Origin: Lysobacterales bacterium PRO7
Lineage (GTDB): Bacteria; Pseudomonadota; Gammaproteobacteria; Xanthomonadales; Rhodanobacteraceae
Assembly (NCBI GenBank): GCA_021404785.1
Contig: QWHH01000002.1
Span: forward strand, 186,001 to 250,000
DNA: 64,000 bases
Reading direction: 5' to 3'
The notes under the pieces: model-generated
Database searches by the model: none
What the model saw: the letters and a program-made list of their open reading frames with translations, nothing else
Told to the model about the DNA's origin: nothing
Program-made: the position numbers and the translations under genes
Shown: positions 1 through 64,000 of the stretch, piece after piece
Layout: each line of letters starts with the position of its first letter
Position numbering within the stretch: position 1 is the first letter of the stretch

Positions 1-60
1 CGACAGTCTACCGCAATCGGCACACTGCTGTCCGATTGGGTGAATTGTTAGCGAGGCGTG

Positions 61-1335
61 TTATTCCGATGCAGCGCGCGACTGCATGCCGCGATAGATC
101 AGGTACGGCTCGGCCTGGCCGTTGATCACGGCCTCGTCGACGACGACCTTGGAGACGTGCTCGAGCGAGGGCAGCTCATACATCGTGTCGAGCAGAACCT
201 GTTCGAGGATCGTGCGCAGTCCACGCGCGCCGGTCTTGCGCTTGAGCGCCTTGCGCGCGACGGCGAGCAGCGCGTCGTTGCGGAACTCGAGCTCGGCGCC
301 TTCGAGCTCGAACATGCGCTTGAACTGCTTGACGATGGCGTTCTTCGGCTCGGTCAGTATCTTGATCAGCGCCGCTTCGTCGAGTTCTTCGAGCGTGGCG
401 ACGACCGGCAGGCGGCCGACGAATTCGGGGATTAGCCCATACTTGACCAGATCGCCGGGCTCGACGTCAGCCAGCACCTTGCCGACATTGGTTTGCTTGC
501 TCTTGCTGCGCACTTCGGCAGCAAAACCGATGCCGGTGGATTCGGAGCGCTGCTGGATGACCTTGTCCAGGCCCGAAAACGCGCCGCCGCAGATGAACAG
601 GATGTTCTTGGTGTCGACCTGCAGGAATTCCTGCTGCGGATGCTTGCGCCCGCCCTGCGGCGGCACCGAAGCCATGGTGCCTTCGATGAGCTTGAGCAGG
701 GCCTGCTGCACGCCTTCGCCGGAGACATCGCGCGTGATCGACGGGTTTTCGCTCTTGCGCGAGATCTTGTCGATTTCGTCGATGTAGACAATGCCCGACT
801 GCGCCTTCTCGACGTCGTACTCGCATTTCTGCAGAAGCTTCTGGATGATGTTCTCGACGTCCTCACCCACGTAACCGGCTTCCGTCAGCGTGGTCGCGTC
901 GGCAATCGTGAACGGCACGTTGAGCAGCCGCGCCAGCGTTTCGGCGAGCAAGGTCTTGCCCGATCCGGTCGGCCCGATCAAAAGGATGTTGGACTTGGCC
1001 AGCTCGACTTCGTCGTTGGCCTTGCGCGAATCGAGTCGCTTGTAATGGTTGTAGACGGCGACCGCGAGTACCTTTTTGGCGCGGCTCTGCCCGATCACGT
1101 ACTGATCGAGTACGTCCATGATTTCGCGCGGCTTCGGCAGGTGACTCTTCTTGCCGGCGTTCTTTTCCTCGAGTTCCTCGCGGATGATGTCGTTGCACAA
1201 CTCGACGCACTCGTCGCAGATGTACACGCTCGGGCCCGCAATCAGCTTGCGCACCTCGTGCTGGCTCTTTCCGCAGAACGAGCAGTACAGGATCTTGCTG
1301 CTGTCGCCTGATCGGCCCTGGCGCTCGTCGCTCAT
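61..1335 (-). CDS. clpX: ATP-dependent Clp protease ATP-binding subunit ClpX
   Basis: Hexameric AAA+ unfoldase that recognises tagged proteins (for example ssrA-tagged), unfolds them with ATP and feeds them into ClpP in the cytoplasm. The 424-residue length is normal for the family. The N-terminus has the four-cysteine zinc finger (CSFCGKS...CDEC, about residues 19-43). A Walker A motif (GPTGSGKT), a Walker B motif (VYIDEIDK) and the sensor-2 region near GARGLR follow, so the protein looks complete. It is the last gene of a tig-clpP-clpX minus-strand cluster. A 113-bp gap separates it from clpP and holds an imperfect GC-rich inverted repeat that might set the clpX/clpP ratio; that is inference. 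Confidence 0.98.
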
Positions 1336-1448
1336 ACCCTTGAAACCCCGTCACTCATTGCGTTTTTAGAATACCACAGGCCCGCGCAAGTCCACCCGTC
1401 TCCGATGGACGGGGGTATTACGCGGGCAAATGGAGACAAAACAGGAAT

Positions 1449-2081
1449 TCAGGCAGTCTTGACCGTCTCAGCCGGCCGTTGCTCGATCACTTCATCGACC
1501 AGACCATAGGTCTTGGCTTCGGCCGCGCTCTTGAAATTGTCGCGGTCGGTATCCTTGGTGATCTGCTCGATCGGTTGGCCGGTGTGGCGGGCCAGGATCG
1601 CGTTCAGCCTTTCCTTGATCGTCAAGGTTTCCTTGGCATGGATTTCGATATCCGAGGCCTGGCCCTGGAAGCCGCCGAGCGGCTGGTGGATCATGATGCG
1701 CGAGTTCGGCAACGCGTAACGCTTGCCCTTGGCGCCAGCCGCGAGCAGCAGCGAACCCATGCTCGCCGCCTGACCGACGCAGATCGTGCTGACGTCGGGT
1801 TTGATGAACTGCATGGTGTCATAGACCGCCATGCCGGCGGTGACCACGCCGCCGGGCGAGTTGATGTAGAGGTTGATGTCCTTGTCCGGATTCTCGGATT
1901 CCAGGAACAGCAATTGCGCGACGATGACATTGGCCATGTAGTCGTCGATGGGGCCAACACAGAACACCACGCGCTCCTTGAGCAGGCGCGAGTAGATGTC
2001 ATAGGCGCGTTCGCCGCGTGGGGTCTGTTCGACCACCATCGGCACCAGGTTCAAGCCGCGGATTTCGCCATTCATCGCCAT
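1449..2081 (-). CDS. clpP: ATP-dependent Clp protease proteolytic subunit ClpP
   Basis: Tetradecameric serine protease core that degrades substrates delivered by ClpX (or ClpA). Length of 210 residues is usual. The nucleophile serine sits in [11 protein letters not shown] and the catalytic histidine in MIHQPLGG; the aspartate follows about 50 residues later. Two ATGs six bases apart are possible starts. A GGAG lies 4 bases before the first, which was kept. The gene is 19 bases downstream of tig on the same strand, the conserved bacterial order, and is probably cotranscribed with it. Confidence 0.98.
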
Positions 2082-2100
2082 GTTTCTCCGGACGCGCCGG

Positions 2101-3387
2101 TCAGCCCTGGCGCATCGCTTCGTTGAAAGTCATCTGCTGTTCGGTCGTCTGCGCGCGCGTGGCTACCCATTCGGCTACCTGGTCTTCCATCACACGATTC
2201 TGCAAGCCACCCATCAACTGGGGATCACGCTGGTAAAGTTCAATGACCTGCGCAGGTTCTTCGTAGGTGGAGGCGATCGTCGCCAGCAGTTCGGCCACGC
2301 GCCGGCTATCCGGGCGGATGTCGTTTTGCCGAGCAATTTCGCCGATCAGCACGCCCGCGCAGACACGGCGGCGGGCCACTTCCGAATACGCCGACACATC
2401 AACCGTGAACGGCGCGCCCTGCTGTTGCGCCTGGGCCTGGGCCTGAGCGTGCAAGGCACGCGCCTCGGACTCGACCATGCCTTGCGGCAGCTCGATATCC
2501 GGATGCGCCGCAATAAGCTTTTCGACGACCTCGTTCTTCAGGCGCATGGCCAGTACGCCGGTCAATTCGCGCTCGAGGTTCGCGCGCACGTCCGTGCGGA
2601 ATTTTTCCAGATCGCCCTCGCCAATGCCGAAACTGGCGATAAAGGCGCTGTCGATCTCGGGTAGCTTCGCTTCCTGCACACGGACCAGCTTGACGCTGAC
2701 GTTCGCGGTCTTTCCGGCCAGCGCCGGATTGCGGAAATCGGCCGGGAAAGCGACATCGACGTCGAACTCATCCCCGGCCGCGTGGCCAACCATGGCGTTT
2801 TCCAGATCCGCGCCCATCGCGCCGGAACCGACGATCGTGCCGACGCGCTCGCGTTCGTGGGTGAAGCCATCGCCTTGCGCGGAGAATTCGAACAACGCCA
2901 TGTCGCCGGCCTGCACCGCGCGCTCCACCGCTGTCCAGGCGCGACGCTGCTGGCGCAACGTCTCGATCATTGCATCGACGTCGGCATCGGTAACGCTGGC
3001 GACCGCCTTGATGATGTTCAGGGATGCCACGTCGAGCTTGCCCAGTTCCGGCAGCACCTCGAACGTGGCGACGTATTCGATTTGCCCGTCCACCGGCTCG
3101 CCGCTGGTGGAAATCGCCGGTGACGCCGCCGGGCGCAGTTTCTGTTCGCTCACCGCCTGCTGGAAGCTGGTACGCACCAGTTCGGACATCGCCTCGCCGC
3201 GGATCTGCGCGCCGAAGCGCTGCTCGATCACCTTTACCGGCACCTTGCCGGGGCGGAAACCCTTGAGATGGACGTTGCGGCCCGCGTCGGCGATGCGTGA
3301 GCGCACCGTGGACTCGTAAGCATCCGCCGGGAGGCGGACAACGAGTTTGCGCTCGAGTTTGCCGACGTTTTCAACCGAGACTTGCAT
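2101..3387 (-). CDS. tig: Trigger factor (ribosome-associated chaperone)
   Basis: Binds the ribosome exit tunnel, shields nascent chains and has peptidyl-prolyl isomerase activity. The N-terminus [15 protein letters not shown] and the ribosome-docking signature GFRPGKVP (about residues 43-50) are typical. The length, 428 residues, fits the N-domain, PPIase and C-domain layout. Of two in-frame ATGs, the second was chosen because it gives the conserved MQVSVE start and a GAGG ribosome binding site about 8 bases upstream. It is the first gene of the tig-clpP-clpX cluster. Confidence 0.97.
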
Positions 3388-3472
3388 GATCATGACCTCG
3401 AAATCTTCGTTTGTGCATTTGCGCTTCGATTCCCGGAAGATTGGGTCACTACCAAGCGCAGATTCAACTCTT

Positions 3473-3557
3473 TGGTGCGAAAGGAGAGACTCGAACTCTC
3501 ACGGGTTGCCCCGCTGGAACCTAAATCCAGTGCGTCTACCAGTTCCGCCACTTTCGC
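3473..3557 (-). tRNA. tRNA-Leu(TAG)
   Basis: 85-nt cloverleaf with acceptor stem GCGAAAG/CTTTCGC, a long variable arm, T-arm GTTCGAGTC and encoded CCA. The anticodon loop TTTAGGT between CTGGA and TCCAG gives anticodon TAG. It is the last tRNA of the cluster in the direction of transcription. Confidence 0.95.
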
Positions 3558-3608
3558 GTGAGCGGGATGAAACGTTGGATTTTCACGCATCGTGCGCGCG
3601 GGAAAAAG

Positions 3609-3684
3609 TGGTGGGCCGTCTAGGACTCGAACCTAGGACCAAGAGATTAAGAGTCTCCTGCTCTACCAACTGAGCTAACGGCCC
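3609..3684 (-). tRNA. tRNA-Lys(CTT)
   Basis: 76-nt cloverleaf, acceptor stem GGGCCGT, D-arm TAGCTCAGTTGGTAGAGC, T-loop GTTCGAGTC, encoded CCA. The anticodon loop reads CTCTTAA, anticodon CTT. Confidence 0.95.
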
Positions 3685-3698
3685 ACTTGTTGTCAAAC

Positions 3699-3775
3699 TG
3701 GGGTGGACGATGGGACTCGAACCCACGACAACCGGAATCACAATCCGGTACTCTAACCAACTGAGCTACGCCCAC
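3699..3775 (-). tRNA. tRNA-His(GTG)
   Basis: 77-nt cloverleaf with anticodon loop TTGTGAT (GTG) and encoded CCA. The discriminator base is C and the base before the acceptor stem is G, the extra G-1:C73 pair peculiar to histidine tRNAs. Confidence 0.95.
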
Positions 3776-3804
3776 CGTTGAAACCGAATTTTCAAGCAAA
3801 CTTG

Positions 3805-3881
3805 TGGCGCGCCCGGCGGGACTCGAACCCACAACCGCCGGCTTAGAAGGCCGGTGCTCTATCCGGTTGAGCTACGGGCGC
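3805..3881 (-). tRNA. tRNA-Arg(TCT)
   Basis: 77-nt cloverleaf, acceptor GCGCCCG, anticodon loop CTTCTAA (anticodon TCT), encoded CCA. It lies between tRNA-His and tRNA-Pro. Confidence 0.95.
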
Positions 3882-3918
3882 AACCGGCGAAGTCTAGCGC
3901 ACCATTCTCGCAGACAGT

Positions 3919-3995
3919 TGGTCGGGGTAGAGGGATTCGAACTCTCGACATCCAGCTCCCAAAGCTGGCGCTCTACCAGACTGAGCTATACCCCG
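3919..3995 (-). tRNA. tRNA-Pro(TGG)
   Basis: 77-nt cloverleaf, acceptor CGGGGTA, anticodon loop TTTGGGA (anticodon TGG), T-loop GTTCGAATC, encoded CCA. Confidence 0.95.
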
Positions 3996-4072
3996 ATCGT
4001 TCGCCCTGCACGGCGGCCGCGCCGATTGTCACCTCGCAACACTGACGGACGCCGAAACGTCCCTCGAAAAAA

Positions 4073-4149
4073 TGGCGCGCCCGGAGAGATTCGAACTCCC
4101 GACCACCAAGTTCGTAGCCTGGTACTCTATCCAACTGAGCTACGGGCGC
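4073..4149 (-). tRNA. tRNA-Arg(ACG)
   Basis: 77-nt cloverleaf, acceptor GCGCCCG, anticodon loop CTACGAA (anticodon ACG, normally edited to ICG), encoded CCA. It is the first complete tRNA of the cluster on the minus strand, 200 bases from the copy of the tRNA-Ser end at 4349. Confidence 0.95.
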
Positions 4150-4260
4150 GTTGTAAAGTCAATAAACCAACCATCCCTGGTGTGGTCTTCCAGTCGGCAT
4201 CCTGCCTCCTCCTCGCCGCTCGCACGCGATGCCATTCAGGGCATCGCGTAGCGCTCACGC

Positions 4261-4284
4261 CTCGACCAACTGAGCTACGGGCGC
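4261..4284 (-). pseudogene. tRNA-Arg-like 5' fragment
   Basis: The minus strand reads GCGCCCGTAGCTCAGTTGGT and then CGAG. This matches the acceptor 5' strand and D-arm of the neighbouring tRNA-Arg(ACG) almost exactly. No anticodon arm or T-arm follows; instead a strong hairpin (8-bp arms GCGATGCC/GGCATCGC, 4230-4251) comes next. It looks like the remnant of a duplicated or truncated tRNA gene. Confidence 0.75.
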
Positions 4285-4348
4285 ATGGAACCGCTAATTA
4301 TCCCGTCGACGCGCTTTTCCGTCAACGAAATTTGAATAAAAACAGGAC

Positions 4349-4365
4349 TGGCGGAGAGGGAGGGA
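4349..4365. repeat. Distal attachment site (17-bp repeat of tRNA-Ser 3' end)
   Basis: TGGCGGAGAGGGAGGGA here is identical to 19469-19485, which encodes the CCA end and acceptor/T-arm 3' strand of tRNA-Ser. Nothing else of a tRNA is present around this copy, as expected for the displaced end of an integration site. Confidence 0.9.
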
Positions 4366-4572
4366 CACCGTACGAAACGGCCCCAACCCGCTCCACGCCT
4401 ACCGCTTTCCGCTTGGCCCAACCCGGATTTGTGTCCAAGGGAGGTGACCAAGGGCGCGAAGAGTAGCACAAGCGGTCGCCCGGAAACATTCTGGCCCCAT
4501 GGTCTGTTCACGTGCACTTGCCGTGCACTCTTTTTCTGTTAGAAAAGCCGCGAGAACACCAGTAAGCCCGCC

Positions 4573-4731
4573 ATGCTGACCGACATCATTCGACGCTCTA
4601 GCGCTTGGTTTTGCACCATGGAATTACGTGGTCGCAAGATACTAACGGCCCTGTTCCCGTGGTGTGTCGCTATCGCCGTCTTGGCGGGCATCCAGTTTCT
4701 CCAACACTGCGTCGCCTACTACTATCACTAG
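4573..4731 (+). CDS. Small single-pass membrane protein, unknown function
   Basis: A 52-codon frame starting MLTDIIRRSSAW has a positively charged N-terminal third followed by one hydrophobic stretch of about 20 residues (around residues 27-43, ALFPWCVAIAVLAG) and a short aromatic tail. No family was recognised and no clear ribosome binding site is visible. Its TAG stop interlocks with the TAG stop of the membrane protein on the other strand within one CTAG, which suggests the two converge as real gene ends. The region is less GC-rich than the surrounding chromosome, in keeping with the mobile element. Confidence 0.45.
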   Translation: MLTDIIRRSSAWFCTMELRGRKILTALFPWCVAIAVLAGIQFLQHCVAYYYH

Positions 4732-4982
4732 CAGAGTTTGCCCCGCGACCACACCACCACCGCGCACATGACGGCACCAACAACCGCTCCCGAAGCGTAG
4801 GCCAAAAAAATGGGTGCGTAGATGAATCCGTAGCATACGAGTGCCGCTGATAGCCCTAGAAAAAATGACCACCACGGCATTAGGTTGTTTTTCCAACGGC
4901 AAAAAAGCGCAAGAAAGCCAAGAGTTGCCAAAGCACCGATAGCCAGCCCCTTCCCAAAAGGAACCATAATTGTTGGGTCCAT
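4728..4982 (-). CDS. Small multi-pass membrane protein, unknown function
   Basis: An 84-residue frame starting MDPTIMVPFGKG. The start was chosen because GGAGG lies about 8 bases upstream; the open frame runs 49 codons further but without a signal. Two or three hydrophobic segments are visible (GLAIGALATLGFLALF, WSFFLGLSAALVCYGFIY, IFLAYASGAVVGAVMCAVVV). It ends WSRGKLC. No family recognised. It converges with the 52-residue membrane protein on the plus strand, and is divergent from the 5098-6575 gene pair, with which it could share a promoter region. Confidence 0.65.
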   Translation of the reverse strand: MDPTIMVPFGKGLAIGALATLGFLALFCRWKNNLMPWWSFFLGLSAALVCYGFIYAPIFLAYASGAVVGAVMCAVVVWSRGKLC

Positions 4983-5097
4983 TCCCGACCTCCAGTAGAC
5001 CGCTAAACAGCAGAGCCAGTATAGATAGAATGTCGGTCTGAGGCGCGTTCCAGATCCACTCCCTTGAAAACGGCGCCGGCAGCCCAATGACGCTAAA

Positions 5098-5619
5098 ATG
5101 GTTGACGAAAAACGCTCGATGGACGTCATCCGCGCGGCGCGGAAGCTGCTTCAGGACCCTTACGCCTTCATCGAAGACCTCGAAGAAGAGGCCGAAGCGA
5201 GGGCAGCCCCTGTGCGCTCGGCGCTTCACCGGAGCGAAAACCCTTACGCTTCTTTGGCGGCCTGGGACGGGGACGATGACGACAGGCAGCAACAAGCGCC
5301 CGCACAATCACTGACCCCGCGCCCGGCGACCACCCGCGAATACCTCTCCAAAGAGGACTTCCTCGCAGAAGCCAATCGCATCTTCATGCCCTACGTGCCG
5401 CCGCATCTTCCGCGCCGGCTGCCCCAGCATCAACGCGATTTCATCGCGCGCAACAAGACTCGCTCGGGCAAGGCCCGGCACCGCATCGCCCAGGCCCTTC
5501 GCCGCTACGACCTGTCGACCACCCCGGGAATCGCGCAGCAATTCAACCGCGAATACAAGGACCACTGGGACGAACGCAAATTGCGCGCTATCGAGGCGCA
5601 GGTTTCCGACGACGACTGA
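5098..5619 (+). CDS. Unknown acidic/charged protein, coupled to the HExxH protein
   Basis: 173 residues, no recognised family. The N-terminal third is acidic (DLEEEAEA; DGDDDD near residues 57-62), then a proline/alanine linker, then a basic, probably helical C-terminal half (about residues 80-173) with RNKTRSGKARHR and a tail ending SDDD. No signal peptide or membrane segment. Its stop codon overlaps the start of the next gene (TGATG), so the two are almost certainly translated together. Partner or substrate of the downstream peptidase is a guess from context. No strong ribosome binding site precedes the chosen ATG; a second ATG seven codons in is also possible. Confidence 0.7.
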   Translation: MVDEKRSMDVIRAARKLLQDPYAFIEDLEEEAEARAAPVRSALHRSENPYASLAAWDGDDDDRQQQAPAQSLTPRPATTREYLSKEDFLAEANRIFMPYVPPHLPRRLPQHQRDFIARNKTRSGKARHRIAQALRRYDLSTTPGIAQQFNREYKDHWDERKLRAIEAQVSDDD

Positions 5620-6575
5620 TGCGCGCGACGCTGCCCCGATCGCAGGTTGAAACGTGGGCCGGCGCATGCTTGGCCTTGGGCAATGAGGTTGCTGATGCCG
5701 ACGGGTTTGTGTCGGTCCGCTCGCTGCTCCACCGTTTCGATGCCAGCATCGTTCTGCGACCCCTGCTGGTCGAAGCCATGCTGTGTGCATCCACCGATGC
5801 CGCCAATAACCCAGGGGCCAATGCGGCCCGCTGGCTTCTGCTCGTGGACAGTGAAAAATATACGTTTCCACACGAAGCATTGGACGGCGAGAGTTCGGCC
5901 GTTCCCCTGCCGGCCCGCTTCCGCAACACAGTCGCCCACGAGCTGACCCATTCCCTCGCCTATCGCGCCAAGGAGTTCGGGGTCAAACTCACGCTGCCCA
6001 CCACCAGCGACAAAAAGAAATCGTCCGCAGTGGTCGACGAAATCGAGCAGCACACCGAGAAACTGTCTCCCTTGCTGCTGGTGTCGCAACGCGCCATCGC
6101 GCAACGGTTTCCGAGCACCCTGGAATGGTTGACCCCGGACGTCTTGGCCACGGCCAGACGCGCGTGGGGCGTCTCGCGGTTCGTCCTCATCCAACGGCTG
6201 AATTTGATGCGTGGCCTGGAGGACCGGCTTGCGGAACGCCGCTGCTTCAACAACGTTGCCATCGGCGTCGGCTCCTGGGCGCGCGACGGTAGCGCCGTGC
6301 TCAACGGCTGGCCGCTGTTCGCGAAATTTGCCAACAATGAAGCGCCCGCGTTCATTCACGCACTGGTACGCGCCAAATCCATGGCTGCGTCCACTTTGAC
6401 TGGGGATCCGTCCTTTGTGCTCAACGGCGGTGATGTGCACGCATTGACGATGGACGTCGCGGCCGGAACCGAGCGGTCTCCCGAGTGGAGCCGGCTCCGC
6501 ATAGAGTTTGCCGTGGAACGCACTCAGCACAAAGCTGGAGGCATGTTCTTCTTCGTGGCGCGAGCGTTAATCTAA
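5619..6575 (+). CDS. ImmA/IrrE-like zinc metallopeptidase family protein (divergent)
   Basis: 318 residues with the zinc-peptidase motif HELTH at residues 107-111 (NTVAHELTHSLAYR) and an acidic segment about 30 residues on (VVDEIEQHTEKLSPLLL, E141/E143) placed like the third metal ligand and following helix of ImmA/IrrE (M78, DUF955) peptidases. The C-terminal 150 residues match nothing I recognise. No signal peptide, so cytoplasmic. ImmA peptidases cut XRE repressors of mobile elements; here an XRE protein ends 4 bases into this gene from the opposite strand. Whether it controls the element or is a toxin/defence enzyme cannot be told from sequence. Confidence 0.65.
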   Translation: MRATLPRSQVETWAGACLALGNEVADADGFVSVRSLLHRFDASIVLRPLLVEAMLCASTDAANNPGANAARWLLLVDSEKYTFPHEALDGESSAVPLPARFRNTVAHELTHSLAYRAKEFGVKLTLPTTSDKKKSSAVVDEIEQHTEKLSPLLLVSQRAIAQRFPSTLEWLTPDVLATARRAWGVSRFVLIQRLNLMRGLEDRLAERRCFNNVAIGVGSWARDGSAVLNGWPLFAKFANNEAPAFIHALVRAKSMAASTLTGDPSFVLNGGDVHALTMDVAAGTERSPEWSRLRIEFAVERTQHKAGGMFFFVARALI

Positions 6576-6901
6576 ATCTGGCGGCGTTTATCTTTCACGC
6601 CGCGGCGCGCCGGACGCTTTCGACTACCCATTTTCTTGCTGAACACCACGGGCTTCTGCGCCGCCATCGCTTTGTCGAGCATTCTTCCCAGCTCTTCCAT
6701 GGTGAGCCCGCACACCCGGCACCAGTCGTGAACCTGGAGCAAGTCCAGTCGCGAATCGCCCCGCTCCACGGCCGACACCCACCCTTGGGTGTGGCGCAGG
6801 CGCGCGGCCAGCTCTACCTGGGTCAGGTTGGCTGCTTTTCGAACTGCAACGAGACAGCCGACAACGGCAGGGTATTCCGCGCGATGAATGGACTTCGGCA
6901 C
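6572..6901 (-). CDS. XRE-family helix-turn-helix regulator
   Basis: 109 residues, starting at GTG with AGGAG 6 bases upstream. The helix-turn-helix spans about residues 14-65 (VRKAANLTQVELAARL...QGWVSAVERGDSRLDLLQ), typical of XRE/Cro regulators. The C-terminus is strongly basic (KKMGSRKRPARRGVKDKRRQ). It converges with the HExxH peptidase gene, overlapping by 4 bases, and reads away from the lipoprotein gene. This layout resembles repressor/anti-repressor-protease pairs such as ImmR/ImmA of ICEBs1; the functional link is inference. Confidence 0.8.
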   Translation of the reverse strand: MPKSIHRAEYPAVVGCLVAVRKAANLTQVELAARLRHTQGWVSAVERGDSRLDLLQVHDWCRVCGLTMEELGRMLDKAMAAQKPVVFSKKMGSRKRPARRGVKDKRRQI

Positions 6902-6926
6902 AGCCGTCTCCTGGGTGGACGGCTGT
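6900..6926 (-). promoter_or_regulatory. Hairpin presenting the XRE gene's ribosome binding site
   Basis: 8-bp perfect arms (ACAGCCGT and ACGGCTGT on the minus strand) flank an 11-nt loop containing AGGAG. The GTG start overlaps the end of the 3' arm. Such a fold would leave the Shine-Dalgarno exposed but partly bury the start codon. A translational control role is a suggestion only. Confidence 0.4.
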
Positions 6927-7036
6927 TCAACCTATACTCAAGGTTGTGTTAATCCGAGTATTAGTACTTGTGCTTGTATTATTTTGCATGCTAAAACAAA
7001 GCCGCAGACTTCCCCGCCAACCTAAAGGCCACACGT

Positions 7037-7402
7037 ATGCGAATCATCGGACTTCTCCTCCTTCTCGTGCTCGCTGCCGGCTGCACCGTGAGTAGCGGCG
7101 TCAAAGTCGACCCGAGCAAGATGAGCGACTTCAAAAAGGGCACCACCACCGAGTCGGAAGTAATAGGCCGCCTGGGTCAGCCATCCACGACCACGCACGC
7201 TACAGGCGGGGATTTGCTGAACTACGTGTTCACAACCTCAACCGCGTCCGGCGCCAACTTCGTGCCCGTGCTCAACTGGTTCAAAGGGCACACCGACTCC
7301 ACGACGACCATGTGCCAGTTCATGTTCGACGCGCGCCAAGTGCTCACGAGCTACTCGTGCGACGACGCCCATGCCGCGCAGAACGCACCGCTTGGTCGTT
7401 GA
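7037..7402 (+). CDS. Small lipoprotein, BamE/SmpA-like fold
   Basis: 121 residues. A hydrophobic signal sequence ends in a lipobox LAAGC with the lipidated cysteine at residue 16. The mature part has the pattern of BamE/OmlA-type domains: FKKGTTTESEVIGRLGQPSTTT followed by beta-strand-rich sequence. Such lipoproteins are frequent on conjugative and integrative elements with unknown roles. It is followed 20 bases later by a small membrane-anchored protein on the same strand, so the two probably form one unit ended by the hairpin at 7801. Confidence 0.7.
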   Translation: MRIIGLLLLLVLAAGCTVSSGVKVDPSKMSDFKKGTTTESEVIGRLGQPSTTTHATGGDLLNYVFTTSTASGANFVPVLNWFKGHTDSTTTMCQFMFDARQVLTSYSCDDAHAAQNAPLGR

Positions 7403-7422
7403 GCGCTTGACCTGGAGACCCC

Positions 7423-7779
7423 ATGGACCCTGCTGCCATCCTTGTCCTTGTAATCACCGGCCTCGTCGTGTGGGCGCTAAACAGCGCGGGCGCCAAGGCC
7501 AGCCCCGTCATCAAGCCCGACTCGTTCTCGCAAGCCGGTGTCGTGGTGAACTATGCGGCACGAACCATCGCCATCAACGGCAAGACCTATCCGGTCAACG
7601 CCGTGCGCGGGTTGAGCTCGGCGCGCGAATACAATCGGTCAGTGGCGTACATCACGATGACCGACCTTGAAATCCCCGTGCACAAAATCAACTTCAACTA
7701 CCACATGGAAGCCGCCCAAGCATTCATTGCGCGCCTCGGCGCAGCCATCGACAGGGCCGGCGGGCCGCATTTTCATTAG
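7423..7779 (+). CDS. Membrane-anchored small protein, unknown function
   Basis: 118 residues. One N-terminal membrane segment (ILVLVITGLVVWAL, residues 6-19) precedes a soluble domain with alternating hydrophobic strands (VVVNYAARTIAINGKTYPVNAVRGL) and a C-terminal helix. No family recognised. The domain order (anchor, small beta-rich domain, helix) resembles PH-like or DUF-type domains, but I cannot name one. It lies directly downstream of the BamE-like lipoprotein gene and before a rho-independent terminator. Confidence 0.65.
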   Translation: MDPAAILVLVITGLVVWALNSAGAKASPVIKPDSFSQAGVVVNYAARTIAINGKTYPVNAVRGLSSAREYNRSVAYITMTDLEIPVHKINFNYHMEAAQAFIARLGAAIDRAGGPHFH

Positions 7780-7800
7780 GGAAAACATCCACCCGCCGCC

Positions 7801-7827
7801 GAGCGCTTGATCCAAAGCGCTCGTTTT
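7801..7827 (+). terminator. Rho-independent terminator after the lipoprotein/membrane protein pair
   Basis: 8-bp arms GAGCGCTT/AAGCGCTC with a short loop, followed by GTTTTCC, 22 bases after the stop of the preceding gene. Confidence 0.65.
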
Positions 7828-8092
7828 CCACCCTAGTGTTATTGCGCGGTATACCGCGACCCGATTTCAAAATCCGCGCGGCGACGCCGATCAAAACGCG
7901 TCTTGACGAAGTGCCAATCCCGTTTACCTTGAGCGCCGATTCCGATTCGTGAATCAACGCTTCGGCACCGCTTCATGCCGAAAGGGATGGCCATGTAGAC
8001 CCACATTGCTCGTCGCACTTCGTGCGGGGCACAGAAAAAGAAAAGGCCCGGGATGAGGGATCCCAGGCCTTTCGCTACTGCGGTTGTTCGAC
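7828..8092. other. Non-coding stretch before the IS element
   Basis: No convincing gene. It holds a 14-bp perfect palindrome (CGCGGTATACCGCG, 7845-7858) and a GC-rich hairpin with flanking A and T tracts (8041-8073, AAAGGCC...GGCCTTT) that could act as a terminator in both directions. Confidence 0.5.
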
Positions 8093-8217
8093 TGTCCGCA
8101 TTCGCACTTTACTGTTCACCGGCACCCTGTCAAGCCACGCTCTGGAAGCGTCCGGCTCGGGCTGCCTGTTGCCCCGCCTTTCCCGCTTTGCTTGCCGCCC
8201 GCGGCACGAGGAAGGCC

Positions 8218-9741
8218 ATGATTCAGCTGCGCCACCTGATTAAGTTGATTTTGAAACGGCCGGACCTGTCGGTGCGCGCCATTGCGCGCCAAGCCCAGGT
8301 CGGCAAGAGCACCGCGCAGCGCTACAGGTTGGCGCTCGCACGCAGCGGCGACACGTGGGAAGCCGTCCAGGGCTTGAGCCTGAAAGAGCTTCACGCTCGC
8401 TACAACCGCAAGCCCCGTCGCGCACCCAAAGCGCCGCCGGACTTCGGCAGGGTGGCTGCGGAAATGGCGGCCAAGCGCAAAGGCGCGACACTGTGGGGCC
8501 TGTGGCGGGAATACCGGGAGGACGCCGGCGACAAGGCCCTGTCCTACTCGCGTTTTGCATACCTCTACAAAGAGCACTGCCGGGACAACGCCACGGTGCT
8601 GCGTCAGGACCATGTCCCGGGCTATGCCGCGTACGTGGATTACTCCGGCCAACGCGCGGCCTACATCGACGCGGCCACGGGGCAGGCGGTGGACGTCGAA
8701 ATCTTCGTGGGCGTGCTGCCGTGCTCGAACCTCATCTTTGCCCGCGCCGCGCTGTCGCAAACGGTGCTCGACTGGCTCGACGTCCACGTGCGCATGCTCG
8801 ACTACTTCGGCGGGGCGCCGCTCACCCTGGTGCCGGACAATCTGCGCGCGGCCGTGGCCAAGAGCGGTCGGGATGGCGAGATCCAACGCGCGTATTTGGC
8901 GTTTGCCGAACACCATCGTATCGCCATCCACCCCGCCCGGCCCTACCGGCCGCGGGACAAAGGGAAGGTGGAAAAATCGGTGAGTATCGTTCAACGGGAA
9001 ATCCTTTTTCCTCTGCGCGCGCGCGTGTTTCACTCCCTCGACGAACTCAACACCGCGTTGCTCGAACGGCTCGACGAGGTCAACCGCCGCCCCTTCCAAA
9101 AAAAGGACCTGGGCAGCCGGTGGGAACGGTTCACGACCCAGGAGAAACCCGCGCTTCAGCCTCTGCCGGCCGAGCGCTTTGCGTATGCCGAAATCGTCGG
9201 GCGCCAACGGGTGCCGAAGGACTACCACGTGCGCATTCACGACCACTTTTACTCGGTGCCTTTCGAACACGTGGGCCACCACGTGGAAGCGTCGATAACG
9301 CCGCAGTGGGTGGAGATCTACCACGCGCACGCGTTGGTGGCGCGGCACCGCCGCAGCGTCGTCAAAGGGGCGCGAACGACGGCCTATGAACACCACCCGG
9401 AGAAAAACCGCGCGCAGTTGGAGCGCACGCCCGAAGGGTTCGCACGGTGGGCCGATGGCGTCGGGCCGAACGTGCGCCGGCTGGTCGAGGCGCAGTTTGA
9501 AAACCGCAAGGTGCCGCTCCAGGGCCTTCACGCCTGCGACGCGCTCAAGAACCTGGCGCACCGCCACGGCGCGCCGCAGCTGGAGCGCGCTGCTGGCAAA
9601 GCGGTGGCGATGCGCATGCTCACGGTGGACGGGGTAAAGCGGTGCTTGAGCGATACAGCCACGGTGGTGCGGTGGCGACCGACGGCGGCGCCGGCCAACC
9701 TTCGCGGCGCCGACCACTACAAGACGGGAGTGGCCGCATGA
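8218..9741 (+). CDS. istA: IS21-family transposase IstA
   Basis: 507 residues if started at the ATG giving MIQLRHLIKL, the usual IstA start; a longer frame upstream reads into the IS end. An N-terminal helix-turn-helix (DLSVRAIARQAQVGKSTAQRY, residues 16-36) precedes an rve/DDE core with all three acidic residues: D141 (VDYSG), D207 (VPDN) and E252 (GKVEKSV). The C-terminal Mu-type beta-barrel region is present. It catalyses cut-and-paste transposition with IstB as helper. The stop overlaps the istB start (ATGA). Confidence 0.93.
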   Translation: MIQLRHLIKLILKRPDLSVRAIARQAQVGKSTAQRYRLALARSGDTWEAVQGLSLKELHARYNRKPRRAPKAPPDFGRVAAEMAAKRKGATLWGLWREYREDAGDKALSYSRFAYLYKEHCRDNATVLRQDHVPGYAAYVDYSGQRAAYIDAATGQAVDVEIFVGVLPCSNLIFARAALSQTVLDWLDVHVRMLDYFGGAPLTLVPDNLRAAVAKSGRDGEIQRAYLAFAEHHRIAIHPARPYRPRDKGKVEKSVSIVQREILFPLRARVFHSLDELNTALLERLDEVNRRPFQKKDLGSRWERFTTQEKPALQPLPAERFAYAEIVGRQRVPKDYHVRIHDHFYSVPFEHVGHHVEASITPQWVEIYHAHALVARHRRSVVKGARTTAYEHHPEKNRAQLERTPEGFARWADGVGPNVRRLVEAQFENRKVPLQGLHACDALKNLAHRHGAPQLERAAGKAVAMRMLTVDGVKRCLSDTATVVRWRPTAAPANLRGADHYKTGVAA

Positions 9742-10655
9742 GCACGGCGCACGACTTGGCGGTGGCGTTTCGCCGTTTGCGGTTGCGCGACATGGCCGAC
9801 ACCCTCGACAGCTGGCAAGGCGCGATGTCGGCGGCGACATTGCGCGTGCTCGAAGCGCTGACCACGGCCAAAGCGAACGGCCAGCACGTGCGCCGGGTCG
9901 AACGCGCGGTGGCCGCGGCGAGGTTGCCGCAATCGGCCGCGCTGACGCAGTTCGTGACCGGCCCTCGGCGCCTGCCGTCCACCGACGCGGCCACGGTGCG
10001 GGCGCTGGAAAACTGCCGCTGGGTGAAGGACGGTCGCGCGATGCTCCTGACCGGGCCATCCGGTGCAGGAAAAACGGCGCTGGCCTGCGCCTGGGCGCGC
10101 GAGGCCATTGAGCGCGGCTACCGCGTGCGGTATTGGGACGCCACGGATTTGTTCGACCGTTGCGAAAACATGGCCCACCGCCACGAACTTGACGCGCTGT
10201 GGCGAGAACTCGACCGCTGCGATTTGCTGGTAATCGACAACTGGCTGACGGTGTGGATGGACGCGCACCGCCAAACGTTGGCGTTTCGCCTGCTGGAACG
10301 CCGCGAAGGCCACCGTTCCACGGTCGTGGCCAGCGTTGAGCCGGTGAGCGCGTGGAGCGGTCGCATGGAAGACGCGCTCATCGCCGAGCAACTGATGGAC
10401 CGGATGGCGCGCGCGCACCGGTTCGAGTTGACGGGGAAATCGTTGCGGCTCGTGCCGGATGACACTGCGGCGGAAGTGTCCCACGAAGCGCTACACAGTG
10501 TCCGGAGGCGCAGGAATCTACAGGATGTAAAATCCTGCGCCTCCGGACACCATGTGTCATCTGTCCCGGGACACAAGAACTGCGGGCGTTGGACACCTGG
10601 CCGCAAACCACCATCGTCCACGAAGCGGGCTGGGAGATCAAAGCGGAAACGTTAG
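9738..10655 (+). CDS. istB: IS21-family helper ATPase IstB (altered C-terminus)
   Basis: AAA+ ATPase that directs IstA to target DNA. Starting at the ATG overlapping the istA stop gives 305 residues, longer than the usual 240-260. Walker A is GPSGAGKT (residues about 105-112). The Walker B region is DLLVIDNW where IstB proteins normally have a second acidic residue (DD or DE), so ATP hydrolysis may be weakened. The last 50 or so residues are translated from the IS end and beyond, across a long palindrome, so the native stop seems lost. Confidence 0.85.
   Translation: MSTAHDLAVAFRRLRLRDMADTLDSWQGAMSAATLRVLEALTTAKANGQHVRRVERAVAAARLPQSAALTQFVTGPRRLPSTDAATVRALENCRWVKDGRAMLLTGPSGAGKTALACAWAREAIERGYRVRYWDATDLFDRCENMAHRHELDALWRELDRCDLLVIDNWLTVWMDAHRQTLAFRLLERREGHRSTVVASVEPVSAWSGRMEDALIAEQLMDRMARAHRFELTGKSLRLVPDDTAAEVSHEALHSVRRRRNLQDVKSCASGHHVSSVPGHKNCGRWTPGRKPPSSTKRAGRSKRKR
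10498..10550. repeat. Perfect 18-bp inverted repeat at the IS21 right end
   Basis: Arms GTGTCCGGAGGCGCAGGA (10498-10515) and its exact complement (10533-10550) enclose a 17-nt loop. It lies inside the extended istB frame, not followed by a T-tract, so it is unlikely to be a simple terminator. It may be a doubled IS end or a small insertion. Confidence 0.8.
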
Positions 10656-10723
10656 CAGCAGTGAGCGCTGTATCAGCCTGCGAGTGGATTTGTGAAACGC
10701 GACGAAGCGAACACCCTCCGCCA

Positions 10724-11827
10724 TCAAGCGTTTTGGTCGTCCAGCGTGCCTTCCGTCGCTGATCCCGTGGCAAAAAGCATTGAGACGAAGAACACTACGC
10801 CTGCGGCCACCGGGTGAAACGCCAGCAGGAGGAATGAGGAGGCGACGCCCAGGTAGTAAAGTCGATACAGTTTAAGTCGTAGACGCTCGTCCCCCGACAG
10901 GGGCTTCGCGGGCTCCAAGCTCAGCGTCATGATGTTGGGATTGGTTTCGTCCACCAACTGCCAGTCGGCTTTGGTTTCGGATTTTGCCGGGGCGGACTCC
11001 ACCGGCTCGAACAAATCTCCCTGCGATGAGCTGTTGGCATCGATCAAGAACCGCTCGTAATAGAGGTCCACATTGAACGCCTGAATGGATACCACCTCGC
11101 CAAAGGACAGGACAACCCGAAACTGATTGATAAGGTTGACCGCCTCCTCTGGTGTGCTTTGCGTGATTTCCCCATAAATCTGCGCGTAGTTGGTCGGAAG
11201 CTCCAAGCCTGATTGATCGTCGCGGTAACCGGAAAGCAAAGGAAAGAGAGTCAGCCATTTCCGTTCGACGTCCGGCAAAGACGACGTAGCCACCGAATAG
11301 CCGACGTATACTTTTCCGCTTTTTAGCGTTATGGCAAGCGGTACGCCGCAGTCCAAGGAATGCGCGTAGATTTGTTCGATGGCGTCGTAAGCACCCACCT
11401 TCTTCATCATGGCCTGCATCAACCGCTGACTTTGAAAGACAGGGAGGTTGAAAAGCCAGGGGAGCACCGCCGCCAGAACCAACGACCAACCAGCGCTTTC
11501 GGCAAAATCGGCCAGGTTGTCGGCATTCTTCTGGGCCGCCCTGTCCACCGCGGCTTGAGCTTTGTCGTCCGCAGCCGCCTTTACTTCTTCGCCAGTCGGC
11601 AGAAGCTCAATGAATTCGTGCTCAATCCTCGAAAAATCTGCGAAATTTTCTTTCGTGAAGTGGTGAACGCAGGCACCAAGCGCCAAAAGACAAACGGCAG
11701 CCACACCCGCGGAAAAATACTGAGGGTGCCCGATTTCTTGCAGGGCTATGAATCGAGTTTGAAGCCATCGCCGCACGAACACCCATCCGGCCGCTAGAGC
11801 TACGGCCGCTATGGTCAGTGCAGACAC
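10724..11827 (-). CDS. Multi-pass membrane protein with a soluble central domain, unknown function
   Basis: 367 residues. Hydrophobic segments are seen at about 1-20, 38-55, 110-130 and as a C-terminal pair (LGVASSFLLLAFHPVAAGVVFFVSMLFATG). The first periplasmic or cytoplasmic loop is acidic and alanine-rich, probably helical. The central domain contains VPLAITLKSGKVYVGYSV and PLLSGYRDD, a pattern of short strands reminiscent of Sm-like barrels; this similarity is a visual impression only. No family was recognised. It is followed downstream by the IS21 remnant and preceded 21 bases upstream by a 68-residue protein on the same strand, possibly one transcript. Confidence 0.75.
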   Translation of the reverse strand: MSALTIAAVALAAGWVFVRRWLQTRFIALQEIGHPQYFSAGVAAVCLLALGACVHHFTKENFADFSRIEHEFIELLPTGEEVKAAADDKAQAAVDRAAQKNADNLADFAESAGWSLVLAAVLPWLFNLPVFQSQRLMQAMMKKVGAYDAIEQIYAHSLDCGVPLAITLKSGKVYVGYSVATSSLPDVERKWLTLFPLLSGYRDDQSGLELPTNYAQIYGEITQSTPEEAVNLINQFRVVLSFGEVVSIQAFNVDLYYERFLIDANSSSQGDLFEPVESAPAKSETKADWQLVDETNPNIMTLSLEPAKPLSGDERLRLKLYRLYYLGVASSFLLLAFHPVAAGVVFFVSMLFATGSATEGTLDDQNA

Positions 11828-11848
11828 TTCGATGGAATCCGAGGCCGC

Positions 11849-12055
11849 TTATTTGCTGCGCATGGTTCGTGCAGCGTTCGCGCCCGCGCTGACGCGAGCG
11901 CGCTCCTTGAACGCTTGGCCAAACTTGATGGCGGCCGAAATCTGATCACGAACAATTCCGTTGGTGAGCAGGGAATAGGGATTTACAACCAGCGCGCCGT
12001 TTCTATCGAACGTGTAAGCGACCGCGGCACGCTTCTGTTCGGTTTTGTCTTTCAT
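11849..12055 (-). CDS. Small basic protein, unknown function
   Basis: 68 residues starting MKDKTEQKRAAVAYTFD. The ATG was chosen because AGGAGGT lies 7 bases upstream; the GTG three codons earlier overlaps that site. No membrane segment or recognised family; predicted helical C-terminal half (QISAAIKFGQAFKERARVSAG). It precedes the membrane protein gene by 21 bases. Confidence 0.65.
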   Translation of the reverse strand: MKDKTEQKRAAVAYTFDRNGALVVNPYSLLTNGIVRDQISAAIKFGQAFKERARVSAGANAARTMRSK

Positions 12056-12183
12056 GGGGGGCACCTCCTACGGCAATCACCATGCTACCCGGAACCACGA
12101 ACCAGCGCCACCAGACCGGGTAAACAGCGCAAGACGCCACCAGGGCCCTTTGGGCCCAGTGTCTTGCCGCTTGGTTGCGGAGG

Positions 12184-12405
12184 TTATTTCTTCTTAAGGA
12201 TTTGGTGAAGGCTCTTATTGCCCTCACGCTCGCGCACCGTGCTCAACTTGGTGTCGCTCCGGTAACCGGGCAGGAAGTCCTGACCGTATTCGCCACGGAG
12301 GGTGCCCACCTTCGTATCACCGCGCTTCTGCCGGATCTCGCCAGTCTTCGGGCTGTTTTGGTCCCGCATGCGACCGTCCAGGCCTTTCGGGTAGTGCTTG
12401 GTCAT
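12184..12405 (-). CDS. Small charged protein, unknown function
   Basis: 73 residues starting MTKHYPKGLDGRMRD, with GAGG 7 bases before the ATG (a GTG four codons earlier overlaps that site). Sequence is hydrophilic with a repeated glycine/lysine pattern (PKTGEIRQKRGDTKVGTL) and ends LHQILKKK. It sits just downstream of the relaxase gene on the same strand, 70 bases away. No family recognised. Confidence 0.65.
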   Translation of the reverse strand: MTKHYPKGLDGRMRDQNSPKTGEIRQKRGDTKVGTLRGEYGQDFLPGYRSDTKLSTVREREGNKSLHQILKKK

Positions 12406-12475
12406 TTTTAACCTCACAAATCCCGGCGAAACGAAGCCGGGCCAAACGCGATGTGGGGTTTCGTTGAATCAACTT

Positions 12476-14035
12476 TCAAGGTCTGCAAGGTCTGCGAACC
12501 ACCCGAGGAGAAGGGCGCTGAACCAAAGCCGGTGGCGTGGGTGCAGAAGGCTTGACGTCGCTTGGCCTATCGTCCCCCGGCACGCCATACGTGCGTCGGC
12601 GCTGTGCCTCGACTTCGTCCAGCGCGCGTTTGGCAAGGTTCACGCGCTCCATCTCCGCCCGGACACCAGATCGTTCACTCGCGCCTTCCTCGGCCCACTT
12701 GGCTTGCGCCAGGGCGATCCGCTGGGCCTCTCGCTTCTGGGCCCACTCACGCCGGCTCAACACGCGCAGCCGGCTGGGAGCCGGCTCTGCTTCGGTGCGT
12801 TCGAGTGCGGCACGTGCCTCGGCAGTTCGAACCATGGCTTCGCCCCGGCGGTTACGGGCGGTGTCGAGACCGACTCGGGCCTCCTCAACGGCACGACGCG
12901 CTTCCAGGGCGCGGCGCAGCACGCCAAAACAGCCAGGGTCTCGCTGACCGTGAAGGGCCAGCGCCTCGGCGTCGGCGAGTGTGCGGCCGAACACCTGCGT
13001 GTAGGCCAACACGGTCCGGCGATTTTGTTCGGTTATTTCAACGCGTACCCGTTCGAGCATGGCTGCAAAGCGCCGAGTCGCCCGCTCGTCCTGCCGCTGC
13101 CGCCGCTGGACTTGCCGGGCCTGGGCGGCGATTGCCCGAGCTCCGGGGCCGCTCGGGTGTAGATTCCTGTAGCTCCGGGTGCCGGGTCCTTCCGGCCGTG
13201 CTATCCGCACACGAGATGCCGACCCAACGCGCAGCGCAGAGGCACCGCGCGCCAAGCGAAGATAATCAGAAAAAATAATCCGATTGCTCGCCCGTATGTG
13301 CATGTTGGTATCGGACGCCAGCAGATTTCGCCGCCGCATTGCCGTGATGGACCGCCCTAGGTGGACCGTAGGCCTCCTCGTCAACACGATGGCCCGCGCA
13401 TAGTCGCCGCGAGCCGCCGCGTCGTCGGCTTGGGCTTTGAGCGTGCGGTGGTCAACGCGCTCGGCCAAGCCAGCGCGCGCCAGGTGTCGGTTGGTGATGT
13501 CGGCAACCGCCTCGCGCAACGCACGGACCTCGACTGGACCGGTTGCCCGGTCGTCGAGCACGCGCACCTTGGCGCCCAATCCCTCGGGTCCTACGCGGCG
13601 CGTGGTCATCAAAATGTGGGCATGATGGTTGCGCTGGTCCCCGCGCGCGTCGGGGGCGTGCGTGGCCGCCATCGTGGCGACGCCATAGCGGTTGACCAGC
13701 CACCGGCACACCTCGCCCACCAAGTCGGCACGACCGCCGGCCGAGAGTTCTGCCGGCAGCGCCACCACGGCCTCACGCGCGACCCGTCCATTTCGGCCCC
13801 GCACCTCGGCAGCTTCGCAAGCGTTGAACAACGCCGATGGATTGGACGCCCAGACGGCAGCACCTGCCGGTGCGAAAAAATCGACACGCTCCACGCCGCG
13901 GCGTTTGGTGTAGTCGTGGACCTCACCGGTCCGTTCGTCCTCGATACGAACGCCTGCACGGTAAGCGGCGGCGGCCGTGGCGGATTCACCGCGGGTGCGG
14001 GAAAACACTTTCAAGCGGACGTGGTAGAGGGCCAT
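12476..14035 (-). CDS. MobA/MobL-family (MobQ) relaxase
   Basis: 519 residues. It begins MALYHVRLKVFSRTRGESATAAAAYRAG, the classic start of MobA/MobL relaxases, with the likely nicking tyrosine at about residue 25 and the metal-binding histidines in NHHAH (residues 136-140). GGAG lies 9 bases before this ATG, so two earlier starts were rejected. The C-terminal half is alanine/arginine-rich, long helical or coiled coil. The enzyme nicks oriT and pilots the strand into a recipient through a helper secretion system. The matching oriT is at 15543-15590, 1.5 kb upstream with two other genes between. Confidence 0.93.
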   Translation of the reverse strand: MALYHVRLKVFSRTRGESATAAAAYRAGVRIEDERTGEVHDYTKRRGVERVDFFAPAGAAVWASNPSALFNACEAAEVRGRNGRVAREAVVALPAELSAGGRADLVGEVCRWLVNRYGVATMAATHAPDARGDQRNHHAHILMTTRRVGPEGLGAKVRVLDDRATGPVEVRALREAVADITNRHLARAGLAERVDHRTLKAQADDAAARGDYARAIVLTRRPTVHLGRSITAMRRRNLLASDTNMHIRASNRIIFSDYLRLARGASALRVGSASRVRIARPEGPGTRSYRNLHPSGPGARAIAAQARQVQRRQRQDERATRRFAAMLERVRVEITEQNRRTVLAYTQVFGRTLADAEALALHGQRDPGCFGVLRRALEARRAVEEARVGLDTARNRRGEAMVRTAEARAALERTEAEPAPSRLRVLSRREWAQKREAQRIALAQAKWAEEGASERSGVRAEMERVNLAKRALDEVEAQRRRTYGVPGDDRPSDVKPSAPTPPALVQRPSPRVVRRPCRP

Positions 14036-14227
14036 GCCGACGTTCTCCATCAAAGTCAGTTCACCTTATGGCACGACACAGAACCCGCAAGGCACAATCT
14101 CCATCTACGAGACGAACGCCTTGCAGACTGCCATGGTCGGCGTCCCTGCCCCCTGCTCCTCCCGCTTGCCCCTTGCACTCCCTGGTCAATCACGCCAGCA
14201 TTCACGCTCACCCAGGCTGCCTAATCC

Positions 14228-14902
14228 GTGAACGCTACTCAAGACTCGAACCCCGCCAATGACCTTCGCCGTGTGGCCGGCACCCGCCGGTTTCATACGG
14301 TTCTTGCTGACCCGCCTTGGCGCTTTCAAAACCGCACGGGAAAGATGGCCCCGGAGCACCGCCGCTTGAGCCGCTACGGCACGATGACGCTGGACGACAT
14401 CTGCGCGTTGCCGGTGGCCGACCTTACGGCCGAGCCGGCACACCTTTACTTGTGGGTGCCCAACGCGCTAATGCCCGAAGGTTTGCGAGTGATGGAAGCC
14501 TGGGGCTTCCAGTACAAGTCGAACCTCGTTTGGCACAAGATCCGAAAGGACGGTGGCCCAGACGGTCGCGGAGTCGGTTTTTACTTTCGGAACACCACCG
14601 AATTGTTGCTATTCGGCGTGCGTGGCAAGAACGCTCGCACTCTGGCGCCGGGTCGGCGTCAGGTCAACTTTCTGGCGACGCAGAAACGCGAGCACTCCCG
14701 GAAACCAGACGAGCAATACCCGTTGATTGAGGCGTGTAGCCCTGGGCCTCGGCTCGAACTTTTCGCCCGGGGTTCTCGCCCAGGGTGGACAGTATTCGGC
14801 AACCAAGCCGACGACTACAGCCCGACTTGGAAGACTTACGCGAATCACTCGCAAGCGCACCGCGCCGCTGGCAAGACGGCGCGGGGTCAATCTTCGACGT
14901 AA
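14228..14902 (+). CDS. MT-A70-family DNA adenine methyltransferase
   Basis: 224 residues. The N6-adenine catalytic motif DPPW is at residues 28-31 and the MT-A70 features follow (YGTMTLDDICALPV; HLYLWVPNALM; WGFQYKSNLVWHK; FRNTTELLLFGVRG). The enzyme transfers a methyl group from S-adenosylmethionine to adenine. Its 3' end overlaps by 16 bases the 3' end of a BglII-like endonuclease gene on the other strand, so it is probably the protective methylase of a Type II restriction-modification system. The target is not readable from sequence; MT-A70 proteins also occur as solitary phage-type methylases. Confidence 0.9.
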   Translation: MNATQDSNPANDLRRVAGTRRFHTVLADPPWRFQNRTGKMAPEHRRLSRYGTMTLDDICALPVADLTAEPAHLYLWVPNALMPEGLRVMEAWGFQYKSNLVWHKIRKDGGPDGRGVGFYFRNTTELLLFGVRGKNARTLAPGRRQVNFLATQKREHSRKPDEQYPLIEACSPGPRLELFARGSRPGWTVFGNQADDYSPTWKTYANHSQAHRAAGKTARGQSST

Positions 14903-15474
14903 AGGCCCTCACTGATTCCGAACACGAGCACCGGGCAACCGCCACCGCCACCGCCTTCAATTCGCGGCACGAGTTTCGACATGTGCGTGGTGCTGTTGCC
15001 GTAGGAGCTTCCCTTGTCCAGCTCGTTGAAGATTCGCTGGAGTTCCGAGCAACGCGTGATGATGACGCCGACACTGATGGCGCGCAGGTCGAACAACAAG
15101 CGGAAGTTGTTCAAGTCCCGGTCAAAAAATGGATCTTTGTTGTTCCATTCGATTTCGAGGGCCACACGGTTCTTGAAGCAGTCGACTTTGTGGGTCGGCG
15201 TGTCCATCGTGTGGTCGTCCACACGGATTTGAGTCTCAAACTTCTTTTCCTTCCACCCACGCGCCGCCAGCTTTCCGTCAATCCAACCGGAAATCTCCGA
15301 CTTACTGCCGCCGGGCGCACGGACTTTGCTCCGATACAGACGGAACTCGTTGAGCACCGCTTGAATGTCGGCGAACTCATTGGGAAAGTCAGTGGCCAAG
15401 ATGGCCGTGGCATGCCGCCACTCGTGGATCTCGTAGTGGTCGAGGATGAACTTACTCAATCTTTCGATGGGCAT
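14887..15474 (-). CDS. BglII/BstYI-like Type II restriction endonuclease
   Basis: 195 residues. The region HKVDCFKNRVALEIEWNNKD contains D98, E107 and E109, the spacing (+9, +11) of the BglII active-site residues D84, E93 and Q95; the third position is Glu here. The surrounding IEWNNKDPFFDRDLNNFR resembles the core of BglII-fold enzymes, which cut GATC-centred sites. It converges with and overlaps an adenine methyltransferase gene, the expected partner. No control (C) protein gene is adjacent. The function is inferred from motif and context; activity and specificity are unknown. Confidence 0.82.
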   Translation of the reverse strand: MPIERLSKFILDHYEIHEWRHATAILATDFPNEFADIQAVLNEFRLYRSKVRAPGGSKSEISGWIDGKLAARGWKEKKFETQIRVDDHTMDTPTHKVDCFKNRVALEIEWNNKDPFFDRDLNNFRLLFDLRAISVGVIITRCSELQRIFNELDKGSSYGNSTTHMSKLVPRIEGGGGGGCPVLVFGISEGLYVED

Positions 15475-15542
15475 GTGCGGATCCCGCAGGTCTCCCCGGA
15501 TCCTAGACGGAGGAGGGGCCGCTGCATAGACGCACGCTCGCC

Positions 15543-15590
15543 GCCACCCGGTGGCGGGGCAAACCCATCGGGTTTGCGTAAGTGCGCTGT
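15543..15590 (+). promoter_or_regulatory. oriT, RSF1010/MobQ type
   Basis: A perfect 8-bp inverted repeat (GCAAACCC, loop ATC, GGGTTTGC; 15559-15577) is followed at once by GTAAGTGCGC, the conserved nick-region core of MobQ plasmids such as RSF1010 (inverted repeat then GTAAGTGCGCCCT). A second inverted repeat (CCGCCAC/GTGGCGG) precedes it. It lies between the endonuclease and TraD-like genes and matches the family of the relaxase present. Confidence 0.85.
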
Positions 15591-15692
15591 TGCTCCGTTC
15601 CTCCCGCTCCGATTCCGCCCCAGATTCCAGCCCTTGCGCCGGTATACTTTTTTGCTATTCATGGTGGAGATTCCGACCAAGGACCGCCCACC

Positions 15693-16007
15693 ATGACGCC
15701 GGACGTTGCCCGCCCCACCCTCTCCGAACTGCTCTACACGCTCGACCGCGCCACGCGCCTTTACCGCGAGTCCATCAAGCACGCGCCCGGCGAACTTGAC
15801 CGCTTGGGCTGGTCCACATTGAGCGACTTGGCCGAACGCACCGCCACTCAAGCGCGTCTGGTGCTCAACCGCACGACCATGCCGGATCGCTCCCACTACG
15901 ATTTCGAGCCGCCGCTTGGCTTCATCGACCGAGCCTTGGGCACGCGCCTACACGAACGGCGCGAGCGCCTGCGCGGAACCTCCGCCCCACGGCCGCGCCT
16001 CCACTGA
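15693..16007 (+). CDS. Small mobilization-associated protein, unknown function
   Basis: 104 residues starting MTPDVARPTLSELLYTLDRA, all predicted helical, hydrophilic, with a basic C-terminus (LHERRERLRGTSAPRPR). The ATG was preferred over a longer upstream frame that would run through the oriT-proximal region. It overlaps the following TraD-like gene by one base (TGATG), so the two are coupled. From its place beside oriT it may be an accessory protein of the relaxosome; no family was recognised. Confidence 0.65.
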   Translation: MTPDVARPTLSELLYTLDRATRLYRESIKHAPGELDRLGWSTLSDLAERTATQARLVLNRTTMPDRSHYDFEPPLGFIDRALGTRLHERRERLRGTSAPRPRLH

Positions 16008-16345
16008 TGGCCACCGTTGACGAACGCCTGACGGCGCGGATTGCCGCCACCTCGCACCGGCTCGGTCAGTTAAAAGCGCGCGAGCTCCTTCGCGAAATGA
16101 GGGCCACCGAGCGCCGGCGGTCGAGCGAGCGCCGTGCGCTGGCGCGTCGCCGCGTCGAGTTGGGCGACGCCGCCATCAAAGCGGGTTGTGGCGATTGGTT
16201 GCCGGCGGAAATCGTCGGAGTTTTGCTCGACGCGCGCGAGCGGTTTGGCTCGTCGTCAACGCAGCGGTTGGGCATGCGAAAGCGGGGGGAGGCGCACATA
16301 GCGGGAACGCCCAACGCCCTGGGCGCCTCGGGCACGCTTCATTGA
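16007..16345 (+). CDS. TraD-like small conjugal transfer/mobilization protein
   Basis: 112 residues. The N-terminal part is basic and helical (TSHRLGQLKARELLREMRATERRRSSERRALARRR), followed by VELGDAAIKAG, the arrangement of the short TraD/MobC-type mobilization proteins (TraD family of Ti plasmids, not the coupling ATPase). The C-terminus WLPAEIVGVLLDARERF is also typical. It probably binds DNA or the relaxase at oriT. Cotranscribed with the 104-residue gene before it. Confidence 0.7.
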   Translation: MATVDERLTARIAATSHRLGQLKARELLREMRATERRRSSERRALARRRVELGDAAIKAGCGDWLPAEIVGVLLDARERFGSSSTQRLGMRKRGEAHIAGTPNALGASGTLH

Positions 16346-16372
16346 ATGCGGGATTCCGGGCCCCCAACGGCG

Positions 16373-17233
16373 CTACGTCTTGCCACGTGCCGCGTCAACT
16401 TCATTACGATTCAGAATGACCACCTGCTGGCGCTCGGGCCCGACGCCATCGAGATCCAGGCACAAGTTTTTCTCGAAGTAGTAGACCATCGCCACTCTCA
16501 TGCGCACTTCTTTGACACCATTTTCCATGCCGTAGTCCAGCTCAATAACCCGACGGTGGGCTTCTGGCAAATCAGGGTGAGGGGCCAAGCGCAAGACAAT
16601 GTCCTCGTTCCATTCGCGGTCGAGCGACCCGTCTATTTCTGCCGGACGCGTCTCGTCCCGAACCACGGAAATGAAACGGGCAATCACCATGTCCAAAAAC
16701 TGTGATCGCTTGTAGCACCATGCCCGCGCATGCCACCTGAATCCATCGAAGCCCAAGCCATGTGGGGCTATCCAACGCTCGGTCGGCTCGGGATTGCTCA
16801 AGGATTGGTAGACAATCCGTATGGCCTGCCGGCTATGGATGGCACGAACAATGACGCGAAGGACCTCTGGATCCATTCGGCGCCTGACCTTTGGAATGGC
16901 GGCGTGCGACGGCACCGCTCCGACCCATGTAGCACTGGGTTCCAATGCGTCGTCCGCGATGAGCAACAACTGGCTCAGGTAGGCACGGGCGTCTGGCTTC
17001 ATGAATCGGGGCGCGAAGTCCGGCGTCGCCAGGAACGCTTTTTCCTTGTGGTCGTAGGCCATGTTGCCGGGTGCCATCTGCTCATAGTGGGCGACATCGG
17101 CAGAAGCCTGGGGCACGGAGATACCGAAACGCTCGGTCAAATCGACCTTGTTCACCCTCCCTACCCAAAAAAGGCGCTGTTCGAGAAAGGCGAACCGCTG
17201 TGCAACGCTCCATCGGACGGATTCGGTCTGCAT
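16373..17233 (-). CDS. WYL-domain transcriptional regulator, BrxR/CapW type
   Basis: 286 residues. The N-terminal winged helix carries the signature of BrxR/CapW regulators (RLFWVGRVNKVDLTERFGISVPQASADVAHYEQMAPGN...), then a WYL domain with IVYQSLSNPEP, RWIAPHGLGFDGFRWHARAWC and a C-terminal WCX-like part. Such proteins are ligand-controlled repressors of BREX, CBASS and other phage-defence loci. No BREX or CBASS genes are in this element, so it is an orphan that may control neighbouring genes or the restriction system. A GTG four codons earlier is an alternative start. Confidence 0.88.
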   Translation of the reverse strand: MQTESVRWSVAQRFAFLEQRLFWVGRVNKVDLTERFGISVPQASADVAHYEQMAPGNMAYDHKEKAFLATPDFAPRFMKPDARAYLSQLLLIADDALEPSATWVGAVPSHAAIPKVRRRMDPEVLRVIVRAIHSRQAIRIVYQSLSNPEPTERWIAPHGLGFDGFRWHARAWCYKRSQFLDMVIARFISVVRDETRPAEIDGSLDREWNEDIVLRLAPHPDLPEAHRRVIELDYGMENGVKEVRMRVAMVYYFEKNLCLDLDGVGPERQQVVILNRNEVDAARGKT

Positions 17234-17245
17234 ATAAATCACCAA

Positions 17246-17291
17246 CTTACTGTATTTTCTTAAGAATTATTATATTGTGAGTTGCAGTAAG
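17246..17291. promoter_or_regulatory. Possible operator of the WYL regulator
   Basis: AT-rich gap between the WYL gene and divergent small genes. It holds inverted CTTACTG (17246-17252) and CAGTAAG (17285-17291) arms and a central palindrome TTCTTAAGAA (17257-17266). BrxR-type proteins bind inverted repeats upstream of their own gene; binding here is inference. Confidence 0.35.
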
Positions 17292-17392
17292 ATGAACTTT
17301 TGAATATAGTTTCTATCACCTTGAGTCCATGTTGACGAAAGCGGCTTATTGGCAGCAGCCAGCAAGCAACTATGAAAAATGAGGTTTTTATT

Positions 17393-17557
17393 ATGGCAGC
17401 AAAGTATTGGTCCGGCCAAGTGTGCCCCAAGACGGCCAACTATGGGCAATACCACGACACCGATAACCAGTATGCCGGGAAGGAATACGACCGGCATGTG
17501 GCCAAGGACGAGCGGTTTCCGCCCAGCAAGAACAACCACCATTTCGAGGAAAAGTGA
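17393..17557 (+). CDS. YjzC-like small protein
   Basis: 54 residues starting MAAKYWSGQVCPKTANYGQY. The ATG with GAGG 9 bases upstream was preferred to one seven codons earlier. The pattern G-x-x-C/A-P-x-(S/T)-x-x-Y near the start and ERFPPSKNNHHFEEK near the end resembles the small YjzC family of unknown function. It is divergent from the WYL regulator and precedes a GhoS-like gene by 59 bases. Confidence 0.65.
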   Translation: MAAKYWSGQVCPKTANYGQYHDTDNQYAGKEYDRHVAKDERFPPSKNNHHFEEK

Positions 17558-17616
17558 TTGCGGTTGGGCCCGGTCTCTGAAGAGGCCGGGTCTTGCGCAT
17601 CACGAAGGAGAAAAAC

Positions 17617-17895
17617 ATGTCCCGCTTTACCGTTCGCGTCGAGCTTCACGGTGCCACCGAAGCCGATTATCAGCAACTTCACGCCGCCATGAGTCGCGGC
17701 GGTTTCAGCCGTGTCATCGAAGGAAGCAACGGGGTCAGCTACCACCTGCCCACGGCCGAGTATGATTACTCATCCACTGAAACGGTCTCCCAAGTTCGGG
17801 ACAGGGCTTACGCAATCGCCTGCACCGTGAAGCAAAATCCTGCGGTCTTGGTAACCGAAGGAGGCTGCGCTTGGAAAGGTTTGGCTACGGCCTGA
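17617..17895 (+). CDS. GhoS/DUF2622-family protein
   Basis: 92 residues with AAGGAG 6 bases before the ATG. FTVRVELHGATEADYQQLHAAMSRGGFSRVIEG and SYHLPTAEYDY match the DUF2622 group that includes the E. coli antitoxin GhoS, an endoribonuclease with a ferredoxin-like fold that cleaves ghoT mRNA. No GhoT-like membrane toxin is next to it, so function as antitoxin is not shown; the neighbours are a YjzC-like gene upstream and the integrase downstream on the other strand. Confidence 0.7.
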   Translation: MSRFTVRVELHGATEADYQQLHAAMSRGGFSRVIEGSNGVSYHLPTAEYDYSSTETVSQVRDRAYAIACTVKQNPAVLVTEGGCAWKGLATA

Positions 17896-17896
17896 C

Positions 17897-19384
17897 TTAC
17901 TTCCGCCCTTTCTTCTTGCGCGGTGGGTCGGGCGCGGTCAACGCAGCGCCCACCCCGTCGAGGTCAAGGCCGAACGTGAGCCCCTCGACACCCGCGGTCT
18001 GAAACGGCCCGCTGGCCACACCGTAGAGCAACTGTCGGGCCGAGAAGATTTTCCCGTAAACCTCGTGGTGTTCGCCGGCGTTCTCGTGCCCCACGTATTC
18101 CTTCCGCGCTTCTTCGCGCACGCCCAAATCCTTGAGCGCCTGGATGACGGTCTTGCGCAGGCTGTGGAAGCCGACCTTGCCAACGACCACGCGGATGTCT
18201 TGCTCGACAAGTAAGCGTCCGTAGGCCTTGCTCAACCAGTTTCCCATGCCGTTCACGCTGCCGGCCTTGGCGCGTGGGAACAACTGCGTTTCGCCTTGGG
18301 CCAGCAACGCGTCCACACGTTCGCGCAAACCCAAGCGCACCAAGTCAGGGTGTACGGGAATGGTGCGCACGCTGGCTTCGTTCTTCACCGACTGCCCCAC
18401 CCCTTCGTCGGTGATGTTCATCGACCACACGCCGTCATCGTCGAAGAAATCGCCCAAGGCCAACTGCCCGACCTCGCCCACGCGCGCGCCGGTGTACAAC
18501 CCGATAACGGCACCCCAGCGCGTTTGAGTGTTCGTGCCTGCCAACACTTTGGGAGCGTAAAGCTTGCGCACCTGTTCAAGCGTTAGCGCTTTGAAACCGT
18601 GCTTCCTTCGCTGTCGCTTTTCGTTCTTGCCACGCTGGATGTGCTTGGTCGATGGGTTGCGCTCCTCCCCGACCGGGTAATGACCTGCCCCTTGCGCCCA
18701 GGTGAAGAACCCTTTCAAGTAAGCGCATTTGTTTTCAAGGGTCGATGTGGTTAGACCGCTCGTGCGCAGCGAGTCGAGCCATTGGGACACGTCCGTGCGC
18801 GACACGGTGTGGACGTCCACTTTCGGCCCTTTGTATTTTGCGAAACTTTCGATGGCGGCCCGTTTTTGTGTCAATGTCTTGGCCGGTATGCGCCCCTTGA
18901 GCGTGGCCAGATAAGTGGAAGTCGCCGCACTCAATGAGTTGGCGACAATGCCGGCAGGCACAGCCTCGGGCGGCGCTGACGGGCGCGCGGGCGGCAGCGC
19001 AGACGCAAACACGATTCGCATGGCGTCCAGTGCGCCGGCATTGTCTTGAGCGCTGCCATCTGTGGTTATCTTGGTCAGCATGCCGGAAGCGGGATCGCGC
19101 TCCAGCGTCCAGTCCTGGGTACGTCCGGCCCCGACGTTTGCCAGGATGTCCGCGACGGAAGGCGGCGGTGGCTTCGGCATGGCAGCTTCCCGGGCAGCGG
19201 CGAAGTACGCAGCATACCGAAGACCGAGCACGTAGGCGGTCGCCCGTGCCCGCAAGACGTCGCAGGTGCCCAGCGAACGCTTGATGACCGACACACCCAG
19301 CACCGGGCACAGACTGCGCGGCACACGCAAGCGAAAATGCCACACGCCGGAGCGGTGGCGGACCAAGTAGTGGGGGGTTCGCAT
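17897..19384 (-). CDS. int: Tyrosine recombinase/integrase
   Basis: 495 residues from the ATG giving MRTPHYLVRHRSGVWHFRLRVP (a TTG six codons earlier is less likely). It has an N-terminal arm-binding DUF6538-like domain, a SAM-like core-binding domain (residues about 150-240) and a C-terminal catalytic domain with GARVGEV (first Arg), the VKNEASVRTIPVH hairpin, HSLRKT (His and second Arg) and GHENAGEHHEVYGKIF (His and the nucleophilic Tyr). All catalytic residues are present. It starts 84 bases from tRNA-Ser, its evident attachment site. Confidence 0.95.
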   Translation of the reverse strand: MRTPHYLVRHRSGVWHFRLRVPRSLCPVLGVSVIKRSLGTCDVLRARATAYVLGLRYAAYFAAAREAAMPKPPPPSVADILANVGAGRTQDWTLERDPASGMLTKITTDGSAQDNAGALDAMRIVFASALPPARPSAPPEAVPAGIVANSLSAATSTYLATLKGRIPAKTLTQKRAAIESFAKYKGPKVDVHTVSRTDVSQWLDSLRTSGLTTSTLENKCAYLKGFFTWAQGAGHYPVGEERNPSTKHIQRGKNEKRQRRKHGFKALTLEQVRKLYAPKVLAGTNTQTRWGAVIGLYTGARVGEVGQLALGDFFDDDGVWSMNITDEGVGQSVKNEASVRTIPVHPDLVRLGLRERVDALLAQGETQLFPRAKAGSVNGMGNWLSKAYGRLLVEQDIRVVVGKVGFHSLRKTVIQALKDLGVREEARKEYVGHENAGEHHEVYGKIFSARQLLYGVASGPFQTAGVEGLTFGLDLDGVGAALTAPDPPRKKKGRK

Positions 19385-19468
19385 GGGGCCGGTTGTGTCC
19401 AACCGGGGTGTCCAAGCGGAAAACGCCTGACTTTGCTAACCACTTCAAATCCCAAAGGATTTTGAAAG

Positions 19469-19485
19469 TGGCGGAGAGGGAGGGA
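19469..19485. repeat. Proximal attachment site within tRNA-Ser 3' end
   Basis: Same 17 bp as 4349-4365. It includes the CCA end and acceptor/T-stem 3' strand of tRNA-Ser(GCT), so the tRNA stays functional after integration. Confidence 0.9.
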
Positions 19486-19561
19486 TTCGAACCCTCGATA
19501 GAGCTTTTGACCCTATACTCCCTTAGCAGGGGAGCCCCTTCGGCCTCTCGGGCACCTCTCC
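19469..19561 (-). tRNA. tRNA-Ser(GCT)
   Basis: 93-nt class II tRNA with acceptor GGAGAGG/CCTCTCC, anticodon loop CTGCTAA (anticodon GCT), long variable arm and encoded CCA. It lies 44 bases downstream of csrA on the same strand, and serves as the integration site of the element to its 3' side. Confidence 0.95.
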
Positions 19562-19605
19562 GTCAAGGGCGCGAAGGATAACGGCTAGGCCGCCCGCGGT
19601 AAAGC

Positions 19606-19812
19606 TCAACCTTGTGCAGCCGGTGGCGTATCGCCGCCTGGCGCGTCGTGTTCGTGCTTGATGCGCTGGTAAATTTCTTCGCGATGAACGGCCACGTCCT
19701 TCGGCGCGTTTATGCCGATGCGCACCTGGTTGCCCTTGACGCCGAGCACCGTCACGCTGACGGCGTCGCCGATCATCAATGTCTCGCCTACCCTGCGCGT
19801 CAAAATCAGCAT
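19606..19812 (-). CDS. csrA: Carbon storage regulator CsrA/RsmA
   Basis: 68-residue dimeric RNA-binding protein that binds GGA motifs in leaders and represses or stabilises mRNAs, controlling carbon flow, motility and virulence. [45 protein letters not shown] are diagnostic. The ATG with GGAG 7 bases upstream was chosen over one two codons earlier that has no spacing. It sits between alaS and tRNA-Ser, the common gammaproteobacterial arrangement. Confidence 0.97.
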
Positions 19813-19971
19813 GACCATTCTCCTTCAGGTTTGCGCCGTCCCCCGACGCATGTCCAGCTTCCATTGCACCTGCAATATGTTCGCCGCCAGCGTAACCGAA
19901 CCCGCGTTAAGCGCCAGTGACCCAAGTCATGGACGCGCGATTCTCGGGCGCTGTCGCATCCTACCAAAGCT

Positions 19972-22605
19972 TTATGCAAGTCGCGCGCCGACCCAGGCGG
20001 GCACTTCCGCCAATGCGGTAGCGAGATTCGGCGAATCCTCCCCGCCGCCCTGGGCCATGTCCGGACGCCCGCCGCCCTTGCCATTGATCTGACTGGCCAC
20101 ATGCGCCACGAGTTCACCAGCCTTGATCTTGCCCAGCGCCTTGCCGTGGACGCCGGCAACCAATGCGATCTTGCCATCCGCACTGCCTGCCAGGAGCACG
20201 ACGCAATCGCCGAGCTTCTGCTTGAACGTATCGACACTCTCGCGCAGCACTTTCGCATCCGCGCCTTCCAGACGCGCGGCGATCACCTTGATACCGGCGA
20301 CATCCTGCGCGGACGCAGCCAGATCACCGGCCGCCGCGTTCGCGGTCTTGGCCTTGATCGCATCGATCTCGCGCTCGAGTTTCTTCTGCCGCTCCAGAAC
20401 CTGGCGCAGTTTCTCGATGACGTCGCCGCCGCCCGCGGACAACAGATGCGCGACCTCGCCGAACCGCTTTTCCTGGTCAACCACGAATGCCAACGCGCCG
20501 GCACCGGTCAGCGCCTCGATGCGGCGAATGCCGGAAGCGACGCCGGATTCGGCAACGATCTTGAACAGGCCGACGTCGCCGGTGCGCGCGACGTGCGTGC
20601 CGCCGCACAGCTCGGTGGAAAAATCGCCCATGCGCAACACGCGCACGCGGTCGCCGTACTTCTCGCCGAACAGCGCCATCGCGCCGAAATTGATCGCCTC
20701 GTCGTAGCCCATGTCGTGGGTCTCGGCCTCGACGTTGCGGCGCACCTCGGCGTTAACCATGTCTTCGATCTTGCGCAATTCCTCGTGTGAGACCGGTTTG
20801 AAATGTGAAAAGTCGAAACGCAGGCGATCCGGTGCGACCAGCGAGCCCTTTTGCGTCACATGTTCGCCTAGCACCTGACGCAGCGCTGCGTGCAGCAGAT
20901 GCGTCGCAGAATGATTGAGCATCGTGGACTGACGCCGCGAAGCATCGACAGAGCCCGCCAGCGGCGCGCCAAGGCGCAGCGGTTTGCCATGCCACGTGCC
21001 GACGTGTCCGTGGAAAGAGCCGGCCAGTTTGATCGTGTCGGCGACGATGAAACGTCCATCGGCATTGCTCAATTCGCCCGTGTCGCCGACCTGGCCGCCG
21101 GATTCGGCATAGAACGGCGTCGCGTCGAGAATCAGCATGCCCTCGTCGCCGTCGCGCAATTCACTCGCATCCTTGCCGGCGTGGACGATGCCGATGACGT
21201 TCAGCGCATCGGCATCCAATGTCGTGTAGCCGAGGAACTGCGTCGGTGCGAGGCGCTGCACCAACTCGGCGGAAAGCGACGCACGTGTCTCGAATTGGCT
21301 GGCCGCGCGCGCGCGTTCGCGTTGCGCGTTCATGGCCTTCTCGAAACCAGCCATGTCCACGGTCAGGCCGCGCTCGCGTGCGATGTCGGCGGTGAGATCG
21401 ACCGGGAATCCGTAGGTGTCGTACAGCCGGAACGCGTCTGTGCCGGGAATTGCATGCTTGGATTTTGCGGCAATCTCGTCGAACACCTTCATGCCGTTTT
21501 CCAGCGTTTCACCGAAGCGTTCTTCCTCCGCGAACAAAGCCATCTCGACGGTCGTCTGTTTGCCGGGAAGCTCCGGATAGGCCTCGCCCATCTCGGCGAC
21601 CAGGGTCGGCACCAGCTTGTGGAAGAACGGCTGCTTCTGCCCGAGCATGTAGCCGTGGCGAAGCGCGCGGCGAATGATCCGGCGCAGCACGTAGCCGCGA
21701 CCCTCGTTCGACGGCAGCACGCCGTCGACGATGAGGAACGAGCATGCGCGGATGTGGTCGGCGATCACGCGCAGCGATTTGTTCTCCAGGTCCTTCGTGT
21801 TCGTCAGTTCCGCGGCCTTCTTGATCAGGCGCTGGAACAGGTCGATCTCGTAGTTCGAATGCACGTGCTGGAGGATTGCGGCAAGGCGTTCCAGGCCCAT
21901 GCCGGTATCCACGCACGGCGCAGGCAGTTTCGACAGCGTACCGTCGGCAGCGCGGTCGAATTGCATGAAGACGAGGTTCCAGATCTCGATGAAGCGGTCG
22001 CCATCCTCGTCCGGCGAGCCGGGAGGGCCGCCCGGAATGTGCGCGCCGTGGTCGTAGAAAATCTCCGTGCACGGTCCGCACGGGCCGGTGTCGGCCATCT
22101 GCCAGAAATTGTCGGATGCGTACGGCGCGCCCTTGTTGTCGCCGATGCGGACGATGCGATTTTTCGGCAGGCCGATTTCCTTGTGCCACAGATCGAAGGC
22201 CTCGTCGTCGGTATGGTAGACCGTGACGAGCAGTCGATCGGTCGGCAACTTGTAGACTTGCGTCAACAATTCCCACGCCCAGGCGATGGCTTCCTTCTTG
22301 AAGTAATCGCCGAACGACCAGTTGCCAAGCATCTCGAAAAACGTGTGATGGCGCGCGGTGTAACCGACCGAATCCAGATCGTTGTGTTTGCCGCCCGCGC
22401 GCAGGCAGCGCTGCACGTCGGCGGCGCGCACGTACGGCAATTTTTCGCTGCCGAGAAACACGTTCTTGAACTGCACCATGCCCGAGTTGGTGAACAGCAG
22501 GGTCGGGTCGTTGCCCGGCACCAGCGGCGCCGAGGGCACGATGGTGTGGCCCTTGGACTTGAAGAAGTCTAGAAAGGTCTGGCGAATTTGCGCGCTGGTC
22601 TGCAT
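19972..22605 (-). CDS. alaS: Alanyl-tRNA synthetase
   Basis: 877 residues, the usual length. It attaches alanine to tRNA-Ala and edits mischarged Ser/Gly. The class II aminoacylation domain begins [17 protein letters not shown]; the editing domain has [12 protein letters not shown] (zinc site) and the CGGTH motif; a C-terminal oligomerisation domain ends the protein. The ATG at MQTSAQIRQ was chosen over an upstream TTG. It lies between recX and csrA on the same strand. Confidence 0.97.
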
Positions 22606-22661
22606 TGGAATCGGTCGGATTGAGTCGGTCGCGCCAAGACTGGACGCAGGCAACCGAGTTT

Positions 22662-23150
22662 TCAATCCAACTCGTCAGCCGATCCCAGGCCCTCGGTGCG
22701 GGTTATGGATTGTACCGTGTGGGCGTCGAAGCCGCGACGCATCAGGAAATTCGCGCGCTTGGCGCGTTCAGCTAAATTGGCGGCCGACTTGACCCCATAA
22801 CGTCGGCGCACCAGATCACGCACCAAGGCTGGCCAATCTGCTTCGGCTGCGGCAATCAACTCCTGCGCCACATCTTCGGCGATGCCATGCTGGCGCAGTT
22901 CCGCCAGAATCCAGCGCGGCCCGTAGCCGCCCGCAATGCGCGTGCGCACCAACATCTCGCCGAAGCGTGCATCGGATTGAAAATCCTTCGCCTGCAGATC
23001 GGCGAGTGCCGCCGCGCTTGCGTCCGCATCCAGACCCTTGCGCGCGAGCTTGGACTTCAACTCGCGCGCCGAGTGCTCGCGCCGCACGAGCAGGCCGAGG
23101 GCTTTGTCGTAGGCGCTCAGCGGTTCGCCGCCTGTGCGCTTACTTGCCAC
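22662..23150 (-). CDS. recX: Regulatory protein RecX
   Basis: 162 residues if begun at the GTG giving [21 protein letters not shown]. It modulates RecA filaments. The three-helix repeats characteristic of RecX are visible ([44 protein letters not shown]). The open frame extends 43 codons further, but that part overlaps a toxin gene on the same strand in another frame, so it is not coding for RecX. Its start overlaps the toxin stop by 11 bases, so translation is probably coupled to the inserted toxin-antitoxin pair. Confidence 0.9.
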
Positions 23151-23442
23151 CGCGTACCGCCCAATAACCAGGTTTGCGGCGATGATGACAAACCGCCACG
23201 ACGACAACGACGGAATCGCGGACGAAATAAACGAGGCGAAACGGAAATCGCGGAAACGAATAACTTCGCGTGTCGGCAATGTGCGATGGCCAACGTTCTG
23301 GGGAACCCGCTACCCGTTCCATGACGTGTTCGACCTCGAGCAAGAACGCGTGCGCAGCAATCGGGCTTCGTTGGGCATACCAGCGACGCGCTTCCTCGAT
23401 ATCGATTTCGGCGCCGGGATGGAGTTCAATCCTGAGCGCCAC
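23140..23442 (-). CDS. RelE/ParE-family toxin
   Basis: 100 residues, GTG start overlapping the antitoxin gene by 17 bases. LHPGAEIDIEEARRWYAQRSP, a basic centre and FPFRLVYFVRDSVVVVVAVCHHRRKPGYW match RelE/ParE toxins of the group linked to 'addiction module component' antitoxins. The conserved basic and aromatic residues near the C-terminus (HHRRKPGYW) are kept. It may inhibit gyrase or cleave mRNA. It is placed between recA and recX, which are usually adjacent. Confidence 0.85.
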   Translation of the reverse strand: MALRIELHPGAEIDIEEARRWYAQRSPIAAHAFLLEVEHVMERVAGSPERWPSHIADTRSYSFPRFPFRLVYFVRDSVVVVVAVCHHRRKPGYWAVRGGK

Positions 23443-23668
23443 CGAATCGCGCCCAAAGTCGTTGTTTCACCTCGTCCCAAGGAACAGTCTTCACCTCACC
23501 CGCTTCGATCTGGTGAAGACGTCGCTCGATTTCCTGCGCCCACGCCGCATCGATTTCGGGCGCAGGGAAAGGCTCAATGCTCTCAAGCAGCAGGCCCGCC
23601 AATGCCGCCCGATCGGCTTCCGCCAGATCGGACGCTTCCTTGAACAATTTGCTCACGCTTGCGTTCAT
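23426..23668 (-). CDS. Addiction-module antitoxin component
   Basis: 80 residues, GGAGG 5 bases before the ATG. The sequence EADRAALAGLLLESIEP... DAAWAQEIERRLHQIEAGEVKTVPWDEVKQRL is that of the small 'putative addiction module component' antitoxins, whose C-terminus wraps around the ParE-type partner. It starts 14 bases after the recA stop and overlaps the toxin gene, so the pair is probably transcribed from the recA promoter as well as its own. Confidence 0.85.
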   Translation of the reverse strand: MNASVSKLFKEASDLAEADRAALAGLLLESIEPFPAPEIDAAWAQEIERRLHQIEAGEVKTVPWDEVKQRLWARFGGAQD

Positions 23669-23682
23669 GCAACCTCCGACGC

Positions 23683-24714
<1,032 letters not shown>

Positions 24715-24782
24715 TGCGTGAATCCTCGAAGTTTGGCTGGTGCGGCGAGTTTCCGGCGCTCGCGTCTCACAGGTTGCGATTT

Positions 24783-24893
24783 ATTCCGTCATTCCGGCAT
24801 GGACTGCCGGAATCCAGTTGCCATGGATGGCGTGGGCAGTTCCGGACGATCACATCCCTGTGTTCTGGATCCCGGCATTCCATGCCGGGATGA
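24783..24893. repeat. MITE/REP-like palindromic element, copy 1
   Basis: Starts GTCATTCCGGCATGGACTGC and ends with the near-inverse ATGCCGGGATGAC, with two internal hairpins. A homologous copy lies at 54272-54379. It fills the recA-cinA gap without coding capacity. Such dispersed palindromes are common in Xanthomonadales. Confidence 0.75.
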
Positions 24894-24945
24894 CACGTGA
24901 CAAGTATCCCACAGCGCGACAGGCGCCGCATGCGCGAAACGCGCG

Positions 24946-25452
24946 TCAGCTTGTCAGAATTCTCCGAACGCCGGCGAGCGCCGACGCCACGGTCTGGCGG
25001 CGCACGGCGTCGCGATCGCCATCGAAATGGAACAGTTCCGCCTGCGCGTACCCGCCGCGGCGCTTCCAGCTGATCCACACCGTGCCGACGGGTTTGTCGG
25101 CGGTGCCACCGGAGGGACCGGCGATGCCGGTGACGGCCACGGCGACGGTCGCACCGTATCGTGCGAGTGCGCCCGAAACCATTTCGATAGCGGTTTCGCG
25201 GCTGACCGCACCGTGTTCCTCCAGTGTCTCCGGACGCACGCCAAGCAAGGCCTCTTTCGCTTCGTAGCTGTACGCCACGACGCCGCATTCGAACCATGCC
25301 GACGATCCGGCGATGTCTGTAAGCGTCTTGGCGATCCAGCCGCCGGAACACGATTCCGCAGTGACCAATGTCGCACCGCGGCGCGTAAATTCCACGGCGA
25401 CGTCCTGCGCCAGTGCCAGCAATGCGCCGTCATCGGCCCGCGTGCTCGCCAT
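24946..25452 (-). CDS. pncC: CinA-family nicotinamide-nucleotide amidase (PncC)
   Basis: 168 residues, the stand-alone C-terminal CinA domain. It deamidates nicotinamide mononucleotide to nicotinate mononucleotide in NAD recycling. Family motifs: TLVTAESCSGGWIAKTLTDIAGSS, GVVAYSYEAKEALLGV, AVTGIAGPSGGTADKPVGTV. The start ATG gives MASTRADD; the long open frame upstream is the shadow of the RND gene. It is close to recA, as cinA often is. Confidence 0.95.
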   Translation of the reverse strand: MASTRADDGALLALAQDVAVEFTRRGATLVTAESCSGGWIAKTLTDIAGSSAWFECGVVAYSYEAKEALLGVRPETLEEHGAVSRETAIEMVSGALARYGATVAVAVTGIAGPSGGTADKPVGTVWISWKRRGGYAQAELFHFDGDRDAVRRQTVASALAGVRRILTS

Positions 25453-25487
25453 GGGATGCTCCGGAACCTGGGAAGGAAGATCGCGTT

Positions 25488-28400
25488 CTACCGGATTTTC
25501 GCGCGCGACGCAAAATAACTGTAGTACAGCAACGGAATCACCAGCAGCGTCAGCACGGTGGACACGAGGATGCCGAAGATCAGCGACACCGCCAGACCCT
25601 GGAAAATCGGATCGTCGAGAATGAAGAAGCCGCCGATCATGGCCGCGAGCGCGGTCAGCGCGATGGGTTTTGCGCGCACCGCGGCAGCCTCGATCACCGC
25701 TTCGGCGAGCGGCTGGCCGGCGGCGTGCGCGTGGTCGATGAAATCGATCAGCAGAATCGAATTGCGCACGATGATGCCGGCCAGCGCGATCATGCCGATC
25801 ATCGATGTCGCGGTGAACTGCGCGCCGAGCAGCGCGTGTCCGGGCATGACGCCGATCACGGTCAGCGGAATCGGCGCCATGATGATGAGCGGCACGACAT
25901 AGCTGCGGAACTGGCCGACGACGAGCAGGTAAATCAGCACGAGGCCGACCGAATACGCAAGGCCCATGTCGCGGAAGGTTTCGTAGGTGATCGTCCACTC
26001 GCCGTCCCACTTTACGGCATAGCCGGTGGCGTCGTTCGGCTGGTGGATGAAATTCTGCTCCAGCGCGTGGCCGGCAATCTGGTCGTGGCGCAACGTGCCA
26101 ACCATCGCGAACATGCCGTACAGCGGACTGTCGGTGCGACCGGCGTCGTCGCCGGTGACGTAGGTGTAGGGCAACAGGTCCTTGTGGTAGATCGCCTTTT
26201 CCCAACCGGCCTGGCGCACCTGCACGATTTCCGACAGCGGCACCAGCGCCCCGCCCTTCGCGCGCACGCGCAAGGCCAGCAGCGATTCGAGCGCGGCTTG
26301 GTCGCCGGCGGCAAGACGCAGCCGGATCGGAACGGCGTACTTTGACCGGCCATCCATGAGGTAGGTCGCATCATCGCCGGACGGCGCGGCGCGCAGGCTG
26401 CGTGCGATTTCCTCCTGTGTGACGCCCAGGCGCGCGGCGCGCGCGCGATCGACGACGACAACGTCGCGCGGTGAGTCCGCCTCGACGCTGGTGTCGATGT
26501 CCACGAGGTCCTTGTCGCTGCGGAATTCCTTTTCCAGTCCTAGCGCGACCTTGCGCAGCGTTGCGTAATCCGGGCCGTAGATTTCGGCGACGATCGGCGC
26601 CAGCACCGGCGGCCCGGGCGGCACTTCGACGACCTTCACGGATGCGCCGTAGCGTCCACCGATTTTCGCCAGCGTCGGCCGCACCGCCAGTGCAATTTCG
26701 TGGCTCTGGCGCTTGCGTTCGTGCTTGTCAACGAGGTTGACCTGCAAGTCGCCGTCGATCGGCTCGCTGCGCAGGTAGTACTGGCGCACAAGGCCGTTGA
26801 AGTTGATCGGCGCGGCGGTGCCGGCATACGCCTGATAGTTCGAGACTTCCGGAACGCCATCGAGTGCGTGCGCGAGTTCAGCCAGCACGCGATTTGTCGC
26901 CTGCAACGTGCTGCCTTCGGGCATGTCCACTACGATCTGGAATTCGGACTTGTTGTCGAACGGCAGCATTTTCAGGATCACTGCGCGAAATACGACAAGG
27001 CTTGCCGCGAGCACGACCAGCGCGCCCATGCCGGCGAACAGGATGCGTCGCCGGCGACGACCGCGTCCGGGATCGAGGAACGGCGTCATCAACCGATGGA
27101 ATAGCCGCGACAGTCGGCTCACGCGTGGTGCGCCGCCTTCCTGCACGGGTGCATGCTGCGCGTGACGCAACAATTTCAACGACAGCCACGGCGTGACCAC
27201 CAGCGCGACCGCCAGCGACAACAGCATGCCGGCCGAAGCGTTGATCGGGATCGGGCGCATGTACGGGCCCATCAGCCCGGAGACGAAGGCCATCGGCAAC
27301 AGTGCGGCAATCACCGTGAACGTGGCCAGGATCGTCGGCCCGCCGACTTCGGATACCGCTTCGGGAATCGCCTCGCGCAGGCTGCGCCCGCCGAGCGCCA
27401 TGTGCCGATGGATGTTCTCGACCACGACGATCGCATCATCGACAAGAATGCCGATGGAAAAAATCAGCGCGAACAGCGACACGCGATTGATCGTGAAGCC
27501 CATCGCCCAGGACGCGAACAAGGTCAGCATCAGGGTGATGATGACGGCCACGCCGACCACGATGGCTTCGCGCCAGCCGAGCGTGGCGAGTACTAGCAGC
27601 ACGACCGAAAGCGTCGCGAACAGGAGCTTGTGGATCAGCAGGTCGGCCTTTGCGGTCGAGGTCTGGCCATAGTCGCGCGTCACGGTGACGTGCACGCCGG
27701 ATGGTATCGACAAGCCCTGCAAGGCCGCGACGCGCGCGGCGACAGCCTGCGTGATGTCGGCCGCATTGGTACCGGATTTCTTCGTGATCGCGATCGTAAC
27801 CGCCGGCGCCATGCCGGTCGCCGGGCCGGCCTTGCCGGGCGGCGTGCCGAACCAGGCGTAGCGATTGGGCAGGTCCGCCCCGCGCGTGACTCGCGCGACG
27901 TCGGATACAAACACCGGCTGCCCGTGCGCAAGGCCGATCACGAGTTGCGAAACCTCGTCGGCATCGGCGAGAAAAGTGCCGGCCGTGAGCGGCGTGTCGC
28001 GATTGCCATCCACGCGCGCACCGGCTTGCTGCACGAAATTCGCCGCCTTGAGCGTGCGGTCCACGTCATCGAGTGCGAGTCCGTACGCGGCGAGTTTCGC
28101 CGCGTCCAGTTCGACGATGACGGTGCGATCCGGCGCGCCGATCGTGTACACGTCGCGCGTACCGGGCACGTGCTTGAGATCGGTTTCCAACGTGTGCGCG
28201 ACGGCGGCAAGGTCGACTGGAGTCGCGCTGTCGCTCCACAACGTCAGCGCCATCACCGGCACATCGTCGATACCCATCGCGCGGATCAGCGGCTGGCCGA
28301 CGCCGAGGTCGGCCGGCCACAGGTTGCGGTTCTGCATCACCTGGTTGTACAGGCGCACGAGCGCGGTCTGGCGCGGCACGCCGACCTGGTATTCGACGGT

Positions 28401-28697
28401 CAGCAAGGCCATGCCCGGGCGGCTGACCGAATAGACGTGTTTCAATCCATCGATGCCGGACAAGACCTGTTCGAGCGGTACGGCGACGAGGTTTTCGACG
28501 TCGGCGACATCGGCGCCGGGAAACGGCACGCTCACGTTCGCCATGGTCACGTCGATCTGCGGTTCTTCCTCGCGCGGCGTGATCAGCATCGCGGCGATGC
28601 CGAGCAGCAGTGCGGTCAGCGCCAGGATCGGCGTGAGCGGATGCTGCTGGAAGGCGCGCGCGATGCGTCCGGAAAACCCGAGGCGCACATCGGTCAC
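25488..28697 (-). CDS. RND-family efflux permease (AcrB-like)
   Basis: 1069 residues, inner-membrane proton-driven transporter with 12 membrane segments in two homologous halves. The proton-relay helix GILVDDAIVVVENIHRH carries the two aspartates, and the N-terminus has the typical single membrane helix followed by a large periplasmic loop. The sequence (PREEEPQIDVTMANV) resembles the HAE/unclassified RND proteins found with sulfide or metal response genes rather than the drug pump AcrB. It overlaps its adaptor gene upstream by 4 bases and ends the sulfide-response operon. Substrate unknown. Confidence 0.93.
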   Translation of the reverse strand: MTDVRLGFSGRIARAFQQHPLTPILALTALLLGIAAMLITPREEEPQIDVTMANVSVPFPGADVADVENLVAVPLEQVLSGIDGLKHVYSVSRPGMALLTVEYQVGVPRQTALVRLYNQVMQNRNLWPADLGVGQPLIRAMGIDDVPVMALTLWSDSATPVDLAAVAHTLETDLKHVPGTRDVYTIGAPDRTVIVELDAAKLAAYGLALDDVDRTLKAANFVQQAGARVDGNRDTPLTAGTFLADADEVSQLVIGLAHGQPVFVSDVARVTRGADLPNRYAWFGTPPGKAGPATGMAPAVTIAITKKSGTNAADITQAVAARVAALQGLSIPSGVHVTVTRDYGQTSTAKADLLIHKLLFATLSVVLLVLATLGWREAIVVGVAVIITLMLTLFASWAMGFTINRVSLFALIFSIGILVDDAIVVVENIHRHMALGGRSLREAIPEAVSEVGGPTILATFTVIAALLPMAFVSGLMGPYMRPIPINASAGMLLSLAVALVVTPWLSLKLLRHAQHAPVQEGGAPRVSRLSRLFHRLMTPFLDPGRGRRRRRILFAGMGALVVLAASLVVFRAVILKMLPFDNKSEFQIVVDMPEGSTLQATNRVLAELAHALDGVPEVSNYQAYAGTAAPINFNGLVRQYYLRSEPIDGDLQVNLVDKHERKRQSHEIALAVRPTLAKIGGRYGASVKVVEVPPGPPVLAPIVAEIYGPDYATLRKVALGLEKEFRSDKDLVDIDTSVEADSPRDVVVVDRARAARLGVTQEEIARSLRAAPSGDDATYLMDGRSKYAVPIRLRLAAGDQAALESLLALRVRAKGGALVPLSEIVQVRQAGWEKAIYHKDLLPYTYVTGDDAGRTDSPLYGMFAMVGTLRHDQIAGHALEQNFIHQPNDATGYAVKWDGEWTITYETFRDMGLAYSVGLVLIYLLVVGQFRSYVVPLIIMAPIPLTVIGVMPGHALLGAQFTATSMIGMIALAGIIVRNSILLIDFIDHAHAAGQPLAEAVIEAAAVRAKPIALTALAAMIGGFFILDDPIFQGLAVSLIFGILVSTVLTLLVIPLLYYSYFASRAKIR

Positions 28698-29797
28698 GGC
28701 GCGCGCTTCCCGGCATGCTGTTCGACGAGCCAGCGCGCGGCGGCCACCGGATCGCTGGCCACATGCTCGCCGGCGGCAAGGCCTGCCAGCACGTCGATGG
28801 CGCCGCCATGCCGATGGCCAAGTCGCAACTGGCGCAGGCTTACCGTGTTGTCTGCGCCGATTACGTAGACGCCATCAAGTTCGCCGCGCTGTACCAGTGC
28901 CGTAACCGGAATCGCTAGCCGCGCCGCGGCGTCTGCGGCAAAACCCACCTTGACGGTCATGCCCGGCCACAGGCCGACGGCGCCCGCCGGAACTGCAACG
29001 CGCACGCGGAACGTGTGCGTCGTGGCATCTGCCGTTGGCAACACCGTGACATCGGCTGCAGCGATTCGCCGCGCGCCGCCATCTAGGATGAGTGTCGCTA
29101 CCGGGTGCTGGCGCACGGCTTCGACGGTGCTTTGCGGGATCGTCACTTCCACGCGCAAAGCATCAAGTGCCGCCAAAGCCAGCAAGGGCTGCGGCTGCGG
29201 CGGACCGGATTGCACGGCCTGCCCGACTTCGACATAGCGCTGCGTGACGACGCCGGCGAACGGCGCGCGCACGATCGTGTAGTCGGCTTGCTGGCCGGCG
29301 CTGCGCAACTGCGCCTGCGCGGCGGCCAGCGCGGCCTGGGCTGCATCGCGCCGCGCCGTGGCTTGATCGAAGTCGGCGCGCGACACCAATTTGCGCGCAT
29401 AGATGTCATCGATGCGTTTGTAGTTCGCTTGCGCTTCATCGAACGCCGCGCGCGCAGAGGCGACGGATGCCTGCGCGCTGCGCTGGGCGGAGCTTTGCTC
29501 GACATCGGTGAAGCGCACCAGCACATCGCCCTTGGCGACGCGATCGCCGATGTCGACCGGCAGTTCCTTCACGCGCGCATTGGTCTGCGCGGCGAGCTTG
29601 GTTTCGTTGACCGCCTCGACGACACCGTCCCAGGCCTGCTCGCGCGGCGCTTCGTCACTGGCAACAATAAACATCGCCAGCGATGATGGCGCGAGCGGCT
29701 TGGGTGCCGCCGGCTCACGCCCGCATGCGGCAAGCAGTGCGAGCGCCGCCAGCGGCGCGGCCCAGCGCCGTGCCGTGAATGTCACGGGCGGTCGCAT
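28694..29797 (-). CDS. RND membrane-fusion (periplasmic adaptor) lipoprotein
   Basis: 367 residues. Signal peptide with lipobox LLAAC, cysteine at about residue 25. The HlyD/AcrA layout is clear: lipoyl half (AQTNARVKELPVDIGDRVAKGDVLVRF), coiled-coil hairpin (SARAAFDEAQANYKRID...), second lipoyl half (YTIVRAPFAGVVTQRYVEVGQAV) and beta-barrel. It joins the inner-membrane pump to an outer-membrane channel; no channel gene is in this operon. It starts within the stop codon of the DUF302 gene (TGATG) and overlaps the pump gene by 4 bases. Confidence 0.93.
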   Translation of the reverse strand: MRPPVTFTARRWAAPLAALALLAACGREPAAPKPLAPSSLAMFIVASDEAPREQAWDGVVEAVNETKLAAQTNARVKELPVDIGDRVAKGDVLVRFTDVEQSSAQRSAQASVASARAAFDEAQANYKRIDDIYARKLVSRADFDQATARRDAAQAALAAAQAQLRSAGQQADYTIVRAPFAGVVTQRYVEVGQAVQSGPPQPQPLLALAALDALRVEVTIPQSTVEAVRQHPVATLILDGGARRIAAADVTVLPTADATTHTFRVRVAVPAGAVGLWPGMTVKVGFAADAAARLAIPVTALVQRGELDGVYVIGADNTVSLRQLRLGHRHGGAIDVLAGLAAGEHVASDPVAAARWLVEQHAGKRAP

Positions 29798-30180
29798 CAC
29801 GTAGCCTCGTCGATCATGCGCCGCGTGGCCGCATCAACCTCGGACGCAATCGCGGACAAATTGGGATCGTCGGACAGCATCGCCAACATTGCTCGTGGCG
29901 CGATCATGCCGAGCTTTGTCTTGCCGCCTTCGGTATAGACCGAGATCCGGCACGGCAGCGCCATGTTGAGCTTCATGTCGGCCGCCAGTACGCCGGCAGC
30001 CTGGCGCGGATTGCACACCTCGAACACCTTGCACTCGCCGACGAAATCCTGGCCCTTGCTGCGCAGCGTGGCGCCGAGGTCGTGCACGTGCAACACGCCG
30101 AACTGGTGGCGTTTGACCGCGGCGTCGAGGTCTTCGACGGCCTTGGCGAAGGGTTTGGCGGATTCAACGATGTAGTACAC
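29797..30180 (-). CDS. DUF302 protein
   Basis: 127 residues, GTG start with GGAG 7 bases upstream. DUF302 proteins (VYYIVESAKPFAKAVEDLDAAVKRHQFGVLHVHDLGATLRSKG...) have a TT1751-like alpha/beta fold; role unknown, often next to sulfur-handling or efflux genes. A cysteine pair region (ECKVFEVCNP) is conserved in the family. It lies in the operon between the YgaP-like membrane protein and the adaptor lipoprotein and has no signal peptide. Confidence 0.88.
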   Translation of the reverse strand: MYYIVESAKPFAKAVEDLDAAVKRHQFGVLHVHDLGATLRSKGQDFVGECKVFEVCNPRQAAGVLAADMKLNMALPCRISVYTEGGKTKLGMIAPRAMLAMLSDDPNLSAIASEVDAATRRMIDEAT

Positions 30181-30210
30181 GACTGCGCTCCCGGTAACGG
30201 TGAATTCGAC

Positions 30211-30417
30211 TCAGCGCGGAAACGCACTGCCCGGCGCGACGCCGAAGCGGCGCAGGATCTTCGCCAGCGGGCAGAAACCGGAGAACGAAGCCTGCAACAG
30301 GTTCACGCCGACGAATAGCGCCAGCAGCAGCCACCACGATGAGACGTAATAGGTCAGCAGCACGCTGACAATGACCATGCTGCCGGCAAAACGCATTACC
30401 AGACGATCGACGTTCAT
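30211..30417 (-). CDS. DUF2892 membrane protein (YgaP transmembrane-domain-like)
   Basis: 68 residues, ATG with GGAGG 7 bases upstream. It begins [21 protein letters not shown] and has two membrane helices followed by [14 protein letters not shown], the signature of the small domain fused to rhodanese in E. coli YgaP. Here the rhodanese part is absent. It probably functions with the persulfide enzymes of this cluster. Confidence 0.9.
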
Positions 30418-30463
30418 TGCATTTCCTCCAGGTGACTCATCGAATACTTTGCCGTGCGGACGA

Positions 30464-31015
30464 TCAGCTCGCGCGCCGCGGCAGCATGCGCAACAGTGTG
30501 TCGTCACGCACGAAATAGTGGTGGTACAGGGCGGCCACGGCGTGCAGGCCAATCAGCCAGTAGCCGATATTGCCGATGGTTTCATGGACTTCCTCGAGCT
30601 GGTGGCCGAGATCCTTGTCGGGCGCGAGCAGCGCCGGGAATTCCAGGCCAAAGAACGGAACCGGTTTGCCCTGCGCGCTGAGCGTGAGCCAGCCGAGCAA
30701 CGGCATCGCGATCAGGAACAGCCACAAGGCGAGGTGCACCAATTTGGCCAGGAGGTGCTGCCACGCCGGCGGTGTCGGCGTGATCGGCGGGATGCGGTAA
30801 ACGGCCAGCGCCGCCAGGCGCACGAACACCAGTCCGAATATCACCAGCCCCAGCATGTTGTGCCACATCTTCATCGCTTCGCGCCCGTCACTGCCGCGCG
30901 GAAAGATGTCGCGGAACTCGATCAGGGCATACACGGCGACGATCAGCAGCAAGGTGAGCCAATGCACGCTGATCGAAAGTGCGCTGTAGCGGTTGCGGTT
31001 GGTCGTGGCGATCAT
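30464..31015 (-). CDS. Cytochrome b561 family protein
   Basis: 183 residues, four membrane helices with histidines placed to bind two b-type hemes ([41 protein letters not shown]). Such proteins move electrons between quinone and other carriers in the inner membrane. In this operon it follows the sulfide:quinone oxidoreductase gene and could pass electrons from sulfide oxidation; this is inferred from position only. Confidence 0.92.
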
Positions 31016-31075
31016 CGGTCGTTTCCTCGACGGGTTGCTGAAACCGGCACAGGCCGGACTGGCTGGAATCCCGTG

Positions 31076-32362
31076 TCAGCGCGCTGCACTGCCGGGTTTG
31101 ATTCGTTCGATCCCGAGCATCTTCATGATCGATTTCTCGTAAAAGGGTTCCGCGCTGCCGGATTTCACCTTGCGCAGATAGTATTTCTCGAACGCGACCT
31201 TGGCCAAATGCACCCATTTGCCTTCCTTGGTCCAGGTCGTATTGCGCGGCGGGATCTGCGGTAATGCGACGAACGCCATGCCGGTGTCGCCCATGTCCGC
31301 CAGGCACAGTGCGTTCCAGGTCGCCTCGGCCGTGCCATCCTTGCCCACGATCGCGGCCTGGATGTTCGCGGCGATCGCGCTGACCATCGATTCGATCATC
31401 AATCCGGTCTTGGGCGCGCCGACCGGTATCGGCGTCGGCTCGATCGGCGGGATCGCGACGCACACGCCCGCGGCGAACACGTTCGGGTATTTCGGATTGC
31501 GCTGATGCTTGTCGATCAGCACGAAGCCCTTCGGGTTTACCAGTCCTTCCAGCCCCTGGATCGCATTGACGCCGGCGAACGCGGGAATGATCATCGAGTA
31601 GCGGAACGGCACGGTGTGTTCCTGCTCAAGCTTGCCATGCCGGTCGAGTTCCTCGACCACCATTTCGCCAGCACGGACTTCCTTGACACGTGCGTTCGCG
31701 ATCCAGCGGATGTGGCGGTCGCGCAGTTCCTTCTCCAGCATGCCCTTGGAATCGCCAACGCCACCGAGGCCCATGTGGCCGATGTACGGCTCGGGCGTCA
31801 CGAAGGTCATCGGCACCTTGTCGCGTAGCTTGCGCCGGCGCAGATCGGTGTCGATGATCATCGCCGTTTCATAGGCTGGGCCGTAACAACTCGCACCCGG
31901 CGCGGCGCCGACCACGATCGGCCCCGGATCGTCGAGGAATTTCTGGTACGCCGACCAGGCGCGTTCGGCATGCGCCGTCGTGCAAACCGACTGGGTGAAG
32001 CCGTCTGGTCCCAGGCCCGGCACCTGTTCGAACGCGAGGCGAGCGCCGGTAGTGATCGCCAGGTAGTCGTAGTCCACGTGCTTGCCGTTGGCAAGCGCGA
32101 TCTGGTTCCGGTCCGGATGCACGGACATGGCCGCGCTGTCGATGAACTCGATCCCGCGCCGCGCCATCACCGGCGCAAGCTCGACCTGAACCTCATCACC
32201 CTTGCGCCAACCCACGGCGACCCATGGATTCGACGGGATGAAGGAAAACTTCGATCCATCGCCAATGACCGTAATCGTGTGCTCGGGAGCGAGCCGCTGG
32301 CGCAACTCGTAAGCCAGACTCGTGCCGCCAATTCCCGCGCCCAGTATCGCCACTCTTGCCAT
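31076..32362 (-). CDS. sqr: Sulfide:quinone oxidoreductase
   Basis: 428 residues from the ATG giving MARVAILGAGIGGTSLAYEL, an FAD-binding Rossmann start. Cysteines C127, C159 and C353 fall at nearly the positions of the three redox cysteines of known SQRs (128, 160, 356 in Acidithiobacillus), which argues for true SQR activity rather than only an NADH dehydrogenase-like fold. It oxidises sulfide to persulfide/sulfane sulfur and reduces quinone at the membrane. It heads the operon divergent from the ArsR repressor and is preceded by a promoter overlapping the operator at 32437. Confidence 0.88.
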   Translation of the reverse strand: MARVAILGAGIGGTSLAYELRQRLAPEHTITVIGDGSKFSFIPSNPWVAVGWRKGDEVQVELAPVMARRGIEFIDSAAMSVHPDRNQIALANGKHVDYDYLAITTGARLAFEQVPGLGPDGFTQSVCTTAHAERAWSAYQKFLDDPGPIVVGAAPGASCYGPAYETAMIIDTDLRRRKLRDKVPMTFVTPEPYIGHMGLGGVGDSKGMLEKELRDRHIRWIANARVKEVRAGEMVVEELDRHGKLEQEHTVPFRYSMIIPAFAGVNAIQGLEGLVNPKGFVLIDKHQRNPKYPNVFAAGVCVAIPPIEPTPIPVGAPKTGLMIESMVSAIAANIQAAIVGKDGTAEATWNALCLADMGDTGMAFVALPQIPPRNTTWTKEGKWVHLAKVAFEKYYLRKVKSGSAEPFYEKSIMKMLGIERIKPGSAAR

Positions 32363-32436
32363 GATCATGCCCTCCCGGATCTACGTGGAACATCTGCCAG
32401 CGCGGCTATGTCCGCCACTCGAGTTACTTCCTTGTT

Positions 32437-32469
32437 TTCTAATTTAGCATTTGCTATATTAGAAATCAA
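32437..32469. promoter_or_regulatory. BigR/SqrR-type operator over the divergent sqr promoter
   Basis: Near-perfect palindrome: TTCTAATTTAGCAT (32437-32450) against TTGCTATATTAGAA (32451-32464), two mismatches. AT-rich dyads with TCTAAT/ATTAGA arms are the known BigR target type. On the minus strand TTGATT (32464-32469) and TAAATT (32441-32446), 17 bp apart, form a promoter for sqr buried in the operator. The plus-strand promoter for the repressor probably overlaps too. Confidence 0.8.
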
Positions 32470-32526
32470 GTACCTGATATGCGATAGTTGCCTCGTACAG
32501 AGTCCATCCGGACCAGGATCGATGCC

Positions 32527-32877
32527 ATGACCAGGGTCAAGATGCGCGCCGACGACAAGGGCGCCGCTGCAATGACGGCGCACGCCGATACGGCGTCACG
32601 CCTGCTCAAATCCATAGCCAACGCACAGCGCTTGCGCATCTTGTGCCTGCTGGCCGCGGGTGAACGCAATGTCGGCGAATTGAACGAACTGCTCGACTTG
32701 AGCCAATCGGCGTTGTCACAACACCTGGCGCGCTTGCGCGACGACGGTCTGGTGACGACACGCCGCGAAGCGCAGACAATCCATTACCGGCTGGCGGAAG
32801 GGCCGGTTCGCCAGATCATCAAGACCTTGTATGGCATCTATTGCGCTGCACCAGGGCGTGCCCGCACCGCGCGCTGA
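32527..32877 (+). CDS. bigR: ArsR-family persulfide-responsive repressor (BigR/SqrR type)
   Basis: 116 residues, winged helix (residues about 22-90; LDLSQSALSQHLARLRDDGLVTTRREAQTIHYRL). Cysteines C40 (RLRILCLL) and C106 (LYGIYCAAP) match the redox-switch pair of SqrR (C41/C107) and BigR, which form a tetrasulfide bridge on persulfide and release DNA. AGGA precedes the chosen ATG; a TTG 13 codons earlier was rejected. Its targets are evidently the operator just upstream and thus sqr operon and its own gene. Confidence 0.92.
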   Translation: MTRVKMRADDKGAAAMTAHADTASRLLKSIANAQRLRILCLLAAGERNVGELNELLDLSQSALSQHLARLRDDGLVTTRREAQTIHYRLAEGPVRQIIKTLYGIYCAAPGRARTAR

Positions 32878-32880
32878 GGA

Positions 32881-33774
32881 CTAATTCACGCCAAGCCGGT
32901 TCAGTGGCAAGCGCAGATAGCGAACGCCATCTGCATCCGTTTCGGGCAGGCGCCCGCCGCGGATGTTGACTTGCAGCGCCGGCAGGATCAGGCGCGGCAT
33001 GGAAAGCGTGGCGTCGCGCGCGCGGCGCAATTCAACGTATCCGGATTCGGAGGTTGCACCGCGAACGTGCGGATTGGATTCGCGCTGCGCGGCGATCGAG
33101 GTCAGCGCCACCGGCGCGCGCGTCGCCGGCGGATAGTCATGGCAGAGGAACAGCCGCGTATCCGGCGGCAATGCAAGAATTCGGCGGATCGAAGCGTAGA
33201 GTTGCGCGGCATCGCCGCCGGGAAAATCCGTGCGCGCGCTGCCGGTTTCCGGCGCGAACAAGGTATCGCCGATGAATGCGGCGTCGCCGACGAGATAGGT
33301 CAGGCTGTCGCCCGTGTGGCCGGGCGTGGCCATGACGCGGCACTGCAGCGCGCCGATCGCAAATCCATCGCCATCGTCGAACAGGCGGTCGAACTGGCGG
33401 CCGTCGGCGATGAATTCATCACCAAGTCCGAACAGTTTCTTGAAGTGCGCCTGCACGCCGACGATGCCGCGGCCGATGGCGAGCGTGGCGTTGAGCGTAT
33501 CGCGCAAATAACCGCCCGCGCTCAGGTGATCGGCGTGGGCGTGGGTTTCCAGAATCCAGGTCACACGCAGATTGCGCTCACGCACGAACGACAGGATCGC
33601 ATCAGCGAATGCGGTCGATGTACGCGCCGCCGCCGCGTCGTAGTCGAGGACCGGATCGATGATCGCCGCCGTGCCTCCGCCGCGATCAAAGACCACATGT
33701 GTGAACGTGTTGGTGTCCTTGTGAAAAAAACTCTCGACCAATGGTGCTGGATTCGACTCGGTCATGCGCGGCAT
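32881..33774 (-). CDS. blh: MBL-fold persulfide dioxygenase-like hydrolase (Blh/ETHE1 type)
   Basis: 297 residues. The metal site motif THAHADH (about residue 97) and later histidines (ATPGHTGDS; LCHDYPP) are those of the ETHE1/Blh group, mononuclear iron enzymes oxidising glutathione persulfide to sulfite. In BigR systems the Blh protein acts next to the repressor. The gene converges with bigR, 3 bases between stops, so it is transcribed from its own promoter upstream near phoU's end. A second ATG three codons in is possible. Confidence 0.92.
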   Translation of the reverse strand: MPRMTESNPAPLVESFFHKDTNTFTHVVFDRGGGTAAIIDPVLDYDAAAARTSTAFADAILSFVRERNLRVTWILETHAHADHLSAGGYLRDTLNATLAIGRGIVGVQAHFKKLFGLGDEFIADGRQFDRLFDDGDGFAIGALQCRVMATPGHTGDSLTYLVGDAAFIGDTLFAPETGSARTDFPGGDAAQLYASIRRILALPPDTRLFLCHDYPPATRAPVALTSIAAQRESNPHVRGATSESGYVELRRARDATLSMPRLILPALQVNIRGGRLPETDADGVRYLRLPLNRLGVN

Positions 33775-33811
33775 CCGGGTTCCCGATGGCGCATTGTGCT
33801 ACGAATCGGAT

Positions 33812-34528
33812 TCAGCCGCCCAGCTTTGGCATCACCGGCTCGGCGGTGACATCACCCTTGCGGCGGGGCGTCTGCAACGGCTCGCCGGTCACCGCATACC
33901 AGACGTTCTCGGCGATATTGGTGGCGTGGTCGCCGATGCGCTCGATGTTCTTGGCCATGAACAGAAGGTGCGTGCACGCCGTGATGCTGCGCGGGTCTTC
34001 CATCATGTAGGTGAGCAGTTCGCGGAACAGGCCGGTGTAGGCCTCATCCAGGTGAACATCTTCTTCCCACACTTCATGCGCTTTCTGTGCATCGCGGCTG
34101 TTATACGCCACGAGGACCTTGCGCACCGCCGCGACGGCGAGATCCGACAAGCGGCGCAGTCCGCGCGCCGGCGCCACCGGCGCCACCATCGACAGCGGAA
34201 TCGAACGCTTGGCCACGTTCGCGGCATAGTCGCCGATGCGTTCGATGTCGGCGGCGATGCGCAACGCGGCGAATACCTCGCGCAGGTCGCGCGCCATCGG
34301 CGCGCGCAGCGCAAGCAGGCGCACCACGTCGTGGCTGGTTTCGTGTTCAAGCGCGTCGATGGCGTCGTCGTTGTCGACAATGCGTTGCGCCGCGCGTTCG
34401 TCGCGGCGCTCGACCACGTCAATCGCTGCTTCGAGCTGGCTTGCGGCCAGTTCGCCCATGCGCACGATCTCGGCAGTTAGGCGCGCGAGTTCGGCGTCGT
34501 AACTCTTGATGGTGTGTTCGTTGCCCAT
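33812..34528 (-). CDS. phoU: Phosphate transport regulator PhoU
   Basis: 238 residues, two copies of a three-helix bundle with metal-binding E/DxxxD motifs (IERIGDYAANVAK; IERIGDHATNIAENV). It links the PstSCAB transporter to PhoR and keeps the Pho regulon off when phosphate is plentiful. Last gene of the pst operon, 14 bases after pstB. Confidence 0.97.
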   Translation of the reverse strand: MGNEHTIKSYDAELARLTAEIVRMGELAASQLEAAIDVVERRDERAAQRIVDNDDAIDALEHETSHDVVRLLALRAPMARDLREVFAALRIAADIERIGDYAANVAKRSIPLSMVAPVAPARGLRRLSDLAVAAVRKVLVAYNSRDAQKAHEVWEEDVHLDEAYTGLFRELLTYMMEDPRSITACTHLLFMAKNIERIGDHATNIAENVWYAVTGEPLQTPRRKGDVTAEPVMPKLGG

Positions 34529-34542
34529 ATTGGTGTCCTCGA

Positions 34543-35352
34543 TTAACCGAACCTGCCCGTGATGTAATCCTCGGTCTGCTTCTTGTCCGGTTTGGTGAAA
34601 ATCTTTTCGGTATTGCCGAATTCGATCAATTCGCCCATGTACATGAATGCTGTCTCGTCGGACACGCGCGCTGCCTGCTGCATGTTGTGGGTGACGATGA
34701 CGATGGTGTAATCCTTCTTCAGCTCCTCGATCAGCTGCTCGATACGCCCGGTCGCGATGGGATCGAGCGCCGAAGTCGGCTCATCGAGCAACAGGACCTG
34801 CGGACGCAGCGCGATGCCGCGCGCGATGCACAGGCGCTGCTGCTGGCCGCCGGAAAGCCCCAGCGCGCTTTTCTTCATCTTGTCCTTGACCTCGTCCCAC
34901 AACGCGGCCGCCCGCAGGGCCTGTTCGACGCGTTCGTCCATGCGCGGGCGCGACAGGGTTTCGTGATGGCGGATGCCGTACGCGACGTTCTCGTAGATCG
35001 TCATCGGAAACGGCACCGGCTTCTGGAACACCATGCCGACCTTGCTGCGCAGGCGATTGAGCGAATAACCCGGGTCGAGGATGTTCTCGCCGTCCAGCAA
35101 CACCGCGCCGTCGGCGCGCTGTTTCGGATAGATCGCATAGATGCGGTTGAAGACGCGCAGCAGGGTCGACTTGCCGCACCCGGACGGCCCGATGATCGCG
35201 GTGACCTTGCGCTCGGAGATATCCATGTGGATGTTCCGCACCGCGTGGATATCGTGGTAGTGGAAATCCAGGCCGCGCACGGCGATCTTGACGCGGGTCG
35301 CGTCTGCCGGCTGCTGCAGGACGGATTGCACGGCGGTGGCAAGGTCATTCAT
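34543..35352 (-). CDS. pstB: Phosphate ABC transporter ATP-binding protein PstB
   Basis: 269 residues from [11 protein letters not shown]. Walker [10 protein letters not shown], signature LSGGQQQR, Walker [13 protein letters not shown] and the H-loop [12 protein letters not shown] are intact; the PstB-specific [18 protein letters not shown] is present. Energises phosphate import through PstC/PstA. Its start overlaps the pstA stop by 8 bases. Confidence 0.98.
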
Positions 35353-36214
35353 GGCTGGTCTTCTGGCGGGCGAACACTGCGCGTGCAATCAGGCTCAATG
35401 CCAGCACGAACAGGGTGATCAGCAGTGCTCCCGCCCAGGCGATCGCATGCATCGCCGGGTTGGGATCGTTGGTGTACTGGTAGATAGCCGCTGGCAAGCT
35501 GGCCATTTTCGCGAGCGGGCTGAGCGCCGTGTAGTTGTTGCCGAACGCGGTGAACAGCAGCGGCGCGGTTTCGCCGGCGAGCCGCGCCAGCGCGAGCAGC
35601 ACGCCGGTGAGAATGCCCGAACCTGCCGCGCGCATGAGCACCTGCACGGTCAGTTTCCACTGCGGGATGCCGAGCGAGAGCGCGGCTTCGCGCAGCGTCG
35701 ACGGCACCAGTTGTAGCATCTCGTCGGTGGTGCGCACGATCACCGGCAGGCCGATCAGGGCAAGTGCGATGGAGCCGGCCAGCGCCGAAAACGTGATCGA
35801 GCCATTCGTCGCGGCGGTCATCGGCAGCACCACGATCACGTACACGAACAGGCCGAGCACGATGGACGGCGCCGACAGCAGGATGTCGTTGAGGAAACGG
35901 ATCGTCTCGCCCATGCGTGTGCCGCGTGCGTATTCGGCGAGATACGCTCCGGCCAGCACGCCGACCGGCGCGCACAACGCGATCGCCATCGCGTCGATGA
36001 TGAGGCTGCCGATGATGGCATTGGCCAATCCGCCCTGATCGGCATAGGCCGTGATTTTCGTGAACAGCGACACGCCGATCGCCTGCACGCCGCGGCTGAC
36101 CGTCACCCACAATATCCAGGCCAGAAACATCAGCGCCAGCAGCGCGGCCGCGCTGGCCAGCGCCTGCGCGACGACGTTTTTTGCGTAGCGGCGACGGTAG
36201 ACGTTCGCGCTCAT
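35345..36214 (-). CDS. pstA: Phosphate ABC transporter permease PstA
   Basis: 289 residues from [19 protein letters not shown], which overlaps the pstC end by 4 bases. Six membrane segments; the permease EAA loop is seen in [21 protein letters not shown]. Forms the inner-membrane channel with PstC. The longer open frame upstream is a shadow of pstC. Confidence 0.96.
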
Positions 36215-37182
36215 GCGTTGCCTTCCTTGCGCTTGAGCGAACGCAGCATCCGGCGTGCGATCAACAGCACCACGAAGGTCACCACGAACAACAGGAATCC
36301 AAGTGCAATCAGAGCGGAGCGGTGCAGGCCCACCGCCTCGTTGAATTCGTTGGCGATGGATGACGAGATTGACGTGCCCGGCATCAGCAGTGAAGCGGAC
36401 AGATCGTAGGCATTGCCAAGCACGAAGGTGACCGCCATGGTTTCGCCGAGCGCGCGGCCCAAACCCAGAAAAATGCCGCCGATAACGGCCTGGCGCGTGT
36501 ACGGCAGCACGATGTCCCACACCACCTCCCAGGTCGTGGAACCCAGGGCATACGCCGATTCCTTCAGGCGCGCGGGCACGGTCTGGAACACCTCGCGCAT
36601 CACCGAGGAGATGAACGGCACGATCATGATCGCCAGCACAATGCCGGCGGTGAGCAATCCAAGTCCCAATGGCGGCCCGCGAAACAACGCACCAACGAAC
36701 GGCAATCGCCCGAGCGTGGAATCCAGCATTGGATCGACGTGCGCGGCCATGAACGGCACGAACACGAACAATCCCCACATGCCGTAGATGATCGACGGAA
36801 TCGCGGCGAGCAATTCGATGGCCGTAGCAACCGGCGTGCGCAGCCACAAAGGCGCGACCTCGGTGAGGCACAAGGCGATGCCGAAGCTCAGCGGCACGGC
36901 AATGACGATGGCGATCAGTGAGGTGACTAGGGTGCCGTAGATTGGCGCCCAGGCGCCGTAGCGGTTTTCGACGGGATTCCACTGGCTGCTGGCGAGGAAG
37001 TGCCAGCCGTCGCCGAACAGCACCTCGCGGCCGCCCCACAGCGTGGACAAGGCCGCGCCGAGCAGCGCGGCCAGGACGAGCAAGGCACAGACGCGCAGAA
37101 TGCCGCGGAACAGCGCGTCGTTGCGCGCGTCGATGCGGCTGCGGTCGTTGCCAGGATCCGCGACGTGGGTGGCGATCGGCAT
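36211..37182 (-). CDS. pstC: Phosphate ABC transporter permease PstC
   Basis: 323 residues starting MPIATHVADPGNDRSRID. An earlier ATG at 37239 was rejected because the sequence between contains the pstS terminator hairpin. Six membrane segments and the EAA loop LKESAYALGSTTWEVVWDIVLP are present. Partner of PstA in the channel. Confidence 0.96.
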   Translation of the reverse strand: MPIATHVADPGNDRSRIDARNDALFRGILRVCALLVLAALLGAALSTLWGGREVLFGDGWHFLASSQWNPVENRYGAWAPIYGTLVTSLIAIVIAVPLSFGIALCLTEVAPLWLRTPVATAIELLAAIPSIIYGMWGLFVFVPFMAAHVDPMLDSTLGRLPFVGALFRGPPLGLGLLTAGIVLAIMIVPFISSVMREVFQTVPARLKESAYALGSTTWEVVWDIVLPYTRQAVIGGIFLGLGRALGETMAVTFVLGNAYDLSASLLMPGTSISSSIANEFNEAVGLHRSALIALGFLLFVVTFVVLLIARRMLRSLKRKEGNA

Positions 37183-37195
37183 GCTCAGTCCCGTG

Positions 37196-37231
37196 AAAAA
37201 GCCAGGCACGCCGCCCGAGTGCGGCGTGCCT
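37196..37231 (-). terminator. Attenuator/terminator between pstS and pstC
   Basis: 11-bp stem AGGCACGCCGC/GCGGCGTGCCT with a 6-nt loop followed on the minus strand by GGCTTTTT. It would let pstS be expressed far above pstCAB, as usual for binding proteins. Confidence 0.85.
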
Positions 37232-37259
37232 TCCTTCATTTTACTTCACGCCAGTCGAC

Positions 37260-38279
37260 TCAGTGCTTGAACTGCGTCTGCCAATACGCTTCGATCTGCT
37301 TGACCAGCGCTTCGGGCAGGGGAACGTAGTCGAGTTCCAGCGCCTGCGCCTGGCCATGTTCCAGCGACCACTTGAAGAAGTCGAACACCACCTTGGAATT
37401 CGCGGCATTCTTCGGCTGCTTGTACATGATCACCCAGGTCGTCGCCGTGATCGGCCACGCCTCGGCGCCCGGCGCGTTGGTCATGATCAGGTTGAAGTCG
37501 GCCGCATGTGCCCAGTCCGCGGTTGCCGCGGCGGCCTGGAAAGCGGCATTGCCCGGCTTGATCGTCTTGCCAGCGGCGTTCGTCATCAGCGCATAGCCGA
37601 TGTTGTTTTTCAGCGCATAGGCGTATTCGACGTAGCCAATCGAGTTCTTGATCTGCTTCACATAGGCCGAAACGCCTTCGTTGCCCTTGCCGCCGATGCC
37701 CGTCGGCCATTCGACCGCGGTGCCCTCGCCGACCTTGGCCTTCCAGTCCGCGCTGACCTTGGAAAGATAATTGGTGAAGTTGAACGAAGTGCCCGAACCA
37801 TCGGAACGATGCACGACGGTGATCTTCGCGTCCGGCAGTTTCAGGCCCGGATTGAGCTTGGCGATCGCGGCATCGTTCCAGTTCGTGATCTTGCCGAGGA
37901 AGATGCCAGCCAGTGCATCACCGTCAAGGACGAGCTTGCCCGACTCGACGCCATCGATGTTGTATGCCGGCACAATGCCGCCGATGACGCTGGGGAACTG
38001 GCCGAGGCCGAACTTGCCCAGTTCTTGCGCGTCCAGCGGCTTGTCGGAAGCGCCAAAGTCGACGGTGCCGGCCTTGATCTGGGCGATGCCGCCGCCCGAA
38101 CCGATGGACTGGTAATTGACGTGGTTACCGGTCTTCTCGGCGAACGTGGCCGACCACTTGGACAGCACCGGATAGACGAAGCTGGAGCCGGCGCCGGTGA
38201 CATCGGCGGCCGTGGCGAAAGCGGAGAATCCCGCGGCGGCGACGCCGAGGGCAAATGCAATCCTTCGAAACTGCGTCAT
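37260..38279 (-). CDS. pstS: Phosphate-binding periplasmic protein PstS
   Basis: 339 residues from MTQFRRIAFALGV with a signal peptide ending around ATAAD (residue 24). Mature start VTGAGSSFVYPVLSKW and the phosphate-contact motifs (SGGGIAQIKAGTVDFGASD; HRSDGSGTSFNFTNYL) are diagnostic. Captures phosphate for PstCAB. A Pho box lies about 70 bases upstream of the ATG. Confidence 0.98.
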   Translation of the reverse strand: MTQFRRIAFALGVAAAGFSAFATAADVTGAGSSFVYPVLSKWSATFAEKTGNHVNYQSIGSGGGIAQIKAGTVDFGASDKPLDAQELGKFGLGQFPSVIGGIVPAYNIDGVESGKLVLDGDALAGIFLGKITNWNDAAIAKLNPGLKLPDAKITVVHRSDGSGTSFNFTNYLSKVSADWKAKVGEGTAVEWPTGIGGKGNEGVSAYVKQIKNSIGYVEYAYALKNNIGYALMTNAAGKTIKPGNAAFQAAAATADWAHAADFNLIMTNAPGAEAWPITATTWVIMYKQPKNAANSKVVFDFFKWSLEHGQAQALELDYVPLPEALVKQIEAYWQTQFKH

Positions 38280-38347
38280 GACAACTCCCATGTGTGAGTG
38301 AGCGCCAGCATTGTTGCGGCCGCGTGTTGCACACGGGTGATCGATCG

Positions 38348-38365
38348 ATGACAGTTTGGTTACAA
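38348..38365 (-). promoter_or_regulatory. Pho box upstream of pstS
   Basis: On the minus strand TTGTAAC-CAAA-CTGTCAT, a 7-4-7 direct repeat like the PhoB consensus CTGTCAT-n4-CTGTCAT. Placed between phoR and pstS to drive pstS transcription. Confidence 0.75.
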
Positions 38366-38382
38366 CGGTCGCGTCAAAGGCT

Positions 38383-39426
38383 TCAGACGTTCTCGACGAC
38401 GGGATCGAGCAGGCGCGCCGCGTCGAAACGGCAAGTAAAGGTCGAGCCCTTGCCGGGTTCGCTGTCGATGACGAGGCGCGCGTGGTGCAGGTTGAGCACG
38501 TGCTTGACGATGGAAAGCCCCAGGCCCGTACCGCCGGTGGCGCGCGAGCGGCTGGACGAAACGCGATAAAAACGCTCGGTCAGGCGCGCCAGGTGTTCGG
38601 CGGGAATGCCATAGCCGGTGTCGGTTACCGAATATTCGGCGCCTTCGGGCGTGCGCAGCCAGCGAATATTGATTTCGCCGCCCGATGGCGTGTAACGCAC
38701 CGCATTGCTGACCAGATTCGAAAACGCGCTATGCAAATCCTTGGCCGATCCGCGCAGATCGCACTGTGCATTGTCTTCGAACGTGATGCGATGCCGGCCC
38801 TGGCTGAGCGCCAAGGCTTCCTTGTGGATCGAGGACAACGTCGCCGCCATCGGCACGTGTTCTTCCGGCAGGTGCTGCTGCATCTCGAGTCGCGACAAGG
38901 TGAGCAGATCCTCGACGATCTGGCCCATGCGCCGCGATTGCACGCGCATCTCGCCCAGCACCGGCGCGAGCGCGGGGACTTCCTGCGGATCGAGCAATTC
39001 GAGGTAGCCGTGGATCACGGTGAGCGGCGTGCGCAATTCGTGCGAAACATTGGCGACGAAATCGCGGCGTACCTGTTCCAGTCGCGCCAGCTCGCTGACA
39101 TCGCGCACGCGCAGCACGCGCTGGTCGCGGCCAAATGCGATCCAGCGTGCATTTATCCGGATGCCCGCATCGATCGGCGCAGCGATGTCCTCGGCGCGCG
39201 CTTCGCCGCTGCGCAGCCATTCGCCAAGAGCGCCCTCGTGCAAGCGCTCGCTGAGCAAGACGCCGCGATCCTGCGGCCACGCCAGACCTAGCAGGCGCGA
39301 CGCCGAGCGATTGATCCAGCGCACGCGGCCATCGGCGTCGAGCAATACCAGCGCATCGGGAAACGCCGCCGCCGCGTCGCGCAGGTCGCGTAACTGCGCA
39401 GCGAGCCGGCGCGCGCGCGAAACCAT
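38383..39426 (-). CDS. phoR: Phosphate-regulon sensor histidine kinase PhoR, without membrane domain
   Basis: 347 residues from MVSRARRLAAQLRDL, starting in the phoB stop (TGATG). Domains: PAS (about 15-100, ALVLLDADGRVRWINRSASRLLG), HisKA with the phosphorylated His in FVANVSHELRTPLTVIHGYL, and HATPase_c (SNLVSNAVRYTPSGG; DTGYGIP; GGTGLGLSIVKHVL). PhoR normally has one or two N-terminal membrane helices and about 430 residues; none is present here and upstream sequence is phoB, so the protein should be soluble or held at the membrane by PhoU/Pst contacts. Confidence 0.93.
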   Translation of the reverse strand: MVSRARRLAAQLRDLRDAAAAFPDALVLLDADGRVRWINRSASRLLGLAWPQDRGVLLSERLHEGALGEWLRSGEARAEDIAAPIDAGIRINARWIAFGRDQRVLRVRDVSELARLEQVRRDFVANVSHELRTPLTVIHGYLELLDPQEVPALAPVLGEMRVQSRRMGQIVEDLLTLSRLEMQQHLPEEHVPMAATLSSIHKEALALSQGRHRITFEDNAQCDLRGSAKDLHSAFSNLVSNAVRYTPSGGEINIRWLRTPEGAEYSVTDTGYGIPAEHLARLTERFYRVSSSRSRATGGTGLGLSIVKHVLNLHHARLVIDSEPGKGSTFTCRFDAARLLDPVVENV

Positions 39427-40118
39427 CACGCCGCCGTTGCCGAAAACCGGTAACCCGCGCCGCGCACGGTCTGGATCAGGCCATCCAGCTTCCACGGTTG
39501 CAGGGTCTGGCGCAGGCGGCGGATGTGCACGTCGACGGTGCGTTCCTCGACGTAGACACTGCCGCCCCAGACATGATCGAGCAGTTGCGCACGCGAGTAG
39601 ACACGCTCGGCGTGGGTCATGAAGAAGTGCAGCAGGCGGTATTCGGTCGGTCCGATCGGGATCGTGTCCGCGCCCGCATGCACGCGATGCGCGGGGCCGT
39701 CGATCTTCAGGCCGCCGAGTTCGATCACGCCCGAACCATCATCGCCGTGACTGCGCCGCAGCACGGCCTTGATGCGTGCGATGAGCTCGCGCGTGGAGAA
39801 AGGCTTCACTACGTAATCGTCCACGCCGGCTTCCAGACCCGCGACGCGATCCGTTTCCTCGCCGCGCGCGGTGAGCATGATGATCGGCACATCGGCGGTG
39901 AGCGTTTCGCGGCGCAGGCGGCGCGCCAGTTCCAGCCCGCTCATGCCCGGCAGCATCCAGTCGAGAAGGATGAGGTCCGGCACCGTGGCCGCGACGGCGA
40001 GTTGCGCCTCGCGCGCATCCGCGGCCGCCATCGGCTCCATGTCCGCCTTGCGCAGCGCAAACGCGACCATGTCGCGGATCGAACCTTCGTCTTCGACGAT
40101 GAGTATGCGTTTTTGCAC
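39426..40118 (-). CDS. phoB: Phosphate-regulon response regulator PhoB
   Basis: 230 residues. Receiver domain with phosphoacceptor Asp in DLILLDWMLPGMSG and the switch Thr/Lys positions (LTARG; VKPFS), then an OmpR-type winged helix (PTEYRLLHFFMTHAERVYSRAQLLDHVWG...TVDVHIRRLRQTL). Binds Pho boxes when phosphorylated by PhoR. Coupled to phoR by a one-base overlap. Confidence 0.97.
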   Translation of the reverse strand: MQKRILIVEDEGSIRDMVAFALRKADMEPMAAADAREAQLAVAATVPDLILLDWMLPGMSGLELARRLRRETLTADVPIIMLTARGEETDRVAGLEAGVDDYVVKPFSTRELIARIKAVLRRSHGDDGSGVIELGGLKIDGPAHRVHAGADTIPIGPTEYRLLHFFMTHAERVYSRAQLLDHVWGGSVYVEERTVDVHIRRLRQTLQPWKLDGLIQTVRGAGYRFSATAA

Positions 40119-40168
40119 CGTGACAGCCTATCGCAAAGTTCGTGGCGCGGCGATTACAGCCGGTTTTG

Positions 40169-40186
40169 GTTACGGTTGCATGACAA
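40169..40186 (-). promoter_or_regulatory. Possible Pho box upstream of phoB
   Basis: Minus strand TTGTCAT-GCAA-CCGTAAC, two PhoB-like 7-mers with a 4-base spacer; the second is a weaker match. Would give autoregulation of phoBR. Confidence 0.5.
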
Positions 40187-40209
40187 CTGCAACCTCTGCG
40201 CGGTGTCGG

Positions 40210-40238
40210 TTGTCGTTCCCGGGAGCGTTCGCTATAGT
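40210..40238 (+). promoter_or_regulatory. Sigma70-type promoter of the riboswitch transcript
   Basis: TTGTCG (40210-40215) and TATAGT (40233-40238) with a 17-bp spacer, about 20 bases before the riboswitch. Confidence 0.55.
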
Positions 40239-40255
40239 CGCGTCCGTGAATGTCA

Positions 40256-40440
40256 TTGGGGAGTAGCCATCCTCGTCCCCGAGGAATTCGCGTCAACACA
40301 CTTGGCGGTTCATTGAACCCCATGGCGCGAATGGCAGGCGCAACCGCAACGGTTGCGCAGGCTCGGCGAGACCTTTGGCCTTCGGCGTGCTCACCCGGCC
40401 GGGCGAACCATGCCGTTGTGCCATCGGTAGTCGCTCGCCC
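40256..40440 (+). ncRNA. yybP-ykoY manganese riboswitch
   Basis: The segment shows the conserved blocks of this class in order: GGGGAGTAGCC (40258-40268), CGTCAACACAC (40291-40301) and GGCGAGACCTTTGGCC (40365-40380), separated by hairpins. These occur similarly in the mntP and alx leaders of E. coli. The 3' part (GTAGTCGCTCGCCC) abuts the start codon of the antiporter, and no free ribosome binding site is visible, which fits control of translation by Mn2+. The precise 3' border is estimated. Confidence 0.78.
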
Positions 40441-40445
40441 GGCCC

Positions 40446-41462
40446 ATGAGCTATCCCATGTTGCTTACTGCCTTCCTGTTCCTGTTTTCGGCCGGCTTGA
40501 TTTATCTGGCCTGCGAATACTTCGTCAACGGCGTGGAATGGGTTGGTCGCCGACTCAAGCTCGGCGCAACGACCACCGGCACGGTATTGGCCGCGTTCGG
40601 CACGGCGCTGCCGGAGAGCGCGGTCACGTTCATGGCTGTCGCCTTCGGCCGCGATCCCGCGCAAAAGGACATCGGCGTCGGGGCCGCACTTGGCGGCCCG
40701 CTGGTGCTGGCCACGATCGCGTATGCAGTCGTCGGGCTGGCCTTGCTGCTCAATCGCAAGCGACTCGGGCGCAAGGACTCGCAGATCAACGTCGATCACA
40801 TGCGATTGGGCCGCGACCAGCTTTGGTTCCTCGTGATTTTCGTAGTCAAGATCGCATTGGGCCTTGTCGCATTCGTCTGGAAGCCGTGGCTGGGATGGCT
40901 GTTTCTTGCGGCGTATGCGCTCTATGTGTGGCGCGAGATGCGGCAGGACGGCGACGACGATGCCTACGAAGAACTGCAGCCGCTAAAGTTTCGTCCGCGC
41001 GCCAGCAAACCCGCCTTGCGCTGGGCGCTGCTGCAAACCTCGCTCGCGTTGGCGGTGATTGCGCTTGCCTCGCACGTGTTCATCGGACAACTGGAATCGA
41101 TCGCCACTTCCCTGCGCATGTCGCCGCATCTGGTCGCGCTGGTCCTCAGCCCGGTCGCCACAGAACTGCCGGAAACCATGAACGCACTGATCTGGGTGCG
41201 CCAGGGGCGTGAGCGCCTTGCGCTTGCCAACATCTCCGGCGCAATGATGATCCAGGCTACGGTGCCAAGCGCGCTCGGCATCTTTTTCACGCCCTGGAAA
41301 TTCGATGCGCCACTACTGGTCTCCGGCCTGGTGACGATGGTCGCGGTGATCGTCTTGTGGCTGATCTTCCGGCACGGACACGTGCGCGGCGGACGCCTGA
41401 TTCCCGTCGGATTGCTCTATGGCGTCTTCGCTGCGATCGTGATTGCCTTGTACCAGAGGTAA
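40446..41462 (+). CDS. Cation/Ca2+ exchanger family (CaCA) antiporter, probably Mn2+/Ca2+ export
   Basis: 338 residues, about ten membrane segments in two inverted repeats, each with the alpha-repeat ion-binding motif: GTALPESAVT (about residues 53-62) and PVATELPETMNA (second half). The glutamates of these repeats bind the cation. Family members exchange Ca2+, Na+ or Mn2+. The manganese riboswitch just upstream suggests that Mn2+ efflux is the physiological job here; this is inferred from regulation. No canonical ribosome binding site precedes the ATG, probably because the riboswitch occupies that position. Confidence 0.88.
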   Translation: MSYPMLLTAFLFLFSAGLIYLACEYFVNGVEWVGRRLKLGATTTGTVLAAFGTALPESAVTFMAVAFGRDPAQKDIGVGAALGGPLVLATIAYAVVGLALLLNRKRLGRKDSQINVDHMRLGRDQLWFLVIFVVKIALGLVAFVWKPWLGWLFLAAYALYVWREMRQDGDDDAYEELQPLKFRPRASKPALRWALLQTSLALAVIALASHVFIGQLESIATSLRMSPHLVALVLSPVATELPETMNALIWVRQGRERLALANISGAMMIQATVPSALGIFFTPWKFDAPLLVSGLVTMVAVIVLWLIFRHGHVRGGRLIPVGLLYGVFAAIVIALYQR

Positions 41463-41534
41463 GCGAGGCATAGGTCGCCATTGCCTCTCGTTCGTTCACG
41501 CTAAACTAGCGCCCCGTTTCGCGATACCCGCCGG

Positions 41535-41630
41535 ATGTCCGCAGCCGATCTTTCCCAGCACACGCCTCTCATGCGCCAACATTGGCGTATCTTTTACGAA
41601 ATGGCTTTCTGATGCGCTTGGCAAGGCGTT
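41535..41630 (+). pseudogene. Decayed 5' fragment of a mutS-like gene
   Basis: An ATG opens MSAADLSQHTPLMRQ, which is the usual beginning of proteobacterial MutS (compare KQHSPGMRQ in the intact gene 3.4 kb away). After that the frame reads HWRIFYEMAF and stops. The following DNA (TTTTACGAAATGG...GATGC) still resembles the [10 protein letters not shown] codons of mutS with gaps. It looks like a remnant left when DNA was inserted or exchanged at the mutS start. Confidence 0.55.
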
Positions 41631-42034
41631 ACACGGCCGCTATCGCGCTCATGGACACAAATATGGACACGTTAAATGGCAGTCCAAACGATTGGCAAAA
41701 CCCAGGCGTGTCCACAGGCAAAACCCGTTACGAACACGCCTGACCTTGTCGTCTTTGATTGCCACGTGATTGTTGACCGCATCACCAACATTCGAGCGCG
41801 TCGGCTTGCTCTACCACGCGAGGTCAGCACGCTAATGGGATCGATCAGCCAGCGCAACGCCCCTTGCGCTCGTTCAAAGCATTCCACCCACGATCGTCCC
41901 AAAATACTCCACGCCGGCTTCCGACCCTGAGCTGTCGGTCACGAGCGACCGCTGTCGGGGAACACAAGGACCAGCACACATCCCTGGCGCGGCAGAGCTG
42001 TCGAGGCTGGCTTTTTGATGCAAGCCTGAAATTC
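41631..42034. other. Intergenic stretch, no supported gene
   Basis: Short open frames of 76-84 codons occur on both strands but have no ribosome binding sites, family signatures or conserved start. GC is lower than in neighbouring genes. It may be decayed inserted DNA. The TonB receptor ends at 42035. Confidence 0.5.
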
Positions 42035-44179
42035 TCAAAAGCTCTTACTGACGCCTACGTAAATACCTCGCCGCGGCCCGTACTGAGGAGCGCCCACACC
42101 AATTCCAGAGCCGTCCCGCAGCTCGTAACTGCGGTCGAATGCATTCATCAGCGCCAGGCGGGTGTCCAGCTTGCCGATTTGTGGCAGATCAAAGGTGTGC
42201 ACCAGATCGAGGTTTACCTGGAAATAGCCCGGCATGGTTTCAGTATTGGCGAAGCCGCGTCGCAGACCTGTGCCGTAGAGGAAATCGCCGCCGATGCGGG
42301 TGGCGTCGCTGATTGCGTAGCTCAGCCCGCCGGATCCGGCTAGCCGTTGATCGTGATCCAGATGCACCCAGTGTGTGGCGATGTAGGCCAACTCTTCGGT
42401 ATCGAAATTGAATTGCCCGGAGATCACCTCTCGGCCCAGGGCGTGGCTGTTGGACACATTCAGATAGGCATTCCAGGGTCCGGCGCTATAGTCGGCGGTA
42501 AATTCTGCGCCTCGCACGCGCCCGCTCTGGTAATTGAACGGTGAGAATACAAGTGCTGCGCCGAACTGGCCTTCATCCTGAAGGTATCTCACCTGGCGGT
42601 AATAGGCATCCAGACCAAGCGTGAGATTGTTTCCTACTTTCTGCGCCACGCCGACGTCGAAATAGTTCGAGCGTTCGGACTTTACGTTGGTGTTGACGTC
42701 GGTCGGCAACTGATTTGTGGTGCCCTGGAACAGAGCAATGTCCGTTGGGGCAATCAGCTCGGTTGGCGGCGGCGTGAAGTAGCGCGCGTAGCCGGCGTGC
42801 AGCGTGGTATCCGGCGTGAAATCGTAGACCAGCCCGAAACGCGGACTGATCTGTCCTTCATTGACGTAGGCGCTGACGTGGTCGACGCGTAGCCCATAGT
42901 TCATCACCAGTTTGTCGGTGAGTTGCCATTGGTCCTGCAAATAGGCGCCGTAGGTGTGCGCGAGCTTGGCATTGTCATCCATGATGGTCAGTGGAACGGT
43001 CGATGTTTGATTGCCGCCCGGATCGGCCGGGAATACCAGCGAATCATTGTTCGAGACCGCGCGCTCCACATCGGCGTAGATACCGTAGCGCAGCAGGTGC
43101 GACTCACCGAACGGCGTGGAAAAATCGGCTTGCAGGATATCGGCACGGTTGCTCCGCAGGACCGTTGACGCCACTCCATTGAATACCAGATCGCCGACCA
43201 GATCGGGCTGGAAGTTCACACTGGTGTAGCGCTGGCCGATCGAAACCTGATAGTCGGTATCGCCGCTATGGCTTTGCAGACTGAAGATGCCAAAGCGCGT
43301 GATCTCGCGCTGGCGCTCGTCCAGATTCGCCGAATCGAAATCGCTGATATCACCGTAGATGAAATTCGGCGATTGATTTGGATTGTTCGGAATCTGAAAG
43401 CGGTTGTCCGCAGTGCCGAACAGGAACGTCGCGCGCGTGGTCGGATTGAAAAGATAAGAAAGATAGCCGAAGGACTGGGACTGGTTGGTGTGGTCGTGGA
43501 TCGGGTTGCGCGATGAGGTGGGGTTCTCGATGCCGATGTCGCTGCGCAGGTAATTTGCGGTGATGTAGTACGACCAGCGGCCTTCTCCGCCGTGCAGTTC
43601 CAGGCTGGGATTGAACGTTCCGTACGATCCGCCGTAAATATCCACGCTGCCGCCGTTGCCAAGCTGCGCCCCGGATTTGGTGGTGATGTCGACCACTCCC
43701 GCGGTGCGGTAGCCGTATTGCGCCGGGAGCGCCCCGGTCAGGAATTTCAGTGAATTGATGAAGCGTGTATCGAGCGTCTGCCCGAACCCGCTGATGCTCT
43801 CCGGAATGATGATGCCGTCGATGCGGTATTGCAGGTTGGCGTGATCGCCGCGCACGTGAAGTTGTCCAAAGGAATCCTGCACCACACCGGGCGCCTGCAA
43901 GATCACTTGATTCAGCGGCGTGCTGTCGCCCTGCGGCAGTTGCTGTATGGACTGGCGATCGAACACCGTCTGGCTAGTTCCGGTGTCCGGCGATAACGCG
44001 TTGCGCGCTCGATCCAGCGCCGCTGAGACCTGCACGGCCTCCAATGTATCTGGCTTGGTACCGGGGTGGGACGCTGTATCGGAGGAATCTCCGCTTGCCG
44101 GAGCGGGCACGGTTTGAGCACCAACGCGGCCCGCACCCAATACGGCCGCAATCGCCAGTGCAATCAGAGTCGGCTTCAT
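42035..44179 (-). CDS. TonB-dependent outer-membrane receptor
   Basis: 714 residues. Signal peptide 1-21 (AVLGAGRVGAQ), a plug domain (about 45-160; VFDRQSIQQLPQGDSTPLNQVILQAPGVVQDS... LHVRGDHANLQYRIDGI) and a 22-strand barrel ending in phenylalanine (GIYVGVSKSF), the outer-membrane insertion signal. No N-terminal secretin/STN domain, so no sigma-factor signalling. The ligand cannot be told. The upstream 22-bp palindrome indicates a dedicated repressor, possibly metal-responsive. It is isolated between the mutS-like fragment and mutS on the opposite strand. Confidence 0.93.
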   Translation of the reverse strand: MKPTLIALAIAAVLGAGRVGAQTVPAPASGDSSDTASHPGTKPDTLEAVQVSAALDRARNALSPDTGTSQTVFDRQSIQQLPQGDSTPLNQVILQAPGVVQDSFGQLHVRGDHANLQYRIDGIIIPESISGFGQTLDTRFINSLKFLTGALPAQYGYRTAGVVDITTKSGAQLGNGGSVDIYGGSYGTFNPSLELHGGEGRWSYYITANYLRSDIGIENPTSSRNPIHDHTNQSQSFGYLSYLFNPTTRATFLFGTADNRFQIPNNPNQSPNFIYGDISDFDSANLDERQREITRFGIFSLQSHSGDTDYQVSIGQRYTSVNFQPDLVGDLVFNGVASTVLRSNRADILQADFSTPFGESHLLRYGIYADVERAVSNNDSLVFPADPGGNQTSTVPLTIMDDNAKLAHTYGAYLQDQWQLTDKLVMNYGLRVDHVSAYVNEGQISPRFGLVYDFTPDTTLHAGYARYFTPPPTELIAPTDIALFQGTTNQLPTDVNTNVKSERSNYFDVGVAQKVGNNLTLGLDAYYRQVRYLQDEGQFGAALVFSPFNYQSGRVRGAEFTADYSAGPWNAYLNVSNSHALGREVISGQFNFDTEELAYIATHWVHLDHDQRLAGSGGLSYAISDATRIGGDFLYGTGLRRGFANTETMPGYFQVNLDLVHTFDLPQIGKLDTRLALMNAFDRSYELRDGSGIGVGAPQYGPRRGIYVGVSKSF

Positions 44180-44207
44180 CTATGCGATTCCTCATTTGGG
44201 AGTGTAA

Positions 44208-44229
44208 ACGCTATGTTATAACATAGCGT
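44208..44229. promoter_or_regulatory. Perfect 22-bp palindromic operator before the TonB receptor
   Basis: ACGCTATGTTA followed by its exact complement TAACATAGCGT, 29 bases before the receptor start. The TGTTATAACA core looks like Zur-type half-sites (TGTTAT/ATAACA) but without the usual central spacer; a TetR/MarR-type site is equally possible. Confidence 0.6.
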
Positions 44230-44938
44230 ACATTCTGCATAGACTTGAATTCCTGCCCGGGTGTGGAGCACTCCGGAAACGCGCTGCGAAGTCCCCGGAC
44301 ACACATCGATATCCTGCTCCTGAAAGAGACCTAGGAACTGGGGCTTGGGGTTTGCAGGCCACTCCAAGTTGCATCAGCGCTGGCTCGATGAATGTGAATT
44401 CAGGTGAAGCTTGGCCGCTGCTGCCATTGATACAGCTGTGGACGCGGTTCCGCGATGGCGACTGTCCGCTTTGCCGCGATGAAATCGTGGGTCGCTGCTT
44501 CCGCTTTTGGCCGATTGCTGCCGGTGACCAGCTTCGCCAACAAATGATCATCTGCAGAACAGGTCATAAAAGCGACCTGCGTTCGCAACCGCCGACTGGG
44601 ATCTTCCATCTTTGCTTCCGGTATCGATATGCCTGGCTCTGGCGCGAACCATTGGCTACTGCACGCTCGCTATGCTCGTTCTCCGTGAGCGTGGAGGCTA
44701 GGTATATATGCCTCCAGCAATGAAGAGATACCGTAACTCACTGAAAGAGTGCTTGCCGTGTGGAGGATTTGATTTTCATGGACACAAGCGAAGAAGTGCG
44801 GGTGGCTGGCCATGACACGAATTGGACACATCAAGACTTTACGCAAGAATATTCGCGAAATGGCCTTCTCAAATTCAATCAACCACTTGAACCGTATAAT
44901 GGGATTCTCCGCATGGTAACGTTCGAGTAGGATTTTCA
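44230..44938. other. 700-bp gap before mutS, no supported gene
   Basis: Only short open frames without start signals. One of 89 codons on the minus strand ends at 44670 and begins opposite the mutS start; it lacks a ribosome binding site and family match. The sequence looks like accumulated non-coding or decayed DNA. A strong promoter for mutS was not recognised. Confidence 0.5.
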
Positions 44939-47527
44939 TTGAACTATCAACAACTTGTGAACGACAAACAGCATTCACCCGGCATGCGCCAGTACTTCGC
45001 CGCCAAGGCGCAGTACCCGGACACGCTGGTGTTCTTCCGCATGGGCGATTTCTACGAATTGTTTTACGACGATGCACGCAAGGCGGCGCGCCTGCTAGAT
45101 CTCACGCTGACGCAGCGCGGCGCGTCCGCGGGTGCCCCGATTCCGATGGCCGGCGTGCCGTATCACGCCGCCGAAGGTTACCTCGGGCGGCTGATCAAAC
45201 TCGGCGAATCCGTGGCGATCTGCGAGCAGATCGGCGATCCGGCACTGGCCAAGGGACTGGTCGAACGCAAGGTCGTGCGCGTGGTCACGCCGGGCACGGT
45301 CACCGATGAAGCGCTGCTGGAGGAACGCCGCGACAATCTGTTGCTTGCCATCGCCTCCTACAAGACGAGTTATGGACTGGCTTGGATCGATCTCGCCGGC
45401 GGGCGCTTTCTGCTCAGCGAAGCCGCCGATGCCGAAGCGCTGGGCTCGGAACTGGCACGACTCGCGCCTGCGGAAACGCTGATTGCCGAAGATGCGACAT
45501 GGCCGGCATTCGTTGCCGCCCTGCCCGGCTTGCGCAAACGCGCGCCCTGGCATTTCGACGCCGAAACCGCGCGGCGTCAGTTGTGCGCTTTCTTCAAGGT
45601 GCGCGACCTGTCCGGCTTCGGTTGCGAACATTTGCCGCTGGCCGTCGCTGCAGCGGGCGCGTTGCTCGGGTATGTCGAGGAAACGCAGAAATCCGCGCTG
45701 CCGCATCTGTCGGGCCTGGCAGTGGAAAATGCCGGCGAGACGATCGCGTTGGACGCGGCCACAAGGCGCAATCTCGAACTCGACACGCACGCAAGCGGTC
45801 GCGTCGAAAACACGCTGCTCGGCGTGCTCGACGAAACCGTGACGCCGATGGGCGCGCGCACGCTGCGACGCTGGCTGCATCGGCCACTGCGTGATCATGC
45901 ATTGTTGCGCCGGCGTTATCAGGCCATCGAGAGTTTGATCGAACTAAGCCGCTGCGAAAACCTGCGCGACGTGTCGCGCGGGATCGGCGACATCGAACGC
46001 ATCTTGTCGCGCGTGGCGCTGCGCAGTGCGCGTCCGCGCGATCTATCGACGTTGCGCGATGGACTGCTTGCCGCACCAAAGTTGCGGCAAGCGCTTGCGC
46101 ACTGTGACTCGCCGTTGATCGAGGAATTGCTGGAACGCATCGGCGAACACTCCGACACCGCGCGACACCTCGCCCGCGCCATCCTCGAGCAACCGCCGGC
46201 CTTGCTGCGAGACGGCGGCGTCATCCGGGCGGGTTTCGACGCCGAACTCGACGAACTGCGCATGCTGTCGACGAACGCGGACCAGTTCCTCATCGATCTG
46301 GAAGCGCGCGAGAAAGCCGCGACCGGCATTCCGACGCTGAAGGTCGGCTACAACAGCGTGCATGGTTACTTCATCGAGATCAGCAAGGGGCAATCCGAAA
46401 AAGCGCCAACGCACTACACGCGACGGCAGACGTTGAAAGGCGCAGAGCGCTATATCACCGAAGAACTGAAAACATTCGAGGACAAGGTGCTGTCGGCGCG
46501 CGAACGCGCGCTGATGCGTGAACGAGCGCTGTACGAATCACTGCTGGATTTCCTCGGCGCGCGCCTCGAACCGCTCAAGCGCGCCGCCGCCGCGATCGCC
46601 GAACTCGATGTACTCGCAAACCTGGCCGAGCGTGCCGATGCGCTGAACTGGAAAGCGTCGACGTTGACCGAAATGGATGGTGTTCGCATAGTGCGCGGAC
46701 GCCATCCGGTCGTTGAACGCGTGCGCAGCGAGCCATTCGAGCCGAACGATCTCATGCTCGACGACAACCGCCGCATGCTCGTCATCACCGGCCCGAACAT
46801 GGGCGGCAAATCAACTTACATGCGCCAATGCGCGCTGATCGTGCTGCTCGCCCACATCGGCAGTTTTGTGCCGGCCGATGCCGCGACGATCGGACCCATC
46901 GACCGCATCTTCACCCGCATCGGCGCCGGAGATGATCTTTCGCGCGGACAATCGACATTCATGGTCGAGATGAGCGAAACCGCGAACATTCTGCACAATG
47001 CGACAAAATACTCACTCGTACTGATGGACGAAATCGGCCGCGGTACCAGTACCTACGACGGTCTCGCGCTCGCGCAGGCCTGCGCCGTGCAACTGGCCAC
47101 GCACAATCGCGCGTTCACGCTGTTTGCCACGCACTACTTCGAACTGACCGACCTCGCCGCGCAGTATTCCGGCATCGCCAACGTGCATCTGGATGCGGTC
47201 GAATACGGCGACGATCTGGTGTTCATGCACGCGGTCAAGGATGGTCCCGCCAGTCGCAGCTTCGGCCTGCACGTCGCCGCGCTCGCCGGCGTGCCGAAAA
47301 ACGTGATTGCCGAAGCGCGCCGCCATCTTGCGACGTTGGAACAGCAGCATGCGGCGGTCGGGCGCGCACCAACATCGACCGGTGCAAGCGCAGCGTCACC
47401 GCAGATGGGCCTGTTCGCGCCGCCGGCGCCATCGGCTGCAGAAGATGCGCTACGCGAACTCGATCCGGATTCGATGACGCCCAAGGATGCGCTGGAAGCT
47501 TTGTATCGGCTCAGGAAACTGGTCTAG
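44939..47527 (+). CDS. mutS: DNA mismatch repair protein MutS
   Basis: 862 residues from a TTG with AGGA 7 bases upstream (a GTG six codons in is the alternative). Recognises mismatches through the Phe-x-Glu motif of domain I ([11 protein letters not shown]), and has the ABC-type ATPase with Walker [10 protein letters not shown], Walker [16 protein letters not shown] and a C-terminal dimerisation tail. All domains are present. The unusual start codon and the mutS-like fragment 3.4 kb upstream suggest the 5' end was rebuilt. It converges with htpG, overlapping by 4 bases. Confidence 0.97.
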
Positions 47528-49392
47528 CATATCAGTGCATTCAAGCGACGCACGTAGGCGGCCGGATCTTCCAGCGCCACGCCTTCGAGCAGTTGCGCCT
47601 GCTCGAGCAGCAACAAGGCCAGGTCCGCGGCATGTGCGGAATCGGTTTCGATGCGTTTGACCAGCGCGTGCGCCGGATTGATTTCCAGCGCGGGTTTCGA
47701 CGTCGGCACGTCCTGCCCTGCCTGCTTGAGCAGGCGCTGCATGACGAGTCCCATGTCGTGTTCGTCGAGCACGATGCAGGCCGGCGAATCCGTCAGGCGC
47801 GTCGACACGCGCACCTCGCGCACGCGTTCGCCGAGCAGTTCCTTCAATTTTTTCACCACGCCTTCGGCGGCTTTCTCGGTTTCCTTGCGCGCTTCCGCGC
47901 TCGCACCGCCGAGCTTGTCCAGTTCCAGATCGCCCTTGGCGACGTTGCGCAGCTTCTTGCCGGCGTATTCGTTGAGATAGCCCATCATCCAGTCGTCGAT
48001 GCGGTCGACCATCAGCATTACTTCGACGTCGTTCGCTTTCAAGGCCTCGAGTTGCGGCGAGCCTTTCGCGGCGGCGTAGCCATCGGCGGTGATGAAGTAG
48101 ATGGATTCCTGCCCTGCCTTCATGCGGCCAATGTAGTCGTCGAATGACACGGTCTGGGCGGCACCTTCGGACTTGGTCGAGGCGAAACGCAGGAGTTTCG
48201 CGATGCGTTCCTTGTTCGCGAAGTCCTCGGACAACCCTTCCTTGAGCACGTTGCCGAACGTCTTCCAGAATGTGGTGAATTTTTCCGGCTCGTCTTTGGC
48301 CAACTTGTCGAGCAGGTCGAGCACGCGCCGCGTACAGGCGGACTTGAGTTTTTCGAGATTGCGGTTCTGCTGCAGGATTTCGCGGCTAACGTTGAGCGGC
48401 AGGTCGTCGGAATCGACCACGCCGCGCACGAAGCGCAGGTACGCCGGCAGCAACTGCTCGGCCGCATCCATGATGAAGACGCGCTTGACGTAGAGCTTCA
48501 GGCCCTTGCGTTCGTCGCGCCCGCCCATCAGCAGGTCGAACGGCGCCTGCGCGGGCACGTACAGCAGCGAGGTGAAGTTCTGGTTGCCCTCGACGCGGTT
48601 GTGCGTCCATGCCAGCGGATCGTTGAAATCGTGCGAGATGTGCTTGTAGAACGCATGGTATTCCTCGTCTTTAATTTCCGCCTTGGGCCGTGTCCACAGC
48701 GCCGACGCCTGGTTGACGACATCCCATTCTTCGGATGGTTTGCCATCCTTGTCCTTCGGCATGCGGATCGGAAATCCGATGTGGTCGGAATAGCGCGCGA
48801 TCAGGCTGCGCAACTGCCACGGTTGCAAGAACTCGTCCTCGTCGGCTTTCAGGTGCAAGGTGACGGATGTGCCGCGTTCGGTCGCGTTCACGCTTTCCAG
48901 TGTGTATTCGCCGGTGCCTGACGATTCCCAGCGCACGCCCTCGCCCGCCGCCATGTCGGCCTTGCGCGTGACCAGGGTCACCTTGTCGGCGACGACGAAG
49001 GCCGAATAGAAACCCACGCCGAACTGGCCGATCAGGTTGGCGTCGGCCTTCTTGTCTGCGGACAGGGCTTCAAGGAACTTGCGCGTGCCGGAACTGGCGA
49101 TGGTGCCGATGTTGGCGATTACTTCATCGCGCGTCATGCCGATGCCGTTGTCGCGGATCGTGATCGTGCGTGCGTCCTTGTCGACGGAAACGTCGATATG
49201 CAAATCGGTGTCGCCGGCCAGCAATTCGGGTTTGCCGAGTGCCTCGAAACGCAACTTGTCGCAGGCATCGGACGCGTTCGAGATCAGCTCGCGCAGGAAG
49301 ATTTCCTTGTGCGAATACAGCGAATGGGTGACCAGATGCAGGACCTGGGCGACTTCGGCCTCAAACGGGCGGGTTTCGGCAGTGGCGTTCAT
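47524..49392 (-). CDS. htpG: Chaperone HtpG (Hsp90)
   Basis: 622 residues, homodimeric ATP-dependent chaperone. N-terminal GHKL ATPase ([36 protein letters not shown]), middle domain with the catalytic arginine region, and C-terminal dimerisation domain are complete. GAGGGA lies 6-7 bases before the ATG. Convergent with mutS. Confidence 0.98.
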
Positions 49393-49647
49393 GGGATTCC
49401 CTCAAAAAGTGAATGCCAACCGGATATGGCCGAAGCTGCGGAAATTCAAGCGAGCCAAGCTCTTTGTGAAAAGTGCGGCCATGGATCGTCGCTTCTTGAC
49501 CTTGTGAGCAAGGATACGAACAAAGGTACGGCACACGGAGGTGCCGCGAATCGGCTTGATCTGGAGCCGATGCGACAAGCGTGGCGCGGCTTTGCCGCGA
49601 CCGCTTGATCGACGACCGCGGCAGGAAGCCCGGTTCGTCGATAGTCC
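49393..49647. other. Intergenic, no gene seen
   Basis: Carries small GC-rich hairpins (for example around CGCGGCTTTGCCGCG) and the promoter region of htpG. Open frames here are shadows without start signals. Confidence 0.5.
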
Positions 49648-49683
49648 AAAAAAGACAAAGCGACCGTCATTGCTGACGGTCGC
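49648..49683 (-). terminator. Rho-independent terminator of the rpsP-rimM-trmD-rplS operon
   Basis: 10-bp perfect stem GCGACCGTCA/TGACGGTCGC with a 4-nt loop, followed on the minus strand by TTTGTCTTTTTT. About 50 bases after rplS. Confidence 0.9.
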
Positions 49684-49735
49684 CTTGGACGAGGAGCACA
49701 GACGCGACTCAATGCTCCAAGAGGGATGTTGCGGA

Positions 49736-50101
49736 TTACTCGGCTGCTGCTGCGTGCTTGGCCAGGTCTTCCTGAATGCGTGCCGCCTTGCCTTCCAGTC
49801 CGCGCAGATAGTACAACTTCGCGCCGCGCACCTTGCCGCGACGCTTGACCGCAACCGAATCGATCGCCGGCGAGTGCGTCTGGAACACGCGCTCCACACC
49901 GGTGCCGTGCGAAATCTTGCGCACCGTGAAAGCGGAGTTCAGGCCCGCGTTCTTCTTCGCGATGCACACGCCTTCATAGGCCTGCACACGCTCGCGATTG
50001 CCTTCCTTCACCTTGACGTTGACGACGACCGTGTCACCGGGCCCGAAGTCGGGCAGCTTGCGCGAAATTTGCCGGGATTCGAATTGCTGCAGGATGTTCA
50101 T
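49736..50101 (-). CDS. rplS: 50S ribosomal protein L19
   Basis: 121 residues. Sits at the 30S-50S interface. [45 protein letters not shown] and [30 protein letters not shown] are diagnostic. Last gene of the rpsP-rimM-trmD-rplS operon. Confidence 0.98.
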
Positions 50102-50164
50102 GTCTTCACCACTTGTTGGGCTGGATTATATGCCGATAATTCGGCCGATTCGCGGCCGATTTGA

Positions 50165-50905
50165 TTAATATTTCGTATCTTCTTGAAATTCAAACAAAAG
50201 TTTTTCGTCTTCTCGATTCAACTTCAACTTCGTCAACAAATCGGGCCGGCGTTGCCAGGTACGTCCAAGTGCCTGTTTCCGCCGCCATTTTGCGATCGCC
50301 GCATGATCGCCGGACATCAGCACCTGCGGCACATCACCTAGGCCGTGACGCTCCGGCCGGGTGTAGTGCGGGCAGTCCAGCAGACCGTCCGAAAACGAGT
50401 CCTGCCGGGCCGAATCCGCGTCGTTCAACGCTCCGTCCTGCAGGCGTCCGATCGCATCGATCAGCACCGCCGCCGGCAGCTCGCCGCCCGACAGCACGTA
50501 GTCGCCGATGGAAAGCTCCTCGTCCACTTCGTGCCGCAACAACCGCTCGTCCACGCCTTCGTAACGCCCGCACAACAGGATGATCCGCTCCCGCTGCGCG
50601 AGTTCGGCCACCTTGGCCTGATCCAGCCGCGTTCCCTGCGGACTGAGGTAGATCGTTTTCACCGGCTCCGCTGCCGCCGCTCGCGCTGCATTCAATGCCG
50701 CGCGCAGCGGGTCGATCAGCATCACCATGCCCGGCCCACCGCCGAACGGACGCTCGTCCACGCGCCGGTAGGCATCGGTGGCGTAGTCGCGCGGATTCCA
50801 CGCGTGCAGCGCCAGCAACCCGCGTTCCTGCGCCCGACCGATCACGCCGATTCCCGCGCACTGCGCGACAAAGTCGGGAAATAGCGTGATCACATCTATG
50901 CGCAT
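50165..50905 (-). CDS. trmD: tRNA (guanine37-N1)-methyltransferase TrmD
   Basis: 246 residues from the ATG giving [12 protein letters not shown]. Methylates G37 next to the anticodon to prevent frameshifting. The trefoil-knot SAM site ([29 protein letters not shown]) and the C-terminal tRNA-binding part are present. A TTG two codons earlier was rejected. Confidence 0.97.
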
Positions 50906-50911
50906 GAACAA

Positions 50912-50962
50912 CCACCCTCACCCGGCGCTTTGCGCCGGCCTCTCCCGCCGGCGGGAGAGGCG
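50912..50962. repeat. REP-like double palindrome between rimM and trmD
   Basis: Two adjacent hairpins, CCGGCGCTTTGCGCCGG and CTCTCCCGCCGGCGGGAGAG, inside an essential operon. Similar CTCACCC/CTCTCCC elements are common in Xanthomonadales intergenic DNA. Confidence 0.65.
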
Positions 50963-50967
50963 AAAAA

Positions 50968-51474
50968 TCAAAAATCCGGATCCCAATCCACCGTGATCCG
51001 TCCCGCATCCAGATCGATCTTCTTCACGAACTGCCCGGTCACATACGGAATCAGGCGTTCGCGTTCACCCTGAACGACCAGCACATCATTCGCGCCAGTC
51101 GCGAACAGGTGGCTGACATTGCCCAGCGCGACGCCATCAACGGTGACGACGTCGAGGCCTTCCAGGTCCGCCCAGTAAACTTCGCCGCGTTTGGGTTTCG
51201 GCAGCGCCGAACGCGGAACCCGGATTTGCGCCCCGACCAGCTTCGCCGCCGCATCGCGATCATCGCAATGCGCCAGCTTGGCGACCATGCCCTTGCCCTG
51301 CTCGTGGCCCTGCGCGGAAGCAACTTCGAGTTCTGACCCAGCCAGCATCAACCGCCAAGGCCGATAGGCGAAGATCGCCATGCGCGGCTGCGTATACGAC
51401 TCGATCTTGATCCAGCCGCCGACGCCATGCAGGCCAACGATCTTGCCGACCGTCAATTGCCGATCGGCAACCAC
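50968..51474 (-). CDS. rimM: Ribosome maturation factor RimM
   Basis: 168 residues, GTG start. Assists 30S head assembly with ribosomal protein S19. N-terminal VGKIVGLHGVGGWIKIESYTQP and C-terminal PRC-barrel (VYWADLEGLDVVTVDGVALGNVSHLFATGANDVLVV) are typical. It follows rpsP by 10 bases. Confidence 0.97.
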   Translation of the reverse strand: MVADRQLTVGKIVGLHGVGGWIKIESYTQPRMAIFAYRPWRLMLAGSELEVASAQGHEQGKGMVAKLAHCDDRDAAAKLVGAQIRVPRSALPKPKRGEVYWADLEGLDVVTVDGVALGNVSHLFATGANDVLVVQGERERLIPYVTGQFVKKIDLDAGRITVDWDPDF

Positions 51475-51484
51475 GACAACGAAA

Positions 51485-51742
51485 TCAGGCAGTCTTTGCT
51501 TGCTTGCCGGCTTCCTTCATCAGCCAGCGCACCTTGTCAGACAACTGTGCGCCCTTGGCGACCCAGGCGTTGACCTTGTCGGTGTCGAGCTGCAGGCGCA
51601 CTTCCTTGCCGGCGGCGACAGGGTTGTAGAAACCCACGCGCTCGATGTTGCGGCCGTCGCGCGCCTTGCGCTCGTCAGCCACGATGACGTGATAGAACGG
51701 ACGGCCCTTGGCGCCGCCGCGGGAAAGACGAATCTTGACCAT
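51485..51742 (-). CDS. rpsP: 30S ribosomal protein S16
   Basis: 85 residues, [25 protein letters not shown]... VGFYNPVA. First gene of the operon; no gene lies in the 150 bases upstream, where its promoter should be. Confidence 0.98.
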
Positions 51743-51894
51743 GTTTATTTACCGTAGAATTTATCGGGTACGTTGTGTCCCCAATCGCGGATGCCAGCCA
51801 GCGCATCGGCCCCAAGCAACGGGCGAACTACGATTCGGGAGCCGCGTATTGTAGCCGGATTTTCGGGAAAATAAAGCCCCTACAAGGACTTGGG

Positions 51895-54270
51895 CTAACG
51901 CAACACCCGAATCCGTAACTGCGCATACGCCCCGCTGGCGGCCAGCGCGGTGATGGTCTGTTCGCCGGTGCCGGCGAAGGCATGCTCGAAGGGCTGCGCG
52001 GCGCGGGTTTCGCCCTCAAGTTTGCCGTTGACCAGCCACAGGATCGGTTGGCGATCCGCCCCCAGAGCCCGCAGGCGCAGGCTTGCCGGGGTGTCGCTGT
52101 TCGGCGCGCGCGCGATGGCGGCGCCATCGGCCACGCCGTCGATGCGGATGGGTTGCGTCGCATCCAGGCCGTCATCGGCGCAACCGGACTGCAACGGCGG
52201 CACGCTGCTGGCGCGGCGCAGATCCGGCGACAACCACGGATACGCGAGCGCCGGCCAGCGCGCGACCCCGACTGTCGCAGAAATTGTCGCGTCGCAACCA
52301 GGACTCAGTCGATGTCCGGTGCGCGCATCGACGCGCACCTGCACCAGACCCGCGCTCCAGATCGATGCATCGCGCTCGGGCAGGGTCGGCGGAATCACAC
52401 CGTTGAGAACCCACGCCGTGTGTTTGGCCTGACACAATTCCGGATGCGTGGGATCGAACGCGAAGCCCAGCGGCCAACAGATATCGGTTTGGGTCACGCT
52501 GCGCGGCGGTGGTTCGGGCGTAGCCGCCAGCGCAGTGCGCGGCAAGCCATCGATGGCATCAAACATCAACGGCAGCGCGGTGACCGCGCCGTACTGCCCG
52601 GGCAACGGCGTACCGTCGGGACGGCCGATCCACACGCCGACCGTAAAGCGCTGTGTGGTGCCGACGGCCCAGGCGTCGCGATAGCCATAGCTCGTGCCGG
52701 TTTTCCAGGCGACATGCGGGCGCGAACCCGGATCGAAGGTATCCAGCCGATAACCGGGACGTGGATTGGCTTCGAGCATCGTGCGCACGATCCAGGCCGC
52801 GCCGTCGGACAACACGCGCCGATCGAAGGAAGCATCGGCGCTCGTGAAGCGCACACGTCCGCCGACACCGCCGCGATTAAGCGCAGTATAGGCGCCGACG
52901 AGATCCTCAAGGCGCGCTCCGCCGCCACCGAGAATGATGGACAGATTTGGCTCGACGCCGCGCGGCAATTGAATGGGCAATCCCGCATTCGCCAATCGCG
53001 CCATGAATCGCGCAGGCCCGACGCGATCGAGCAGATCCACGGCCGGTACGTTCAGCGATTGGCGCAGCGCGTCCGCGGCGGCGACCGGACCTGCGAATGC
53101 CATGTCGAAATTTCCAGGCCGGTAATTGCCGAAGGATTGCGGCGCATCGACGAGCAGGCTTTCCGAATCGATCAGTCCGTCGTCGAGCGCAAGTCCATAC
53201 AGAAATGGCTTGAGCGTGGAACCCGGCGAGCGCCAGGCGCGCACCATGTCCACGTGCCCCAAGCGCGCTTCGTCGCCGAACGCGCCCGATCCGACATAGG
53301 CGCGCGCTTCCAGCGTTGCATTGTCGACCACGAGCAGCGCCGCCGATGTGCGCGCCGGCAGATGGCCGAGGTATTCGGTAACGCGGGCTTCGAGCGCGCG
53401 CTGCAGATTCGCATCGATGGTCGTTTCAATGCGCCGCGCCTGCGGCTGCGCTTCGTGCAGACGCTCGGCCAGCAAGGCCGCATGCAATGGGGATTCCAAT
53501 TCACGCGAGGCGACAGATTCGATGCGCGCATCGCGCACGCTGGTCGCGCTCCACACATGCAGCGCCGCCATGCGCGCCAGTACCTTGTCGCGCGCCACGC
53601 GCGCGCCGTGTGGATTGCGGTCGGGACGCAACCGCGTCGGCGACTGCGGCAGCACCGCGAGCAAGGCTGCTTCGGCATGCGACAGTCGCGACACAGGTTT
53701 GCCCAGATACGCCCACGACGCAGCTTGCACGCCTTCGATGGTGCCGCCGAATGGCGCATGGTTGAGATACAGCGTCAGGATCTGGCGCTTGGACAGATGC
53801 GCTTCGAGTTGCAACGCGCGCAGGATCTGGCGCAGCTTGCCGCCGGCGCTGCGCGGCTGCGGATCGATGATGCGCGCGACCTGCATGGTCAGCGTCGAGC
53901 CGCCGGAAACGATATGACCGTGGCGCACGAGTTGCGCGAATGCGCGCGCCAACGCAATGGGATTGACGCCGGGATGTCGGTAGAACCAGCGATCCTCGTA
54001 AGTCAGCAAGGCTTGCAGATACAGCGGTGAGACTTCATCCGGTGTCACCGGATAACGCCAGGCACCATCGAGATCCGGGAACGCACGCAGCGGCGTGCCA
54101 TCGTGCGCCAGCACCACCGTACTGCCGCCATTCGCGTCCGGCAGCGGCAGCGGGAACAGGCGATCAAGCAAGATAGCGAGAACGAAAATCGCCGCGATCG
54201 TGATGCTCGCGCGTTTCGCCCAACGCACTAAACGCGCGCGCAAATTTATTGTTTGAGCAATGTTTTTCAC
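51895..54270 (-). CDS. pbpC: Penicillin-binding protein 1C
   Basis: 791 residues, GTG start, one N-terminal membrane helix (residues about 18-36). A glycosyltransferase domain (VTPDEVSPLYLQALLTYEDRWFYRHPGVNP; GGSTLTMQVAR) precedes a transpeptidase domain with SPGSTLKP (active serine) and KTGTSYGYRDAW, then the BiPBP C-terminal domain (residues about 690-791). Polymerises and may crosslink peptidoglycan. It pairs with the alpha-2-macroglobulin gene upstream, as pbpC and yfhM do in E. coli. Confidence 0.96.
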   Translation of the reverse strand: MKNIAQTINLRARLVRWAKRASITIAAIFVLAILLDRLFPLPLPDANGGSTVVLAHDGTPLRAFPDLDGAWRYPVTPDEVSPLYLQALLTYEDRWFYRHPGVNPIALARAFAQLVRHGHIVSGGSTLTMQVARIIDPQPRSAGGKLRQILRALQLEAHLSKRQILTLYLNHAPFGGTIEGVQAASWAYLGKPVSRLSHAEAALLAVLPQSPTRLRPDRNPHGARVARDKVLARMAALHVWSATSVRDARIESVASRELESPLHAALLAERLHEAQPQARRIETTIDANLQRALEARVTEYLGHLPARTSAALLVVDNATLEARAYVGSGAFGDEARLGHVDMVRAWRSPGSTLKPFLYGLALDDGLIDSESLLVDAPQSFGNYRPGNFDMAFAGPVAAADALRQSLNVPAVDLLDRVGPARFMARLANAGLPIQLPRGVEPNLSIILGGGGARLEDLVGAYTALNRGGVGGRVRFTSADASFDRRVLSDGAAWIVRTMLEANPRPGYRLDTFDPGSRPHVAWKTGTSYGYRDAWAVGTTQRFTVGVWIGRPDGTPLPGQYGAVTALPLMFDAIDGLPRTALAATPEPPPRSVTQTDICWPLGFAFDPTHPELCQAKHTAWVLNGVIPPTLPERDASIWSAGLVQVRVDARTGHRLSPGCDATISATVGVARWPALAYPWLSPDLRRASSVPPLQSGCADDGLDATQPIRIDGVADGAAIARAPNSDTPASLRLRALGADRQPILWLVNGKLEGETRAAQPFEHAFAGTGEQTITALAASGAYAQLRIRVLR

Positions 54271-54271
54271 T

Positions 54272-54379
54272 CGTCATTCCGGCACGGAATGCCGGAATCC
54301 AGTTGCCCCGGACGGCATCCATGCAGTCTGGATGCCCCTCGGTCGGCTGTCGCCGACCATCGACCATGCCGGCATGACG
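54272..54379. repeat. MITE/REP-like palindromic element, copy 2
   Basis: Begins GTCATTCCGGCACGGAATGC and ends GCCGGCATGAC, matching the ends of the element at 24783-24893, with internal hairpins (GTCGGCTGTCGCCGAC). Fills the gap between the alpha-2-macroglobulin gene and pbpC. Confidence 0.75.
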
Positions 54380-54403
54380 AGCAACTTGTTTCCTGATGTT
54401 TCA

Positions 54404-57400
54404 TTACGGCTCGGCCACCTGAATCGTTTCCGGCACGCTCTTGCCCACACCACGCGCCTGCGCCAGATACATGTCCTCGACCAGCGGCGGCGGCACACGA
54501 TAGGTACCCGGCGACACCGCCCGCACCAGATAGAACACATGAGCGGCCTGGCCCTGATCCAGCTTGAGCGCGGCGGCGTAACGGTCGTCGCGGAATTCCT
54601 CGTGGCGCACCTCGGCAGCCGACGATCGGTCCGACAACGTGATCCCATCGATGACCACGCCGGCCCATTGCTTGGCATCGGTGAGATTGAAATTCTCGAT
54701 TTCCAATCCGCCGGGTAACAAGTCGGTGATCAATGCATCGGGCATGTTCTGGCGCGCTTCTATCGTCAGCCCGACGATCAACGCATCGCCTTCCTTGATC
54801 GGCGCAGGCGTCCATGGCTTGCCGTCGAGCGTGTAGAAAGCGCGGCGGATCGAAGCGTAGTGATCGTCCGGTGTCGGCGCGGATGTCGGCACGCCGGCGA
54901 TGTCGGTGCTCACGTACATCGGCACGTCGCCGCTGGGATTCAAGCGCACGCCCGACCGCAGATCGGTCGCGTCGAAGGCGCGGCTCCAGATGCGATCGGG
55001 CGACAATTCCGTGGACTTCGCGCCGATAGCCAGCGTGCCCGCGACCACGGTGTCGCCATTGCCGATGAGTTCCTTGCCCAGTCGCGCGATGGCGATCTGC
55101 TCCTGTGTGCTCAACCAGTTCCAGTGGGAACCGTAACGCTTCTGTTCCGCATCGGCATCGTGCTGCTGCGAAGTGAGCGAACGCGACAAGGCGACTACGC
55201 GCGCATCGTACTCGGGTTTGGCCAGGCCATATTTGTGCGTCAGCGCAACCATCAGCGCGGTGTCGCGTAAATCCGAACCGTAGTCGCCCAGATACCACGG
55301 CCGATCGACTTTCTTCGCAAACGCTTCGGCGATGGCATTTTCCGCACGCGGTTGATCGCCCATCAATTTCAACGCAATGCCCAGATGCACCAACGGCAGC
55401 GCGGTGATCGCCTTGGCGCGATCGTTGTCGAACAGTGCGCGCAGCGTGCCGAGCGGCGCGCGGTTGACGCGCGCGAGCACGTAACCCGAGTACGCCTCGT
55501 CCGCAAAGCGCATCGCGTCGCTGTGCTCGTAGTCATAGTACGGATGCCCACCCGCGAGCAGATCATCGTTCAGGCGCTTCAGGGCTTTTTGCAACACATC
55601 GTCCGGCACGACGAAGCCTTCCTCGCGCGCGCTTTCGAGAAAATCGACGACGTAGGGCGCGAGGAACTCCGGTACGTAACTGTCGCCGCCCCACATCGAA
55701 AACAGTCCGGATGGAATCTGCATCGAGGCGATGCGACCGATCGCCGCGTCGATGCGCTGCTTGCGCGCGTCCGGCGTGATTCCGGCGACATGCAGGTTGT
55801 CGGCGGTTTTTTCGTCGAGTAGCAAATTGCCCCAGGCCTTGCTCGTGGTCTGCTCGATGCAACCGTAGGGATATTGCAGCAGGCCCGCGAGCGCGCTCGC
55901 AAACGGCAGCGGCGGCAGGCTCGAAACGGTCACACGCGCTGTCACCGAATCCGGCAACAAGCCGTTCAGCGCATCAACACCAAGCGCGATCGGCGCAAGC
56001 TTGTCCATGCTGCGCGCCTCGCTGCGCAACACCGCCGGCCAGGCCGCGCGCACGACCATCTCGAAATGGCGGTCGATCTTGATGCCGCCACCTTCGGCCG
56101 TCACCTGGATTCTGCCGACGCCGTAACCTTGCAGCGCGGTCAGCGGAAAATTCAGTGTGGTCTTGGCCTGATCCGCGAGCTTAATCTTGCGCTCGCCCTT
56201 TTCGATCGCGAGCGGCTTGTCCGCGCTCACTTTTACCGCGAACTCGTGCTCGGCGCCGGAAAAGTTCTGCAAGTCGAGCGTGACCTCGGCCTTGTCGCCG
56301 GGCGCGAGCACACGCGGCGTGGAAATCTCCGCGACCAACGGCGCGCGCACGATGGTTTCGGCATCGTTCGTACCGTACTCGTTTTCGCCGAACACGAGTG
56401 CGGTCACGCGCACGGTGCCGTTGAAGTCCGGCATCTTCAGCGCGACGGTCGCATTGCCCTGCGCATCCAGCGCGACCGCACCGCTGAACAAATCCACGGT
56501 TTGCACATGCGCGGTCGGACGTCGCGCCTGCGGCAGTGCTGCCAACGCCATGTCGCCGCCGTAGCGCAACTTTGCCGTCACACCGTCGAAGCTTTCGATG
56601 ACGCGGCCGTACAGATCGTAGGCGTCGACGCCAAGCCGGCGCTGGCCGAAGAACCAGCCCGTGGGATCGGGACGCGCAAAACGCGTGATGTTGAGGATGC
56701 CGACATCCACCGCAGACACGGTGACGTACGCTTTCTTGCCGGCCAGAGCCGGCGCCTTGACCGTCACCGGTAAGTCGATTTCAGGCTTCATCGTCTTCGG
56801 CGCACCGAGCGTCACATCGATCTTGCGCGCGCTGCGGTTCATGGCCACGAAGGCCTCGCCGACCGCGCGTGCCGGCGTGATCTTGTCCGCCGCCGATCCG
56901 CCGCGGAACACGAGCGCGGTCACGTAGACATCGTGACGCTCCCAATCCTTCGTCACCGGAATCTCGAACGTCGCACCGTCTTTCGCGTCGATGTTGCGCG
57001 TGTAGAGCAGATGGTCGGATTCAACCAGCAACACGCCGGGCCCCGGATGCGGCGGCGTGACTGTGACCTTGAGCGTGTCACCAGCGCGATAACTCGGCTT
57101 GTCCAGCGCGAGTTTCACCTTGTCCGGGCGCGCTTCCCTGCCACGGTTATCGTCGTTCCAGCTCCAGCCGGCGAAGAACGGAAACCGCGAGGTCAGCCCC
57201 GTGGCTGGATCGGTCACGTCGATGCGGTAGTTGCCCCATTCCACCGGCACGTCGAATTTCGCGACGCCTCCCGCGGGAATATCCACGGTCTGGGTCTGCG
57301 CATCCTCGTAATTGACGTTGTAGTCGAAATGCCAGCCGCTGTCGTTGTCGTAGGTCCAGTGATAGGCGCGGTTCTCGCGCACGAGTTTCACATTGAGCTT

Positions 57401-59362
57401 GCTCGCCGCGAGCAGATCGCCCTTTGTATCGCTTCGGATCAGCTCAAATCCCGCGCGCGCGTTCGCGTTGGAGCCATCCTTGGGATCGAACAGCGGACGC
57501 ACGCCGACCAGCGCGTCGGCCGGCCACAGCGTACGCTTGAGCGTGCGCGTGACGGTGCGCCCGCCGGTTTCATACACGCTGCCGGAAACGATGGCGGCGA
57601 CCGGCGCCGCGGGCTTTTTGCCATCGAGAATGGAAATATCGGTACTCAACTTGCCCTTTTCATCGAGCGTGGTATCGACCACGTCCTTGGCTTCCTTGGG
57701 CAGATCGAGCGTCGGATCGCCGAAGAAATAATCCGCGTGTGCGTCGACCGGATGCACGTCGGGCGCGAGCGTCAGGCGCGCGGTAAAACGATTAGCGGCA
57801 GCGGGTGCGCCGTAAAGGTAATCGGCTTGCACCTCGAGTTTGAGCGGCGCGCCCGGCGCGATCGTCGGCGCAGCGCTGGTCAAATCCAGTTTCAGGCGCT
57901 CGGGTAAAAACTCCTCGATGCGGAACGCAATGCTTTGCGTGGCCTCTTTGCTCGCCGGATCGAGGCGGAATTCAACCTGCCACTTCCCGGTTGGCGCGTC
58001 GACGGGAATCTGCCTCGACCAGTCGAAGTAATTCAGGTTTTGCGGGTCGAGCTTGGCCTGCGCATACGGTCGGCCATCGGGTTGCTTCAAAGTCACGAAC
58101 AGCGGCTGCGGCTTGATCGCATTGCCATCGAAATCGCGCAGCAATGCGGACAGGCGAATCGTCTCGCCGGGTCGATACAAATCGCGTCCGGACCAGGCGA
58201 ACACGTCGAACCATTCCTGCTTGCGGCCGGCCACGGCGAAGTCCGACAAGTCCAGCGCCGGCTGGTTGAACGGCAGGATCGACACGTCCGTGCCGCTTTT
58301 CGCGGTCAACACCTGATCGGCCTTGAGCGTGTAGGCGAGCAACGCGTTGCCGTCCGCATCGGTCTTGCCCGCAATGACGGTGTTGCCTTTCGCGTCGACG
58401 ACGGTAATATCCACGCTCGCCAGCGGCGAACCAGACTTGAGCGAAGCCGTGTGCACGAACAGCATGTCCTTGTAGGCGCGCGTGTGCAGACCGATGTCGC
58501 TGACGAAGAAGAAACTCGTGTCGTATTGATCGCGTAAGGTTCCGGCGCGGCGCATCGCGGCAAAGTAAAGACCGGGTTTGGACAATTCGGTGATGTTCTG
58601 GATCGGCAGATACGACAAGGCGCGCTCGTTCTGCTTGCCGTCGAGCACGAAACGGTTCGCGTAGACCGAATCGGCGATTTGCGTCAGCGGCTTGCCCTTG
58701 CGGCCGTACCAGCCGTATTGCGGATCCAGATCCCAGCCTGAGCGCTTGCCGCTGCGCTGGTAGGCGGCGAAGAAATTCGACAGTTCGCCATCGCGCACGC
58801 GGAAGAAATCGACATCGACTTCCTTCACGTTCACCGATACCACCGGAAGGCCGCGCGATTCGCGCGCCGGCAGCACGCTGCCTTGCGAGGCGAAACCCGC
58901 TGCTGGTTCCATCGGCCCGGTGTAGACATCGCGCTCGACCGCAGTACCCAGCGTCTTGCCATCGGCTGCGGCCAGCGTGCCCTTGACGTTCACGCGATAC
59001 GTCGCATCCGCCTTGACGTAAGGGAAACGCAAGGTCTTGCCATCTTCGTCCAGCGCCCAGCTGCCGCTGACGACGCCGCCCTTGCCATCCTTGACATCAA
59101 TCAGCGTGTCGAACGCCTGCGCGCCGGCGAGGCGGTGCGAGAACTCCAGCGCGATCGCAAGCTGGCCCTGCGACTGATCCGGATGCGCCGAGGTGAGGGC
59201 AAATGCCTGTAGCGTTTCCGGTTTCGCGGAATTCGCCGCGATCGGCGCCTTGCCCTGCACCGGCGGTAACGTGTTTTCCGGTTTCCCGCAGCCGGTGAGC
59301 AGCATGGCAAGCGCAGCCGCGACTGGCGCGGCGCGACGCAACGCAAAAGTCGAACGCATCAT
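54404..59362 (-). CDS. Alpha-2-macroglobulin lipoprotein (YfhM type)
   Basis: 1652 residues, the size of bacterial alpha-2-macroglobulins. Lipobox LLTGC near residue 25 gives an inner- or outer-membrane lipoprotein facing the periplasm. MG domains fill the first half, a bait region is expected around the middle, and the thioester motif GCIEQTTSKAW is intact, so it should trap proteases covalently. It lies upstream of pbpC, whose product repairs peptidoglycan, the conserved defence pairing. Confidence 0.95.
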   Translation of the reverse strand: MMRSTFALRRAAPVAAALAMLLTGCGKPENTLPPVQGKAPIAANSAKPETLQAFALTSAHPDQSQGQLAIALEFSHRLAGAQAFDTLIDVKDGKGGVVSGSWALDEDGKTLRFPYVKADATYRVNVKGTLAAADGKTLGTAVERDVYTGPMEPAAGFASQGSVLPARESRGLPVVSVNVKEVDVDFFRVRDGELSNFFAAYQRSGKRSGWDLDPQYGWYGRKGKPLTQIADSVYANRFVLDGKQNERALSYLPIQNITELSKPGLYFAAMRRAGTLRDQYDTSFFFVSDIGLHTRAYKDMLFVHTASLKSGSPLASVDITVVDAKGNTVIAGKTDADGNALLAYTLKADQVLTAKSGTDVSILPFNQPALDLSDFAVAGRKQEWFDVFAWSGRDLYRPGETIRLSALLRDFDGNAIKPQPLFVTLKQPDGRPYAQAKLDPQNLNYFDWSRQIPVDAPTGKWQVEFRLDPASKEATQSIAFRIEEFLPERLKLDLTSAAPTIAPGAPLKLEVQADYLYGAPAAANRFTARLTLAPDVHPVDAHADYFFGDPTLDLPKEAKDVVDTTLDEKGKLSTDISILDGKKPAAPVAAIVSGSVYETGGRTVTRTLKRTLWPADALVGVRPLFDPKDGSNANARAGFELIRSDTKGDLLAASKLNVKLVRENRAYHWTYDNDSGWHFDYNVNYEDAQTQTVDIPAGGVAKFDVPVEWGNYRIDVTDPATGLTSRFPFFAGWSWNDDNRGREARPDKVKLALDKPSYRAGDTLKVTVTPPHPGPGVLLVESDHLLYTRNIDAKDGATFEIPVTKDWERHDVYVTALVFRGGSAADKITPARAVGEAFVAMNRSARKIDVTLGAPKTMKPEIDLPVTVKAPALAGKKAYVTVSAVDVGILNITRFARPDPTGWFFGQRRLGVDAYDLYGRVIESFDGVTAKLRYGGDMALAALPQARRPTAHVQTVDLFSGAVALDAQGNATVALKMPDFNGTVRVTALVFGENEYGTNDAETIVRAPLVAEISTPRVLAPGDKAEVTLDLQNFSGAEHEFAVKVSADKPLAIEKGERKIKLADQAKTTLNFPLTALQGYGVGRIQVTAEGGGIKIDRHFEMVVRAAWPAVLRSEARSMDKLAPIALGVDALNGLLPDSVTARVTVSSLPPLPFASALAGLLQYPYGCIEQTTSKAWGNLLLDEKTADNLHVAGITPDARKQRIDAAIGRIASMQIPSGLFSMWGGDSYVPEFLAPYVVDFLESAREEGFVVPDDVLQKALKRLNDDLLAGGHPYYDYEHSDAMRFADEAYSGYVLARVNRAPLGTLRALFDNDRAKAITALPLVHLGIALKLMGDQPRAENAIAEAFAKKVDRPWYLGDYGSDLRDTALMVALTHKYGLAKPEYDARVVALSRSLTSQQHDADAEQKRYGSHWNWLSTQEQIAIARLGKELIGNGDTVVAGTLAIGAKSTELSPDRIWSRAFDATDLRSGVRLNPSGDVPMYVSTDIAGVPTSAPTPDDHYASIRRAFYTLDGKPWTPAPIKEGDALIVGLTIEARQNMPDALITDLLPGGLEIENFNLTDAKQWAGVVIDGITLSDRSSAAEVRHEEFRDDRYAAALKLDQGQAAHVFYLVRAVSPGTYRVPPPLVEDMYLAQARGVGKSVPETIQVAEP

Positions 59363-59462
59363 TGGTGATCCCCAGGGCCGGATGTAGGCCCAGTATATCC
59401 GCGCGATTGTGGCGGCAAAGTGATGAAACGTGGATACGCCGCGTCAGGCGAATGCCCGAAAA

Positions 59463-59993
59463 CTACTGCGCGAATCCGCGGACGTCGAAACCGTTGCGGA
59501 AGATGCCGTCGGTGATGCCGGACGGCGCGCCTTCCGCGATCCAGTCGTAGATCGTCGCCTGCTGTTCGGGACTCAAGGTTCCCGGCGGGAATCCAAATGG
59601 CATCCGCGCGCCCGTCGCCGGGTTGTCGCAGTTGACCTTCTGGAACAGCAGGCTTTGCTCGGGATGATTCGGCACGACGTATTTTATGTTGTGGTCGTTG
59701 TAGCTGGTCACGTCGAAAAGGTGCGCCCAGGAAACGCCATCGGTCAAATCCAGATGGCCCGCAGCGCCGGATGCCGGACTGGTATGGCAATCGGCGCATC
59801 CTGCCGTACCGCCATTGGTGAGGAAGTTGTCGAACAACCCCTGGATCGCCGCCCCGTACTGGATGCCGCTGAACTGTGGCGGCACATCGGCAATGGATGT
59901 GCAGCCATTCGGCAATGTCTGCGCGAACGCCACGAAACTTCCGGCCAGACCGCTGCACGCGGCGAGCGCCGCGACAAGGACTCCACGTCGCAT
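59463..59993 (-). CDS. Secreted c-type cytochrome-like protein with one CxxCH
   Basis: 176 residues. Signal peptide (LAACSGLAGSFVAFAQ) and a single heme-c motif CADCH (about residue 71) followed by a pattern like the planctomycete-type cytochromes (NHPEQSLLFQKVNCDNPATGARMPFGF...LSPEQQATIYDWIAEGA). It should be exported to the periplasm and carry one heme. It starts 2 bases after the stop of a DUF1501 gene and ends the three-gene set DUF1800-DUF1501-cytochrome. Confidence 0.85.
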   Translation of the reverse strand: MRRGVLVAALAACSGLAGSFVAFAQTLPNGCTSIADVPPQFSGIQYGAAIQGLFDNFLTNGGTAGCADCHTSPASGAAGHLDLTDGVSWAHLFDVTSYNDHNIKYVVPNHPEQSLLFQKVNCDNPATGARMPFGFPPGTLSPEQQATIYDWIAEGAPSGITDGIFRNGFDVRGFAQ

Positions 59994-59994
59994 C

Positions 59995-61461
59995 TCAGAC
60001 GAATCCGAGATTATTCGCGCCGAACTTCGTCAGGTTCGGGAAGATGGTGTTGCACTGGCTGACGGAAATCCCCATCCACTGCGCCAGAGTCGCGGCGTAT
60101 TGCTCCACGCCAATGCCGGGGATCATCTGTCCGCGCGAGAAGTTGTTCGGCGCATTCAACGCCTGGTTCGGGAAACCCGAGATCGGCCCGCCGCCATTGC
60201 TGTACAGCTTGCCACCGTGAACTCCGCCTCCGAGCGCCATCTGCACCGTGCCCCAGCCGTGGTCGGAACCCGAACCGTTGGACTGCAAGGTGCGCGCAAA
60301 TTCCGACATCGTGAATACCGTGACGTTGTTCTGCGCGTTGACGTCAGATGGACCCATGGATGTCCAGAACGCATTGAGCGCCTGCGACAGCGTAGTGAGC
60401 AATGCGGCGTGGTCGTTGGTGCCGCTCATCATGCCCGAATGCAGGTCGAAACTTCCCATCGTCACGAAATAGATCTGGCGTGTGGCGTAATTTTGTGCCA
60501 CCGACAGCTTGATCATCTTGGCCACGGTCTGCAACTGCGCCGCCAGCGAATTGCCTGTCGGGAACGTGGTGCTCAGGGTCGTGCCGGCGAGTCCGGCGCT
60601 GAGCAGGTTGTTCAGGTCACGCCCGCGCTGGAAGATCGCCGAGTAACCGCCGGCGAAATCGTTGGTGTAGGTTTCCTGCAGCATCGCGTTGAGCGCGTTG
60701 TCGCGCACGCTGGTGGACGAGACTCCGTTGCACGGGGTCGGATTGCACATGGCTGACAGGTTGGTCAATCCACCCGAGGACATCTGGTACGGAATCGTGC
60801 TGATGCCGACCTGGAAGCGATTCGCACCGGCGATCGAGATGCACGGCGACAATTGGGCGTTGGTGTTGCCGGGCTTGAGCACATCGCCGCACTGCCCACC
60901 CCAGCCCAGGGTTACGCCCTGCTGGGCAAAGGCCTGCTGCCATTGATTGGTCTGATCGGCATGCGAGAACAATTGCGCCGGATAGTTGGCGGAATTCGCC
61001 GTGTAATCGCTCATCGTGATCGGCTTGACCAGCGACCCGGCATTGACGACAAAGGCAAGATGGCCCTGATTGAACAGCGTGGTCATCTCCGGCATGGCCG
61101 GATGCAGGAAATACTGGTTCGTGGCCGATGACGGATCGTTTCCGTCAATGATCTTTGCGCTGGCGGCGGGCAACGGCAGCGCGAGTCCGCCGGGGTTGGT
61201 CGTGGCGTTGTACACGCCGCTGCGCGACGTGGCATAGGTGTTGTAGCGCGCCGTGTCGAACGGCACGAGCATGTTCCATGCATCGTTGCCGCCGTACAGA
61301 TAAACGCACACCAGGGCCTTGTAGCCGGTGGCGGCGGAAGTATTCGCCAACGCCGTGCCCATCATGTGCAGTTGCGGCAGCAGGGCCGCGGCGGTGCCAC
61401 CGCAGGCCAGGCAGCCCATGTTGCGCAGGAAATCGCGGCGGGAATTGCGTGAGATGCTCAT
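59995..61461 (-). CDS. DUF1501 protein, Tat-exported
   Basis: 488 residues. The N-terminus ISRNSRRDFLRNMGCLACGG has a twin-arginine (RRDFL) signal, so the protein leaves the cytoplasm folded. The rest matches DUF1501, a sulfatase/alkaline-phosphatase-like fold (ALVCVYLYGGNDAWNMLVP; VFTMSEFARTLQSNGSGSDHGWG; GGVHGG). Function unknown; almost always encoded beside DUF1800, as here, 11 bases downstream of it. Confidence 0.94.
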   Translation of the reverse strand: MSISRNSRRDFLRNMGCLACGGTAAALLPQLHMMGTALANTSAATGYKALVCVYLYGGNDAWNMLVPFDTARYNTYATSRSGVYNATTNPGGLALPLPAASAKIIDGNDPSSATNQYFLHPAMPEMTTLFNQGHLAFVVNAGSLVKPITMSDYTANSANYPAQLFSHADQTNQWQQAFAQQGVTLGWGGQCGDVLKPGNTNAQLSPCISIAGANRFQVGISTIPYQMSSGGLTNLSAMCNPTPCNGVSSTSVRDNALNAMLQETYTNDFAGGYSAIFQRGRDLNNLLSAGLAGTTLSTTFPTGNSLAAQLQTVAKMIKLSVAQNYATRQIYFVTMGSFDLHSGMMSGTNDHAALLTTLSQALNAFWTSMGPSDVNAQNNVTVFTMSEFARTLQSNGSGSDHGWGTVQMALGGGVHGGKLYSNGGGPISGFPNQALNAPNNFSRGQMIPGIGVEQYAATLAQWMGISVSQCNTIFPNLTKFGANNLGFV

Positions 61462-61472
61462 GGCCGTTTCCT

Positions 61473-63284
61473 TCAGCGTTGCGTGGCGAATTCGGGAGAA
61501 AGCATGGCGACATAGATCGCCGACCAGGCTTTTTCCTGCGCGGATGCGCCGTTCAAATTGACGAGCATGCTCTTCATGGTCGCTTGCATGGTCGTGGACA
61601 TGCTCCCGCAGAACAGCGCCGTGTTGAGCGTCCCCACCATCGCCGCCGGATTGTTCGAATTCACCGTCAGTGACGACAGATCGATCAGCGGCCGATCCGT
61701 CCGTGGATTGGTCATGCCTTGATAGGCGTTGGCGGTGAACTGGTAATAGGTATTGCTCGTGGTGTAGCTTGTCGACTCGTTGGTGATCTGCAACTCCGGC
61801 GAATACAGATTGCTATCCGCAAACACGCCGGGCTGCTGGTAATCGGGCAGATAGAAATTGAACACGGTCGGCGATTCGTACGGCGCCTGGCCGAAATTGC
61901 CGAGAAAGCCGCCATATCCGATCATCGCTATCTCGCCGTACTGATCCGGCGCAGGCGCCTTGGCGTTGAACGCACGCCACATCGCGGTCAGGCTCAGCAC
62001 CGGCTCGCGCAGCTTGCCGTAGGCATCGCAATTGCCAGTCGAACAACTCCCTGTCGTCGCGGGAAGCGCGGGCGGATTGCGCGCTTCGGTATCGATCAGG
62101 ATGGCCTTGACCACGTCGCCCAGGTCGTTTCCCGCCGTGTTGAATACCGCACTGATGCGCGCGATGTAGGCCGGCGATGGATTGCTGGTCACGAAGCGCT
62201 GGATCAACTGGCGCGAGATGAATGGCGCCACGTTCGGGTGCGTGGCGATGATGCTCAACTCGTCGGTCACATCCTGTGCGCAAGTCTGATTCGCCGGGAT
62301 CGTATTTGTGGTGCCGACTCCGCCATAGCCCAGCACCGCCTTCGTCGTGATGTCATGGCGCATGTTGCCGCTGCCGGTGCCCGTGGCCGGGAATAGCTCG
62401 GTACCCCAACAGGCCATCGGCGCGTACTGGGCAGCGAAAGTCAAACCTCCGCCGTAAAAGCTCGCACCGCTGTAATTCGGCGGCCCGCTGCCTTGCGGTG
62501 CGTCGCTCCAGGTGAATCCGGTGAACACCTTGGCGTTCTGGGTGATGACGCCCTGATCGTAGGTCGGAATGGTGCTTTCCGGATCGAGTGGATTGGTCAA
62601 CACCGGCGAAAAATCCGGATGGCGCATGATCAGGCCGATCGAGAACAGCTGCATCACTTCGCGCGCGTAATTTTCGTCGGGGCTGGTGGTCTGCACGCTG
62701 CCGACGAAGGTCGCCTTGACGTTGTGGTACGCGTTCAGGTACCGCCCCATCATCGGGTGATACGTCACGTTCAACAGGACTTGTCCGTAAGGCAGGAACG
62801 CCGCCTGCGCGAGCATGTCGCCGTACTGGGTCAACGGCACGACATACTGGCTGATGCTGCTGGATTGATCCGACACCACGAAGATCTGGCTCAGCGCGTA
62901 GGCCATGCGCTGGCGCAACTGGTCCGGCGCGTACACGGCCTGCCAGAACCAGCGATTCAAGCGCTGCGTGTTGTTGACTTTCTGCCCACCCGCCGTGCGC
63001 GCATTCACGACCGCTTCGACTGTTGGTTCGCCAAGCGTGGCGGGCTTCGCCAATTGCTCGTCGATCCACTCGCCGTAGCCCTGCGCCATCAGATAATTGA
63101 TATCGGCCTGGGTCGGGCCGAACGTGGCTTGGGTGAGAAAACGTGCGGCGGCGTTGACGCTGGCCGGTTGATCCGCAGGAATATCGAACGAGCCCTTGAA
63201 GAGCTGGTCGTGGACCGTGGCGCCGGCCCATGGCACGAAGCCGAAGACCAAGGCGAACCCCAAAATTCCGAATCCAGCGCGCAT
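61473..63284 (-). CDS. DUF1800 protein
   Basis: 603 residues from the ATG giving MRAGFGILGFALVFGFVPWAGA, with GGGAGG 6 bases upstream; a GTG ten codons earlier was rejected. Signal peptide, then the helical DUF1800 domain (AARFLTQATFGPTQADINYLMAQGYGEWIDEQLA; VTYHPMMGRYLNAYHN; NYAREVMQLFSIGL). Role unknown, paired with DUF1501 in many bacteria. Confidence 0.94.
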   Translation of the reverse strand: MRAGFGILGFALVFGFVPWAGATVHDQLFKGSFDIPADQPASVNAAARFLTQATFGPTQADINYLMAQGYGEWIDEQLAKPATLGEPTVEAVVNARTAGGQKVNNTQRLNRWFWQAVYAPDQLRQRMAYALSQIFVVSDQSSSISQYVVPLTQYGDMLAQAAFLPYGQVLLNVTYHPMMGRYLNAYHNVKATFVGSVQTTSPDENYAREVMQLFSIGLIMRHPDFSPVLTNPLDPESTIPTYDQGVITQNAKVFTGFTWSDAPQGSGPPNYSGASFYGGGLTFAAQYAPMACWGTELFPATGTGSGNMRHDITTKAVLGYGGVGTTNTIPANQTCAQDVTDELSIIATHPNVAPFISRQLIQRFVTSNPSPAYIARISAVFNTAGNDLGDVVKAILIDTEARNPPALPATTGSCSTGNCDAYGKLREPVLSLTAMWRAFNAKAPAPDQYGEIAMIGYGGFLGNFGQAPYESPTVFNFYLPDYQQPGVFADSNLYSPELQITNESTSYTTSNTYYQFTANAYQGMTNPRTDRPLIDLSSLTVNSNNPAAMVGTLNTALFCGSMSTTMQATMKSMLVNLNGASAQEKAWSAIYVAMLSPEFATQR

Positions 63285-63455
63285 GAGCTGCCTCCCGATC
63301 GTGGCGGATCGCACCAGCCGCAGGGCTGCGCCTTGCGATCCTGCGGCGGCAGGTTACGTCAGGGCGCGGCATACGACTGTTACGCAACGCACAGGTCAAC
63401 GCGCCCGTTCGTGGACGGTTGACAGGCAAACGCGGGATCGTGTTCTGGATTCGGC

Positions 63456-64000
63456 TCAGCGGCCGGGCATACCACCGGGCGGCAGGCCGCCGCCGCTCAT
63501 GCCCTTGAGTGCGCCCCCCATCTGCCGCATCAGGCCCTTGATGCCGCCCGAGGCCATCTTCGACATCATCTTTTCCATCTGCATGTACTGCTTGAGCAGG
63601 CGATTGACATCGGCCGGCTGGGTGCCGGAACCGCGCGCCACGCGCGCCTTGCGCGAGCCATTGAGCAGGTCCGGATGGCGGCGTTCCTTCTTCGTCATCG
63701 AATTGACGATGGCGATCATGCGATGGACTTCCTTGTCGTTGACTTTCGACTTCACTGAATCCGGCAAGGCGCCAACTCCCGGCAACTTGTCCATCAACGA
63801 CGCCAGACCGCCCATGTTGAGCATCTGCGACAGCTGGTCGCGCATGTCGTTCATGTCGAAGCGTTTGCCCTTCATCACCTTCTCGGCGAGTTTTTGGGCC
63901 TTTTCCTTGTCGACGTTATGTTCGACCTGCTCGACCAGCGACAGCACATCGCCCATGCCGAGGATGCGCTGCGCGATGCGGTCGGGATAGAACGCATCCA
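63456..64000 (-). CDS. ffh: Signal recognition particle protein Ffh, C-terminal part
   Basis: The window ends within the gene; the frame continues upstream through DAFYPDRIAQRILGMGDVL. Visible is the methionine-rich M domain (MLNMGGLASLMDKLPG; SRKARVARGSGTQPADVNRLLKQYMQMEKMMSKMA) that binds 4.5S RNA and signal peptides. The G domain lies outside. The C-terminus is glycine-rich (GGGLPPGGMPGR). Confidence 0.97.
   Translation of the reverse strand, partial: DAFYPDRIAQRILGMGDVLSLVEQVEHNVDKEKAQKLAEKVMKGKRFDMNDMRDQLSQMLNMGGLASLMDKLPGVGALPDSVKSKVNDKEVHRMIAIVNSMTKKERRHPDLLNGSRKARVARGSGTQPADVNRLLKQYMQMEKMMSKMASGGIKGLMRQMGGALKGMSGGGLPPGGMPGR

Follow-up and report, generated by a model that had tools for sequence, protein, structure and literature searches.

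A 15.1-kb region at a tRNA-Ser gene of a Lysobacterales bacterium is most likely an integrative mobilizable element with a MobQ relaxase and a restriction-modification pair

According to the cited part of a 2017 review, no integrative mobilizable element (IME) then described in Proteobacteria had its own canonical relaxase without a type IV secretion system (T4SS) (PMC5704250), but later reports, in the parts cited here, do describe such IMEs (PMC8627217, PMC13310844). One of them, reported in 2026 in the genomic island GI_4 of a Stenotrophomonas maltophilia complex isolate, is a MOBQ IME-like region of 19,156 bp located at a tRNA-Ser gene beside csrA; a separate repeat search in the same paper found no direct repeats for GI_4 (PMC13310844). 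Here, we describe a 15.1-kb element of Lysobacterales bacterium PRO7 (contig QWHH01000002.1), found in a 64-kb stretch of DNA (hereafter, the window). Judging from its sequence, this element is most likely a well-delimited IME-type member of a kind that is already known.

A preliminary description of this DNA had proposed that identical 17-bp repeats enclose the element, that one of them is the 3' end of an intact tRNA-Ser gene and that the ends of the element are defined, and these three proposals all held. The repeat, TGGCGGAGAGGGAGGGA, was found as two exact copies on the minus strand (4349..4365 and 19469..19485), and the window has no third copy on either strand. The integrase-side copy includes the CCA of an intact tRNA-Ser (GCT) gene, the integration target (19469..19561, minus strand; ARAGORN; Rfam tRNA 53.8 bits), and the distal copy matches the 3' end of this tRNA exactly. 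An empty site is present in a genome of the same genus (G012), whose alignment to the window switches sides at the repeats, within 3 bp: the left match ends at 4365 and the right match begins 3 bp before 19469, which places the ends of the element at the repeats. In another genome (G010), tRNA-Arg is followed by tRNA-Ser without interruption or insert. Against this, only two of the eight genus genomes whose tRNA array was examined have an array that leads straight into tRNA-Ser, within the stretches analysed; the remaining ones either have no tRNA-Ser there within that stretch or display a different order (G015). The idea that repeat and tRNA coincide by chance, and that the genes in between simply form a resident chromosomal region, is refuted by the G012 empty site with its junction at the repeats and is also at odds with the second uninterrupted site in G010, so that its probability is close to nil. 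The region, then, is integrated in the chromosome, delimited by attL and attR and equipped with its own integrase, as is characteristic of an IME.

A 13-bp match between the distal end and the tRNA region (CAAGGGCGCGAAG, at 4449 and 19564) was also considered as a possible trace of a tRNA promoter captured distally. As the alignment score was equalled by 44 out of 500 shuffled versions of the left end, this idea was dropped. The stretch around 4449 instead gives higher alignment scores with the distal arms of two relatives, G015 (48) and G025 (60), than with the tRNA region (32), the shuffle control covering the tRNA-region match only.

The integrase that the preliminary description listed was confirmed by profile matches as a tyrosine integrase (DUF6538 + Phage_integrase) encoded at 17897..19402 on the minus strand, with an ATG probably at 19384. 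Its Phage_integrase score of 25.2 bits is just below the cut-off of 27.1, and DUF6538, which is not named in the open-licence PMC literature, and a SAM-like domain score above theirs. R307, K340, H413, R416, H439 and Y449 are invariant in 18/18 aligned integrases, and the enzyme retains conserved active-site residues. No excisionase family was found among the element proteins scanned. Just upstream of the probable int ATG, a direct-repeat pair (TTGGACAC, 13-bp spacing; 19395..19415, minus strand) was detected, and repeat comparison revealed a distal pair (TTGGACAC/TTGGTCAC, also with a 13-bp spacing) at 4431..4451 on the minus strand; we propose both pairs as arm-type sites. Against shuffles, the int-proximal pair of the window has a p value of ~0.003, with p<=0.05 at 13/18 loci and no significance (p>0.05) at five of the 18 (L035, L097, L099, L101 and L040). 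Moreover, in G015, G031 and G102, both sides carry the repeat in a version particular to each genome. These paired repeats near both ends of the element are probably integrase arm sites.

We then compared integrase loci among relatives. The integrase has a tRNA-Ser neighbour at 12 and a tRNA-Gln neighbour at 6 of 19 relative loci, and a tRNA-Ser(gct) gene adjoining csrA is also found at the integrase loci of G001, G051, G015 and G060. Of the 20 integrase-bearing genomes, own included, 12 encode a MobQ relaxase at most 35 kb from the integrase, three have it on another contig and five gave no match at the threshold. The preliminary description had named relatives carrying the genes without the repeat as evidence that would count against an IME. 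Here, the outcome is mostly favourable: a repeat of the tRNA 3' end lies at the far side in 7/11 relative regions, and the other four have none within the stretch analysed, which leaves absence unproven.

The second enzyme expected from an IME is a relaxase, and the MobQ assignment made earlier is borne out by the profiles: the protein encoded at 12476..14053 (minus strand) matches PF03389 and scores 206.2 bits with NF041496, above the curated cut-off of 200. Residues Y31, H132, H144 and H146, which we take to have active-site roles, are invariant in 11/11 aligned sequences, and the score together with the conserved tyrosine and histidines places this protein in the MobQ family. The oriT, previously said to lie inside the element without coordinates, could be placed at 15559..15591 (plus strand). 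It consists of an 8-bp hairpin and TAAGTGCGC, arranged as GCAAACCC-ATC-GGGTTTGC, then G, then TAAGTGCGCTGTT, and the motif has one match versus 0.02 expected. This layout (motif plus a perfect stem of at least 6 bp) is conserved at 35 of 51 loci, comprising the window, 32 relaxase loci and 18 further relative loci and leaving out others (e.g., L055, L058-L060, L065, L071, L072, L095 and L096), and the motif with a perfect stem is missing at 16/51. Perfect stems of at least 6 bp occur at 35/45 motif sites versus 150/20,400 random places. The hairpins have 16 different 5' arms, some of which are near-variants, with some of the loci being near-identical, and their stems fall in different columns of the alignment. 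At the second position after TAAGTGCGC, the element has a G where 13/14 other aligned sequences have C and one has A. The oriT assignment rests on the conserved hairpin, and the element would thereby carry an oriT and a relaxase of its own, as an IME does.

Adjoining oriT, a 104-aa protein (15693..16007, plus strand; listed as an ORF from 15582, with the start inferred from alignment) is a mobilization-accessory candidate: no profile matched it, and its homologues are encoded beside TraD in G015 and G031. The next gene (16007..16345, plus strand), earlier called TraD-like, is indeed TraD by profile (PF06412, 27.8 bits, cut-off 22.3), but of the small Ti-plasmid family of relaxosome accessory proteins and not a VirD4-type coupling protein; in line with this, the genome has no PF02534 (T4SS-DNA_transf) match that would indicate a type IV coupling protein (VirD4/F TraD). 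TraD homologues exist in the G015, G029, G031, G050 and G102 regions. As previously claimed, no transfer-apparatus family was found among the element proteins scanned, among which there is thus no mating-pair apparatus, as expected from an IME. Neither VirB4 (PF03135) nor VirD4 (PF02534) had a match across the host genome, in which this search (PF03135 + PF02534, with matches in 1/14 and 5/14 control genomes) detected no helper element; a helper would therefore be needed. Having an integrase, an oriT and a relaxase without mating machinery, the region is in all likelihood a mobile island that travels by hitch-hiking.

The distal part of the element contains several further genes. A hypothetical 173-aa protein for which no family was found (5098..5619, plus strand) overlaps the next gene (5619..6575, plus strand), which encodes the HExxH protein that was previously called a peptidase. 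The motif is readable in the ORF, but the resemblance to ImmA/IrrE (M78) is weak (Pfam M78 13.7 bits, cut-off 22), no relative was found at E<=1e-8 among 197 other genomes and a structure search gave chance-level matches only. That it belongs to an ImmA/ImmR-like switch is speculation. An Xre-type helix-turn-helix protein follows (6572..6901, minus strand; HTH_31 and HTH_3, with a weak HipB-like match). Profile matches also revealed an IS21-family pair at 8053..10655 (plus strand), made of istA (ORF 8053-9741) and the overlapping istB (ORF 9642-10655), whose ends could not be located, as neither an inverted repeat nor a close copy in plasmids was found. This pair, part of the cargo, was missing from the earlier gene list.

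Since the IS21 pair is located inside the element, the latter may have aged. Together with the variant base in oriT, the lack of a recognised excisionase among the proteins scanned and a host genome without VirB4 or VirD4 match, these genes could be taken as signs of a decayed and immobile remnant, a former IME unable to excise or to be mobilized and kept for its restriction system. We nevertheless find this unlikely, considering that integrase, relaxase and TraD are all open frames, that integrase and relaxase retain their invariant residues and that both attachment repeats are identical.

The restriction-modification pair of the preliminary description was recovered as an MT-A70 DNA adenine methyltransferase (14228..14902, plus strand; profile match) and a BglII-family restriction endonuclease (14887..15474, minus strand; PF09195, E 2.3e-49), the latter without a solved structure matched by sequence and from a family (BglII/BstYI) whose specificity is for RGATCY-type sites. 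A relative of the methyltransferase adjoins a BglII-family gene in 7/15 other loci, and these linked genes would form a type II restriction-modification system. The regulator encoded at 16373..17245 (minus strand), likewise cargo, also turned out as announced: this WYL protein is similar over nearly its full length to solved CapW, that of S. maltophilia (7tb6, E 2.5e-66), and BrxR (7t8k, E 2e-38), which makes it a member of the CapW/BrxR family. No CBASS or BREX model was found by PADLOC among 10 element proteins (a set without the 61-aa, 104-aa, TraD, relaxase and integrase proteins), nor by Pfam. Divergent from the WYL gene, an ORF encodes a 61-aa protein (17372..17557, plus strand) for which no family was found and whose gene adjoins the WYL gene in G031, G050 and G102 as well. 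Next to it, a 100-aa GhoS/YmfI-like protein (17593..17895, plus strand) scores 52.9 bits with NF051477 (cut-off 140), matches phrog_8894 (E 2e-23) and reaches 17.2 bits with GhoS, below the cut-off of 21, its G031 homologue scoring 22.7.

Prophages, too, may use a tyrosine recombinase to integrate at tRNA ends. This mode of integration and the resemblance of the 100-aa protein to the YmfI phage family could suggest a phage satellite or a prophage remnant at the tRNA site, in which the relaxase would be secondary. Yet the proteins scanned matched no family for capsid, terminase, packaging or phage replication (PHROGs: 10 proteins), a scan of viral contigs that can reveal close relatives only gave none for the integrase, and oriT and MobQ fit conjugation; the 100-aa protein has no relative in viral contigs either. 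We thus regard a phage origin as very improbable.

Altogether, the repeats, the empty site of G012, the uninterrupted site of G010, the conserved residues, the oriT and the lack of a transfer apparatus support the earlier reading of an IME in tRNA-Ser, and we are confident in the following model. The integrase would recombine a 17-bp attP core with the same sequence at the 3' end of tRNA-Ser(GCT), so that the tRNA stays intact, and the paired arm-type repeats flanking attP would likely be extra integrase binding sites. Since the int-side pair is found directly before the int start, the integrase may also regulate itself through these repeats. Once excised, the circle would be nicked at oriT by the MobQ relaxase with the help of the 104-aa protein and TraD, and one of its strands would exit through a helper element that supplies both the mating channel and the coupling protein. 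The methyltransferase and endonuclease genes would be cargo and may also stabilise the element. A much bolder proposal, to which we give little credit, is that of an unnamed, order-wide family of MobQ mobilizable elements, with integrases split between tRNA-Ser and tRNA-Gln, paired arm repeats that are specific to each element and double as the int operator, and a CapW-type/61-aa/GhoS-like module that is exchanged among the elements and acts as an undescribed defence or transfer-control unit.

As an IME, the element would be a cleanly delimited gammaproteobacterial one that encodes a canonical relaxase of its own but lacks a T4SS, and in which a restriction system travels between the relaxase gene and oriT. 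Excision and helper-dependent transfer can be tested directly now that the element has been mapped down to its ends, its empty site, its oriT and its candidate arm sites.

The earlier remark that the gene set was not recognised as that of a described element holds only in part: an identical gene set was not found in the published literature searched, but the literature does contain a MOBQ IME-like region at this site (PMC13310844). Concerning single proteins, the relaxase domain shares, across roughly half of the protein, 50.5% and 49.0% identity with those of MobQ mobilizable plasmids such as NZ_MT313930.1 and NZ_CP021099.1, which differ from the element in being plasmid records. Xanthomonas hortorum CFBP498_p224 encodes an integrase (38% identical) and a MobA/MobL relaxase (45% identical) ~20 kb apart, in a region that also has a helix-turn-helix protein and a restriction endonuclease gene. 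This region differs in belonging to a plasmid record, with a second integrase, a nucleoid-associated protein and other cargo, and no tRNA was found in the 37 kb scanned. As described in the cited part of the Mesorhizobium report, traACD IMEs likewise have a relaxase gene that diverges from a Ti-type traC and is accompanied by traD, the arrangement seen around the oriT of Ti, and their tRNA target sites include tRNA-Ser; in contrast, they are alphaproteobacterial, their relaxases are classed as MOBF and the sole MOBQ IME is found at tRNA-Trp (PMC8627217). The GI_4 region, likened here by its published description, differs by its two integrases and yejK, and the cited part of the report names neither an oriT nor arm sites (PMC13310844). 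In that same part, it shares with our element the tRNA-Ser(gct), csrA and recX-recA-lexA nearby and tRNA-Arg(acg) upstream, and likewise has ICEberg attL/attR repeats, a MOBQ relaxase and phage-type integrases with no T4SS (PMC13310844).

The 15.1-kb element is bounded by two exact copies of a 17-mer (4349-4365 and 19469-19485), which are the only ones in the window, with none on its opposite strand, and the second copy is the 3' end of an intact tRNA-Ser(GCT) gene (19469-19561, minus strand) found by ARAGORN and Rfam. The genus was searched across 17 genomes. In one of these (G012), tRNA-Arg(acg) adjoins tRNA-Ser(gct) and the joined window flanks matched at 92% over 385 bp; when each flank was aligned alone, the left match ran to 4365, where the first repeat ends, and the right match began 3 bp ahead of the second repeat. 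In another (G010), 52 bp without an insert separate the two tRNA genes. This uninterrupted order was found in two of the eight genus genomes whose tRNA array was examined; among the other six, G015 carries its tRNA-Ser at another place, occupied by a related element, and no tRNA-Ser was found in the array stretch examined in the remaining five. Together, the repeats and the G012 and G010 comparisons show that the element extends from 4349 to 19485, as a preliminary description had proposed, with one repeat copy belonging to the site. A partial tRNA-Arg-like copy with a hairpin-like stretch after it (4231-4288) lies outside the element and is also found in the G012 empty site; the copy matches the 5' part of the tRNA-Arg gene exactly over 19 bp.

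Profile searches of the integrase (17897-19402, minus strand) detected DUF6538 and SAM-like domains above cut-off and a phage-integrase domain slightly below it (25.2 bits for a cut-off of 27.1). R307, K340, H413, R416, H439 and Y449, which we take to be the catalytic residues, are invariant across 18 aligned proteins of the integrase cluster, drawn from the window and 11 relative regions with second integrases counted in. Searching 198 genomes gave 22 integrase matches, 19 of which were made into loci: the integrase adjoins tRNA-Ser of several anticodons in 12 and tRNA-Gln(ctg) in six, and no tRNA was found beside it within the examined stretch in one. Identity to the window integrase is 41-64% in the tRNA-Ser group and 37-41% in the tRNA-Gln group, and the bit scores of the two groups are disjoint (at least 321 and at most 278, respectively). 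As in the window, csrA adjoins tRNA-Ser(gct) in G001, G051, G015 and G060.

A pair of direct repeats lies between the tRNA and the int start codon (in the window, two copies of TTGGACAC with 13-bp spacing); when compared with shuffled sequence, 13 of 18 loci gave significant repeats of this kind, and the repeat letters differ from element to element. Seven of the 11 relative regions have a far-side copy of the tRNA end, at distances of 12.4 to 30.8 kb; none was found in G050, G029, G138 and one G171 region, where about 18 to 38 kb each were examined. Near the far-side repeat, a matching repeat set is also present in the window, G015, G031 and G102, while the pattern matched one copy in G025 and G060. 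We infer that these paired repeats are putative arm-type sites.

The relaxase (12476-14053, minus strand) scored 206.2 bits, over the curated MobQ cut-off of 200, and is similar to a nicking enzyme of solved structure (4ht4); its Y31, H132, H144 and H146 are invariant (11/11). The oriT consists of a hairpin with an 8-bp perfect stem (15559-15577) and, after it, G and TAAGTGCGC; the motif occurs once in the window for 0.02 expected. Of 51 loci compared (the window, 32 relaxase loci and 18 relative loci), 35 carry the motif immediately preceded by a perfect stem of 6 bp or more and 16 do not; several of the loci are near-identical, so the 35 do not count as independent cases. Such a stem precedes 35 of 45 motif sites versus 150 of 20,400 random places, and since 16 different 5' arms occur among the hairpins of the loci compared, the stem is kept even though its letters vary. 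Immediately upstream of the window's oriT hairpin, a second GC-rich inverted repeat seen by eye (15541-15557, CCGCCACC/GGTGGCGG) is perhaps an accessory-protein site. The oriT is followed by genes for a 104-aa protein (15693-16007, plus strand) and TraD (PF06412; 16007-16345, plus strand). Gene order in G015 is int, TraD, small protein, oriT and then divergent MobQ, and in the window a restriction pair is placed between oriT and MobQ. In the related G015 element, oriT and the accessory gene are separated by a tRNA-Ile(GAT) gene (L093:16018-16091). Counting our own, 20 genomes bear the integrase: MobQ lies within 35 kb of it on the same contig in 12, elsewhere in three, and was not found at threshold in five, including G025 with a weak relaxase match.

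The element TraD (PF06412) is not a coupling protein, and neither VirB4 (PF03135) nor VirD4 (PF02534) was matched in the host genome (2.81 Mb in 19 contigs, estimated by the tool as 99.5% complete); among 14 control genomes, PF03135 matched in one and PF02534 in five. Judging from these profile searches, a helper for transfer would have to come from outside the host genome. Gene order and the Xanthomonas hortorum relative suggest that the host is probably a member of the Lysobacterales (Xanthomonadales).

The restriction pair, part of the cargo, comprises an MT-A70 methyltransferase gene (14228-14902, plus strand) and a BglII-family endonuclease gene (14887-15474, minus strand). Among 369 genomes of the class, 16 have this endonuclease family, our own counted. 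Since an MT-A70 relative adjoins the endonuclease gene in 7 of the 15 other loci, the two genes form a real pair that travels. The element also contains IS21 istA/istB (8053-10655). Relatives of istA at 38-46% identity occur in the relaxase regions of G015, G029, G050 and G102 (loci L093, L102, L103 and L104), three of which have istB too; the IS21 genes in relaxase regions may be either chance insertions or a conserved part.

The WYL protein (16373-17245, minus strand) is CapW-like, and its closest relatives among 197 other genomes (G031, G050 and G102; 61-67% identical, the G102 copy being broken) all have the 61-aa gene (17372-17557, plus strand) divergent beside them; the 100-aa GhoS-like gene (17593-17895, plus strand) is also present in G031. 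Run on 10 of the element's proteins, PADLOC gave no match to a CBASS or BREX model. According to PMC9122601, nearly half of BrxR-family homologues adjoin known defence systems, so a member with other partners is not exceptional. The stretches 16373-17245 and 17372-17895 possibly form a small regulated module that has neither CBASS nor BREX. Elsewhere in the window, a yybP-ykoY manganese riboswitch (40244-40392) scored 57.8 bits for a gathering score of 45.

All testable features that define an IME were found, and excision and transfer are predicted. The literature searched contained no element with exactly this gene set, and the element is sound, ordinary and well mapped. A 19.2-kb, IME-like MOBQ region of Stenotrophomonas, reported in PMC13310844, similarly lies at tRNA-Ser by csrA. 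According to the same paper, a separate repeat search gave no direct repeats for that island. With this Stenotrophomonas region, both the kind of element and its site are already in print.
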